Assembly (NCBI GenBank): GCA_022059125.1 | Contig: JAEUWY010000011.1 | Span: 1 to 64,000, forward strand | Length of the DNA stretch: 64,000 nt | From: Corynespora cassiicola | Taxonomy: Eukaryota; Ascomycota; Dothideomycetes; Pleosporales; Corynesporascaceae | Direction: 5' to 3' | Part shown: positions 1 to 64,000 of the stretch, piece by piece | Numbering within the stretch: the stretch's first letter is position 1 | Layout: the number at the start of each line of letters is the position of its first letter | Position numbers and translations under genes: made by a program | The notes under the pieces: model-generated | Databases searched by the model: none | What the model was told of the DNA's origin: nothing | Seen by the model: the letters and a program-made list of their open reading frames with translations, nothing else

Positions 1-850
1 AAATAATAGCTTCTATACCCGTCTATAATAAAAAAGCGCATTATCCTTTTTATACGAGCCTTTATATACCTATTAAAGTGTTATATCTATTTGTATCTAA
101 TTTAATTGTCTGTTTAGCTGTTTTTACTAACTGTAATTATTTAGTTATATAGTAGATTACAGTTTATATACTAAATTACTTAGTAAAGCTTTGCTGTAAA
201 AATAATAAAAAACAGAACTTTCTACTTTTAAGCGTTAACTCTGTGTATAACAGTAACCTATTTACAGTTTCTAAACTAAATAGTTTTTATATAATTTTTT
301 TATTTTATTTTTATAATAACTTTTAAAGTCGCGATAACATCTATCTAGAAACCAGTTTTATTAAAATTATATATATTATTTTTAAGTATTTTATACTTTG
401 TAATTATATTTCGTACAAAGTTAAACTACGCTTAGATAATAGTAGAATTTTTATATACTGCTTGCTAGTAGTTATACTTATAATTATAAATTATATAAAG
501 TATTTTCTAGTAATTAATAAAGTTTTTAACTTACTTTTAGCTAATAATTTAGGGTTAAAAATTATCGCGCGTTTAGAGAATAAAATTAGCAGTTTTTTAT
601 ATAACTAAAATTTAGAAAAAAAATCTTTGCGTAATAAAGTTAAAAATACGCTAAAAAAAAATTTTTTTTTTAGTAGCTGTAAGTTTACACGTTGCTAAGC
701 AAAAGTTGCATCTTAAAAAAGTACTATAATAGCAGCACGTAAAAGTTGTGTAAAATACGTTGTATAATTAAGCTGCTTAACAGAGACTTTTAAATAAACC
801 TAAATTATATACTTAAATAGCTAAAGTAAGTCTGCCTTTTTTTGTAGACT
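1..850. repeat. AT-rich RIP-like isochore (left edge)
   Basis: Very AT-rich sequence with many TA steps and few CA/TG steps, and stops in every frame. This composition matches repeat DNA mutated by RIP. I could not identify the parent element. Composition returns to normal near 850-900. Confidence 0.75.
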
Positions 851-1783
851 GAGGGGATAAAGATATATTATGTTATTGTGGTTAAAGGGTGCTCGTACGC
901 GACGCGCGGTGGGGCTGTCTCACTCACTTGTCTGTCTCACTCGCTTGCCGAACACGTTAGTGAGGGGTAAAGGCTGACAAATCAGGATGGCCCTCCTTCC
1001 AATGGTTCGATGGAGCACCTCAGTTTGTACACGACTGCTTGGGTGTTCTAAAATACCCATACACCAGCAGTTGCGTTTATTGATTTATCGTAGCCTCATA
1101 TGGATCCGCAAGTCCTGGTTCACAACTAACTAGCCCGACGTGCACCGTACCGCCACAGCGCCATTGATTTTGTGTTCACCCCAGCACATATTGATGCCTT
1201 TCCACAGGTTTTCAGATAGGGCAAAATGTTTTGTCGCAGTTGATGCTGGGATGTCAAATCAATCTTGAGTGATGTTTGTAACAAACAACACATCAATATC
1301 CAATTCAAGGTTACTGGACGACAGCCAAATCCTAGCTTTATAAGGTAATTTGGCAGGTACTGCCGGGTGACTGGTTCAGCACTTTGATGCAGACAAAGAA
1401 ATCTACTCGTGGGTGATGAGCTGAGACGGAGAACGCTGAGTCATCACCTTCCGGCACAGATTTCGGCAAGGTCAGGTTTTCCACTCATCGCATTCGCTTT
1501 TCCGCACCAATTCACATCAATTATCCAGTCAATCGCATTGATGAGGATACCATAGCCGACTAACTCTCACGAGTGTATATCTGACGATGGGCATGATGGA
1601 CTTCGGATGGCGCGATGCTCTTTGTTCATCCTCGGTAGCCCCTCATTCGCAATCCTCCCTTCTAATGGCGGGGCCACCCAACTAAAGTGACCTAATCCCC
1701 ACGATATGTCCGGCCGATTGCTCCGAGGATCTCGAGTCCTTGAGTCTCACTTTCAGCCGTTGAACTTATCAGCTACCCAGAAG
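851..1783. other. Intergenic segment upstream of the dehydrogenase gene
   Basis: Normal base composition with no convincing coding region on either strand. Near 916-950 the phrase CTGTCTCACTC(A/G)CTTG occurs twice in tandem, next to the isochore edge. The last few hundred bases presumably hold the promoter of the following gene, but I see no clear TATA box. Confidence 0.4.
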
Positions 1784-2932
1784 ATGGCGTCTCCGATCAA
1801 AGTTGGCATACTTGACGACTACCACAATATCGCACGGCAGTACTTTTCGGGGATCGAGGCGTCCAAGGTGGACATCACGACATTCAATGACACACTGCCA
1901 GCTTATACGCACCCAAAGACCACTGATGCTCAACGCAGAGCCCTCGTCGACCGCCTAAAGCCCTTCTCCGTCTTGTCCACGATGCGCGAGCGCACCCCCT
2001 TTCCCAGCGAGCTACTTCGTCAATTGCCGAACCTTAAGCTGATACTGGCAACTGGCACACAGTTCGAAACATTCGATCTCAAAGCTGCGAAGGAATTGGG
2101 AATACGGGTACACGCTGCGCCCGGCAAGGGCAGAGCAGATGGAAAGGGCAGCGGGCCTTCGGCTCGTGTGAGAATAGACATCAAGAAGGGCGGCGGGCAC
2201 CCCACGACGCAGCATGCATGGGCTCTGATCTTAGCCCTCGCAAGAAATGTCGCTGCGGATGACGCGGTTCTCAAGGGCAAGGGGGTCGCGCCCGCGTGGC
2301 AGACGGAACTCGCTATCGGGTTGCAAGGGAAGACGCTCGGCCTCGTTGGCTTTGGGCGGATAGGTGCTCTGGTTGCGCGCGTGGGATTGCTGGCTTGGGG
2401 TATGAAGATCGTATGTTGGAGCGCCAATCTCACGCAACAGAGGGCAGACCAGCTTGCAGAGGAGGTCGGACTACCCGTGACAGGCGGAGGCATCGTGGGC
2501 GAGAACGAGAAGACGTTTCAGGTTTTGAGCAAGGAAGAGTTATTCCGATCTTCGGATGTGATCAGTTTGCATTACGTGTTGAGCGCACGGTCGAGGGGCA
2601 TCGTGGGCGCGCATGAACTGGGTTGGATGAAAGACTCTGCCCTCCTCATCAACACCTCCAGGGGTCCATTGATTGACGAGGCGGCACTTCTTGCCACGCT
2701 TCGAAGAGGGGATATTCGAGGCGCCGCCTTGGATGTCTTTGACATCGAACCTCTGCCTGCTGATAGCCCGTGGAGATATGAGAACTGGGACGAGCCGGGT
2801 AAGAGCAGAGTGCTCCTGACACCTCACATGGGTTATGTAGAGGAAGGGACACTGCGGACATGGTACGAAGAGACAGCAGAAAATCTCGAGCGGTTCATCG
2901 ATGGCGAGGAATTGCTGCATCCTGTCAATTGA
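1784..2932 (+). CDS. D-isomer-specific 2-hydroxyacid dehydrogenase family protein
   Basis: Single-exon gene of 382 aa. It likely reduces a 2-keto acid or oxidises a D-2-hydroxyacid with NAD(P)H in the cytosol; the substrate cannot be told. The Rossmann motif GFGRIG is at about residues 189-194. The catalytic triad of the family is visible: Arg293 in NTSRGPLIDE, Glu322 in DVFDIEPL and His348 in LTPHMGY. The N-terminus MASPIKVGILDDYH is typical. An in-frame ATG at 1706 would add 26 residues, but the ATG at 1784 has the better context (A at -3, G at +4) and matches the usual start. A Gly/Lys-rich insert at about residues 115-137, just before the conserved TTQHAWAL helix, is longer than I expect; it stays in frame and could be a loop or a small unspliced intron. 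Family assignment is firm. Confidence 0.88.
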   Translation: MASPIKVGILDDYHNIARQYFSGIEASKVDITTFNDTLPAYTHPKTTDAQRRALVDRLKPFSVLSTMRERTPFPSELLRQLPNLKLILATGTQFETFDLKAAKELGIRVHAAPGKGRADGKGSGPSARVRIDIKKGGGHPTTQHAWALILALARNVAADDAVLKGKGVAPAWQTELAIGLQGKTLGLVGFGRIGALVARVGLLAWGMKIVCWSANLTQQRADQLAEEVGLPVTGGGIVGENEKTFQVLSKEELFRSSDVISLHYVLSARSRGIVGAHELGWMKDSALLINTSRGPLIDEAALLATLRRGDIRGAALDVFDIEPLPADSPWRYENWDEPGKSRVLLTPHMGYVEEGTLRTWYEETAENLERFIDGEELLHPVN

Positions 2933-2944
2933 AGTTGATGACAT

Positions 2945-3921
2945 CGCCGTTCGATTGTATTTGGCTCGATCTCTCCAACATACCAGCCACTGTTCTCCAC
3001 AGTGATGGTCATGCTTTCATAATCATTAGTCGACGCTTGTGCAGCAAGACATAGGGTTCCAGTGATTGGCAAGAACGGGTGCGCTATAATAGACCCAGGG
3101 GACTTGACACCCATTATCGATATCATCCCGATTATCATGCTAGCGAAGCTTGCGCGTATATGCTTGTCGGTCGCGTGTCCAAACTCTAAAGCAGAATAGA
3201 ACCACGTGGTGAAAAGGCTTAGAGAGGGCAGAACACCGAAGAAGAGATCACGTATTCCCGCACTCCTGGCTGTCGGCAGGCCGTCTATCGTAACTTTCGA
3301 AGCTGCACAGGTCATGGGCAAAGGGTATGCCGGCTGGTTTGGTATGGCATGGATCGCAGATCGATACTCCACTCCACGTGTGTTAAAATTTCGATGCAGG
3401 GGCGTGCATGAGAAGCTGCAGCAACGTCCACAAATGGAAGACACAGGAAAAGCAAACAGGGGACTCGTGAGATTTTTGACGCTACTGCCAGGGTGGTGGC
3501 AAGAGGCTCAAAGCGGGTTCTTCAAGTTGTTCAGGGGGTGGACGTCACCGTCTTTGAGGGTCTGAGGGCTGAAAATTTTTGTTAAGCCCGTTCGTTGTGG
3601 GTAGCTGAACGGACAATGGGCGACGTTGGTCAAGTATCTTGGCTCGGATACCTTCTCCCTACCTGGTGTACTGGTGACTGGGTTTGAAAGGCTGCAATCA
3701 TAGATGTACGCAAGGAACGCTGGTCTTCCATTGGTAGTGGGGTAAATGGCGGCTGTCTCCGAAAGACTTCGGGTAATGGCGTATGAAGACGTCGCAACAG
3801 TTGTTAGCCGCTGCTTTACTAAATGAAAGAAGCCATATGGAGCTCCCATAGCTTGAAGCTCGGGTATGTCAGTGGCAACGGTCAAATCGTGGGCGAGTTC
3901 AAGACATCGGCTCTGGAACAC
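2945..3921 (-). pseudogene. Possible unrecognised or decayed gene (convergent to the dehydrogenase)
   Basis: Two open stretches on the minus strand, 3508-3921 and roughly 2945-3444, together read like protein rather than noise. The second contains a hydrophobic run (IRDLFFGVLPSLSLFTTWFY) and a plausible membrane segment (SFASMIIGMISIMGV). I found no convincing splice pair joining them and recognise no family. Further upstream, 3951-4172 has phrases (MHDYVLAM, DYGNGIWNL) faintly like the start of fungal rhodopsin-like proteins. It may be a decayed membrane-protein gene or chance open frames. Confidence 0.2.
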
Positions 3922-3950
3922 GGGACTATCGGCTGTGTGCCGTTCGCAGA

Positions 3951-5177
3951 CTAGCAGCCATTACTCAAGGGCCGTGAGTGGATTGGTGGGGGTGTGGGGG
4001 TCTGGGCTAATGGCGCGCTTCTAGCTCCCTCCTGGGTGCTGGGCCGTTTTCTTGTTGAGGGTAGATTCCAAATACCATTCCCATAGTCACGCTCGATAGT
4101 CAGACTGACCCGCAGAGTGGATATTGAAATCCGCATAGCTGAGACCGTCATTGCAAGGACGTAGTCGTGCATTCCTTCGCCAGCTAGTAAAATTGGTATC
4201 GTTGCCCTTTGGCGTGAGGCCTTGACTCATGACAAATAGCTCAATGCTCGGCATCGTGAAGAACATTAATATTATCTTGCGTCCGCGGACATGATTGATC
4301 TGAGAGCAGGAACAATCGAAGCCTCGCTATCGCAAAGCCTAGATCACTCAATGGTCGAAAGCACGTGGCTATCGGGCCTTGCGAGCTTCAACCCCCATGA
4401 TGCCCGTCAAACACACAAAGGACGAGCTATACTTGCTTTGGCGTTGGATTCCAGACGAGCGACTTATATTTCAAACTGATCCTTGATTGATCTCAAACAC
4501 GGATGACATCAATGAATGTCAGATTCAATCACGTGCGCAAAGTCAGCATGGCCGATTCATGATTGAAGAAGCGGTGAAACATTGTGAAGGCTTTCCAAAA
4601 AAAAAAAACAGTCAAGGTCACTGATGAACACTCGTGGATGTGCAAAGGGAACAAGGCTGTTATGCAATCTGTGGGGATTGCCACGTTTATGGGAGCATGC
4701 GGGGATTGTCAGTGTTGGGAAGGGTCCTGGTCTCACAGCCTGCACTGTGGCCCAACCGACACAGGGTTCGGATGGACGCGGAAAAGGCCCAAGGCTGTCT
4801 GTTGATCACACGGGACGGCATCACGATTCAGTTCAGTAAATGAGAATGTTCGAGATCATCAAAATAGAAGAATAGTATAAATAATTATCTTGATGCGCCA
4901 GCCTGCGCCTTCATTAGTATTCGTACGGAGGCGTCTACTCGTGGACCACTTACGTGACTAAATGGCTAAGAACAAAAAGAATATAGTTGTGGGTACCGGA
5001 CGGGTAAGGCCCGTGTCGAAAACGTGCCAAAAGTCCCCTTTTGTGTGAAGGAATGGCGATCGCGACGTGCGCGTCGTGTACCTTGGCTGCAACCGACCTG
5101 GTACTCGGAGCATATCCGGCGTTATTAAGATTACAGAGTGACAAAGATGGTCGTGATTCTCATCGTCGAGTTGCCGC
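3951..5177. other. Intergenic segment, no supported gene
   Basis: Only short overlapping open frames, none with recognisable domains. There is a short poly-A run near 4599. Nothing else stands out. Confidence 0.4.
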
Positions 5178-6540
5178 CTAGCTGCGCTCGTCCGTAACGA
5201 AGAAACTCTTTTGTACCATGATCGCCATACCGTCGTTGTCTAGGCTTTCCTTTGAACTCCGCCCGTGGAGGCTTTTTTCGCTTTCGCTGTCGCCGGTGAG
5301 CTTCTTCATGGCGACTGATGAGTTGCGTCTGGACTTGTGAAATCCTGTTTGGTACCAGCTAGGCGACTTGATGGTAACGTCGACCTCCTCTTGTTTTATT
5401 TCGTCAGAGCCACGTGCCTCGACCTGGGTGGACAGCTTGAACGTGTTCAGCTCGCTTTGGCTCTGTTTGCGCCGACTCTCGAGAACGCGACTTGCTGCTG
5501 GCGATGCTCCGCCATAGCCGCCGTAACCAGACGGACGCATCCTAGAAGGTGCAGTAGTAAGACCCAGCCGATGGGCTGCGAGATTGAAAAGCGGGCGGAG
5601 AGTGGCAAGGGATCCTGCCGTGATCGCAAGTCCTTGTTCCACGGTACTCCAAATGGCAACGTCCAAGGTTTCCCCTGTCAAAACATTAGATCAGGACGAA
5701 TAATTGGTTGCTGGTGAATCTTACAGAGGAAGTCATCTGGATTTCTAAGCCTCACCAAGTATGGAAGACGGGCAACTACGGCAGAGCTGGCACTGAGTTG
5801 ATGGTCAGAGTTGAATATCAGAGCGTACTAGGCTGTCTTACACGCAACCCATTGTGAGAAGGGGTAATAATGCGATCTTCGTCCTCCTCTTCAGTTGCAA
5901 GTTCCAAACAAGGAAAGCAGGGATGATGGCAAAAGTGAAATCCGAGATGATGCTGAAGACGCTGTAAAGATAGGCAAGGCCAACGATAACCTCGACGTTG
6001 ATGCAGGTTCCCGAAGCACCATTGTAGCGTGTCCAAAAATAGCGGATAGGGTGGCACTGGAAAAGGGTAACGAAGAAGAAGACGATTCCGGCCACGACCG
6101 AAATGAACATGGCTGCGTAGATGATCCAAGAATGTAGTTTGCGAACGGAGATGCGCAGGAGAAAGAATCCGATTGAAATCTTGGAAGTGATCATTGTCGT
6201 GCAATAGAAGAGGTAGCAGAACCACCAACAATTGGAACCCTTTTGGACGTTTATTGGTTCCAGATCCCGATGGTGCCGACCAGTTCCATAATGGACTCCC
6301 AGAATAGACGAAGTTGAATATCCGATGAATGAGAGCTGTGGTTTTAGCTGATGATTGAGCAAGAATCAGGATAGGGAAACTTACCGTGGCAATAGCCATA
6401 AGCCAGTCATCAACACCAAAGGCCTTCACCATCCTGACACGTACAAAGCACCTCAGCGCATTAGCGACGATGGCCATGGCCACAAACGCTGCGTCAACGC
6501 CGAGGAGCTCCGGTCCTCGATTTGGAATATCAGAGGCCAT
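5178..6540 (-). CDS. Fungal rhodopsin-like (PTH11/SAT4-type) seven-helix membrane protein
   Basis: Four exons on the minus strand: 6385-6540, 5842-6335, 5725-5792 and 5178-5674, giving 404 aa. All three introns (49, 49 and 50 nt) have GTAAG donors and CAG acceptors with matching phases. The N-terminal about 280 residues form several hydrophobic helices. Signatures of the fungal rhodopsin-domain family are present: VDDWLMAIAT, GVHYGTGRHH, TSKISIGFFLLRISV, a Cys after helix 3 (LFQCHPIRYFW), a Cys in the following loop (GTCINVE), and the end motif DVAIWSTVEQGLAITAGSLATLRPL. The C-terminal about 130 residues are polar, Ser/Lys-rich and presumably cytoplasmic. Members are plasma-membrane proteins, some acting as G-protein-coupled sensors in plant-pathogenic fungi; ligand unknown. 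The family call is firm, the role inferred. Confidence 0.9.
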
Positions 6541-8171
6541 GATGCTCTCGATTGAAGTGGAGTAGCGCGAAGAATCGACTCATCTCAGATGAGGAGCCAA
6601 CGATAAACTTATGGGAAGCGAATCACCGGCTAAAGACAGGTTGCCACGTGCATGTGGGACTCTGGAACTGGTCTTGACGGTGTGCCGTCCGTTTCAGGAG
6701 CAACTCTTAACCCACCCCAGCTGTTAAGAGCATTAGCGAACGCAGCGATCGCGTGATAGCCATCATGTCCGCATATAGGTGCGGAATTAGCCTTCCCTTG
6801 GAGCTTGGGTCGAGACCCGAGAGGCACTGATGTTTCGTTTGTGCCCCTTACCGTCCCTGCAGACCCGAGACCATGACACTAGAGGTGCCTCCCGCCTGAT
6901 GCCGTCGCTGTCGAATGTCTCGAGTCAAGGCTGCCCCCCCTTATTGATTTGGGCGATACCAGCCGGGTCGAACGCCTCGGTAGCATCTGCAAAAGGATTT
7001 GCTCCGCATTGCAGGAACGGTCGGGGGGCGGCGACCGCGGAATGCCCTGGGTTGGCTTGATGGATCGGGTTTTTCTGGCTCCCCACATGGGTACCTGGGC
7101 GTAACCAAGCTGGCCTGGGCAGGAGAAAGCCTTGGATTCACACTAGGGACCATCAGCCGTCCGCCGCACTCCGCACTCCCAACCCGTCCACTCAACGTCG
7201 CCTCCCGTAACGCCCGCCCATCGCAATGACCAGAAAAACACTGTGTCAACCCACATAAAAATTGCGCCTAGAAGAGCCACAAAGCAGCTTGGCGTTTCCC
7301 AGTACTCATCGCATCCCAGAGATGAAATGTGGTACTTTGCCGTGTTTCCCCTCTAGAGGCTGTCATGCACATGGACGCCCTAACGCAGGTTCAGTGCAGG
7401 CCCTAGAAGATCGGTGCAAGCATTCGCGCCTCGCGAACATCACCTTCTGCTTTGGTCGGTCGCACTTCGGCGCGGCACTTAGGGTGCGGAGCAGAAGCGC
7501 AAAAACGTCAAATCGCCGAAACATCAGCCTCGAAGCGGTTCTGCCCGCGTCCTCGGTTTGGAGAACACGTACGGGTGCCGATCAGAATCAGGAACGTGCC
7601 TATGCCAGTCGACCCCCAATCCCTATGCATGGGAATTGTCCGCCCGGGGACCCGACCTGTTTGGATGTGGCGAACGTCATCCGCGGAACCCATCTGCATC
7701 GCAAATCGAAGGATTCGCTCACAATACAGGTGCAGATTCGATAGAAAAAACACCGATACAAAGGCAACCAATCGTCGTTTTTGATGAAATTCGACTGCGG
7801 GGTAGCTTAACGCTCACTCCCATGCGCTAGTCATAGAGGGTGGCCAAGGTCGATGATGACAATTGACTAGGGCGACGATGGCAACTTCGGTGACCTTCCA
7901 AGACGGGCGAGAGCACCGTTTAGTCCACTATGCACTTAAAATTTCAGTGACCGACAAAGCAAATGGGAAAGGGGCTTGCCTACTCGAAAAGAGGGGTACT
8001 GGAAAGAGCGAGCTGGTATAAAGAGTGATGCCGCTATCACCCCTCGTAGAAGCAGGCACTTTCCTAGGCTATCACCAGTAGGAATACCCAGGCATATGTA
8101 CGTTCCACAACCCATGTTTGCCCAGATGTGACTGACAAGCATGGATTTAGTGTCCCTGCAACCACCTCAAC
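6541..8171. other. Intergenic segment between divergent genes
   Basis: Separates the membrane-protein gene (minus strand) from the GMC oxidoreductase (plus strand). Open frames between 6830 and 7830 have biased, low-information translations and no domain, so I do not call genes. Both promoters must lie here. Confidence 0.4.
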
Positions 8172-10118
8172 ATGCTGTTTCAACGATTGTTTGGATCTGC
8201 CGCGGCATTTGCCTCCCTGGCATTTGCCGTTGACCTGACCGGTTACGAGTATGTGGTTGTCGGATCTGGTGCAGGTGGTGGTCCACTTGCTGCACGACTA
8301 GCTCTCGCTGGCCACAAGACTCTCCTCATCGAGGCCGGTGATGACCAGGCCGCCAACGTCAACTACACTGTTCCGGCCTACAACGCTAGGGTCTCCGAAG
8401 ACCCCAGCCTAGCCTGGAACTTCTTCGTCCGCCACTACGCAGACGATGAAAGACAAGCCCGCGATTTCAAGACCACCTACGAGACCCCAGATGGTGGCGA
8501 ATACACCGGCCTCAGCCCTCCAGAGGGTTCTACCATGAAGGGAACATTGTACCCTCGCACCGGTAGCTTGGGAGGTTGCACCGCCCACAACGCCTTGATC
8601 GCAGTTTACCCTCATCAATCCGACTTCGAATATATTGCACAGCTTACCGGCGATTCTTCCTGGTCAGCGGAGAACATGCGCCGTTACTTCACCAAATTGG
8701 AGAAGAACAACTACCTTCTCCCTGGCGCCAGTGGCCACGGTTATGACGGATGGCTTACTACCGAGCAAGCTCCCCTCAGCTTCGTTCTCGCCGACCCACA
8801 GCTGCTTAGCATGATTACGGGAGGTGCCTTTGCTCTGGGCAATGAAACCAATTCCGTCATCAATCTGGGAACCCTACTTGCCGGAGACGCCAACGCAGAT
8901 TCCGCCACCCGCGACAGCCAGCCTGCATACTACCAGATCCCCTTGTCGACCGATGATGCCCACCGCACTGGTTCCAGGGAGTTTGTGGTTGCCGTCCGCG
9001 ATGCGAAGAACGAGGATGGCAGCAAGAGGTTCCCTCTCGACGTCAGACTAAACTGCCATGTGACCAAGGTTACATTCGACGAGACCGTTACCCCTCCCCG
9101 TGCTACTGGAGTCGAGTTCCTCGACGGTCAGTACCTGTACAAGGCTAGCCCTAAGAACACTGGCACATCTGGAACGCCCGGTTCCGCTACCGCTTCGCGC
9201 GAAGTCATTGTCGCCGGTGGAACCTACAACTCTCCTCAATTGCTCAAGCTCAGTGGTGTTGGACCTGCCGACGAGCTTGCACAGTTCGACATTCCTGTTG
9301 TTGTTGACCTCCCGGGTGTTGGAACCAACCTCCAGGACCACTACGAAATCTCGGTCCAGGGTAAAGCTCCCAGCAACTTCAGCGCTTTGGACGGATGCAC
9401 CTTCGACAACAGCGACGCCGATGAGTGTCTCGAGCGATGGAATAATTCTGTCCTCGGTGATCGTGGAATTTACTCTTCGCCCGGTCTTGGAGCTGCCATG
9501 TTTTACAAGAGCACCACCACCCAGATCGATGAGTTCGACATTTTCGCTTTCGGTGGCCCCGTCAACTTCCGTGGCTACTTCCCCAACTACAGCTACAACG
9601 CTACCTCTGAGCACGATTGGTTCACCTGGGCTATCCTTAAGGCGCACCCTCGCAACACTGCCGGTACCGTTACCCTCCAGTCGTCCGACCCTCTCGATAT
9701 GCCTGCGATTACCTACAACTACTTCGACACTGGTAGGGGCGACTACGAGGCCGATGTCCAGGCCATGACTGAAGCTGTGGCTCTCGCTCGCGATGCCTTC
9801 AAGCGCCAGCTTGTTCCCATTGAGGAGGTTCTCCCTGGAGCCGATGTGACCTCTGACGAGGCCGTTGGTAACTACGTCAAGGACAGCGCCTGGGGCCACC
9901 ACGCTTCTTCGACGTGCCCCATCGGTGCCGACGACGACCCTAACGCCGTCCTCGACTCCAGCTTCCGGGTTCGCGGTACCACTGGTCTGCGTGTTGTTGA
10001 CGCTTCGGTTTACCCGCGCATTCCCGGCACTTTTACCGCTGTGTCGACGTACATGGTTGCCGAGAAGGCGGCAGATGTTATCCTGAGCCAGCTCAACTCT
10101 ACCCAGTCAGCAGCTTAG
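8172..10118 (+). CDS. Secreted GMC (glucose-methanol-choline) oxidoreductase, AA3-like
   Basis: Intronless 648-aa flavoprotein. A hydrophobic N-terminus (residues 1-19, ending ASLAFA) looks like a signal peptide, so it is probably secreted or in the secretory pathway. The FAD-binding motif VVGSGAGGGPLAARLALAG follows, then LIEAGD. GMC signature 1 region reads GSLGGCTAHNAL; signature 2 reads GTYNSPQLLKLSGVGP. The active-site His is in SAWGHHASSTCPIG (His576/577). The second catalytic position, usually His or Asn, lies in PRIPGTFTAVSTYM near residues 615-628, where I see no obvious His/Asn. Several NXS/T sites are present. It probably oxidises an alcohol or sugar with FAD; the substrate cannot be inferred. 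It has GC-rich, well-biased codons and no GTGGGGTA motif upstream, so it is probably not part of the cluster further right. Confidence 0.92.
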   Translation: MLFQRLFGSAAAFASLAFAVDLTGYEYVVVGSGAGGGPLAARLALAGHKTLLIEAGDDQAANVNYTVPAYNARVSEDPSLAWNFFVRHYADDERQARDFKTTYETPDGGEYTGLSPPEGSTMKGTLYPRTGSLGGCTAHNALIAVYPHQSDFEYIAQLTGDSSWSAENMRRYFTKLEKNNYLLPGASGHGYDGWLTTEQAPLSFVLADPQLLSMITGGAFALGNETNSVINLGTLLAGDANADSATRDSQPAYYQIPLSTDDAHRTGSREFVVAVRDAKNEDGSKRFPLDVRLNCHVTKVTFDETVTPPRATGVEFLDGQYLYKASPKNTGTSGTPGSATASREVIVAGGTYNSPQLLKLSGVGPADELAQFDIPVVVDLPGVGTNLQDHYEISVQGKAPSNFSALDGCTFDNSDADECLERWNNSVLGDRGIYSSPGLGAAMFYKSTTTQIDEFDIFAFGGPVNFRGYFPNYSYNATSEHDWFTWAILKAHPRNTAGTVTLQSSDPLDMPAITYNYFDTGRGDYEADVQAMTEAVALARDAFKRQLVPIEEVLPGADVTSDEAVGNYVKDSAWGHHASSTCPIGADDDPNAVLDSSFRVRGTTGLRVVDASVYPRIPGTFTAVSTYMVAEKAADVILSQLNSTQSAA

Positions 10119-12429
10119 ACGTATCTCACGATGCTAGGTGGACAATGATGTACATGTGTGGATTATCTCTTTGTAATGTTCGGCACCTACGCCCGTAACC
10201 TAAGCTATACCCTAGCATTTCTTGTATATAGTTGGTCTCTGCACCGCACATTATTGTTGAACATAGCATGCATTATTCAATAAATAATCAGAATAAGCTT
10301 GACGGCCATGGTTTGAATCGTGTCGCATTTGTTGACCAGCCTCGTCCCCACACAGAAAAAGAGCACAGAATAAAGAACGTCCAAAGTAGTGTTTAACAGA
10401 AGCATCTGACTTCTAAGTTATCCAACCGCATTTTACCCGCCCCCGGTATTATCTCGGGAAGTGTGGCTATTGTCTGCTATCCATACATGAGCAAGATGCC
10501 ACACCAGCCAGACACAGTTGTACAATATAGAGAGTTAAACATCGGCTGGGCTGAAAAGAATGGCCGAGTGATTTCGACCCAGAACTTGACAATCGACCCC
10601 AACTCCCCCAAAATAAGGCACCATACGATCTGACGTCGCTACTAAATCCTCTGCAGGGATTCAGAAAGATCAAGAAGCAACAGGCGAACAAACAAGCCAG
10701 AAGATATTGACTGTTTAACAAGGACTTCCCCGACCGGTTTGCATGGCCCATTTGGACGGGCGAGCTCTAATTCTCAACTGAGAAAGAGCTCGACGAATTT
10801 TGCAATGGCCTAGAGCTCCTTCCAAGTACCGCGCTAGACCGGCTCGTATCACTCCAATTCTAATCTAGTGTAACTGATAGCGGCAGCATTAAACGGGTTA
10901 TGAATCATCATAGGGCGCATCCAGGATTTCGTCAACAAACTGGGGACCCCCGGTGTCGACGAATAAGACTGTCTTTGCACGAATCCCATCGAAAAAATAT
11001 TGGCGTTGCTGCATGCGTAGTTCCAGGAACATGGGACGGATAATGACAACCGCGGCTTGAACAAGAGCTTATTGCAGCAGATATTGGGCAGGGTTAAGCT
11101 GCTAGGTAGGCTTTGGCTGTGAACCCAAAGGCTTGTAATCGATGGAAGACAATGCGCTCAGTCTTTAGAAAGGAGATTTGAAGCCATTTTTATCACTTTC
11201 ACAAGTGTCATATATAGTCTGGCCACTTATGTCGTGATATTTGATGCGCTCTGGTCGAAGCTGAATTCTACAAATCTGGTAAAGTCGCAAGGACTGTGAG
11301 CCTCGGAAGTGAAATGTCATGGGCTTCTGCATCATGCAGTGCCAAAGTGTACTAGTCTGGGTAACAAGGATATGAGCGTACCAAGCTATTCGAGCTGCCC
11401 CTCATGCAATTGTTGTCACAGGAAGCGGATTTGTGAGCTTTCGCACCATGGCAGACGATCCTCGAAGCCTCGCTCGGAACGATGCAGGCGAGAAACATCA
11501 AAGATACGCCCCTGGCAAGCACACAAGCTTCCATAAAGCAATATATCGACTGCGGCATAAAGAAGATCTGGGAGCATGTCTTCCGGGCATTGCGATTGGA
11601 TGCCGAAACTGTGATGCATGGGAGAGGCTAGATTATGCACGCGCTGCATTTCCCGTGGTGGTCATGGGGTAAAAGATGGAATATAGTATTCAAAGGGCCA
11701 TGTAGAAGCCATTTTTGAGACAAGAGCATCATGCAGCTCGCTTGGCCCTGTTTCTTTGCTCTTCCCGAGCTTCCAAATTCGGATGGTTGCCGTGTCGCCA
11801 CAAACATGGTAGAAGTGGAGAGCTGGGAAGACAGCATGCAGCGGGCTTAGATGATGACGGAATTAATTCCATGATCATAAGTCCAAGTGTAGCACTCGGA
11901 AACAACTTTGCTGATCACACCCTGTGCGCTAGATTGATCTGCGGATAGGCATTATTGGGAAGTTCAGAAAGTGAGGAACTCTACAAATGAGCGATCAAGG
12001 AAGGCAATGGAAAACTAGGTACTTGTATGACCTAATCACTTCTAAGAATGTTTCAACTGAAAGAGTGATTGAATGAGGCTGAAAGCATCAAAACCTAGGT
12101 CTTGGCTCACTCTTGCTACAGGATGCCTGGCCGTTTCCGCACAGTTCCCCATGAGGTATGACGATATGTCTCGTGAATAAGTAATAGCACATACGAATCA
12201 AAATTTCGAAATGAGCATCAAATCAACTTCAAAGGGATATCTAGCGCAGTCTTCATTGCATCAAGTAATCAAGCAATCTACAGAGATGTGCAAGACGCTA
12301 TTGAGATTTGATGACCTTGATGCAAACAATCTAATTCAACGGGCCTTTTGGCGCATAATAGTAGCATCAGGTGTGCAAGTATCATCCCTACTACCTGTCT
12401 AAGATCCTGATTTTTACGTAATAGATGCT
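10119..12429. other. Intergenic segment, no supported gene
   Basis: About 2.3 kb of near-normal composition ending at an isochore edge. Open frames are all under 100 codons with no recognisable motif on either strand. It starts with the 3' flank of the GMC gene (AATAAA-like at about 10279). I see no tRNA or repeat in it. Confidence 0.4.
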
Positions 12430-15345
12430 AACTGTTTGGGACGAGTCCCCTGCTGTATTAACTATAGTTTTAACTAGGTCGTCTATGGTATCTCTAGCTA
12501 AGTACTAGCAAATTAATTAGTAGCTAAGTTTATTTTTTTTTCTGTTTAGTATTATACTAGTGTATTATAATTATTATTAAAGTACTTTTAAAAAAAATTA
12601 ATTCTAAATTATATATTAAAAAGTTATTTTTAATTAGTAAGTATCTAAAAATTAGCAGGAGAATTTATTGTAATATAAACTATTTTAGTATAAACGATTT
12701 TAGTATAAACTATTCTAGTATAAACGATTTTAGTATAAACTATTTTAGTATTTAGTTAGAAATAATATATTATATTATTAATTAAATAGAGCTAATCTGT
12801 ACGCTAAAATCTTATATAAAATTTTATAGCTTATATTTTAATTTTTACTAGCTATATTTAATATTTAAATATATTAATTTTTTTAAAACTAATTAAAAAC
12901 TTTATATTTATATTATTTAAATAGCTAATCTAGTAACTGTACGTTTCTACTAACTTTTACTTAAAAAACTATAAGTTTACTACTATAAAAAACAAATAGT
13001 ATATAGTAAATATACTAATTTTTTAGCTAAAAAGTTTTTTTTACTTTTTAAATAGCTGTTTTAAATAAAATATAGAAAAAAAAATAGTTTTTTTAGTAAA
13101 ATATAAAGAATAAGCAAGCGGGCTAGATAAGTAAGCGGGCTACTTTTCTAACTACTTTTAAAAAACACTATAGTAAATTAATATAAAAAGTAACTATAAT
13201 ATAAAAAATAAGCGAGCGGCGCGGATAAGCGAGTAGTATATTTTCTAACTACTCTAGTACCTACACAACCACCTACTTAACTACTTTAAAAAAATACTGT
13301 AATAACTTAATATAAAAAGTAACTATAGTAGTTATACTGTTATTTTATATATATAAAAATTATATTTTTATTTTTTATAGTATGTACAGCGCGCTTTTAA
13401 CTACTAGCTACTATTAAAATAAGCTATTTTTTTATACTTTTTTTTATTTAATTACTTTTTAACGTTTTTTTAAGCTATAATTTTAGCTTTTTTAGCTTTT
13501 ATTAAAGTTTTTTACTATTAAATTTATTTTTTATTTTACTGTCTACACTACGTAGCAGCTTTATTAGCTTTTTTAAAATTTTTAATTTAGCTTTAAAGTA
13601 ACGTAGCTAAATAAGCTATTATTTTAGCTTTTTTTTTAAACTAACTAAAAGCTTTAATAATAAAAATAAATAATAAGTTTTTATATTTTTTAATTCTGTT
13701 ATAAATTAATATTAATTAAATTTTTAGCTTATACGCGTTATTTAGTATTTTAGCTTTCTACTAAATAGTTTTAAAAAAAGCTAATATAAACGTATATAGC
13801 TTTATATTAAACTTTAATAATATTATTTTTAAATTATATAAAACTATTTCTGTTTTTTAGAAGTTTACGTATATATTACTTTTTATAAAAAATTATTTAA
13901 AAACTTTTTTAAAAGCTAGTAAAAAAATAATTTTATTAATATAGTTAATATAATTACGTACTAAATTAAAAATTTTATTACTATACGCCCGCTTTAAAAG
14001 CGAAAAACACTTTATATTAAAAAATTAAAAAAAGTATAATAAATATAAAAATATATAAAAAGTAATAATTTTATTTATTTTACAGAAGTTTTAAAAAGCT
14101 AAAAATTTATAACTTTTATAGCTATTAATAATAAATAGTTAATATATTTTTACTGTACGGCTCTGCGTATAAATATTAAAATACTTTAGCTAATATATAT
14201 TTAGCTTATTTATTATTTAGTCTATCTTACTAAGTAATATATACTAACTAAATAGAATATTATTACTTTTATACTGTATATAAAAGTAGTATTTACTTAT
14301 AAAAATAATAAAAAAAAATTATTTAGCTGCACGCGTTAATTCTCTAAATTATTATAATTTATTTTTAATTATTTAGCTAAATATTTTTAAGTTAATTTTA
14401 TTTTTTTAATACTATAACTACTAATTAAGCTAATATTATATTTATTATAAAGTCTGTTTCGTTAAAGTTATACATATTTTTATTAATAATACTATATTTT
14501 TTTTTTATATAATACAGTAGCTTAAACTAAAAATATATAATTTTAAAATTTTTATATAGAATTTAATAGTAATTTTACTAGCAGATTAATTAAACTTAAA
14601 GCTTTAGCTAGCGCTTAATAAAGTTATTAAACTACTTAATACTAATATAGCCCGCCTCTTAAGCAGTAAGTAACTAATTAGCTATATTATATATAGTATT
14701 TAGTATAGGCGCAAATTTTTATAAGTTTAACTTAAAAATATAAGTAATAATTACTTTTTTTAAGCTTAATTAGTAGTTTTAAATTAGACTAGTAATTACG
14801 TTATACAGATTATCTAGTATATTAATAATAAATTATAGTTTTAAAAATATTATATATAGTAGTAACGCGTTGTACGCTTTATATTAATTTATTTTAAATA
14901 ACTAAAAAAATAAAAACTATAAAAGCTTTTTTATAAGTTAATTAGAATTTTTTTAGTAGTAGTATTATAAGTATAAGTAGTATATACTGGGGCAGTTAGA
15001 AGATGCGCCGCTTACTTATCCGCGCCGCTTATTTATTCTTTATATTAGTAGTTATATTATATTTTTATACAAAGACGTAATATTAAAAAAAAGTTAATAA
15101 AAAGTTATACTTTTTAAACTTAAATAACTTTTTAACTAAACTAGCTATAGTAGAATAATATTAAAAAAAAAACTAATTTTTTAATATTACTGTTTTATAG
15201 TAGCTAATATCTAAAAATATACTATATTCGCTGTAAAAAGTAAAAATATAACTTTTTTATGTATAAAAAAAAGCAGTATAGCTACTTTAAATTATTAAAT
15301 TTTTTTAGAATTTTTTAAAGTAGTTAAGTTAGTAGTTGCGCGCGC
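12430..15345. repeat. AT-rich RIP-like isochore
   Basis: Abrupt change to very AT-rich, CA/TG-depleted DNA, with short GC-rich islets near 13109-13143, 13207-13236 and 14987-15044 that look like transposon ends. It returns to normal composition near 15345. The short phrase TATAAACGATTTTAGTA repeats several times at about 12674-12750. Confidence 0.8.
13207..15044 (-). mobile_element. Degraded pogo/Fot1-like DNA transposon
   Basis: About 1.84 kb bounded by inverted GC-rich ends: AATAAGCGAGCGGCGCGGAT at 13207 and its near complement (ATCCGCGCCGCTTATTTATT) ending near 15038. The interior at about 14150-14780 is an inverted copy of 35640-36250, which encodes a recognisable pogo-type DDE segment. 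The transposase would therefore read on the minus strand here. It is full of stops and not functional. Size fits Fot1-class elements. A second similar end at 13109-13143 may mark a nested or tandem copy. Confidence 0.5.
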
Positions 15346-15564
15346 GCTAGAGCAGTTAGAGAAGTAGCCGACTCGCTTGTGGGTTACGTTATCAGTTCTT
15401 CAGATGAATAATGTTAAAGATCCGGGCGCATACGGTAGTGGTCGTGATATAAAGCCCTCCCTAGCTGGTTTGGGCCACAGCCATCTCATTGCCACCCCAC
15501 TGCCAATTGAAAGATAACTTCCGCGATAGAATTGTAGTGTTGAGGTGAATGGTTGAGGTGTTCG

Positions 15565-15605
15565 TACCCCACCGTTACCCCACCGCTACCCCACCGTTAG
15601 CCCAC
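15565..15605 (-). promoter_or_regulatory. Four-copy TACCCCAC array, 11-bp period (GTGGGGTA motif)
   Basis: TACCCCAC at 15565-15572, 15576-15583 and 15587-15594, then TAGCCCAC at 15598-15605, each exactly 11 bp apart, close to one helical turn. The complement is GTGGGGTA, the octamer found upstream of the cluster enzyme genes. Function as a protein-binding array is inferred from recurrence and from the predicted specificity of the C2H2 regulator at 22867-25541. Confidence 0.55.
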
Positions 15606-15892
15606 AGCTTTCTTATTGAAACTTGTGACAACAGTCATAATATTGGCGAGAGGCTGCATTGCGTTTCACCTACTCGCCATTTTCGTAGCCTCCCACAAAA
15701 TTATGTACACCAAATACCAATCCAGCCACACGATTAAAATATGCAAGGCCTGGCTTGGCTCGAACTAGCAGCAAACTACAGGGCTCTTAGCACCCTCAAC
15801 TCAACTTGTATCTGTGGCAATAAAGGAGTTGTTTCTAGGTCCGTGGCTATGCTCTTCGTATGACGCAATTGTGGAGAAAGATAAAAGGTGGC

Positions 15893-16003
15893 ATGTCGAA
15901 TCTAACAACGGCAGACAATTATTATGTGGTCGCCGTGCCTACTCGGCACAACCTCAGCGTTGAAGACGCTCTCCTCGAGCAAATGGTTTACGCAAAATTC
16001 TGA
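15893..16003 (+). CDS. Short ORF, possible truncated 5' end of a lost gene
   Basis: 36 codons starting at an ATG 287 bp downstream of the GTGGGGTA array. The translation looks protein-like (ADNYYVVAVPTRHNL, SVEDALLEQMVYAKF) and then stops. No splice donor rescues it, and isochore DNA begins 300 bp further on. I do not recognise a family. It may be the remains of another cluster gene, or chance. Confidence 0.2.
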   Translation: MSNLTTADNYYVVAVPTRHNLSVEDALLEQMVYAKF

Positions 16004-16319
16004 AAATATGCGAACGCTGTCGACGATTAGAAACTTTGGCTTATTAGACATCAGAGTTCTTATAAGCGAAATAGATGCTGACAGTTCATTTGGTACCACT
16101 CACGATCTCCGGCCGTGTGGGAAGCCTTGTCATCTTGCAGAAATTGAGCTGTTTTAAAATTGATTGGATTTATATTATCTTGTTGGTTTTTTTAGCAAAT
16201 CATGAGTGTGATAAGAGATAACTGAGCTTAAATTGCTTTAGCTGGGCTTCCAGATACCTGAAATCGCTTATTAGTCAGCTAAGCCGACAGCGCGGGGCAA
16301 ATTACCAGAGGGTTATTCT

Positions 16320-17930
16320 ATATAACGGTGCATCTTAGCTTCTATTAAATAAAAGCCTGTTTAGCAGCTCCAGATTTCAGCTCTAGATTAAGTCTAAATT
16401 ATAGTATTTTTAGCGTTATTTTCAGCTTATAGTAATAAGAATTAAAGTTTTTAGTTGTTCTAAAATAAATATAAAAATAAAAAATTATTTAATATTATCT
16501 AATTATATTTAATTAAAAATATTTAGTTTTAATACTTTATAAGAAAAATATTATAAATATTTTTTATAGCTGTTATTATTAATCTAAAATTTTAATATAT
16601 TATTATTTAATTTGTAGTTTTTATAAATTTTTTTTAATTATTTTATATAAATAAAAACTTTTATTTAAATTCGATAGCTAGTTTACTAAATATTAGAAAT
16701 AAAAAAATTACTTAACTAATAATAAAATTAAATAAAAAGTATATAAGAGTATTTTTAAAAAAAATATATATAGCAAATATTAAAAGAGCTATAAAAGTTC
16801 TTTTCTTCTAGCTATACTAGGCTAGAACTAAATAGTAGATATAAATTAATAAAAAAAACAGAAATAATACTAGTTAGATATTTAATAAAAAAGTAGCTAA
16901 AAATAACAAAAAATATTTAAATTATTAATAAGTAAGTAAGTTATTTTTATTTTATAAGTTTATTAGTTTATTAGTTTAAAAGTTTTTTACTACGTAAGTT
17001 ATAAATTACAGATTATAAGTTATAAAAAGAAAATTATTTTAAAAATTTAAAACTTTAAAAATTTAATTTTAATTTTTTACTTTTTAACTATAATTACTAT
17101 TACCAAACTTATCTATAAAAACTTTCTATTATTTTTATAGTATTCTAATATATTATAATAATTTTTTAATAATTTACTTTTTTAATAATTTTAATTTTAA
17201 ATTTAAAAGTTATGTAACTAAAAATTATGTAACTTTAGTAAATTATAGATTTTTCTAATATTATTATTTTAGCTATAATATTTTAAATTAATTTTAAACT
17301 ATATATAAAATTTTATTAAATAATTTTTATTTATATTTAAAAATACTAAAAATTAAATATTAAAAATTTAATAGTTTTATTTATTTTAAAAGCGTTATTT
17401 AGTCTACTATATTTTATTAAAAGTAAAACTTAGTATTAATCTATAAATATTGTTATAATAGTATTTAATAGTTTTTAATAATTATATTTTAGAATATTTA
17501 CTAATTTTAAGTTAAACTTTTTTATTCAATAGAGAAAATTTTGTATTAAATATTAAAGTTAATACCAGTAGAAATATATATATAAAAATTATAGTAATTT
17601 TATTTAAATTTTGTTTTACTACTTCTTTAACTATAACAACTTTTTTAATTATTACTATTTTTATAAAAAATTTTATAATAGTTAATAATACTTTACAAAT
17701 TGTAATTAATAATAATAAATACTATTAGTAGTAATAATATATTTTAAAAATACTTATTTTATTATAAATAAACTCTAAAAAGATACTCTATATTTTTAAA
17801 ATTCTATATAATAATAAACACTAATAAAAACTATTTGAAGTTATTAGTATTAATTAGTAAATTACTTTTAAAAACTAATCAAAAGCTAATCTAATACTTT
17901 TTAAACTAAACGCGATGCTATCTTCCGGCT
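16320..17930. repeat. AT-rich RIP-like isochore
   Basis: Stops in all frames, CA/TG depleted. The stretch from about 16780 to 17250 is an inverted, diverged copy of the repeat at about 47400-47890 (shared phrases such as CTAGAACTAAATAGTA and ACTAGTTAGATATTTAATAA). The element type is not identified. Confidence 0.75.
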
Positions 17931-18031
17931 AATTCTACTTATTTAGCTTATAGGAAGGCTTTATATGTGATCTGGGGCAATTTCCAAATAGGTCCTAAAT
18001 AGACTGACATAGGCGGGTCAAAAAACTCACT

Positions 18032-18077
18032 GTGGGGTAGTTCTGCACTCGTGGGGTAGTTTTATACTCGTGGGGTA
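18032..18077 (+). promoter_or_regulatory. Three-copy GTGGGGTA array, 19-bp period
   Basis: GTGGGGTA at 18032-18039, 18051-18058 and 18070-18077, spaced 19 bp, the last two preceded by ACTC. It lies 164-209 bp upstream of the start codon of FAD monooxygenase 1 and is a candidate operator for the cluster regulator. It also fits the general CreA/Mig1 consensus SYGGRG, an alternative explanation. Confidence 0.6.
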
Positions 18078-18240
18078 CCACTGTTTTGCTTTTGGATAGA
18101 AAGTAGGCGTGCTACAACAACATAAAAGCCAGGGTATTAGAGCTCCCTATCGTTTTTATGACACGAAAACATCCTCAGCTATTCACAGTTCTTTCCCATC
18201 AAAATTGACTATATCCGACCATCTCCGACCACTTCAAATC

Positions 18241-19780
18241 ATGGCAGTCACAAAAGGTGTCGGTCCAAGAGGCATCGCAGAGCCTAATTCGAGCGGTATT
18301 ACTGCAATCGTTGTTGGGCTAGGCTTAGGAGGCTTAGCTTTTGCCATTGAGGCTACTCGCAAGGGCCATAAAGTGATTGCAATTGATCAGCAGCCAGAGC
18401 TCAAACCGATAGGTGAATTATTCCTTGAAAAAATTTCAATCAATATAATTCTGAGGATTTCTGAATCTAACAGGAAAGGTTAGGTGATTCCATTGCGATT
18501 CCCAACAATGCTGCACTCGTTATACGCCAATGGGATAACGGATCGGTAGACGAACAGCTGCAAGACAGCATAGCCCACTGTGACGTGATGGAGATCCACA
18601 ACTCTGACGGCGAACTTCTCATCAACAGTTCAATGGTGGGATATGGCAAAGGTGAAGGTTATCCAGCTCACCGAGGCAAGCTGGCAATGGTGTTGTACGA
18701 ATATGCCAAAAAACTTGGCGTTGAATTTCATCTTGGTTACCGTGTTCTAGACTATTTCGAAAACGATAACGAAGCCGGAATTATTCTAGATGGGAAACGG
18801 ATTACAGCCGACTGCGTCGTTGGTGCCGATGGTGTGCATAGTAAAAGTCGCGGAAAAGTCATCGGAATGGACCCCACTCCGCACTCTTCTGGATACGCCA
18901 TCTATCGAGCATATTGGGATTCAGAACCTCTCCGTAAGGACCCAGAGGCCCAATGGTTTTTCGAAACCCCAAGCAACGTAGATTCCTGCAAGATCTGGCT
19001 TGGTGAGGACGCCCATGTGTTGACGGGAACAGCAGCAAAAGGAAAATATTTGTTCTTGACTTTAACTCATAAGGTAAGCCGCGTTTAGCTTGTGAACACC
19101 TCAAAACTAACCCTTTAAAAGGACGACTATAACGTGACAGAGTCATGGGCATTTCCGGGTAATTCCGAAGAAATGTACAGATACTTTGAAAGCTGGTCTG
19201 CTGCTCCTAAGATTAGGCAGGTTCTGGACACTATCCCACCTGGAAAACTGATCGATTACCAGCTTCTTTGGAGAGACCCTTTGCCTACCTGGGTATCTCC
19301 AAAAAAGCGCATGATTATTATTGGAGATGCAGCCCATCCGGTTTTGCCTACTTCGGGACAGGGTGGTGGTCAGGCAATAGAGGATGCCGCGACTCTAGCT
19401 ATAGCTTTGGAGTTGGCTGGCAAAGGAAACATCCCACTAGCCCTTCGTGCGACTGAAGCTATCAGGTTAGAAGAAATACGATTAATATGACCGGTAACCC
19501 ATACTAACTCAGGGACAGATATGAGAGAGCATGTCTTATGCAAAAGATAGGCGTCGACACAAGAAACATATGGCATAAAACCAATTGGCAGGATACAGCA
19601 AGTAACAGAGATGAGGCAACATTGCCGCGGCCAGACTGGATTTTCAATCATGACTGCCAGGAATATGCATACGAAAATTTTGATGAAGTGGCAGAAGTAT
19701 TACAAAAGGGTGAAAAGTATCAACCTCGCAACATCCCAGAAGATTTATCTACCTATCGTGTGAGCAACGTTCGATTGTAA
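18241..19780 (+). CDS. FAD-dependent monooxygenase 1 (salicylate-hydroxylase-like)
   Basis: Four exons: 18241-18412, 18484-19073, 19122-19465 and 19519-19780, giving 455 aa. Introns are 71, 48 and 53 nt and all phases match; the first acceptor is the TTAG at 18483, which restores the conserved PIGDSI. Class A flavoprotein monooxygenase motifs: GLGLGG at residues 26-31 with Asp49 closing the second strand, the GADG motif at 171-174, and GDAAHP at 322-327 followed by TSGQGGGQAIEDA. Expected reaction: NAD(P)H- and O2-dependent hydroxylation or epoxidation of an aromatic or polyene intermediate. An in-frame ATG at 18109 would add 44 residues, but the ATG at 18241 gives the usual N-terminus. It sits just right of an isochore with a GTGGGGTA array in its promoter. 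Family firm; substrate unknown. Confidence 0.9.
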
Positions 19781-20945
19781 ATAGTGCTACCATAAAGACA
19801 TTTAGCATAGTAGTTCTAAAGTATGGGTGTGGTGAAGAAGAATAAGAACTGAGTTGATTTCCATAGATGGCTACAGCTCTGTACTTATATCCTTTATAGA
19901 TTGGAGCCTGTCTGAAGTGCGTAGAATAGTAGGTTTTATATACTAAAAGTAAACACACCACAACTATGCTAGTCACGTGAAGGCCAACAATAATCAATCA
20001 AAGAAAATCATCTCCAGTGGCTTTGGAACAAGATTTTCATGAACGCGAGCTAGAGTATCTCCTAATGAGAGACGTGCAATTTTTGACAGGTTGTGATGTG
20101 CTGCGAGCTCTACCGACAGATTCTCTATGACACGCTTCAAGTCGCAAAACATGGTACAACGAAGCTATTGAAAAGAGGAGGGACACTGGAGAAGTCGGTC
20201 GTGTGAGGGTGGGGTTTAGAAATTAAAGTGGCGCCTCCGCTAGGGGGAACATTACGATGCAACACGAGTCATGGTTTCGTGCGCCGACGGACAAGTTTCC
20301 ATCCCTCACACTTGACGTCTACGGCCACAAACGGAAATGGATATGACGTACATTCTGTACCCCTCAAATCTGAACATGGACAGTATGCCATGGTTGATGC
20401 AGAAAATGGGAGCGAGTAACAAACGTCATGTTGATTGGTCGTTGTGCTGAGCCATCGATCGCACACATTGGCACAGGCAGGCTAGGCTATGCCGAAAGTG
20501 CCCTGCGGCTCATGCCCACCCTATACCGCTGTATTCCTTGATACCTCCATGCAGAGCCTCGGTATCTTCTCTTGTAGCTTGCTCTTTTAGTACAATGCTA
20601 GTAGGTCAGCCTGCGGTGCTTATAGTACCCCACTCAGTGGATTAAATGCTGTCTTACAAATACATTTCGTGTCTCAAAGAACTATCTGGCGTGCTTGTAT
20701 TAGAAATTGTTACCAAGCAATTTCAAATAGGTCTAAGGCGGGCCGTTTTTTTTATTTGATGGGGGGGGGGGGGGTAGCAATAATTGTTAAACATGGGGTG
20801 AGATCGCCCAAAACAGAAAGCGCGGCCGTGGTGGGGTTACATCGGAAAACAATACAAGTTCGGCTGTTTCACAACGCGGTCATTCTTTTTTGGAGAGACA
20901 ACCCAGCCAACAATCTTTCAGTTCGACTCGCTGCAACAAATAACA
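19781..20945. promoter_or_regulatory. Intergenic/promoter region of the reductase gene with GTGGGGT motifs
   Basis: No gene supported. It holds TACCCCAC at 20626-20633 (313 bp before the next start codon), GTGGGGTT at 20831-20838 (108 bp before it) and GTGGGGTT at 20209-20216. A run of 14 G occurs at 20761-20774. These match the motif seen in front of the other cluster enzyme genes. Confidence 0.5.
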
Positions 20946-22001
20946 ATGAAGGAAGTCCAAGTACATGTGGAAAGCGCACCTCCTCACGACATCAACACTA
21001 AAATTGTGGATATTCTTCGCCCTTCACCTGGAAGAAACCAAGTGTTGATCCGTGTGATTGTTGCCGGAACGAACCCAAAGGACTGGAAGTACCCTATCTT
21101 CTTCGGCGGCAAATCCGGCGAGAATACAGGAGACGACATTGCAGGCTTTGTCGAAGATGTCGGAAGCGACGTGACCGAGTTCAAGAAGGGAGACCGTGTG
21201 GCCGCCTTTCATGAGATGGGAGCTCCTGCTGCAGCGTTTGCCGAGTACGCTGTCGCGTGGGCGAGCACAACATTCCACATTCCCTCGAAGACGACCTTCG
21301 AAGAAGCCGCTACAATCCCGTTAGCTGCCATGACGGCGGCGACAGGACTCTTTTGTCGCCTTGGTCTTCCAGAACCCTGGAATCAATCCGGAGTATCGCG
21401 TGAGCATGCGCAAAAGTCAGCTGTCTTGGTTTACGGAGGTGCAACTGCTGTTGGCGCCTTTGCCATCAAGTTACTGAAACGAGCAAAAATCCATCCCATC
21501 ATTACAGTTGCGGGTGGGGGCATAGATTTTGTCGAAAGTATTTTGGACAAATCTCGGGGCGATGTGGTAATTGACTATCGTCAAGGAGATGCAGCCGTTG
21601 TTCGTGGGATACGAGCTGCGGTACCATCGGGCAAGAAACTCAACTTTGCCTTCGATACCGTAAGCGAGGGTACAAGCGCGGCCAATATCCAACAGGTCCT
21701 AGAACCCCATGGTCGTCTCTCTGGCGTGTTGCCTTACACTGCTCCAGTTTCTGATACAGTCCGGTATTCTTTCACCAATGTTGGGGATGTACACGGCTTG
21801 ACTGCCCACTTTGAAGACTTTGGCCACGCTTGGTTTAGGCTTTTTAGTCTTGGTCTTGGAGAGGGATGGTTGCACGGGCATCCTTTTGAAGTGATCCCTG
21901 GTGGGCTAGCAGGTGTTGAACTCGGTCTGAGAAACCTAAGAGATGGCAGAGCCAGTGCTGTCAAGTATGTTTACCGTGTGGAAGACACCCCAGGACTTTA
22001 A
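20946..22001 (+). CDS. Medium-chain reductase (quinone oxidoreductase / trans-enoyl reductase type)
   Basis: Intronless, 351 aa, GroES-like N-terminal domain followed by an NADPH-binding Rossmann domain. Visible features: VLIRVIVAGTNPKDWKYP, GDDIAGFVEDVGSDVTEFKKGDRVA and AVLVYGGATAVGAFAIKLLK (cofactor loop). The zinc-ligand Cys/His set of alcohol dehydrogenases is absent, so it belongs to the zinc-free branch that includes ToxD-like proteins and the trans-acting enoyl reductases of fungal polyketide clusters. It would reduce a C=C bond with NADPH. It follows FAD monooxygenase 1 by 1.2 kb on the same strand and faces the regulator tail to tail. The MDR call is firm; a trans-ER role needs a partner PKS, which is not in this window. 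Confidence 0.88.
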   Translation: MKEVQVHVESAPPHDINTKIVDILRPSPGRNQVLIRVIVAGTNPKDWKYPIFFGGKSGENTGDDIAGFVEDVGSDVTEFKKGDRVAAFHEMGAPAAAFAEYAVAWASTTFHIPSKTTFEEAATIPLAAMTAATGLFCRLGLPEPWNQSGVSREHAQKSAVLVYGGATAVGAFAIKLLKRAKIHPIITVAGGGIDFVESILDKSRGDVVIDYRQGDAAVVRGIRAAVPSGKKLNFAFDTVSEGTSAANIQQVLEPHGRLSGVLPYTAPVSDTVRYSFTNVGDVHGLTAHFEDFGHAWFRLFSLGLGEGWLHGHPFEVIPGGLAGVELGLRNLRDGRASAVKYVYRVEDTPGL

Positions 22002-22866
22002 ACTTTAGAGGAGTCTTACTACATTCAATTCATGTCATCTGGAGACTTATAGGTATTCTTTCCTGTCATTTTTGCCAGGCAGAGGTGAAAGATAAGCATA
22101 AACACTAGAAAATAAGAATAAATTGTTAGCCGATGAGGCTTCCCAGCCCCTACGCTACCATCTTAGCTCATGTATATATCCGCTGTCAGCGAAGCTCAAA
22201 CACAACACACTCACTTAACTCTGTCCGGTCCTTTCCATCAGCTAATAGAAAGCTTTAAATTACATTGGCTCGTTGCCTATCTCTCCACGTAAAGCTCCCT
22301 ATATTTTCTCTACTCCAAAATTGGCCTTGTCTTCCCTTTTCCGAGCAGCTGCATCCTCTGATAGTGCAATTATTTTTTATAACTTTAAGACCTAGTATTT
22401 AGTTTTAATAACTCACTTAGAAGTTCTAGTAATAGAATGATGTTAGAAAGTTAACTAATGAAGTAAATATACAGTATTAGAACTTTAGTTAAAAAGAGGC
22501 GAAGTAATAGTGCACTAACACGTATCTAATAAAACAAGTAACTTAGAATAGAATAAAGCATCGGCTAATTTTAATACACCTATTATCCTTGGGTGTACTC
22601 TAATAGCTGCAAAGAGCTAAAGTGGATAGGAGCACTAAGTGATGTCTTGTCCGGTGATGAGGCTTTTATAGCTATAACATCGTGGTGGTAGATTGACTAT
22701 GAGTGTGCAGCTGAGTTGATTGTATGAAACTAGGTGTGAGAGCCCTCATAAGGAGGTGCCTGATCTACAGTGCTAACCAAGGTAGTAATAGTACTAAATC
22801 ATCAAGATGACCGCCTCTCCATACCGTGGTAAATGATGACGGTACTGGATCCCACAAAAAGCCCCA
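22002..22866. other. Intergenic segment between convergent genes
   Basis: Separates the 3' ends of the reductase and the regulator. A moderately AT-rich stretch (about 22370-22570) may be an old repeat fragment. No gene or structure recognised. Confidence 0.4.
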
Positions 22867-25541
22867 TCAGACGCCTGCTTCTACCAGGACAGACGCTTGG
22901 TGATTCTCTTCGTAACAAATTGCCAGTTGCTTAAGGATGTTGCCCATCCTAGGCGTGATTCCCCAGACCCAGGTATCAGCCAATACAGCGCTACATATAT
23001 TTGCTAAAGCAGCAGCCAGTGACTTCCCACTGTACTCAAGCCCAGCCTCATCGACGAGCTCCCTCAACCCATCGAGAATATATGATTCTTCGACATCTAG
23101 AGGGCTCATTGCCATGCCAATTTCAATGATGTGTGTCCATTTTGTTAGGAGCAAGGCTAAGAAAATATCAGCTGGGCACAAAACATGTTTTTGAGATACA
23201 ATGATTACCTGAATCCCATCCAGACAAAGCATGCTCTATGCTCCATGAGAATGCGCCCGTCTTTCTTAAAAACATATGGCCAATTTTTACAGTTGAGAGC
23301 AACCTCTCGAAGATTTTCCTGACGACTTTGGTAAGCCTTGGGCTGCGTCGATGTGGCAACCGCGTATATGATCTTGCCGCCGATGCTATATCCTCTGGAT
23401 TGTCCGAGAGAAGAGTCAGCCGCTTGAAGATGCCGGTCTCGGAAAAAAGATGGGTATACGAGAAGATCAAGATTCCCTGACAGTTGAACATGAGAGGCCC
23501 TTCTGTGTTGTTCCAAGTTGCCATATCATCGGTATTGCCATGTGGATTGTCGATAATATCTTGACATCTGGAAAGTATCGAGAAAGCTGTGTGAAACAGA
23601 GCCTCATGCAATCCTGAGTCTGGCAGTGTATCATGATGCATTCCACAAGGATGCATAACCTCCATCAACTTCGACATGTAGGTGTTTACTGCATGCGTCA
23701 TAAGCAACATAGTGAGCCCAGATATTTGTCCTGGCCAATCGCCTGTATCCGAATGTCGGTCGAAAATGACATGTGCCATGGTCTGACGGACAGTATAGTG
23801 GCCACTCGTTTGATGTTCGCTAAGAAGACTTTTCCATTCCTGAGCCGACCTTGCGTCCCAGAGCGTTTCATTGTCCAGAACTTCGAATTCCAGATCCTGT
23901 GTGTGTGAGAATCCAGGGCGTACGCCATAAGTTGTCGATATAAGGTTGGAAACAATGAACATTGCGCAGAGGAGTCTTTTGCCAGATTCCCGGCCAATCC
24001 AATCTTCCCAGTCTAAGTGTTGGTTTTTTTTTTGGTTTAATGATACTTTCCTCAGTCTGTAATCTATGGCAAAGAGCCCAAGGTTTTCAATTGTCCCCAT
24101 GACAATTTTTGACTTGCCACTGAACATTCCGGCTAGTGATAGTAGTACCCTTGTCTGCATGATCCAAAGGGGTGCTGGCTTAGGTGTACTCGTTGTGGTG
24201 GCAGGCAAGCCGCACCTTAATGCATTGGAGTTTATATTGCTAGCCAAAGCAAAGAGGTTCTTGGATTTCTGTCTTGCTAATCGATATAACGCGCCAATGC
24301 TGCATACAGCAAATATCAGCGGACTCGGCGTCTCTCTTATGTCCAGAGAAGGTAGATGTAGAATTGGGAAGTGCCTATGAAAGCATTCCAGATAGCTCGA
24401 GAAAAACTGGTTGAGGTCATTCACTGTAGGATATAGTGCTTCTGATAATTCTCCAGAGCGACACCTCGTTTTTGCGTCCTCACATATTTTCCTATGAATT
24501 TCATGATCGAAATTGAATCTAGGAATATCCGAGCATTTGTCCCTTTGTACTCTGGGCAGGCTTCCGTTGCTAGTCTCATTTTTCGACTGAGATATCTGGA
24601 GCGGCCTATTGAAGTCAAACAACGCAGGATAATCAGCCGATAGCTCGTGGAACGCGAGATCGAGGAAGTGGTCTAGTGCAGCGGGTTGGCCAGATGGAGT
24701 GTACTCGTCATTATGACCCAGAGAGAATAGAAAACTCTCAGCAGGCGCAGTACCAGTCGCCGGACGTTGAGACCATGAGGTTGTTGGAGAAAGCGCTTGC
24801 ATTACACGAGATTCATCCTCAAAGACAGGTTGGGGATTAGTTTCGATGCGTCGTCGCTTCGTGGGTGACTCGTGCGTATTGACCGGATAAGAAGTTGGGA
24901 CCACGTTCGTTTCGATTGGGTTGAAGTCCGTGTCCGTATCAAAAGGAAAATATCCTTGCCAATTTAAACCACCCATCGTTGAGCCATCAACTCTCATGGT
25001 ATTTTGGCCTTCTGTTGACTGCGTATCATGTATGATAGCAATTTCACTCTGCACGAAAGCCTGAGTCGTCAAAATATCGACACTGATAGGCCCAGGCGTG
25101 TGTTGGGCAGGTATTAATGGTGACAAGGGATCTCCTGTTTGGCGCGAACAGCCTCCAAAGTCTCCTTCCCCACCAGGTATACTGCTTGCCATTGCAAAGG
25201 AGTTTCTCCGGAACTCCTCAGGATAGGCCTCTCGATACTGCTCGACGTGTAGACTACGTCCATGCTTTTTCACTAAATCCTTTTAACAAGTCAACTAGCT
25301 AGTTATCATAACACCCTCCTAGACATACCTTTCTTGTAAATCTACGATCGCAAAATGCGCAAGGAAAAGGGCGTTCCCGTGTATGCACTCGCTCATGTCT
25401 CGCACAGTGCTCGCTCCGCTTGAAGACCCGTGCACAGTATGTGCAGCGGTAAACTCGTTTTGTCCGCCTGGCTCTGGTTTTTTTGGGAGTAGCTGCATCG
25501 AAAGAGGCCTGAGAAAAAACCTGGAACACCTCTGTCGACAT
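22867..25541 (-). CDS. C2H2 zinc-finger regulator with fungal transcription-factor domain
   Basis: Three exons on the minus strand: 25329-25541, 23209-25279 and 22867-23171, giving 862 aa. Intron 1 (49 nt) splits the second finger; intron 2 is short (37 nt) but in phase. Two C2H2 fingers: Cys33/Cys36/His49/His53 and Cys61/Cys64/His77/His82. Helix contact residues (-1, 3, 6) are Arg42, His45, Arg48 in finger 1 and Arg70, Leu73, Lys76 in finger 2. By the standard recognition code these predict 5'-GNG-GGG-3'. The middle and C-terminal parts carry the fungal transcription-factor domain (LHLPSLDI, WEDWIGRESGKRLLCAMF, SYTRLPHRRSP, SWSIEHALSGWD). It is probably a nuclear activator specific to the surrounding cluster, whose promoters carry GTGGGGTA. 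No such octamer was seen in its own upstream region. Architecture firm; regulon inferred. Confidence 0.88.
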
Positions 25542-25920
25542 TTTTACATTGATTTGGCTTCGATTGCGTCTCCACTGCTCCGCCAACGCGGGTAAGTACC
25601 GGGCAATCTGAGCTAGCAATGCCAATCGTCGGCCCAAACAAGGGTAGCTATGACTCTACTCGTCTGTATGTATGAAAGGAAGGTTAATGTACGGTATTAG
25701 AGAGCGCGTGCGATGGAGGAAAAATCGAAATATGTCGCCAGCTGGTCAGCGCGGTGTTTAGAGGCAGGTTATTTGCGCCGGATGGCGGCGGGCCGAGCCT
25801 TGGACAGTGCAGCGGTCTGGCTGTCTTTAAACCACTTCCGGGAAGCGGCTTCGAAGGCTGGAGCTTCTTTGCCGGAAGTAACGTTTCTAAACACAGAAAT
25901 CATATTTTTTTATTACGCTA
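25542..25920. promoter_or_regulatory. Upstream region of the C2H2 regulator
   Basis: About 380 bp of normal composition between the regulator start codon and the isochore edge, which must hold its promoter. No GTGGGGTA seen. A chance open frame at 25713-25955 runs into AT-rich DNA and is not called. Confidence 0.35.
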
Positions 25921-28570
25921 AACCTAACGCAAATAAGCTGAATAAAATATTTTAATAATAGAAAACTAGAATAAATCTATTACAGTTTATATCTTTTTTA
26001 AATACTCTAATTATAATTTTAAATCTCTGTTCTTTTTTGAATATTTTTTATTTTATTATTAATAAATAATAAGTAGATTGTATTATTTTTATTTAATTTT
26101 AGTTAATATATAGTATATTTCATTTTTTTCTAACTAACTAAATTATACTAATAATATAATATCATAAAATTTTTATTTTTATTTTTATTTTAAAATTTTA
26201 GTACTAAGTTTTAACGCTTTATTTATTATACAATTTTATATATTTTATAATATTAATATCTAATCTGCGTTTTATTTTAAATAATAATTTTTTTAGTCTT
26301 CATTTAGATTAACTATAGTTAAATATAACTGTATAATTCTAAAACGTATTTCTAATTTTTAATTTTTTATATTTATATTATATAGTTTATATAATCGCTG
26401 CTACTAAGTACGTATTTACTTTCTAATATAGAGAGATAATAGTAAAAAAGAATTAAAAAAATTGTACTTTTTAAACCACTATAACTTTATAATTAAACTA
26501 GCTATTAAAAAAAATTAATTGTAAAGAGATTTATAAGCTCTTTTTTAGTATAAGAAATAAATTATAACTTATATAATATTTATAGCTTATTAATTTAAAG
26601 TAAAAGTATAGTAAAAAAAAGTATAAATTTAAAAGTTATTTATTTTTTATTTAAAAGATTATTAAAACATTTTATTTTATGCTAATTAATTAAGTTTAGT
26701 ATATATTATATAAGTAAAAAAGAGAAAGCTAGCAATTTAATTAAAATTAAAAAAAATAAAGTTTAAAAAATAAAGTTTTGCTTATATAAATACTAATTAT
26801 ATAATAAAAAACTAGTTAAATTAGTGTATAAATAAATATTTCAAAAATATAAGTTTAAATTACTATTTTCTGTAAATAAAAATAAAACAGAACTTTAATT
26901 TTTATATAAAACTAGTACTTTTATTAAAAAAATATTTTTTATTCTAAACAAATTTATTACTAGTATTCATAATACTAAAAATGAAAATAATAAGAAAAAT
27001 AAACTTTTTAATAGTTTTTAAAAAATAGAAATTAAAATAAAATTAAATTATTAAAAAAAAATTTTTTATTAATAAAAACTTAATAAAAAGCTCTAAAAAA
27101 TAAGTAAAAATAATTTTAATATATTTAAAAAAAGGTAATAAAAATATTTTAAAAGAAAAATTATAGTATAAATATTAGTACTAAAAGGCTGTATTAATAT
27201 AAACAAAAAGCTAAAATAAAATTAAAATATATAAAAAAATATATATATATATAAATTTAAATAAAATAATATTTTCTAATAACTTAGTAATAAAAAAAAC
27301 CTAGGGAATAAACGAAAAATTGAAATTAGTATTTATTAAAATACTTAGTTTTAGAAATAATTTTAATAATATAAAATATATTAAAAGATATTAAATTCTA
27401 TTATTAAAAAAATAAAACCCGGTTAGTTTTTCTACCTTTTTTTAATTTTTAAGTTAATGTATTTATTAAAATTCTACACTTTAAAATTAGAATTAATTCT
27501 AACTAGTTTATAGACTAGAAATTGTAATAAAATAATTTAAAAATTTATATAACTAAACTAGTTTTAAATTAGTTTAAAAAAATTAAATTAATTTTTTTAA
27601 TATTCTCTTTATAGCTTAAACTTAGCTTTTATTCAAAATATTTAAGCTATATTAAAAAATGCTTTTAATAAATAAAGAACTAATTTATTAAATAAAGAAA
27701 ATAGTATTAAAGTATTAATTTATTTTAAAAAAGCTATAATTAAAGAATACAATTTAATTCCACAGAAAATAATAGATAATTATATATTATTTTTATTTAA
27801 ATGTTATAAAGCAGTTATAAACGCTAGAGAATATTATACTAAATATTAATAATTTATTATTTATTAATTTATTTTAGCTTTTTTTTTAATTTTTTTAAAT
27901 TTTTTTTTTTAAAAAATAAACTTATATTAATTTCTTTTATATAATTATACATAATAAATAGCTTTATTATAAAAAAAACTAAAAATTATACTCTAGAAAA
28001 AAATTACAGCGTATTAAAATTTAAACTTTTTTAAATACTACAAAATTATATAAGCCGTTTTTTTCGATTATTTTATACTATTTATAAATCTTTCTAAAAT
28101 TAATTTTTTTTAATAGCTGTTTTAAATAAAAAGTTATACAAGTTTAAAAAGTATAATTTTTTTTATACCTTTTTTTTAATATTACCTCTCTGTACTATAA
28201 AAATAAAAATATAATTTATATATATATATATATTACGTATAGCTACTTTAAGGTTTTTTATATTTTATTATTATAAAAGCTATATAAAGTAATTAGATAA
28301 GTAGTTATATATATTAAAATAGTAAAAAAAACTAATTTTCTTTTTTATATAATCTATTTATTTATAAACTATATTAAAAAATAAAAAAATATTATTTATA
28401 AAAATCTAATACAGAAAGATAATTTTTAAAAAAAGTTAGAAACTTATTAAAGTTTAAAAGTTTGTCTTTTTTTCTAACTTTCTTTTTCAATAATACCTCT
28501 CTATAGTAATAATAATAACAGTACTAACAGAAAGTAGAAGTTATATTTAAAAAAATAGATTATTTAATCA
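25921..28570. repeat. AT-rich RIP-like isochore
   Basis: AT-rich, stop-rich DNA containing a mariner-type relic (listed separately). Its first part (about 26020-26420) belongs to a repeat family also seen near 37850-38131, 45150-45560 and 52350-52800. The junctions with normal DNA are abrupt. Confidence 0.8.
26425..28196 (+). mobile_element. Degraded Tc1/mariner-like DNA transposon
   Basis: About 1.77 kb with inverted ends: AGAGAGATAATAGTAAAAAA at about 26430 and the matching TTTAATATTACCTCTCTGTA near 28195. On the plus strand the last codons before the stop at 27847-27849 read IPQKIIDN...CYKAVINAREYYTKY, the familiar C-terminal pattern of Tc1/mariner transposases. The rest is riddled with RIP-type stops, so it is inactive. 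A second copy lies inverted near 36251-36990. Confidence 0.65.
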
Positions 28571-29591
28571 ACTACGTGAAGCATCTGAACGTAATTTGTG
28601 TTGATTTTGGGGGGGCCCATTTAACAATTAGCACCTTGCCTATCGGGCCTGCGAGCGAGAGTTGCCGAAATACTCACCGAAATTCCCGCCGAAGTGTCTG
28701 CCAACAGGCAACAGGCCTGCCGAAAGGCCCGCCAAAACATCTGTGATGGTACTAAAATGGTGCGCCGAAAACGGCATGCTGGGATCTGCCCAAACATCAG
28801 TGATATTACTAACAACATGATGGAGAAGCCACAGTCGGCAAACGCACCAAAAGGGCCGACAAGGTCTTTCTCCCTCACACTGATTGGGGAAGAATGACAG
28901 GAACAAAGAGTCAACGAATACATAGTTGTACAATTTGCTTTGGTCCGTTCAGAAAAAAAAAAAAATTCTAGGTTTGAATAAATTACCTACAGCGGCTGGA
29001 TTTGCGCCGCCTTGGCATGACATTTGGTGGATGCAGAGAATCTAACGCCGGCCGAATAAAGACTCCCTACCATCGTCACTAAGACGAGTAGCTGTTCCTC
29101 CAATTTTTCACGCCTACAATCCCGCAGAGAAAAACAGAAATCAAGAAAGTGAGAACACGCTCGATCTAGCCGCGCGTCAACAAGATGATTCTGTCAACGC
29201 CACCTCGTCTACTTATAGATGCCAAAGTGATGTTACATCACGGAACGGGGATTGTTCTATCTCATGGTGCACAGAATATCGGAGACAAACGAACCGTCTG
29301 TAATGCGTGGCAGCAATGAAAATAGGGATCATCATGTTGCTGTATAGTTTTGGGTTGCTAAGAGCCACGTATAGGATCTACCTGCTCGTTCCTTGTCTCG
29401 TAAAAGCCGAAGGAAAGCAGATAAATTCTTGCGTATGTACTCTGTCACATTTTCGAGTGCTTGGATGAGTGATCCCGTGTTGTGAAAATTTGGTGTATCG
29501 TTCTTGGTTGCGCCCTAGCCTGATTGTCTAAACAGGAACCGCACGGCAAGCTTGGTGATGCAGATTATCCCAGTGTGCGACACCATTTTAT
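28571..29591. other. Segment downstream of FAD monooxygenase 2, no supported gene
   Basis: Normal composition from about 28571. The stretch 28640-28740 repeats short phrases such as GCCGAAA and is GC-rich. A 44-codon open frame at 29184-29318 and overlapping frames at 28621-28933 have no recognisable features. Nothing else found. Confidence 0.35.
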
Positions 29592-30906
29592 CTACATTTT
29601 ACTCAATCGCTCCCGCACTAGTGCTGAGACTTTCGGCCATTGTTCTTCTGCTGTACGCTCTGCATCGTTCTCCCAAAGGTATTCGCTCGCCAGTTTGAGT
29701 GAATCAGCATCAAAGTCCTCTCTGAGCTTTCCAGTATTATGATCGTGAGCATTATGCCATGTCGTTCGCGTGGTGATACCAGTTGCTTGAGCCTTCTTGA
29801 CGTACTCATGGCGAATTTCAAAGTAAGAGTGAAGTGCCAGAGGCACATTTCCCTCCCCAGATAGAGATAGACACTTTGCAATGGTTATCCCATCTTCCAT
29901 GGCTTGACTCGCACCTTGAGTTGAAGTGGGTAAGAAAGGGTGAGCGGCATCGCCCATGACGGCGAGTAGACCCGAATCGGCAACGAATTTGTCCAGACAA
30001 GGCCGAAATACTAGCTTCCAATCCAAGCAGTAGTCGATCTTTTCCCAAACCGAACGGAACAAAGGATTCCAATCTTCTATGAGTTTCATCACGTCCTCCT
30101 TTCGACCAGGTACCATCCATCCTTCGTCAATGTCTGCGCAATCCTTATGAGTGAGCACGGCATTGATCTCTTTCCCTCCCTTTAGAGAACAAAGCATGCC
30201 GTGTTTGTCAGGCGCAATATAGGCATGTACAGCGTCGCCTGTGCAGTTTTCGTATCAGAATTCTTGCATAATTTTTGCCGTGCTAAGCGATGAAAGACGT
30301 ACCCTTCTTGATGAACTCCTGGACAATTGGATCATCTTCGTAAACCTTTGCATCTACAAACGTTCGATATACCGCATAGCCACTATGATGAGGCTTGTCA
30401 AAGTAGTTCAAAACTTTTTGTCTGCCAATAGACTTGACGCCATCAGCACAGATGACCGCGTCGGCAATAACTTCTTCCCCAGATTCTAGAATAGCACTAG
30501 GCTTATCAGCGTCGTAGTCGACCACTTTTGTATTTGTTCGTATTGTAACTCCCAAGCTCTTGCAATGGTTGAAAAGAATCATGTGATAATCTCCTCGATG
30601 TCCCACAAGGCTATGGGTTCCGTACTGAGCTTCAGACTTTCCAAATGCATCATCGACCAGAATGATCTCGCCCGTATCGTAGCTACGCATTTCCATGGTA
30701 TCTGATTTCAGGCTTATTGGCCAAAACTGATCCCAGAGACCCCATCGTTTAATGAATTGGCTGGTGTTAGGACCAAAGCCAATCGAATCTCCGATCCGCA
30801 AAGGCTCTACAAATTGGTCGATGACAGTAACCTCAAATCCTTCTCTGCGACATGCAATCGCACATGCAAGACCCCCCAGGCCAGCGCCGACAACTACGAC
30901 GTGCAT
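29592..30906 (-). CDS. FAD-dependent monooxygenase 2 (salicylate-hydroxylase-like)
   Basis: Two exons on the minus strand, 30303-30906 and 29592-30238, joined across a 64-nt GTACGT...CACAG intron; 416 aa. Motifs: GAGLGG at residues 7-12 with Asp30 ending the second strand, CADG at 153-156 (the family norm is GADG or PDG-type, so Cys is a small variant), and GDAAHP at 297-302 followed by TSTQGASQAMEDG. It is a paralogue-like partner of FAD monooxygenase 1 but only distantly similar. Expected to hydroxylate or epoxidise a cluster intermediate using NAD(P)H and O2. It is divergently arranged with the O-methyltransferase across 639 bp containing GTGGGGTA, so the two are probably co-regulated. An in-frame upstream open stretch to 30975 is not used, because the ATG at 30906 begins the Rossmann fold. 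Confidence 0.9.
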
Positions 30907-31545
30907 AGTAGTTGAATTGAAAGAACAAAAATCGTTGATTCGGAGACTGCAGGAATAGAAAAGAACTCGATTCACGGGGGTATTGTGTTTTTCGTCAATG
31001 GCAGTTATTTAAGGTAAATGTGGTTGTTTGAATTAAATTCTAATAGGCATAACGGCAACCATTGCACCTGGCATCCCAGCTACGCGTAATGCCCAGTGGG
31101 GTAACATTTCCCAAATATGAAACAAATTATAGATTTGAAATATACCCCTCATTTGCCGTGGAGCATTGGATGGTCGTGTTTTTCGATATATGGAGTAAGT
31201 AGACTGCTGAAGGAGGCTAGTGAGTCACGCTTACACTCGGCTGTACTACCAAATCTGCCCCACGGACAAAACTCGGACGACAATCACGTAACTTCCCCTA
31301 AATCACCAATATACAATGTGGCACATCTTTTGTTTTTTACTCCACTAATACTGGGGACATTGATAGTAACGTGACTGTGACATGAATGTGACTCGAGGTG
31401 TTCGAGAGGTTCGCTGGGGTACTCCACTCAAGCCTTAAGGACATTTATTTGCTTCTCCCCACCTTGCCTAACAGAATTTCTGTCGTCTATTCTCAACAAA
31501 TTTCAATTGATATTTATCTCAATCATTCTCTTCACTGCACTCACC
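30907..31545. promoter_or_regulatory. Divergent promoter between FAD monooxygenase 2 and the O-methyltransferase
   Basis: 639 bp. It contains GTGGGGTA at 31096-31103 (190 bp from the monooxygenase start, 443 bp from the methyltransferase start) and CTGGGGTA at 31414-31421 (125 bp before the methyltransferase start). A CGGGGGTA occurs at about 30975-30982. A shared control region is inferred from geometry and motif recurrence. Confidence 0.5.
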
Positions 31546-33184
31546 ATGTTGCTACAGGCCCTCCTCTCGTCGCTAAAAGCAAATATTGAGAGGTATGAAT
31601 CAGAATTAGGTGAATCCTCGATCCACCTTTGGGAACCTGAGTTACACGAAGGCATTGATGATCCTGAGAACCTGATGCCGCCTGGAGCATTCCATGCATT
31701 AGATAAAATTCGGACTGATCTTCGTGCTATCGATGCGACAGTGACTCCGACAAGATTCAAGCTTATCGAGTTAGCTTTAGCAGCCATTAAACCAAGTGCT
31801 CTCAATGTTGCCGTCACACTCGGTATTTCTGATGCTATTGAGGAATTTGGAGGCAGTGCCACCATTGAGCAACTTGCGAGGCGCTTGGATGTCAATGAGA
31901 ACAAACTAGGTATATTATTTCTTCTCTGATTTCCAAACAGCATTTATTCGTTCGGAGTTCTAATGTCTACAGCCAGGATAATTCGTATTCTTGAAGCAGA
32001 CTACATCTACAAAGAGACAGAGCCGAACCGCTTCGAAAATACCAGACATAGCATCTCGTTACTGAAAAAGACCGGCTCAGGGCATTTCCTTTCTTTGACG
32101 TAAGTAAGAACTCCTCAGGCATCGTTTCTATCCGAGAATTTTCATGAGAAGAGTATCTTAGATGTCTACAGGGCAGAACAAAATACATTGGCATCAACAG
32201 GCCTATTGAAAAACATGATAGATCCAGAGATGAAACACTCCTTCGCCCCAGAACAGGCACCTTTCTGTCACACAACTGCCAAGAATGGCGAGACTTTTTT
32301 CGAATACATAACGCAGCCTGATAACGCCGATCTTGCAGCTAAAGTCGAGCTGGGCGTTATTCCGTGGTTAAATGTGCGTTCCTGTTATTCTCTCAAAATA
32401 GCTTATATGCTGAGTCTATGATAGAGAATCACGAGAGGTGGGCTAATACACGACTACCCTTGGGAAGAGGTTTCTGGTTCTTCCGTTGTCGACATTGGCT
32501 GTGGTCCAGGTGACAGCGGAATTGACGTTCTCAGGCTCAACCCTACCTTGCAATGGACATTCCAAGATCTTTCACCTGTCATTGAAAACTTAGAAAAGGC
32601 GAGTGTCGAATAACATTGGAACTTGTAGTCATCGTCATCTAACTGCCTCCAATACAGAATTTTCCTGCAGACTTGAGCAAGAAGATCCAATCCGGAACCG
32701 TGAATTTTGTCGTGCAAGACTATCTTCAACCTAATGTGAGCCGAGGAGATATTTGGTATCTCAGAGCAGTAATGTGAGTACATGATTTGGGATGACATAC
32801 CGAACAGTTCATACTAAAGCTGCTGATAGCCGTGATCATGACGATGAGGAAGTCGTGAAAATTCTCAAACACATTGCAGAGGCCATGCGACAAACTCCAG
32901 GCGCAAAGCTGGTTCTCAACGAGGCATTAGTCTCCAGCCCGGTTCTGCTAGAGGGTAATAGGTTAGGCGCGACAGTAGTACCCTCCAACAACATTCCGAA
33001 ACAGCAATCAGCCTTGGCGGAGCTAGCCAATCTCATGACTTGGAACACATTCCTTCTCTTTGGTCAGTGGGAAAGATCCTTCCTAGAAGTCAAATCATTG
33101 TTACACAAGGCAGGTTTTGTTGTATCAAGGTTCTTTAAGCTACGGACATTTACAGTAATGATTGAGTGTAAACTAGCTGAGTAG
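31546..33184 (+). CDS. SAM-dependent O-methyltransferase (COMT-like, fungal)
   Basis: Six exons: 31546-31909, 31973-32099, 32172-32373, 32437-32598, 32658-32773 and 32830-33184, giving 441 aa. A winged-helix dimerisation region is followed by the SAM-binding motif VVDIGCGPG at residues 248-256 and the usual QDLSPVIENLEK. The fourth intron appears to start with GC (AAAAG/GCGAGT) rather than GT; reading on from there meets a stop five codons later. The last intron (56 nt, branch-like TACTAA, acceptor GATAG) gives ...YLRAVIRDHDDEEVVKIL. The family usually has the catalytic His in HDW at this place; here Arg325 takes that position and a His follows at 327. It should transfer a methyl group to a hydroxyl of a small molecule. 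Family firm; activity slightly uncertain. Confidence 0.86.
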
Positions 33185-33580
33185 GATTGTGTTGAACTTT
33201 TAAGTGCTTTAGTAAGTAGCTTTGTAAGCTTAAGACCACATCACATGACTGCTATGCGGGCATGACTAGAGCGTCCGACTACTTTAGAGCTCAGATCATA
33301 CTTTCATGTAACATGCACACATGGACACACATCACAATACATTCATATATGAATCTCCAACACTAGTAAGGTAAAGGATAAGCGAGCGGGTTAGTCCTCT
33401 TAATACGCCGACGCGTGCCACCTCTATCTATAATACTATTATAAAAAGATTTTTAATTAACTTCTAAAAGAGATTTTATATTTTTTTTTTAGCTGTTTAA
33501 AATAGTTTAATTAACAATATATAAAGCGCAACTAATATTTATAAATTTTTAGTTAATAATTTCTAAATTTATTAATATAA
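33185..33580. other. Transition from gene segment to repeat
   Basis: 3' flank of the methyltransferase, then AT-rich DNA from about 33420. A GC-rich phrase GATAAGCGAGCGGGTTAG at 33378-33395 resembles the pogo-type ends seen elsewhere. No gene. Confidence 0.4.
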
Positions 33581-34350
33581 AAGATAAGTAAGTCGCGCGG
33601 ATAAGTAAGTCGCGTATCTTCTACCTACTCTAGCACACACTAAGCTCGGCTACAAGGGTTCCGCCCACCCCCTGGTTCCGCCCACCCTCAAAAAAATGAG
33701 CCACTCCGTAAAAACACGTATATTGCCACTAAGCTTTCCAATTAAAACACATGGACTTGAGGGCTTCTGCAGCAGCTATCGCAGCATCCGTAGGAGCATT
33801 TTCTTCCTCTGTATAATCATCTCGGTGAGCCGGCTGAGCCGGCTGAGCCACTGATTGGCCTATTGCAGCCCTTATATTCTCAATATCTGCAAATTGTTGA
33901 TTGGGGTCTATATGAACCCGACGACGAGGGCTTTGAGGCCTAAGCGCAGCTAGCTGGCTTTTCAGCTTTTGATTCTCGGCCTCGAAGCCTGCAGCCCTTG
34001 TGTTGGCCTTCGAGAGACCCTTGCTAGCCTTATGAAGCAACAGCTGGGTTCTACGGCCAACTCTCTCAGTTATCTGAACTCTCTGCTGAGCCTAATAAAG
34101 GTCTTGAGGCTTCTAAGGAGTGGCTATAAAGCCCTCTGTTAGTAATACAGCCTCTCTCTGGGCCGGCGGAGTGGCTGGCCGAGTTATTATTTAGGAAGAC
34201 CTCAGCACGTGATTAATGTTGAATAGTGATAAGCTAGCTGCCTTCCAGCCAGCCCGAATCACACGCTCAGTAAGGCTTTATTCCCTAGCCTAGCTGTAGC
34301 AAGTAATAAAGCGTTTCTTCTTAACAGGGGCCGCATTATTAATTATAGCT
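33581..34350 (-). mobile_element. Pogo/Fot1-like transposon fragment, C-terminal part of a decayed transposase
   Basis: A GC-rich terminal-repeat-like end at 33588-33615 (GATAAGTAAGTCGCGCGGAT) is followed 110 bp inside by the stop of a minus-strand frame, 33729-34040. Its translation (LLHKASKGLSKANTRAA, RRRVHIDPNQQFADIENIRAA) matches the C-terminal region of fungal pogo-class DDE transposases. The same frame continues upstream to about 34190 (TPPAQREAVLLTEGFIATP...) but is interrupted by stops where Gln codons would be mutated by C-to-T change. Less degraded than its surroundings. Confidence 0.65.
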
Positions 34351-35639
34351 AAAACTAGAATAGCTTAATAATATTTTAATTTAATAACAGAAAATTTAGT
34401 AAGATTAAGAGGCTGGAGGAGATGTATAGCATATAAAAAAAAAAAAAAAAAATCTAATTCTGTTTGTACAGCTAGAGGAAATTTAAACTAATATAGCTGC
34501 TATAGCTATTTAGTACAAGTATTTAAAGCTAAAGCTAGCTATAAGCTGTTTTTAGTATAAATATACAGTATAGCTACTTACAGCTGATTTTATTTAACAT
34601 CTATCTGTTTTCTAAAGTTATATAATACTACTAAAAAATTATTTTAGCTAGAAACTATATTATTTAAAGCGTTTTATTTTTAAAAACTACTATTAAGTTT
34701 AGCTTAGCTTTTACAGCTAAAATATATTTAAGTATAGTAATCTATTTACAATTTTTTAAACTTTTAATATAAGTTTTTTTTTTTTATAAGCTAGTAAAAA
34801 CTCGGCTATTTATACATATTTTTAAACTTAGCCCGCTTTTATTTATATTATATATATTTTTAAGCTAAATATTTAGTTTTAGTTTTATACGCTTAAACAG
34901 CTTTAAAAAAGTCTGTATCTAAGCTAGAGTAGCAGCCTTAGCTTTTAAAATTTTAAACTTTCTACCTATTATTAAAGCTATTTTTAAATTATAATTAATA
35001 AAATAAAAAAATTAGCGCTTACTAAAAAAAGTTTAATTACTATTTATATAGAGAATTTAAATAGCTATTTTACAGGTTTAAATATATAAAAAAAAATAAC
35101 TATAGATTTTTTTTTTAAAAATCTACTTTATAAAAATTTTTTTTATTTAGAGTTTAGCTATTATTAGTATTAGTTACTAACAGCTTTACGTATCTAGTTT
35201 TTTATATAACTTTATAGTATTAATTAAAAAAAGCTGTACGCTTTAGCAGCTGCTTACTAGCTATTATAATAGTCTATATTAAAATTAGTAATATTATTTT
35301 ATATAGCTAGTTTTCTAGCGTTTATTATAAATAGCTAGTATTAAAAGTAATTAAAGTTAATACAGAGAGGTAAGTTTATTAAAAGTAAGCAGAACTAAAA
35401 AATAGGCGGAACTCTTGTAGCTAAGCTTACTTATATCTATAATACTATAACTAAAAATTTTTTAATTAGCTTATATAGAGGCTTTAGTAATTCTTACTTT
35501 TTTAGCTATTAAAAACTATTTAATTTAAAGCGTATAAAGCGCTGCTGCTATTTATAATATACTAAAAATTATAATTTATAATTAACGCGCTAAATAACTT
35601 ACAAAATATAATTACTAGCTTAATTTAGAATAGCTAACT

Positions 35640-36250
35640 AAGCTTAAAAAAAATTATTATTATTTATATTTTTAAGCTAAATTTATAAAAATTTATATTT
35701 ATACTAATTATTATATATAATATAGCTAATTAGTTACTTACTACGTAAAAAACAGACTATATTAGTATTGAATAGTTTAATAACTTTATTAAACGTTAGC
35801 TAAATTTTAAAATTTAATTAATTTACTAATAAAATTATTAGTAGATTTTATATAAAAATTTTAAAATTATACGCTTTTAGTTTAAATTACTATATTATAT
35901 AAAAAAAAGTATTATTAATAAAAATACGTATAACTTTAATAAAACAAACTTTATAATAAATATAATTTTAGCTTAATTAGTAGTTATAATTTTAAAAAAA
36001 GTAAAATTAGCTAAAAAATATTTAGCTAAATAATTATAAATAAATTATAATAATTTAAAAAATTAATGCGTACAGCTAAATAATTTTTTTTTTTATAAAT
36101 AAATTTTTTTTTATAGTATAAAAATAATAATATTTTATTTAGTTAATATATACTACTTAGCGAGACAGGCTAAATAATAAATAAATTAAAAATATATTAG
36201 TTAAAGTATTTTAACGTTTATACGCAGAGCTATATAGTAAAAATATATTA
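35640..36250 (+). mobile_element. Pogo/Fot1-like transposase relic (DDE segment)
   Basis: On the plus strand around 35925-36110 the translation (TYNFNKTNFIINIILA, then VVIILKKVKLAKKYLAK) aligns by eye with the pogo consensus around YNFDETGFMMG, with Asp and Gly codons changed as RIP would do. An inverted copy lies at 14150-14780. It is on the opposite strand to the fragment at 33581-34350, so it is a separate insertion. Confidence 0.5.
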
Positions 36251-36990
36251 ACTACAGAGAGATAATATTAAAAAAGCGTAATAGAAAAAGTCGTACTTTT
36301 TAAACTTATATAACTTTTAATATAAACTAACTATTAAAAAAAATAGTTTTTAAGATATTTATTAGCGCTATATATAAAAAAGAAAAAAGAATTATTTATA
36401 TAATTTTTTTAGCTTTTAAAAAAGCTCTAAAGTTATACTAAAAAAAAATATAAATTAAAATACGCTGTAACTTTTTTTTAGCGTATAAATTTTAGTTTTT
36501 TTTTTTTATATTAAAGCTATTTAAAATATATAATTATATAAAATAAATTAGTATAGGCTTATTTTTTAAAAAATTAGAAAATTAAAAAATTTAAAAAATT
36601 AAAAAAGTTAAAATAAAGAAATTAATAATAAATTATTAATATTTAGTATAATATCTCTTAGCGTCTATAACTGCTTTATAACGCCTAAGTAAGAATAATA
36701 TATAATTATTTATTGTTTTGTGTAGAATTAAATTCTACTTTTTAATTATAGCTCTTTTAAATAGATTGATACTTTTAATATTATTATTTTTATCTAATAA
36801 ATTAGTTCTTTATTTATTTAAAGCAATTTTTAATATAGTCTAGATATTTTTAATAGAAACTAAGTTTAGGCTATAAAAAAGATATTTAAAAAAATTAATT
36901 TAATTTCTTTTAAACTAATGTAAAACTAGTTTAGCTGTATAAATTTTTAAATTATTTTATTAAAATTTCTAGTTTATAAACTGATAAGTA
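36251..36990 (-). mobile_element. Degraded Tc1/mariner-like fragment, minus strand
   Basis: The left end ACAGAGAGATAATATTAAAA at 36251 matches the terminal repeat of the element at 26425-28196. The minus-strand frame ending at 36636-36638 reads RRYKAVIDAKRYYTKY, the same transposase C-terminus. Homology to the other copy continues rightwards to at least 36990 and probably to about 37600; the far end was not found. Confidence 0.55.
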
Positions 36991-38131
36991 CTAATTTTAA
37001 TTTTAAAATTTCAAATTTCTATAAATATATTAATTAAATATATTTATTTTAATTTAAAAATTTAAAAAAAGTATATAAACTAACCGGGTTTTATTTGTTT
37101 TTTAATAATAAATATTAATACTTTTTATATATAATCTGTATTTATAAAGTTATTCCTAGAATTAGATATTTTAATAAATACTAATTCTGATTTTCTTTCT
37201 ATCTAAATAGCTCTTTATACTAATATAACAATATCTTAAGCTATAATTTAATTAGTATTAATTTTTTTAAAAAAGTAATTAAATTAAAAAATTATAATTA
37301 ATTTTGAATAAATTTTAATTTTTTTAATTATTTTTTTAACTTATAATTTAATTTTATAGAAGCTATTTCAGCTTCTACTCTTTTATTTCTTTTTTTTCTT
37401 ATATATTTCTGTCTAGAACTTAGACTTTTTTTTATTACTAACTTATAAAAAAATATAATTTTATATAAATTTATAATTTCTGTATTTTTTAAAATTTTTT
37501 TAGTATATATATAGAATTTTAAAGTCTAATAACTTAAAAATTATAATATTATTAAAAAAAAGAATTTTATATTTACAAAGTTAAAAATAATAGCTTTTTA
37601 TAAAAAAAAATTTTTTTTATTAATAAATCTACTAATATAAAAATTATTAAAATTTAAAGTTTATATATAATAGTATTAGTTCAGTAAGTATAACAGCTTT
37701 AAAATAGCTATAATAAATTATAAAAAAAAATTTATAAATACAATAAATAAATATTTATATATTAAATATAGCTACTTGCTTATCTGCGCCGCTCGCTTAT
37801 TTTATAAATTAACTAAATTATTTTTTATTATTTTTAATTAATATTTTATTTAATATCTAACTAGTTTTATTACTTTTTTTTTTTTTTTTTACTATTTTTA
37901 TTTTATTATTAACAAACAGCAAGTATATTATTTTATTTCTATTTTATTTTAGTTAGCACGTACTATCTGTTACGTAATCTTATATATTTTATAATATTAT
38001 TTTATTATATAATATAACGTAAATATATAACTTACGCTTTTACTTTAAATAATAATAATTTTTTAATAATTTTTTCTACTTTTAACTTATAATAACTATA
38101 ACTATAACTATAACTATATAATTTTAAATAT

Positions 38132-38136
38132 ATTTT
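38132..38136. repeat. Target-site duplication, left copy (ATTTT)
   Basis: ATTTT directly before the 5' LTR, identical to the five bases directly after the 3' LTR (44948-44952). Five-base duplications are standard for Ty3-type integrases. Confidence 0.85.
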
Positions 38137-38506
38137 TGTTATGAGCCACAAACGTGGGCCAATGACGGGGCCGACAGGGTCGCACCGCCATGGCTGGTCA
38201 CGTGACGTGCTCAGTTGATCAGTCCGCTCAGCAGTACTGAGCAACTGAGCAGTACTGAGCAGAAGCCTCAGGCACATGTATATAGTCCACACAATTGTAC
38301 TCTACAATTGTGTTCACCTTGTTAGCAAATCTATCGTTTGGAATTGACTATCAACCTATCGTGCTCTATCTGCCAACACGGAGACCCGTACAGCATATCG
38401 CACATCGTTTCACTCACGTGACCCTACCAGTACTTATCCCCGAGAATCAACCCAAGCAGCTACTTGCTCCCTAGCCTCGCTCATAGCCTGTAGCACAGCC
38501 TTAACA
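38137..38506 (+). repeat. 5' LTR, 370 bp
   Basis: Begins TGTTATGAGCC and ends CCTTAACA (TG...CA). It contains a TATATA box at 38279-38284 and the sequence GTGTTCAC at 38310-38317, about 30 bp downstream, where transcription would start. Two direct copies of GAGCAGTACTGAGCA-like sequence lie upstream of the TATA box and may be enhancer repeats. Confidence 0.93.
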
Positions 38507-38508
38507 TT

Positions 38509-38516
38509 GTGAACAC
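38509..38516 (+). other. Candidate primer-binding site (self-priming type)
   Basis: GTGAACAC starts two bases after the 5' LTR and is exactly complementary to GTGTTCAC at the predicted RNA 5' end (38310-38317). This arrangement is that of Tf1/sushi elements, which prime minus-strand synthesis with their own RNA end. I did not match the site to a tRNA 3' end. Confidence 0.5.
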
Positions 38517-38524
38517 CCTTCAAG

Positions 38525-40519
38525 ATGAGTACCACTTCAGGATCACGCGCACCCTCAACCCCAACCAGTAGCACTGTTGGTGCTAAGGCCACTACTGGTG
38601 CAATCGTACAACCTAACACGGCAGACAACAATTCTATCAAAGTAGCAACACCTGACCTCTACCATGGAGAACGAAGCAAGCTCGAAGACTGGCTCTTGCA
38701 GCTCGACTTGTTCTTCGACTTCCAAGGTGGAAACGTTAAGGAAAAGAAACGCGTCATGTTCGCAGCCACGTACATGAGAGGCAAAGCACTTCAATGGATC
38801 AAACCAGCTCTCATCAAGTACAAGGACGGCGAAGCCAACGACGACGTCAACGAATGGATGGAGGATTTCGATGAATTCAAGGAGAAGATCAAACAAGTCT
38901 TCGGAATCGCCAACAAGGATACAATTGCCGGACGAGACATCCAACATCTCAAACAACGGGCTTCAGCTGCTGACTACGCCAACGAATTTCAGCAACTGTC
39001 GATCCTCACGGAATGGGATGACAAGGCACTTATGACGATGTACCGCCAAGGACTCAAACCCAACGTCAAAGAAGAACTCATGCGTTCTGGAGCTCAGCTC
39101 GACACGCTTGAACAACTTATAAATGAGTCCATCGACATCGATCAGAAACTGTACGAACTGCGTATGGAATTACGCCAGGACCAAAACCCACGATACCGAC
39201 AACGTACCAAACCAAGCTATGGCAAAGGGTACTACAACGCCAACACCGGTAAACGAGTTGAACGCAAGGTAACGCATCTCACTCGTGACACCTATGGTGA
39301 CGAACCAATGGTCCTCGGTAATATCCAGGAAGCGGGACGAGGAGGTAACAAAAAGAGAAACGACAAGCCTAAAGGCAAGGCTATAACTTGCTACGCGTGT
39401 GGAAAGACAGGCCACATCGCAAGAGACTGTCGATCAAAGAACAAGGTCGTTCGACAGCTAAATGTATTGCAAACCACTCCGGATGACGAATCCGACGCAG
39501 ACGATGAATGGAAAGTCGTCGTAGACAGATTCCAGAAAACGGGATTCATCTGCGACAGCGAACCACTGCGACATGGAGAAACGGAGGGATTCTTCGATTG
39601 TGTTCAGTATCAAGACAAAGGCACTCAAACGGAGCCTAGGAGCATCCTTAAAGAAGTCAAATTTGAAGGACCTAGCCCCGAGGAAGAAGAAGCCTTTCGC
39701 GAAGCACACGATCACGAAGACTATCTAAGCGACGCCAGTTACGAGTTCGAAAGAAACAGCGATGGCAGCACGCCACCCGAACTCGCACGATTCAGGATGA
39801 ACAAGGACCTCGAAGAAATACAAGAATTGGCCGAAGCTCTTAAGGAACACAGGAGAGATTCGACAAGAACGCCCGCATGGCGGGAAGAATCACCTGTAAC
39901 GCGCAAACGGACAAAGAGGCACAATGACTCAGACAAAGAAAATCAAGACCCAGAGGAACGCCGACAACGACGCAGTTCCAAGGCATGGGAACGAGTCAAT
40001 CAACCAGATTCAGGAATCAAACTGGGAGTTTTACCAGACCCTGACAGCGAACCAAACACGGTTCCAAGTCCTCTACGAAGCCGAAACACGCAAGAACTGC
40101 AATACTACCTAGACCCAAGGAATCCAAAACACGTAACTTACTCATGGACCTCTTGTCGAGAAGACCAATGTCAAATCCACTACTCGGACAAGATGGCCGC
40201 AAACTGGTTTCCATCCAAACCACGCGAATGCAAACATCAATGGTTCGACTGCGAGACACATGTATGCGACACTCACCTATGGGACAAACGACAATCACAA
40301 CATTTCCCCGGGATGAACGAAGCTGAAGAACTCGCAACGAACATGCTAGTCAACAGGAGATGTACGCAAGATCTCTGGCAAACATGCTTACACGATGATT
40401 GCGAACGTCACTGGAATGAGAAACGCTTGTATGGATTCAGCAACGAGTCTTTTTTAGGACAGCACTTAGCGCCTGGGATCGACCCAAGGCATTGTGCGCT
40501 ACCAACTCAGAGAACTTAG
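38525..40519 (+). CDS. gag: Gag polyprotein of the chromovirus
   Basis: 664 aa. Residues about 40-225 are the capsid-like retrotransposon gag region ([46 protein letters not shown]). A CCHC zinc knuckle [14 protein letters not shown] is at 289-302. The roughly 360 residues after it are acidic and charged, longer than most Ty3 Gag tails. They end in three CX4CX2H motifs (Cys544/549/His552, Cys576/581/His584, Cys621/626/His629), each preceded by Trp at -3 and followed by a D/E-K pair. The ORF starts 18 bp after the LTR, and its last codons contain the T TTT TTA slippery site at which pol translation is proposed to begin. It should form the virus-like particle. Confidence 0.93.
40450..40490 (+). 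promoter_or_regulatory. Candidate -1 ribosomal frameshift signal (slippery heptamer plus hairpin)
   Basis: T TTT TTA at 40450-40456 lies in the gag zero frame as TCT-TTT-TTA, which fits X XXY YYZ. A -1 slip enters the pol frame, open from there. A hairpin follows: GCCTGGG (40471-40477), loop ATCGA, CCCA-A-GGC (40483-40490), seven pairs with one bulged A. An alternative outer stem is TAGCGC (40467-40472) with GCGCTA (40496-40501). Confidence 0.7.
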
Positions 40520-43500
40520 TCAAGCTACCTGTCAAGCTTAATGGATACTGGATGAAGGCATTATTAGACACAGGGGCTCAGCGCAACTACCTTTCACAGC
40601 AGGCTGTAAAGCGTAGTAAGGCAAGAACGCATGCCCACGAGCGACCCTATTTCCTCCACACGGCAACTGGAAGGAAGATGCCAGGAAAAGCATTGATGGA
40701 TCAAGAAGCCACGACCATCATGGACATCCAGGGACACCAGGAAGAGATCTCCTTCGACATCATGGGCACGGCCATCCACGACGTCATTTTAGGACTTCCA
40801 TGGTTCAGAAAGCATAACCCATATATCGACTGGGCGAAAAAGAAGCTTTCGTTCATAGGATGCGAGTGCGCCATCGCATCGGGACCTACGCATCGGCAGC
40901 GTTCGATGGTAGATGAGATCACGCTGAATAACATAGGCAGCAAGGGATCGACTAAGACGCTTTCAAGAAGAAAGGTCGACTCCACCAGATCCGACAAGGA
41001 GCCACCGGACAAAGAAGTGAGAGATTTGGAGACAACTCGCGCAACTCCTGTAATCCCCGAAGAGTACAGCAAATGGGAACCACTCTTTCGAGAAGAGGTA
41101 GACGACAGAGCGTTACCTAAGCATCAGCCCTGGGACTGCGAAATAGCCCTTCAGGAAGGAAAGCATCCGACTTTCGAGCCCATCTACAGTCTAACGGAAA
41201 AAGAACTCGTATCGTTACGAGCATACCTCGATGAAAACCTCAAGAAAGGATTCATACGCGAATCAACGTCAGAGGCGGGATACCCGATCATCTTTGTTCC
41301 CAAGAAAGATGGATCCCTACGGTTATGTGTGGATTTTAGGAAACTCAACAACATCACGATCAAGAACAGATATCCACTACCGAACATTCAAGAGCTCAGA
41401 GATAGGCTATCTGGAGCACAGATATTTACAGCCTTAGATCTCCGAGGCGCGTACAACTTGATACGCATGAAGAAAGGTGAAGAATGGAAGACGGCATTCC
41501 GGACGCGGTATGGGCACTATGAATATCTTGTAATGCCATTCGGTCTTACCAACGCACCTGCGACATGTCAGGCACTCATCAACAACGTGTTGAGAGCACA
41601 CCTAGACATATTCGTCATCGCATACCTAGATGACATCCTAGTCTTTTCCAAGGACCTCAAGGAACACGTCCAGCACGTACGAACAGTACTGGAATGTTTG
41701 GGAAAAGCAGGACTACGACTCAAACCAGAGAAATGTGAATTCCACAAAGAAGAAGTTGAATTCTTAGGACACATTGTGGGAAGACACGGAGTCAAGATCA
41801 GTCCAAAGAAAATTGAAGTAGTCAAGAACTGGCCTACGCCAAAGAACGTCAAGGACATACAATCCTTCTTAGGATTCTGCAACTTCAACAGGCAGTTCAT
41901 CGATCACTACTCAGAAAAGGCACTACCACTCACCAAATTAACAAGAAAAGATGTACCATTTAAGTGGGATACAGACCAACAACAAGCCTTTGAGACACTC
42001 AAAGAAGCAAGCATATCACCACCGGTTCTCATATCTTTCACCAGTGGAAAACCCTTACGCATGGAAACAGACGCATCAGACCTAGCAATGGGAGCATGCA
42101 TCAGTCAAGAAAAAGAAGGCAAATGGCACCCGATTGCCTACTATTCGAGAAAGTTCAGCGGAGCTGAAGAAAACTACGATGTTCACGACAAGGAATTACT
42201 TGCCATCATAGACTCTCTCAAGCATTGGAGAATCTACGCAGAAAGCTGTTCAGAACTCACGGTATACTCGGACCACAAGAATCTAATGACATTCACGACA
42301 ACCAAACCATTAGACCGACGACATACCAGATGGAGTGAAGAACTAGGACAGTACAAATTCAAGATTGTCTACACACCAGGCAAAGAAAATGGAAGAGCAG
42401 ATGCTCTGAGTCGAAGGACGGACATCGCAGGAACCAAGTCAACGAACGAAGCTGCTATCCTCAAGCAAGCGCCAGACGGCACTTTAGGGCCAGCACGCAG
42501 CATCAATCTTATCATGACAGTACATCAACAAGTACCAGAAGAACTTCATCAAACCATCATCCAGCAGTATCACGAAGATCCGTTGCACGGACACCCAGGT
42601 GTCGAACAAACGATCAAACTGATACAACGAACGTACGACATCCCTGGATTGAAAGACAAAGTAGCGAAGTTCATCAAGAAATGCACAACATGTCAAAAGA
42701 ACAAGCACAGTACACACGCTCAATATGGAGAACTACAAGCTGTAGAAATACCAGACAAACCATGGACAGACATTGCTATGGACTTTGTCACCGGATTACC
42801 AACGTCTCACGACCCGGTTTCCAGAGTACCCTACAATGCCATCCTAGTGGTTGTGGACAGATTCACGAAATACGCAGAAATGATTCCATTTAGAGACAAC
42901 TACACTGCGCCGGAACTAGCACAGGTTATTCTGGATCGCGTAGTTAGGTATCACGGATTGCCTCAATCAATCATCAGCGACAGAGACAAACTCTTCACAT
43001 CAAACTACTGGACGACACTGATGTCAGCCATCGGAATTAAAAGAAAATTATCAACGGCATACCATCCACAGACAGACGGTCAAACAGAAAGAACAAACCA
43101 GACCATGAAAACATACCTACGGATGTATAGCAACCAAAAACAAAATAATTGGGTATCACTACTACCCATGGCACAACTCGCATTCAACAACAGAGAATCA
43201 GTAACGACGAAGCAATCTCCTTATTATGCATTACACGGGACACACCCAAATCTCCTATTACCAAGGATTAAGGAAGAACGAATCAAGCCAGTTGCAAGTC
43301 AAGCAATGGACAAATCGGGAGAATTACGAGAACTTCACGAACAATTACGAAAGAATATCGAGACAGCACAACGCAAGACCATTTCTTATGTCAACCAGAA
43401 ACGAAAAATGGCACCTCAGCTAAAGAGGGGGGATAAAGTGTATCTTCTCACGAAAAATCTTCGAACGACACGACCAAGCAAGAAATTGGATCACGTCAAG

Positions 43501-43983
43501 GTCGGACCATTTTTGATTCTAGAACGAAAGGGACCAGTCAACTATAAACTCCAACTCCCTGCCAATGCTAGAATACACCCAGTGTTCCATGTGTCACTAT
43601 TGGAACCTGCCGACGCCGAAACACCAGTCCAAGAACACTTCCATTACGAGACGGAAGAAGAAGTCGAATTCGAAGTAGAAGCGCTAGTAGGCTACCGCGA
43701 GATAGGACGAGACGAATTCCGCGACAACCACTTCGCACAGGAATGGTTGGTCAAATGGAAAGGATACCCAGATTCGGAAAACACTTGGGAACCAGAACGA
43801 AACCTGAAGAACTGTCAGCGACTACTCAAGGAAAGCCGAAGACGAAATCACCTCCACTACTACACAGGGGTAATCAAAGAAAACATACCCGAAGAAAGGC
43901 GACACATCGTACACGACCAAACACTTAGGGACCAGCGGACGACACGGGTACTTCCCAGAAGTTGTCGGGAAAACCCTCGATAG
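40456..43983 (+). CDS. pol: Pol polyprotein (PR-RT-RNaseH-IN-chromodomain)
   Basis: In the -1 frame relative to gag, overlapping it by 64 nt and with no ATG near its beginning, so probably made as a Gag-Pol fusion by frameshifting at 40450-40456. Counting from 40492: aspartic protease LLDTGA at residues 24-29; reverse transcriptase with YLDD at 378-381; RNase H starting [11 protein letters not shown] at 524; integrase zinc domain His699/His703 region with paired Cys in CTTCQKNK near 731-734; integrase core with DFVTGLP, SDRDKLF and GQTERTNQ; then a C-terminal chromodomain ([22 protein letters not shown]), which defines chromoviruses and may steer insertion into heterochromatin. All motifs are intact. 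Confidence 0.95.
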
Positions 43984-44536
43984 CGCTCCAAGTGCTCGGA
44001 GAAAGGTTAAGAGCAAGACCCTCGGAAGGACCGTCGAAAGTAAGAACTTCGGACAACGCCTCGCGTTCCCGCTGCTCTTGCTCCTCCAGGTCTCGTTCCT
44101 CCACCGATATGGCCTCCTCCGCACGACGATCGAGCAAGTCCATCTGTTGACGAAGCCGCTCTTCTTTGGCTCTCGCCACCTGCAAGTCCTCCAAGGCCTT
44201 TTCATGCGCTTTCACAGCCGCATCCTGCGCTTCGCGCGACTCCTTTATCTGTTGTCGCAATTTCTCTTTCTCCTTAGCAAGACGCTGGAACTCGGACTGA
44301 GTAACGCGAATGTTGCACCGCTGCCCGCGATGCAGACACTCACTGCACTTTCCGGAACGAACATGCACCTTACACACTCGTTTATGCTTTACGCAAGTCG
44401 AACACTTTTGAACCATGACTTCTCCTACGGCCTCGACAAAATCAGCTAGGCGATGACGGCGGACGGTACTGGAGACTGTTGGTGTTTTAGGCATCGTTGC
44501 GAAAGTGGGCAGCAACGAGGGAAACCCGCGCGTCAT
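43925..44536 (-). CDS. Antisense ORF: Zn2Cys6-like cysteine cluster plus coiled coil
   Basis: 203-aa ORF reading against gag-pol, in the gap between the pol stop and the 3' LTR and overlapping pol by 59 nt. Its start codon is 42 bp from the LTR, so a promoter in the LTR would have to drive it. Six cysteines at 45, 48, 55, 64, 67 and 74 have spacing CX2CX6CX8CX2CX6C, that of Gal4-type binuclear zinc clusters. Basic residues lie between them, followed at about 80-165 by a Glu/Lys/Arg/Gln-rich segment with strong coiled-coil character. Zinc cluster then coiled coil is the layout of fungal DNA-binding regulators. The frame is long, clean and lies mostly outside pol, which argues against chance. 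Function unknown; it could act on retroelement transcription. A second Met at 44494 is an alternative start. Confidence 0.65.
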
Positions 44537-44564
44537 ATGTTAGCTCAGAGGACCGAGCTAGGCT

Positions 44565-44577
44565 AGAGGGGGGATAG
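44565..44577 (+). other. Polypurine tract
   Basis: AGAGGGGGGATAG directly before the 3' LTR; the purine run AGAGGGGGGA is the expected plus-strand primer of an LTR retrotransposon. Confidence 0.75.
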
Positions 44578-44947
44578 TGTTATGAGCCACAAACGTGGGC
44601 CAATGACGGGGCCGACAGGGTCGCACCGCCATGGCTGGTCACGTGACGTGCTCAGTTGATCAGTCCGCTCAGCAGTACTGAGCAACTGAGCAGTACTGAG
44701 CAGAAGCCTCAGGCACATGTATATAGTCCACACAATTGTACTCTACAATTGTGTTCACCTTGTTAGCAAATCTATCGTTTGGAATTGACTATCAACCTAT
44801 CGTGCTCTATCTGCCAACACGGAGACCCGTACAGCATATCGCACATCGTTTCACTCACGTGACCCTACCAGTACTTATCCCCGAGAATCAACCCAAGCAG
44901 CTACTTGCTCCCTAGCCTCGCTCATAGCCTGTAGCACAGCCTTAACA
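44578..44947 (+). repeat. 3' LTR, 370 bp
   Basis: Same length as the 5' LTR; I found no difference between them when reading base by base. Identity implies recent insertion. It may also carry an antisense promoter for the ORF at 43925-44536. Confidence 0.93.
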
Positions 44948-44952
44948 ATTTT
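44948..44952. repeat. Target-site duplication, right copy (ATTTT)
   Basis: Matches 38132-38136. Confidence 0.85.
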
Positions 44953-47900
44953 TAGTTTTTAATTTTTTATATTTACGTTACGCAGTTTATATAATTACTG
45001 CTATTTATATATATATATTTTTACTTCTATTTTACTTTTTAATACTATTAATTTCTACTATTTTAATTATTTTACGTACGTTCTCTACTATTTTATATAA
45101 ATATTATAGTAAGATTATATATAGTATAGTTATATATAATATAGCTTTTTCTGTTTTTTTCTACTGTTTCTATTTTATTATTAACAAGCAGCGAGTATAT
45201 TATTTTATTTCTATTTTATTTTAGTTAGCACATACTATCTGTTGCGTAACTTTATATATTTTATAATATTATTTTATTACGTAATATAATATTAATACGT
45301 AATCTACGTCTTTATTTTAAATAATAATAGTATTTTAATAATTTTTTCTGCTACTAATTTATAATAACTATAACTATAATATTTTTTTAGCGTATAATTT
45401 TTAGACGTGTTCTTAGCTTTTAATTTTTTATATCTGTGTTACGTAGTTTATATAATCGCCGCTGTCTACGCACTCACTCTCTCATACTATTACTTTTTAC
45501 TATTTTAATTATTTCGCGTAGTTATATAAATATTATAGTAGAGTTATATATAGTATAGTTACGTATAGTATAGTTTACAGTTATAGTAAGAGCTTAAAAA
45601 AAAAATTAGATTAATATATACTTTTATAGCAAAAATTTAAAAAAAAAGATATAATTAATTAAGTAAGAAAACTGTTAACGCTAAAAGTTACTTATAAATA
45701 CTATTTTCTATAACCGCTATTACTTTATAATTACTATTATATATTAGCAGTTATTTAAATATAAAATATATATAATATATATATTACTGCTGCTGCTGCT
45801 GCTGCTGCTTAAACTACTACTTTTTTTTTTAACGTTTTTAAAAGTTTATAAAAAAAAACTATTTACTAAATAGAATATTTAAATAAAAATACTGCGTAAC
45901 AGAATTAAAGTTTAAATTTTAACTTATTATTAGTACTAAAAACTCTAGCTAAAGCTTTAGCTAAAGTTTTATCTAAAATTTTAAAAAAAAGTTATTCTTA
46001 CTATAAACTAAAGTTATTAAAATAATACTAACTACGTTAAGCGTAGCTGTAAAAATTAAAACTTTACAGACTATTATAACTATTATAGCTATTATAGTTA
46101 TATTACTATGCTATATTAGCTGTAAATTGTTCTAGTTCTATAAAACAGCTTATTTATAATAAGTCTTAATTAAAATAAAATGCTTTTTCCGCGATTTAAA
46201 AAAGCCGCGATTTAAAAAAACCGCGATCTAAAAAAGCTATAATTTAGAAGTTTTTATTAAAAATTTATTTTATACAGTTTTAGTGCAGTAAACAGTATTT
46301 TTATATTTATAAATATTAGAATTAAAATCTACAGCTCGACAACTTATTAAAAAAAAAAAATTTTTACCAGCCTATAAATTACAATTATTTACTTTAATAT
46401 TATAATAACTTTAAATAGGCTTTTATGTTACTGTTTTAGAGCTTTAAAGCTTTAAAGTTTTAAAATAATATTTTATTTTAAGCTACTGTAACTCTTGTGA
46501 CTTACGTGCTTATAAAATAAAAATTACTTATATACTATAAATTAAAAATATTATTATAACTAAGTATATACACTGCTAACTATATACTAGCGTTAATAAT
46601 CTAAATATTTTTTATTAGTTTTAGTTACTGTTTTGTTAAACGCCTGACCAGCGTTATTACTATTTATACTTATTATCTGTATTTATTATTTAGTTCTAGC
46701 TTAGTAAAGCTAAGAGAAAAGAACTTCTACAGCTTTTCAGATATAATATAGCTTATAGTAGTTATAGTAAAAGCTTAAAAAAGGTAAATTAATTAATTAA
46801 GTATATATAAACTATAAATATTAAAAGTTATTTTTTCTAAATATTATTTTCTATAAATATTACTTTTTATAAATACTATTACGTACTTAAACGTTTTTTT
46901 TTATTTTAAAAAAATATCTAGCTAAAAAATAAAAAATACTATCTGCTATATAGAATATATACTTAAATATAGTAATAAATATATAAAAATAGTTAGTATA
47001 CGTAATTTTATATTTATTAAAAAAATTTTTTAAAGTTTTATATATAAAGTTTTATAAAATTATTATAATAAAAAAAATACACGTAGTAATAAAAATTATT
47101 ATAATAATATTAGTAATATTTACAGCCCGGAAAACTATAAAAATAAAAGCTATATTACTATACTAGTTAGTTTACTATAATAAAGCTACTAATTTTAAAA
47201 ACTTATAGTTAATTATAAGCTAGTTTATAAGTTAGTTTATAGTCTATAGTCTATAAACTAATTATAATAATTAGCTATAATTTTAATATAAGCTTTAAAA
47301 CTTACGCGTATAAATATAAAATTTAATAGAATTTAAAAAATAAATTATTTATATAGTTATTATAAGCGTAGCTAATAATACTTTTTTAAATAGTAATAGC
47401 TTTTTTTTATAATATTTATTTAAATAGATATTTATAAAAGTTAAATTTTTACAGTAAAATATTAGAGCTTTTATTTAAAGTTTTTATTTAAAACTTATAT
47501 TAACTTATTAAAAGTATTTTACATTCCGTAACTATACTTTATATTTAATATTTTAATAACTATAAATTATAAATTCTAAATTATGTTATTTTTAAATAAA
47601 ATTTTAAAACTTTAAAATAGTATTTTTTTTAACTGTTATTTTTATAATTTATAATTCGTAATTTATAACTTACGTAATTATAAATTTATAAACTAATAAG
47701 CTAGTAAATTTATAAAACAAAAATTACTTACTTATTTATTAATAATTTAATTATTTTTTATTATTTTTAGTTACTGTTTTATTAAATACCTAACTAGTAT
47801 TATTTCTTTTTTTTTTTATTAATTTATATTTACTGTTTAGTTCTAGCCCAGCACAGCTGAGAGAAAGAGACTCCCGTAGCTCTTTTAATTGCTGTTTTTT

Positions 47901-47990
47901 TATTTATATTTACTGTTTAGTTCTAGTCTAGTATAGCCGAGAGAAAAGAACATCTGTAGCCCTTTCGATAACTGGATCTACTAGCGCCGG
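44953..47990. repeat. AT-rich RIP-like isochore
   Basis: Relic repeats without open frames. 45150-45560 shares a repeat with 26020-26420, 37850-38131 and 52350-52800. About 46750-47680 is a diverged direct copy of about 52795-53670. A roughly 130-bp unit ending near TAGTTCTAGCCCAGCACAGC occurs at about 46615-46740, 47765-47885, 47895-47970 and 50100-50240, and inverted near 16790. An intact (CTG)8 tract lies at 45787-45810. Confidence 0.75.
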
Positions 47991-48043
47991 AGTGTTAGCG
48001 TTATAAGCCGTCTAGCTCCGCGCTGTGTTCTCAGATTCTAACA

Positions 48044-48165
48044 GTGGGGTGGTATCTAGTCTACTATACTATATAGCGCAGGTGGGGTAGTATCTAGTCT
48101 ACTATACTATATAGCGCAGGTGGGGTAGTATCTAGACTACTATACTATATGGCGCAGGTGGGGTA
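48044..48165 (+). promoter_or_regulatory. 38-bp tandem repeat, each unit opening with GTGGGGT(A/G)
   Basis: Units start at 48044, 48082, 48120 and (partial) 48158, exactly 38 bp apart and nearly identical. The heads are GTGGGGTG, then GTGGGGTA three times; the remainder contains CTA(G)TCTACTATACTATATA. It lies 228-349 bp upstream of the epoxide hydrolase start codon. 38 bp is twice the 19-bp spacing of the array before FAD monooxygenase 1. Confidence 0.65.
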
Positions 48166-48392
48166 ATGTATTATATAATAATGCTCCACTTGTGCATACA
48201 TAATAATATATTTTTACTATTTAATACTTTGCCTGTTGTAGATTCAGGTGCAAGTTATACTGTTCACATAATTTATACAATACCAATTAACGAATAAAGA
48301 TATTTCTACTATAAACAACTGTTAAAGTCTGCGTAATCTCCATAAAAATTTTCTATTCTATCGCCATTTTCTCGCCAATCTCTCTGTTCGCC

Positions 48393-49796
48393 ATGGCGAC
48401 GCAATTTGCTATTCTGCCACATGCTGTGGCTCGAGACGCTCGCGTAGAGCCGTTTCAAATCGCAGTTCTCGAACAAGATATAAGTCGACTACATTTGCTC
48501 CTCGACAGTTGTCCTGTGGCTGAAGCGAACTGGGAAAACTCGCAAGAAGACGGGCGTTTTGGAGTGACTAGAGAGTGGGCTATGGAGGCCATCCAGCATT
48601 GGCGCCACAACTACGACTGGTGAGGACAAGGTCTATAAGCTTATGCAAAATCATTAATAATACAGGCGCCAATGGGAGGCTCGATTTAACTCATATCCTC
48701 AGTACAAGATCGCAATTCAAGATGAGGACGGAAATGAATTTATCATCCGTTTCAACGCTCTATTTTCTACCAGCCCCACAGCGCTACCAATTCTTTTCCT
48801 CCATGGATGGCCTGGCTCGGCCGTCGAGTTTCTTCCTATGCTAGAGCTAATCAGGCGGCAGTATCCAAGCGCCGATAAATTTCCGTACCATGTGATTGTT
48901 CCCGACTTAATTGGCTTCGGTTTTTCGTCTCGTCCGCCTATGGACAAAGACTACACCTACACTGACAATGCGCGGATCTTGGTTAAGATGATGCATAGCC
49001 TAGGTTTCACGTCTGAAAACGGTGGGTACATGGTCCAAGGGGGGGATCTTGGCAGCGCTGTGGCACCAAAGATGGCTGTTCTTGACCCGATCAACTGCCG
49101 ACTCGTGCATGTCAACATGCTGTTGATGCCACCTCCCGAAGGGATTGATATTGAACAAGACATCCGGTCTGGCAAGTATACGGAAGACGAAATCAAGTCT
49201 CTGCGGCGCGGAATTGACTTTCAAGCTACGGGAGCTGCCTATTCAGCCATTCAGGGGACCCGACCAGCGACATGCGGACTAGCTATCGGCAGTAGTCCGG
49301 TAGCGCTACTTGCCTGGTATGTTCATTTTCGATAAAATCAAAACGTAGAGAACTAATTAGGGCGGTCAATATAGGAACGGCGAAAAGTTTCTGCAATGGT
49401 CAGATCCAAATTCGAGGCCCTCCTTAGATTACATTCTCGCAAACGTGTCCTTTTATTGGTTTACAAAGTGTTACTCTACATCACTCTGGATTTACCGGCT
49501 TATGGCGAAAGAGGGGCCGAATGTGCGGTCTGGATGGGTTGGCATCCAGTGTCCGCTTGGCTACTCCTGGTTTAAATCAGAGATTACCAATCCCCCCAAA
49601 TCATGGCGTGATCATATCGGTGTGGTCAAGTGGCATCGAGAACACGCTCAGGTAAGATGGCTATACTCCTAGCTGGGTCAGAACTGGGCAGGCTGACGAT
49701 TTAATTGGACAGGGGGGCCATTTTGCAGCTCTAGAACAGCCAGAAAGCCTTTGGCAGGACGTTAAAGACATAGCTGCGGAGTTTGGCCTCGTATAA
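48393..49796 (+). CDS. Epoxide hydrolase (EHN-type alpha/beta hydrolase)
   Basis: Four exons: 48393-48619, 48666-49316, 49375-49651 and 49713-49796, giving 412 aa. Introns are 46, 58 and 61 nt, all in phase. The N-terminal EHN lid region (about 1-100: FQIAVLEQDISRLHLLL, WRHNYDWRQWEARFN, YKIAIQDEDG) precedes the alpha/beta hydrolase core. HGWPG at residues 122-126 supplies the oxyanion hole, Asp203 in QGGDLGS is the nucleophile (the usual Trp after it is Leu here), and His388 in GGHFAALEQP completes the triad. It opens an epoxide to a diol, fitting a pathway in which one of the FAD monooxygenases makes the epoxide. Its promoter carries the GTGGGGTA tandem repeat although it lies 15 kb from the other cluster genes, beyond the retrotransposon. 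Family firm; pathway membership inferred. Confidence 0.92.
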
Positions 49797-50982
49797 CTTA
49801 GAAGAGACAGTATATTTTGTCGGTGCGTTACTTTGACGGAAAATTAATCAGAATAGACTATATTTCTAACAATATACTTTATATATTATTGACCTCTATA
49901 TGGCCTAAATAGCTGTGGTAGAACTAGCTGAGCTGTGAAACCAGCTATTCTTATATATAGAATAAGTTCTAATTAGTCTAAGATGTATAAGGTATTATTA
50001 AAACAAGTAAATAAGTTAATTACTATATAGGTAGGTGGAACGCCTTATATATATACGGGTATCTAACACCTGTTATATTTATACTTCAGCTACTATAACA
50101 TTTTTTAGTTCTAGTTAATAGTTACTACTTTATTAGATATCTAACTAGTATTATTTCTGTTTTTTTTTATTAATTTATATTTACTGTTTAGTTTTAGCCC
50201 AGTACAGCTAAAAGAAAAAAACTTCCGTAGCTCTTTTGATAAAAGTAGTAAATTGGAATTACTATTATTAGAGAGTTAAGAAACTTGCAGCATTTATTTC
50301 TATAGTAATTATAAGAGGTCGCTGCGCTGAAAGCTGACTTGCGACCAACATGGAAAACACGCCAGAGGTCCGGTTTGCGAGGTTTCTCCTGACGGTAGTT
50401 GTCTCTCAACACATAGAATCACCTCATACGAGACATGCAGCTTTATTACATGAAAACCTGACCACACGAAAGAGCTGACGCTGTAAATGCGGAAAGGGGT
50501 CGGCGAAGTTGTTAAGATAGTACGAGCTCATAGACACATGTAATGGAGAGTGAAAAAAATGTCCGGACTGAGCATTTCTACAGATTAAAAAGGAACAGGC
50601 AGAATAAGCTAAGCTGATTTGAGCCTCCCATGCAAAGCTGGCGTCATCATGGAGTTGGTTTTTCTTGTGTACAAGGTAAGCGCCAAGATGATGATGTTCC
50701 TCGTATCACCGCACCAAATTAGGCGTTAGTATGGTTTTGATATCCCTTGCGCCCGAAGCTACAGTGCGAGATCAAAGATACTAGTACTATTTTGGCACCA
50801 TCGTAGCACCATCAAATACATCTGCGAGCCTTGGCTATCTATATTAATTGCACCTACAAGTCCTGGCTGCGCATATATATACAGCTCAAAATCTAGTCTT
50901 TTTATCACACCACATCTTAAGCTCTACAAAATTAGCAAGCACAGCAACGCCATTCTTCACTCTCTCGTTTTTCTTGCCCCCC
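49797..50982. other. Intergenic segment with one old repeat fragment
   Basis: AT-rich to about 50240, including one copy of the roughly 130-bp repeat at 50100-50240, then normal composition. No coding region supported. The last few hundred bases hold the promoter of the small secreted protein gene (TATATATA at 50873-50880). Confidence 0.4.
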
Positions 50983-51550
50983 ATGCCCAAATCTCTCAAA
51001 ATGCTTTCTCTGATGAGCATGATCGGCGCCGTCGGCCTTGCCGCCGCTGCCACTACGCCTCTTGTCCAACGCGATACTATCACTGTCACCATCTGCAAAG
51101 GCCAGGACCTTGAGGGCGGTTGCATGACACCAGCCATCATCACTGAAAACCAATGTCGTAAGTTCCAAATCGAACCACCTGAACTCCAACAGGAAACAAC
51201 ATCCTCAGAGCTAATTATGACATCTATCGAAAATTCAGTGGGCTACTCCAATACCGAGTGGGACAATAAAATGCAGTCTATCAACATTCCTGGCGGCTAC
51301 CGCTGCCGCTTCTGGGAGTGAGTAGTTATCCCGATCTCTTTCTCGGCATTTGATCCTCCCCCCCCTCAACCGCTGAAACTGCGCGCCCTGGGTTCATAAC
51401 GAATAAAGATTAATCATTTGCTTTACTTACGACAATAGTTCCAACAACTGCAATGGCGATAGCACAGATGACCTCTACGGGCCTGGGATCAAGAATATTC
51501 GCGGCAACATGAGAGACAAGGCCACCTCGTTCAAGTGCTACAAGAACTGA
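50983..51550 (+). CDS. Small cysteine-rich secreted protein (candidate effector)
   Basis: Three exons: 50983-51157, 51239-51317 and 51439-51550, giving 121 aa; introns of 81 and 121 nt have GTAAGT and GTGAGT donors with matched phases. The N-terminus is a signal peptide (hydrophobic MLSLMSMIGAVGLAAAA), and LVQRD may be a Kex2-like processing site. The mature part has six cysteines (38, 47, 58, 81, 89, 118), enough for three disulfides. Phrases such as ICKGQDLEGGC and GGYRCRFWDSNNC suggest a compact beta fold. I do not recognise a named family. An ATG at 51001 is an alternative start giving 115 aa. Its place next to a transposon-rich isochore is typical of fungal effector genes, but expression is unknown. 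Confidence 0.75.
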
Positions 51551-52239
51551 TGTATGTATAACATAACTAGCAAACGAGCGCCGCACCCTAACAGTTTTTC
51601 ACACTTTCTTGGCAATGTATCTTGACAACGCAATAAGATAGTATGATATAGTAGCTATATAATATTAACTACTGTCTGTAGTTCTCTTGCACGTTCGTGG
51701 ATTGTCTGGCCCTCCTTAACCCACCGAGCCAACCGGACTACACGTTCCACCTCTGGTTGGGTTTATGCGTGCTCTGGCTCTGGGTTTATCGACTCCTATA
51801 TTAGCTTGCAGGGGCTTAAGCAGGTGTTCGATCCCTAAACTAGATACAGTTACATGCAAAGGTCTAGTGCGCGAAGCGAATTTCTACTAAAACTTACTTG
51901 TTAGGCAAGTTTGTGAATGCAGGCCAAACATGCCTTGTAAAAGGCTCGCTACAGCAAGACCGCATCCAGTTCTGAACGTAAAATGACAACGAAGCCAAAA
52001 CCCGGCGGTCGATCAAATCGAAGACATGAGAATTTAGTTAAGAAGATTTTATCTTCTAGTATGATGCGTGGTAAAAGCTCAGCGCATTCATACGATACTT
52101 CCATACCGAAAAAGGGCATACATGGCTCAGTCACGGCGTTGTAGCAACAGCAAGTTGGAGACCCGCGTGTCCCAAAAGAGGAGCTAACGCCAAGTCGGGG
52201 CTTCTGCGGACTACAGAAGCCGATTAACAAGTAAAGAGA
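51551..52239. other. Segment between the secreted-protein gene and the isochore
   Basis: Normal composition. A 97-codon minus-strand open frame at 51949-52242 (MSLYLLIGFCSPQKPR...) has no recognisable domain, and I leave it uncalled. A tRNA-like phrase (GTTCGATCCC) near 51827 has no matching acceptor or anticodon arms. Confidence 0.35.
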
Positions 52240-53675
52240 CAAAATTATTTTGAAAATTAATATTATAATATTACAACTTTATAATAACGCTTTAGCGGCG
52301 CTATAAATTAATATTTCAATACAAAAGTAGCGTATAGTAATTTTTATAATATTATAATTCTCTGTTTTTCTCTACTGTTTCTATTTTGTTATTAACGAGC
52401 AGTAAGTATATTATTCTATTTCTGTTTTATTTTAGTTAGCACGTACTACCCGTCGCGTAATTTTATATATTTTATAATATTATTTTATTATATAATATAA
52501 AGTTAATATATAACTTATACTTTTACTTTAAATAATAATAGTATTTTAATAATTTTTTTTATTTTTAATTTATAATAACTATAACTATAACTGTATAATT
52601 TTTAAACGTATTTTTAGCTTTTAATTTTTTATATCTATATTATATAGTTTATATAATTACTACTATCTACGTATTTATTTTCTAACGCTATTACTTTCTA
52701 CTGTTTTAATTATTTTACGTATATTTTCTACTATTACAGCTATATAAATATTACAGCAGAATTATATATAGTATAGTTATATATAATATAGCTTACAGCA
52801 GTTATAGTAAAAGCTTAAAAAAAAAATAGATTAATTAATTAAGTATATATAAAAAAACTGTTAATATTAAAAGCTGTTTTTTATAAATACTATTTTTTAT
52901 AAATACTGTTACGTATTTAGATATTTTTTTCTATTTTAAAAAGGCACTTAGCTAAAAAACAGAAAAATATTACCTGCTATATAGAATATATATTTAAATA
53001 TAGTAATAAGTATATAAAAATAGTTAGTGTACGTAATTTTATATTTACTAAATTTTTTATTTAAAATTCTGTATATAAAGTTTTACAGAATTATTATAAT
53101 AAAAAAAATATATATTATAATAAAAATTATTATAGTAATATTAGTAATATTTACAGCTTAGAAAACCGCAAAAATAAAGTTTATATTACTATACTAATTA
53201 GTTTACTATAGCTAATAATTTTAAAAATTTACAGTTAATTATAAGCTAGTTTATAAACTAGTTTATAAATTAATTTATAAGTTAGTCTGTAGTCTACAGT
53301 CTGTAAACTAATTATAATAATTAGCTATAATTTTAATATAAATTTTAAAACTTACGCGTATAGATATAGAGTATAGTAAAATTTAAAAAATAGTAATAGC
53401 TTTTTTTTATAATATTTATTTAAGCAGATATTTATAAAGATTAAATTTTTATAGTAAAATATTAAAGCTTCTATCTAAAACTTTTATTTAGAGTTTATAG
53501 TAATTTATTAAAAGTATTTTACTCTCTATAACTACGTTTTATATTTAATACTTTAATAACTATAAATTATAATTTTTATAAGTTATATTATTTCTAAATA
53601 AAATTTTAGAGCTTAAAACTTTAAAGTTTTAAAATAGTATTTTTTTTTAGCTATTATTTTTATAATCTATAATCT
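52240..53675. repeat. AT-rich RIP-like isochore (repeat block)
   Basis: Diverged copies of repeats seen at 45150-45560 and 46750-47680, in the same order and orientation, so this is probably the same composite element. No open frames. Confidence 0.7.
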
Positions 53676-54181
53676 TATTATAAGCTATAAACGTAGGCTA
53701 ATAACGGGGCTAACAGAGTTGTACCGCTATAGCTAGTTACGTAATATACTTAGTTAATTAGTCTGTTTAGCAGTACTGAGTAACTAAACAGTACTAAGTA
53801 AAAAACTTTAGGTATATATATATAGTTCGTATAATTATACTTTATAATTATATTTATTTTATTAGTAAATTTATTATTTAGAATTAACTATTAATTTATT
53901 ATACTCTATTACTAACACAGAAATCTATATAGTATATTACACTTTATTTTACTTACGTAACTTTACTAGTATTTATTTCTAAAAACTAACTTAAGCAGCT
54001 ATTTATTTTTTAGTTTTATTTATAGTTTATAGTACAGCTTTAATATTATAAATATTTTTTAAAATAAGTACTACTTTAGAATCACGCGCACTTTTAACTC
54101 TAACTAGTAGTACTATTAGTATTAAAACTACTACTAGTATAATTATATAATTTAATACAGCAGATAATAATTCTATTAAAG
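53676..54181 (+). mobile_element. RIP-degraded chromovirus copy: whole LTR and start of gag, interrupted
   Basis: 53676-54045 aligns end to end with the 370-bp LTR of the intact element, almost all differences being C-to-T or G-to-A. 54046-54181 corresponds to the primer site and first codons of gag; the start codon ATG has become ATA. The copy stops at AAAG, where a different element begins (TGTGACGAACC). Confidence 0.85.
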
Positions 54182-57100
54182 TGTGACGAACCTTATCCGC
54201 ATAAAATCTGATTTTACTTTCTAGTATTACGCACATAACTTTAACTTCTAACTAAACTCTAACTTTAACTTCTAATTTAACTCTAACTTAAGTCTAAATA
54301 TTTAGCTATTTAAGTTTTTTATTTATTATAACTAAATTAGTATTAGGTTAAACTAGAGATAGAAGGTTTTAGAAAAAAATATAAAAAAACATAATATTTT
54401 TAGATAGTTCTGTAGTTTAGAAATGTTTTTTTATATAAAATCTATAAATTTTAATTTATAATTGTTTTCTAGTTCTGTAAATTTTTATTTTAAATAGTAT
54501 TTAAACCGTATTAGAAATAAGTCGCTCTGTATTTTTATATTATATTTCTAAATTTTTTTTTACTAGTAACAGCTTAAAAATATTATTTTTTTATTTATTA
54601 TAAAAGAGAAGTATAACTAGATAGTATACGTATTAGACTAGGTCTATTTTAAATTACTATATACGTTTTTAACTTTTAGTAAAGTTAAAATTTTTTAAAT
54701 TTTTTAATAACTAAAGCTTTTAGATTTAGAACTTTTACTTTTATATAAATTAGATTATTTTTAGAAAAGACGCGTTATACGCTAAAGTAAAAACTAAATA
54801 ACTATTAAAAACTTACTAAAATTAATTTTAACTATTAATATTTAGTACTATACACTTTCTAAATATTTCTGTAAAAAAAGTTATTTAAAAATTAAGCCAG
54901 CTGTAAAAACAGCTCTAACTTTTTAATAATAATTTAAAACTTACTAAATTTTAACTTTAATTTAATAATAATAATTTCTATTCTATACTAACAGAAATAG
55001 AAATTCTACAGTTATAAATTAGAATATTAAAATTTAAAGCCGCTGCTGCAGATTTTTTTTTCTAAAATAAAAACTAGCTAAAACTGTTACTATTAATTTA
55101 TATCTAATAACTATTTAAGTTACTTTTAATTTTAGTTTAGATAAAGTTATTTAAGTAAATTTTTAAAATTAAGCTTTTTAGTAACAGAAAAACTGTTACT
55201 TTTTTATAATAGCTAGCTTCTATCTAAAATTACTTTAATATTAATTAAAACTATTATTTTATTAAATAAGTTTATATAGTAGAAGTCTAAAAATATACGT
55301 TAGAACTAGCTTAAAAATATTTAAAGCTCTATTATTTAGCTAATAATTTTTAAAAATAGTTTTTTAACGTAGAGAAAATACTTAATTTTCTAAAATTATA
55401 CTTTATTTTAAAAAATAAAAAAGTAGAAAATTAAGTAGCTTTTTACCAGCTGCAGATAGAATAAAAAAAACTTTTTTCTACTTTTAAAGTTTAATTTTTA
55501 TCTACTACTATTAAAAGCAGAGTATAAAAAAAAAATAGTTTTTTTATTTATAGAAAAAAATTACTTTAGCTCTGTAAGTTCTAAATTTTAAATTTAAATT
55601 CTTATAAAATAATTTTTTTAATAATATAGTAAAATATTTCTCCGCTTATAATATAGAGCGCTAAAATATTTCTGTATCTGCTATTAGCAGAAGTAGAAAA
55701 AGTAATTTTAGTTTTACTATACTTAAAATTTTAAAAAATTAGAAGCTATCTAGCTTATCCGCAGCACCTATATAAAAAAAAAAAATTATTTATTAACGTA
55801 CTATCTGCGCAGAGTTACAACTACTATACTAATATAAAAATAGTAAGCTACTTAAAACAGCTTAAGCTGCAGAAAAAAACTGCTATAACTATAGTAAATA
55901 AAGCTATTTTACACGTAATTATAATTTTTTATAAATAAGCTAAATTTCTGTTAATAATAATTTGCAAAACTAACTTAAAAATATAATTAATTTTAATAAA
56001 CTAAATTTAGTTTAACTAAAAAACAAAAACGTTTAGAAAAAATCTCCGCTCTAGATTACAGTAAGTATAATTTATTTAATATAAATTTATTAAATTTATT
56101 AGAAAGCTTTTATTTTTAAATACTTTCTGTTTTTTATTCTAATAGATTTAAAATCTGTTTATATTTCTTTATTAATACTAGCGTATAAAAATTCTTATTT
56201 ATTAATACTTTTATTATAGTATTTTTAGTCTGTATTTTTTGAATACTTATTTAAAAACTACTTTATAAAGTTAAAATACGAAGTTTTTAAGAGTTAATTA
56301 AATTCTTAACTACTTATTATATTTATTTTTATTTTCGCCTAGATAAACGTACTATTTTAAATTATTTTTTTATTATTTTTAACTTTAGATTCTAAAACTG
56401 TATTATTAGTCTAAAATAGATAAAAAAATTTAAGCTTAAACTAGATACGGAATATAACTAGATTGTGTAGCCAGCTTAATATACTTTTTTCTATATATCT
56501 ACTCTACCTATTCTCTAACGTCTATATTCTCTTAATATAAGCTAGAGAATAGAGTAAGATATTTTCTGTAGAAATATGTTATAAAAAAAAAAACACGTAA
56601 AAAACTAGAAAAGTTTAAAAATTTATCTATATTAACTTTAAAAACTTAGACTTTCTAAGTCTAGACGCTTTTTTCTAACTAATATCTAATACTGTTCTAA
56701 ATCTAACTATAATTTTTAAATAACTGCTATATCTGCTAACACTTTTTATTTCTAAATAAAATAATTTAAAAATAAATTTTTTATAATAACTATTTACGAG
56801 ATTAACTGATAAATTTAAAACTTCTATTCTTTAAATAAATCTATTATTTTTTTAACACTAAACTAACTACTTTTTATATATAAATTTTATTAGAATGTAT
56901 TTAACCTAAAAGCCGCACTCTACCTTCTTCTATATTAACTATATAATTATAAAATTATTTTAACTAAACTTATTCTAAATAGCTATAGTTTTTTATATAA
57001 ATAAAATTTTAAAAAATTTAAAGCTACTTAAAAATTCGTAATAATCTAACTTTAATATAGCTTTATTAAATAAAGCCGGAGCTTTTTTATATTATCTATT

Positions 57101-60100
57101 TTTTATATCTATAAAGTAAATAGAAAACTTAAAATATATATTAACTATTATAAACTAAACGCTTTTACTCGGAAAGATACTTATTTAATATTTTAAATAA
57201 ATAAATTTTTAGTAAAGTTTAGTAAAACTAAATTTTTTATAAAACTAAATATTTATACTGCGTTTAATAAAATTCGTATAAATTTTAACAGTAAAAAATA
57301 TACTATTTTCTAAATATAATACAGAATATATAAATATAAATTTTTTTTATTCGGGCTGTGCAACGGTCCAGCTACGTTCTAACAGTATATAAATAATATT
57401 TTAATAAACTATTTTAATAACTTCTGTATCGTATATCTAAATAATATTTTTATTTACTTTAAAAATAAACTAATTTATATTTAGTATATTAAAACTATTT
57501 TAGAATAACTACGTTAAGCTAGACTGTAAGTAGATATAGCTAAATCTAAATTCTATATAAAATATATTTAATACTTAAAATATATTTTAACTAATTAAAA
57601 ATTAAAAGTAAATTTAAAAAAAGTTAAAGCTTTACAGAACTAAATTTAACTTACTACTATTACAGAAGTAAAGTTTTTTTTTAGATTTACTAGCTTTTAC
57701 TAATAATTTATACTAGAATATTTCTATATTATTTTACTAATTAGTATATTTTAAAGCTCTGCTGTATTTTTTAAATAGATTTAAAAATATAATTAGATAT
57801 TTAAGGCTTTAAAAAACTCTTTTCTTTCTATTCTAATTTTTTATTATTTTAACTTTAAACTACTTATAAAACTAAAAACTAATATATTTAATAACGCTAT
57901 TACAGATATACAGTTTTAGTAATATACTAATAAAAATTAGTATTTATATACTTTCTACAGCAAAACTCTATCTAATTTTAAACTTAACTAAAAAATATAT
58001 AATAAAAAACTTTTTACTATTATTACTGCTTTTTAGAAATAGTAAGCTAATTTTTTTTCTGTAAAGTATTAAATTTAAATATATTCTAATTATAAATTAC
58101 TAGAATATTTTATAACAACTAAAATTTTAAATATTAGATAAGTAAAATAGGCAGAAAAACTAGCGCTTTTTAACTTCTAAATTAAATATACTTTAAATAA
58201 AAATAATACTAAAGCTGATATTTTTAGCTGTTGCGAATAAAATATAAAAATTTTTTTAGCTATATAATAAAATAACTATTCTCGCGTGCTAATTAGACTA
58301 TATTACTTTAACTTTTAAATTAATACTAAATTAGTTTAAAAATATATTAAAGTTTAGACTAAGTGTGTAGCTCGCGTATATATAATATTCTTAAAAAACT
58401 TTATAAGCTTTAACTTTTTTAAACTTATTAATACTTTTTTAAAAAAAAATTAATTAAGCTTTATAAAAAAACGCAAAATTTTTTTTAATTAGTACTAAAT
58501 ATATAACAGACTTATATTATACTAATATTAACTATATATTTTTTAGAACTTTACGCTTATTACATACTTAATATAAAAAACTTATAACTAAGTTTTTTTA
58601 GCACACTTTAGCGCTATAAAAATCTACTAGCTATTAGCTTAAAAATACTACTAAAAAAATATAGAAAATTTATGTAAGTAATATATACAGAACTACTTTA
58701 TCTATTAATAAATATATTTAAAATAAATTTATTCTGCTAGAAAAAATTTTTTTTTTTTATTCTAAACTGTTTTATATAATATTTTTATATAAATTTTAAA
58801 AAAATTTTTCTGTAATAAAGCTGGCTATAATTAGATCTTAGTAATTATTAATTAACTCTCTAAGTAAGCTGTGTTAATTTTATATTATAAAAATACTAAC
58901 GCACGTAGTATAGCCTATCTATTTATTTAGTAAATATACTAATTTAAATATATTTTAAAAACTATTATATTTAACTAAAAACTGCAGTTTATTTTTAGTT
59001 TCTAGTCTAAATTCTATTATATTATTAGTATTAAAATTAAACTATTTACTGTCTACTATAAAGAAACAGACAACTAAACAGAAATTATAAATTAATATAT
59101 TAACTAGAGACTAAAACTATTTATAAGCTACTACTAAAATAACTAGAGTAAACTTCTGCTATTAATAGATCGCGCTTAAATTACCTTTCTACATCTAAGC
59201 TTAGAAATAACTTTATACTAAGTTTTATTTAGTTCTAAACTCTATTAGAGTTAATATTAAAAAAAACTTAAACTTTTAAAGTTTTAAAAAAAGCTAAACT
59301 ACTAAAATACTTTAGCTTTAACTTTTTAAATATATAAAGTATAAAAAATTGTGAAAAAAAATTTAGAAAAAACTTAAAAATAAATATAAGCTTAAGTTAA
59401 CCTCTACTATTACTAAATAGACTAGAACGTTAGAAATTAAGTATATTTAAAAACTAAAAATTTATTATTAATAAAATTAAGCTAAAAGCTGTCTGAACAG
59501 TAAACAGATCTCTTTAAAATAATAAAAAAAAAATAACTTATACTGCTTTAAACTATTTTTTAAATTAAAAATCTACAACGTATTTATACTAGATATTCTC
59601 TATAAAAATTTAAGTAATTTATTTTTAAAATAAGAAACTTTAAAACTTATTAAAATATCTATTAAAAAAGTAAAAAAATAAAAAGTTAAGAATATTTTCG
59701 CCAGCAAACTAGTACGTTTATTACTAAAGTACTAAGTAAGCTAAGTTAAATATAACTTAGACTTTATATAGTATAATACTTCTAACTTTATAGACGTTTT
59801 ATATAAGCTTAAAGTATTTTATAATAAGTATCTAGATAAGCCAGAACCTCTCTAGTTTCTAAACTAATAGCTTTAAATATAAAAACAAAGAATAAAAAAT
59901 ATAGATTACCTGTAAAATAATAGAGTAGCATAAAATAGTTATTAAATATTTATTTAGAATTTATTTTAGAACCGCCCCCGGCCTAACTACTAGTTTTTTT
60001 TATTTTTATTATAAATTAGCACTTTTTTATCTGATTTCTTTAGTTCTAACTTATTATTAGACTTTATTAAAGCTTTATTTAATCTGTCTGTCTGCTAAGA

Positions 60101-60840
60101 TTATTTTACTAAAAAAAACTTAGTAAAATTAGTAGTTTTTTTCTAACCCGCGCGAATTAGGCTGCGGAAATAAACTATTTTTAGATTAGCTAGCTTCTAA
60201 TTTATTTTTTCTATACTTTTATAGACCGCCTTTAAAAGCGCATAAATAGCTAGTAATACTTTTTTAGTCTGTATACGCCCCGACTCTGCTTTAGTTATCT
60301 AAACTACTAAAACCGCTTTAGCTGTAATTTTTACTATAATAAAAAGTAAAACACAGTTTAAGTTCTTTTTTTAGTTATTTACAGTCTATACTAATATTTT
60401 ATATTTATTAATACAGCACTTTAGAATCTAAAAACAGAATATTAGTTAACTATTTAGAATACGCTCTAAATTAAATACATACTAGTTTATAAAAATTTTT
60501 TTAAGCTGTACAGTACTCGCATTTTTTACTTAAAATTAATTTAAATTTAAAATTAATAATATATTTTTTAGCTAAAGCGTAATAAGCGCGTAGGTATATT
60601 TTACAGTAAACTGCTAGTAAAATACTAAATAGAACTAAAATAAATATAGTAAAGCAAAGCTGTTAAAATAGTTAAAAGCTTTAAAAATAAGTTAATTTAG
60701 ATATTAGAAGCGGAACAGACTACTTATAAAATACAATAATTAAAAAATAAAAAAAAAAAAAAAAAAAAAGTAGAAAATACTAAATTTATACTAGCTAAAT
60801 AGTAATTTAGTAAATATTTGTTATAATACGGTTTTAGAAG
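54182..60840 (+). mobile_element. RIP-degraded Ty3-type retrotransposon, different family
   Basis: It begins TGTGACGAACC inside the gag relic of the chromovirus copy, as a nested insertion would. A decayed reverse transcriptase reads on the plus strand at about 57240-57540: AFNKIRINFN, then FGLCNGPATF-stop-QYINN, then FCIVYLNNIFIYFK, recognisable as FGLCNGPATFQ and YLDD with RIP changes. The right boundary is uncertain; I did not find the 3' LTR. Confidence 0.6.
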
Positions 60841-60910
60841 AACTCGGGCAGGCAACATCGAGGGCGCGGCTCTAATTATATATATAATTACGCGCCCGAG
60901 GAGGAACTGC
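60841..60910. other. GC-rich islet with inverted repeats inside AT-rich DNA
   Basis: CTCGGGC (60843-60849) pairs with GCCCGAG (60894-60900), GGGCGCG (60862-60868) with CGCGCCC (60891-60897), and between them is the perfect 18-bp palindrome TAATTATATATATAATTA (60873-60890). It may be a transposon end or hairpin that escaped RIP. Function unknown. Confidence 0.4.
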
Positions 60911-61033
60911 TGTGCCACATTACGTAACTAGAAAAAATATATAATTTAGAGCTTACGCTTTAGCAAAGTAAGCGCTTACAAGCACTAATAGTAAGCGCTT
61001 ATAATAGGTATAGGTAAGCGCGGTTACTATTAA

Positions 61034-64000
61034 GTATATAGTTCACACAATTGTACTCTATAATTATATTTACCTTATTAGCAAATCTATTATTTGAAAT
61101 TAACTATTAATCTATCGTGCTTTATCGCTAACACGGAAACCTGTATAGTATATCGCACCTTATTTTACTTACGTAACTCTACTAGTACTTATTCCCGAGA
61201 ATTAACCTAAGCAGCTATTTGCTCTCTAGCCTCGCTTATAGTCTATAGCACAGCTTTAATATTATAAATACTTTTTAAAATAAGTACCACTTCAGGATCA
61301 CGCGCACTTTCAACCCCGACTAGTAGCACTGTTAGTGCTAAGGCTACTACTAGTGCAATCGTACAACCTAACACGGCAGACAACAATTCTATTAAAGTAG
61401 CAACATCTAACCTCTACTATAGAGAACGAAGCAAGCTCGAAGACTGGCTCTTGCAGCTTAACTTGTTCTTTAACTTCTAAAGTAGAAATGTTAAGAAAAA
61501 GAAACGCGTTATGTTTGCAGCCACGTACATAAGAGACAAAGCACTTTAATAGATTAAACCAGCTTTTATTAAGTATAAAAACGGCGAAGCTAACAACGAC
61601 GTTAACAAATAGATAAAAGATTTTAATAAATTTAAGAAAAAGATTAAATAAGTTTTCGGAGTCTCTAATAAGAATACAATTACCAGACGAGCTATCTAAT
61701 ATTTTAAATAACGGGCTTCAGCTGCTAACTACGCTAATAAATTTTAGCAACTGTTAATTCTTACTAAATAGAATAACAAAGCACTTATAACAATATACTG
61801 TTAAGAACTCAAATCTAACGTTAAAAAAGAACTTATACGTTCTGGAGCTCAGCTCGACACGCTTAAACAACTTATAAACAAGTTTATTAACATCGATCAG
61901 AAACTGTACGAATTACGAATAGAATTACACTAGAACCGGAACCTAAAATACGAGCAACGTACTAAACTAAGCTATAGTAAAGAGTACTACAACGCTAACA
62001 CCGGTAAACGAGTTAAACGTAAGGTAACGCATTTTACTCGCAACACCTATAGTAATAAACTAATAGTTCTTAGTAATATCTAGAAAACGGGACGAGAAAG
62101 TAATAGAAAGAGAAACGATAAGTTTAAGAGTAAGACTATAACTTACTACGTGTGTAGAAAGACAGGCTATATTACAAGAGACTGTTAATTAAAGAATAAA
62201 GTTGTTTAACAGCTAAATATATTATAAACTATTTTAAATAACAAATCCGACGCAGACGAGAAATAAAAAGTCGTTATAGATAGATTTTATAAAATAGAAC
62301 TTATCTGCGACAGCGAACTACTGCGACACAAAAAAATAAAAAATTTTTTTAATTATATTTAGTATTAAGATAAAGGCACTTAGACGGAGCCTAGAAACAT
62401 CTTTAAGGAAGTTAAGTTTAAAAAACCTAGCTCTAAAAAAAAAGAAGCTTTTCGCGACGTATATAATTATAAAGAATATCTAAGCGACTACGGCTGTGAG
62501 TACGAATTAGAAGAACTTACTAAATTTTAGGTCGATAAGAACCTCGAATAGAAACAAGAATTAGCTAAGATTTGTAAGAAAAACAGAAGAGATTTAATAA
62601 GAACGCCTGTATAGTAGAAAGAATTATCTGTAACGCGTAAACGGTTAGAAAGAAACTACAACTCAGACAAAAAAAATTAAAACTTAGAAGAACGCCGACA
62701 ACGACGCAGCTCTAAAGTATAGAAATAAGTTAATTAACCAGATTTAGAAATTAGACTGGGAGTTTTACTAGACTTTAACAGCGAACTAAACACAGTTTTA
62801 AGCTTTCTATAAAGCCGAAACACGTAAAAACTGTAATACTACCTAGACCTAAAGAATCTAAAATATATAAGCTACTTATAGACGTCCTGCAGAGAAAACT
62901 AATACTAAATCTACTACTTAGATAAAGTAGCAGCAGAATAGTTTCTGAAGAAACTACGTAAATATACGTAATAGTGGTTTAACTGCGAAACACACGTATA
63001 CAACACTTACTTATAAAATAAATAATAAATACGATACTTCTCTGGGATAAATAAAAATAAAGAACTTGTAACAAATATGCTAGTTAACAGAAGATATACG
63101 TAAAATCTTTAGTAAACGTGTTTATATAAAAATTACGAACGTTACTAAAATAAGAAACGCTTATATAGATTTAGTAATAAGTTTTTTTTAGAACAGTATT
63201 TAGCGCCTGAGATTGACCTAAAGCATTATACGCTACTAACTTAGAAAACTTAGTTAAGCTACCTGTTAAGCTTAATAGATACTAGATAAAAGTATTATTA
63301 GATATAGGGGCTTAGCGTAACTACTTTTTACAGCAGGCTGTAAAGCGTAGTAAAATAAAAACGCATACCTATAAGCGACTCTATTTCCTCTACACGGTAA
63401 CTGGAAGAAAAATACTAGAAAAAGCATTAATAGATTAAAAAGCCACAACTATTATAAACATCCAGAGACACTAAGAAGAAATTTTTTTCGATATTATAGA
63501 CACAGCTATCTACAACGTTATTTTAGGACTTTTATAGTTTAGAAAGTACAACCTATACGTTGATTAGGTAAGAAAGAAGTTTTTGTTAATAGAATGTAAT
63601 TGCGCTATTATATTAGAATCTACACATTAGCAGCGTTTAATAGTAGATAAAATTACGCTGAATAATATAGGCAGTAAGAAATCGAATAAGACGCTTTTAA
63701 AAAAAAAAGTTAACTCCGCCAGATCTGATAAGAAGCTACTAAACGAAGAAGTAAAAGTTTTAAAGACAACTCGCGTAACTTCTAAAATCCCTAAAAAGTA
63801 TAGTAAATAGAAACTACTTTTTTAAGAAGAGGTAGACGACAGAGCGTTATCTAAGTATTAGCTCTGGGACTGCGAAATAGCTCTATAGGAAGAAAAGTAT
63901 CTAACTTTCGAGCCTATCTACAGTTTATTAGAAAAAAAACTCGTAGTGTTACGAGCATATTTTAACAAGAACTTTAAAAAAAGATTTATACGCGAATTAA
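61034..64000 (+). mobile_element. RIP-degraded chromovirus copy: partial LTR, gag and start of pol (runs off the window)
   Basis: 61034-61261 matches the last about 228 bp of the LTR; the first 142 bp are missing. The gag relic runs from 61280 (ATG changed to ATA) to about 63260, and pol continues to the window end (protease DTGA region near 63300, start of RT near 63950). Differences from the intact copy are overwhelmingly C-to-T and G-to-A, giving many TAG/TAA stops, including Trp and Gln codons. The slippery run at about 63182-63190 survives. Confidence 0.88.

Follow-up and report, generated by a model that had tools for sequence, protein, structure and literature searches.

The question addressed here is whether the octamer GTGGGGTA, which recurs upstream of a set of enzyme genes, is the operator of the C2H2 regulator encoded among them. 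The window, that is, the whole stretch of 64,000 bases that was analyzed, forms the beginning of contig C11 (177,974 bases) in an assembly of 44.35 Mb and 23 contigs. The genes that bear on the question are the following.

18241..19780, plus strand: FAD-dependent monooxygenase 1 (FMO1), spliced, with FAD-binding Pfam matches in three exons
20946..22001, plus strand: zinc-type alcohol dehydrogenase/enoyl reductase-like gene, hereafter the reductase (ADH_N, PF08240, E=1.1e-11)
22867..25541, minus strand: regulator with two C2H2 fingers (zf-C2H2) and a Fungal_trans domain (PF04082, E=2.3e-17)
29592..30906, minus strand: FAD-dependent monooxygenase 2 (FMO2), MAK1/salicylate-hydroxylase-like (PF01494)
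31546..33184, plus strand: O-methyltransferase (MT), spliced, with a dimerisation domain (PF08100, over cut-off) and Methyltransf_2 (PF00891, weak and below cut-off)
48393..49796, plus strand: epoxide hydrolase, spliced, exons joined by eye (PF06441, E=3.9e-25; PF00561, E=1.9e-11)

The regulator gene thus lies within the cluster, between FMO1/reductase and FMO2/MT. In FMO1, whose start and end were read by eye, the third exon holds a FAD_binding_3 match over the cut-off. FMO2 resembles decarboxylative aromatic hydroxylases and MAK1-like monooxygenases; its best match among solved structures is the decarboxylative vanillate 1-hydroxylase 8x38, and its nearest relative among the best 120 of 437 comes from Cladophialophora psammophila. 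A polyketide synthase cluster was considered and rejected, since no ketosynthase was found nearby in a core-enzyme search that covered ketosynthases: PF00109 has 65 matches genome-wide, none of them on C11 or in the first 416 kb of C8. Turnover of an aromatic compound would be as likely a role for the cluster as synthesis of a metabolite.

All 11 exact copies of GTGGGGTA listed by the earlier note (15565, 15576, 15587, 18032, 18051, 18070, 20626, 31096, 48082, 48120, and 48158) and its five near variants (15598, 20209, 20831, 31414, and 48044) were recovered at those positions. Its remark that there were none elsewhere was off by one, as a 12th exact copy lies at 3737 (plus strand), about 0.8 kb past the end of a frame that encodes a hydroxyacid dehydrogenase. 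We recognized no promoter and found no target gene there. Nine exact copies are carried by three arrays with units of 11, 19, and 38 bp, as listed here together with the single sites of the cluster (distances refer to start codons chosen by eye).

15565..15605, minus strand: array of 11-bp units with three exact GTGGGGTA and one GTGGGCTA, in an orphan island
18028..18077, plus strand: array of 19-bp units with three exact GTGGGGTA, 171 to 209 bp upstream of the FMO1 start codon
20626..20633, minus strand: single GTGGGGTA, 320 bp upstream of the reductase
31096..31103, plus strand: single GTGGGGTA in the promoter shared by the divergent FMO2 and MT genes, at 190 and 450 bp from them, respectively
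48044..48165, plus strand: array of 38-bp units with one GTGGGGTG and three exact GTGGGGTA, upstream of the epoxide hydrolase (exact copies at 235 to 311 bp)

Beyond the octamer, the three units have little in common, and a TA flank is retained in 10 of the 11 array copies. Near variants accompany the single sites: on the reductase side at 20769 (within a poly-G run), at 20831 and, farther upstream, at 20209, and in the 639-bp divergent promoter five times besides the exact site at 31096. No gene was recognized at the orphan island when its six frames were read by eye, none of them being open from stop to stop for more than about 83 amino acids; elsewhere in the genome, apart from the array itself and a duplicate on contig C8, only short matches to its two ends were found. 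The motif is present in every enzyme promoter region. All five enzyme genes can be called marked, with the reservation that the divergent pair, with one exact site between its members, is then counted as two.

The 12 exact copies in the window compare with 0.68 expected from dinucleotide shuffles, none of 100 reaching 12. Allowing up to one mismatch raises the number to 48, where 20 would be expected (again 0 of 100 shuffles reach this number). These sites are spread over the whole window, but 16 of the 48 fall inside the four enzyme promoter regions, which total 2,139 bp and where about 1.2 would be expected. No 8-mer other than GTGGGGTA is common to all four regions (500, 500, 639, and 500 bp). 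The octamer is absent from both control promoters, namely, the 500 bp upstream of the regulator and the promoter of the small-protein gene at 51001, even with one mismatch. When sets of regions were simulated with a Markov-2 model (n=1000), 27 sets had any 8-mer in all four regions and none had GTGGGGTA; an 8-mer with at least four G+C was found in all four regions in one set of 1,000, and some 8-mer with at least four G+C reached at least eight copies in two. These figures are to be read with the reservation that discovery and testing of the motif drew on the same promoters; after multiplication by about 33,000 octamers, sharing by four promoters alone comes to about 0.0015.

On the scale of the genome, GTGGGGTA occurs 1,223 times (627 plus 596) in 44.35 Mb, compared to 1,493 times for the reversed control, both being counts of the pattern over contigs rather than per annotated promoter. 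The word is thus not common in itself, being rarer than its control, and the promoters of the cluster are enriched in it over the genome. Pairs of GTGGGGTA within 30 bp gave 14 matches genome-wide against 4 for the reversed word, with 6 in the three arrays of the window, 4 in the C8 duplicate of two of these arrays, and 4 elsewhere. Triplets number five, all in the cluster or its C8 duplicate, and are absent for the reversed control. With four array loci in the rest of the genome, the 32.6 kb that hold the sites of the cluster should contain 0.003, whereas three are seen. Counting each array once leaves five octamer places in these 32.6 kb, where the density in the genome would predict 0.9 octamers (Poisson P of about 0.002). 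The arrays are the stronger signal. Around three of the other paired-octamer loci, on C2, C4, and C5, the frames read in 3-kb loci revealed no similar cluster; the fourth, on C20, lies about 14 kb from a ketosynthase match.

The C8 duplicate is unlikely to be an independent second copy, given that it differs from C11 by only four single-base homopolymer indels up to position 44947. At the C8/C11 junction lies a Gypsy element that is flanked by ATTTT on both sides in C11 and has a different flank at the C8 end. An assembly overlap therefore appears likelier than a duplication. Concerning the wider distribution of the cluster, the 67 proteins found include no relative of the local regulator above 64%. 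FMO2 has none above this value among its best 120 of 437 relatives, among which Corynespora cassiicola is not named, in a list where many entries are nameless and names are abbreviated. Because the two proteins are without close relatives in these protein lists, which are not aligned genomes, the cluster looks accessory.

Could the local regulator read the octamer? Its two adjacent C2H2 fingers lie near the N terminus, the second one being split by an intron and joined by eye. Finger 2 matches zf-C2H2 above the cut-off, and finger 1 was identified by its pattern and by a zf-C2H2_4 match below the cut-off. The helices, RSEHCAR in finger 1 (R-1, H3, R6) and RKDLVKK in finger 2 (R-1, L3, K6), agree with the contacts given in the earlier note. 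In the finger code, position -1 specifies the third base of a triplet, position 3 the second, and position 6 the first, so that the site predicted for the two helices is G-N-G-G-G-G; a T is likely to lie under Leu3, as it does in Adr1. Finger 2 would accordingly take GTG and finger 1 GGG, while a basic stretch preceding finger 1 (RARRTKR) may account for the TA on the 3' flank; Adr1 has an accessory region of this kind before its fingers.

The two-finger pattern was matched in 45 of the 67 homologues examined, and in 44 of these 45 the contacts are R-1, E2, H3, R6 in finger 1 and R-1, D2, L3, R6 in finger 2, the one deviation being Thr at position 3 of finger 2 in a distantly related protein of Penicillium. 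The local protein has seven of the eight family contacts, differing at position 6 of finger 2, where it has Lys and all 45 pattern-matching homologues have Arg. Finger residues of the R-E-H-R/R-D-L-R type are also those of Adr1 of yeast, which has two C2H2 fingers and a G-rich site as well. One homologue (P0037) is named "Transcriptional regulator ADR1," and the local fingers have 168 matches that include the solved fingers of Adr1 (2adr, E=9.5e-16), which rank well below animal multi-finger proteins with repeated matches. The resemblance has its limits: the published Adr1 consensus is TTGGRG (PMC3897899), whereas the window site has G as its first base and a TA flank, and the local protein differs from Adr1 in its Fungal_trans domain and in Lys6 of finger 2.

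That the local regulator reads GTGGGGTA agrees with the fit between fingers and site, but the contacts are not unique to it, as three other factors of the same genome are equivalent: a paralogue on C15, a relative at C1:5680 (RNEHCIR/RKDLVKR), and a factor on C12 (RLEHLKR/RRDLLLR). Equivalent contacts in several factors mean that the residues point to a family rather than to one gene, and at least four factors would therefore be candidate readers of the octamer.

Support for a motif shared by the family comes from the locus of the C15 paralogue, a protein 63% identical to the local regulator. Over 782 residues it shares 95.9% identity with P0001, a protein of Corynespora cassiicola Philippines, and the genome is probably that of this species or a close one. 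The neighbors of the paralogue, identified by eye and not by Pfam, comprise two cytochrome P450s, a short-chain dehydrogenase, a carboxylesterase, and an alpha/beta hydrolase. In the five 300-bp promoters of these enzymes (start codons chosen by eye), 8 sites lie within one mismatch of GTGGGGTA where 0.91 would be expected (P of about 5e-6); 4 of the 5 promoters hold such sites, most of which are one-mismatch variants, with one exact copy 92 bp before a P450. Extending the promoters to 500 bp gave 8 against 1.6 expected (P of about 3e-4). The 30 kb around the paralogue are not enriched as a whole, yet 8 of their 23 near-matches fall into the 5% that is enzyme promoter (P of about 1e-5). As in the window, the promoter of the paralogue itself has no near-match. 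Without any prior motif, the top three hexamers in the 300-bp promoters were GGGGTA, GGGTAA, and GTGGGG; GGGGTA and GGGTAA keep the top ranks with 500 bp, where GTGGGG is sixth of 22 hexamers. The carboxylesterase promoter contains AGGGGTA, though no near-match; a reductase 3.6 kb away has weak variants only and the intervening gene (marked DUF) none, and upstream of an EBP2-like neighbor an exact octamer lies at -412 and a near-match at -129. With 300 bp, the total was reached by 2 of 167 permuted octamers, which are not a clean control here, and the number of promoters by 7; with 500 bp, these counts were 3 and 15 of 167. Taken as a whole, the C15 locus appears to lend real but moderate backing to a shared motif. 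At the regulator relatives L032 to L036, no exact octamer was found in the 3.3 to 4.0 kb examined at each.

On balance, we think it somewhat probable that GTGGGGTA is the operator of a pathway-specific Adr1-like regulator, built of two C2H2 fingers followed by Fungal_trans, with the gene at 22867-25541 as its likeliest reader. With several sites per promoter, the regulator would bind upstream of, and jointly control, perhaps as an activator, the two monooxygenases, the reductase, the methyltransferase, and the epoxide hydrolase; it would not regulate itself through GTGGGGTA; and the operator would have been multiplied by separate tandem growth in three places. A less likely arrangement, to which we give perhaps a minor share of belief, is that one of the same-contact factors on C15, C1, or C12 is the main reader, with the local gene as a degenerate or accessory duplicate. 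The equivalent contact residues of those factors and the similar sites at C15 speak for it, as does the local Lys at a position where its homologues have Arg, but no break beyond likely introns was seen in the local gene, which is placed inside the cluster, and the triplet arrays occur only here.

The earlier note had named CreA/Mig1, the factor of carbon catabolite repression, as a rival, its consensus SYGGRG including GTGGGG. The genome does encode a factor with fingers RLEHQTR and RSDELTR (C6:835320), which we take to be of the CreA type. The form SYGGGG, given for Mig1 (PMC3897899), is likewise fitted by GTGGGG. In the four enzyme regions, however, the words allowed to CreA are unequally enriched when compared with their rate in the rest of C11: GTGGGG occurs 12 times against 1.07 expected (about 11-fold) and still 7 times with each array counted once (P of about 1e-4), whereas GCGGGG, CCGGGG, and CTGGAG are absent, CCGGAG and GCGGAG are at background, and the other seven words together reach 9 against about 7.3, so that SYGGRG in general is not enriched. 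Among these seven, a mild excess is seen for GTGGAG (4 against 1.18, P of 0.03) and CTGGGG (3 against 1.02, P of 0.08). Some of the raised words carry the same TA flank (GTGGAGTA twice and CTGGGGTA once), which would suit a factor tolerating G or A at the fifth base, like the TTGGRG of Adr1. SYGGRG does not demand this flank, which the arrays keep, and finger 2 of the CreA-type factor (RSDELTR) differs from the local RKDLVKK. Because GTGGGG so far exceeds the other SYGGRG words, this rival is weakened, despite the two raised words, and we regard it as improbable. Still harder to credit, and in our view very improbable, is that the arrays are neutral minisatellites grown by slippage in an AT-rich landscape that share the octamer by chance. 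Tandem repeats are plentiful in the window (141 rows), and two-copy octamer repeats exist at four other places, but a single word is common to three unit lengths, gene starts are close to two of these arrays, single copies are present in the other two enzyme promoter regions, and the reversed word forms no triplet.

To our knowledge, few of the C2H2 factors that regulate fungal clusters have a known operator. One parallel is GipA of Aspergillus fumigatus, also a C2H2 factor with sites across a cluster, for which predicted sites upstream of all gliotoxin-specific genes but one are described, along with a test by mutation of the site before gliA (PMC4006717). As described there, GipA is unlike the local system in its site, TNNVMGCCNC, and in having its two fingers at the 3' end of its gene (PMC4006717). 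Among the papers found on CASSIS-type and C2H2/Fungal_trans/DAP-seq topics, none was close as judged by title.

A broader possibility, which we put forward tentatively and rather doubt, is that an Adr1-like C2H2/Fungal_trans family of the Dothideomycetes and beyond keeps one operator, GTGGGGTA(A), with each member governing the adjoining oxidative enzyme genes; recruitment of one member to an AT-rich accessory cluster may then have been followed by three separate amplifications of the operator, in units of 11, 19, and 38 bp, as part of how such clusters gain control. The contact residues of the family barely vary (44 of 45), and a motif that comes with a genome-wide array test and a paralogous locus offers a direct and cheap binding test for it. 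The word would also serve to seek co-regulated genes beyond the cluster, among them a core enzyme if one is missing.

Exact copies of the octamer, the promoter word shared by the enzyme cluster and candidate operator of its C2H2 regulator, are not confined within the window to the cluster promoters and the orphan island; the earlier note, which by eye found none elsewhere, had overlooked a twelfth copy. The features concerned, in window coordinates, are as follows.

3737-3744: twelfth exact octamer, with a hydroxyacid dehydrogenase on one side and a fungal rhodopsin-domain gene on the other
15330-16420: orphan island with AT-rich surroundings, carrying a candidate operator array
38137-44947: retrotransposon of the Gypsy type, containing two long frames
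51001-51318: exon 1 (106 aa) of a small-protein gene adjoining the epoxide hydrolase

Genome-wide, only four octamer pairs (two copies within 30 bp) fall outside the cluster. One of these, at 1684239-1684276 of contig C20, lies about 14 kb from a ketosynthase match, a proximity that may be due to chance. No gene was recognized within the orphan island, both ends of which resemble short repeats elsewhere in the genome. The motif is absent from the promoter of the small-protein gene despite its epoxide hydrolase neighbor; the exon has no Pfam match, and its N terminus appears signal-like by eye.

Positions 1-44951 match C8:145-45094 of the same assembly in inverted orientation (45 kb, 99.99%), with four single-base homopolymer indels as the only differences up to 44947. 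Judged from sequence, this match, which stops at a Gypsy LTR, is probably an assembly overlap where the ends of two contigs coincide, and less likely a duplication. The Gypsy element itself has LTRs identical across the 370 bases compared and is flanked on either side by ATTTT. Its position separates the methyltransferase from the epoxide hydrolase, so a recent insertion may have divided the cluster.
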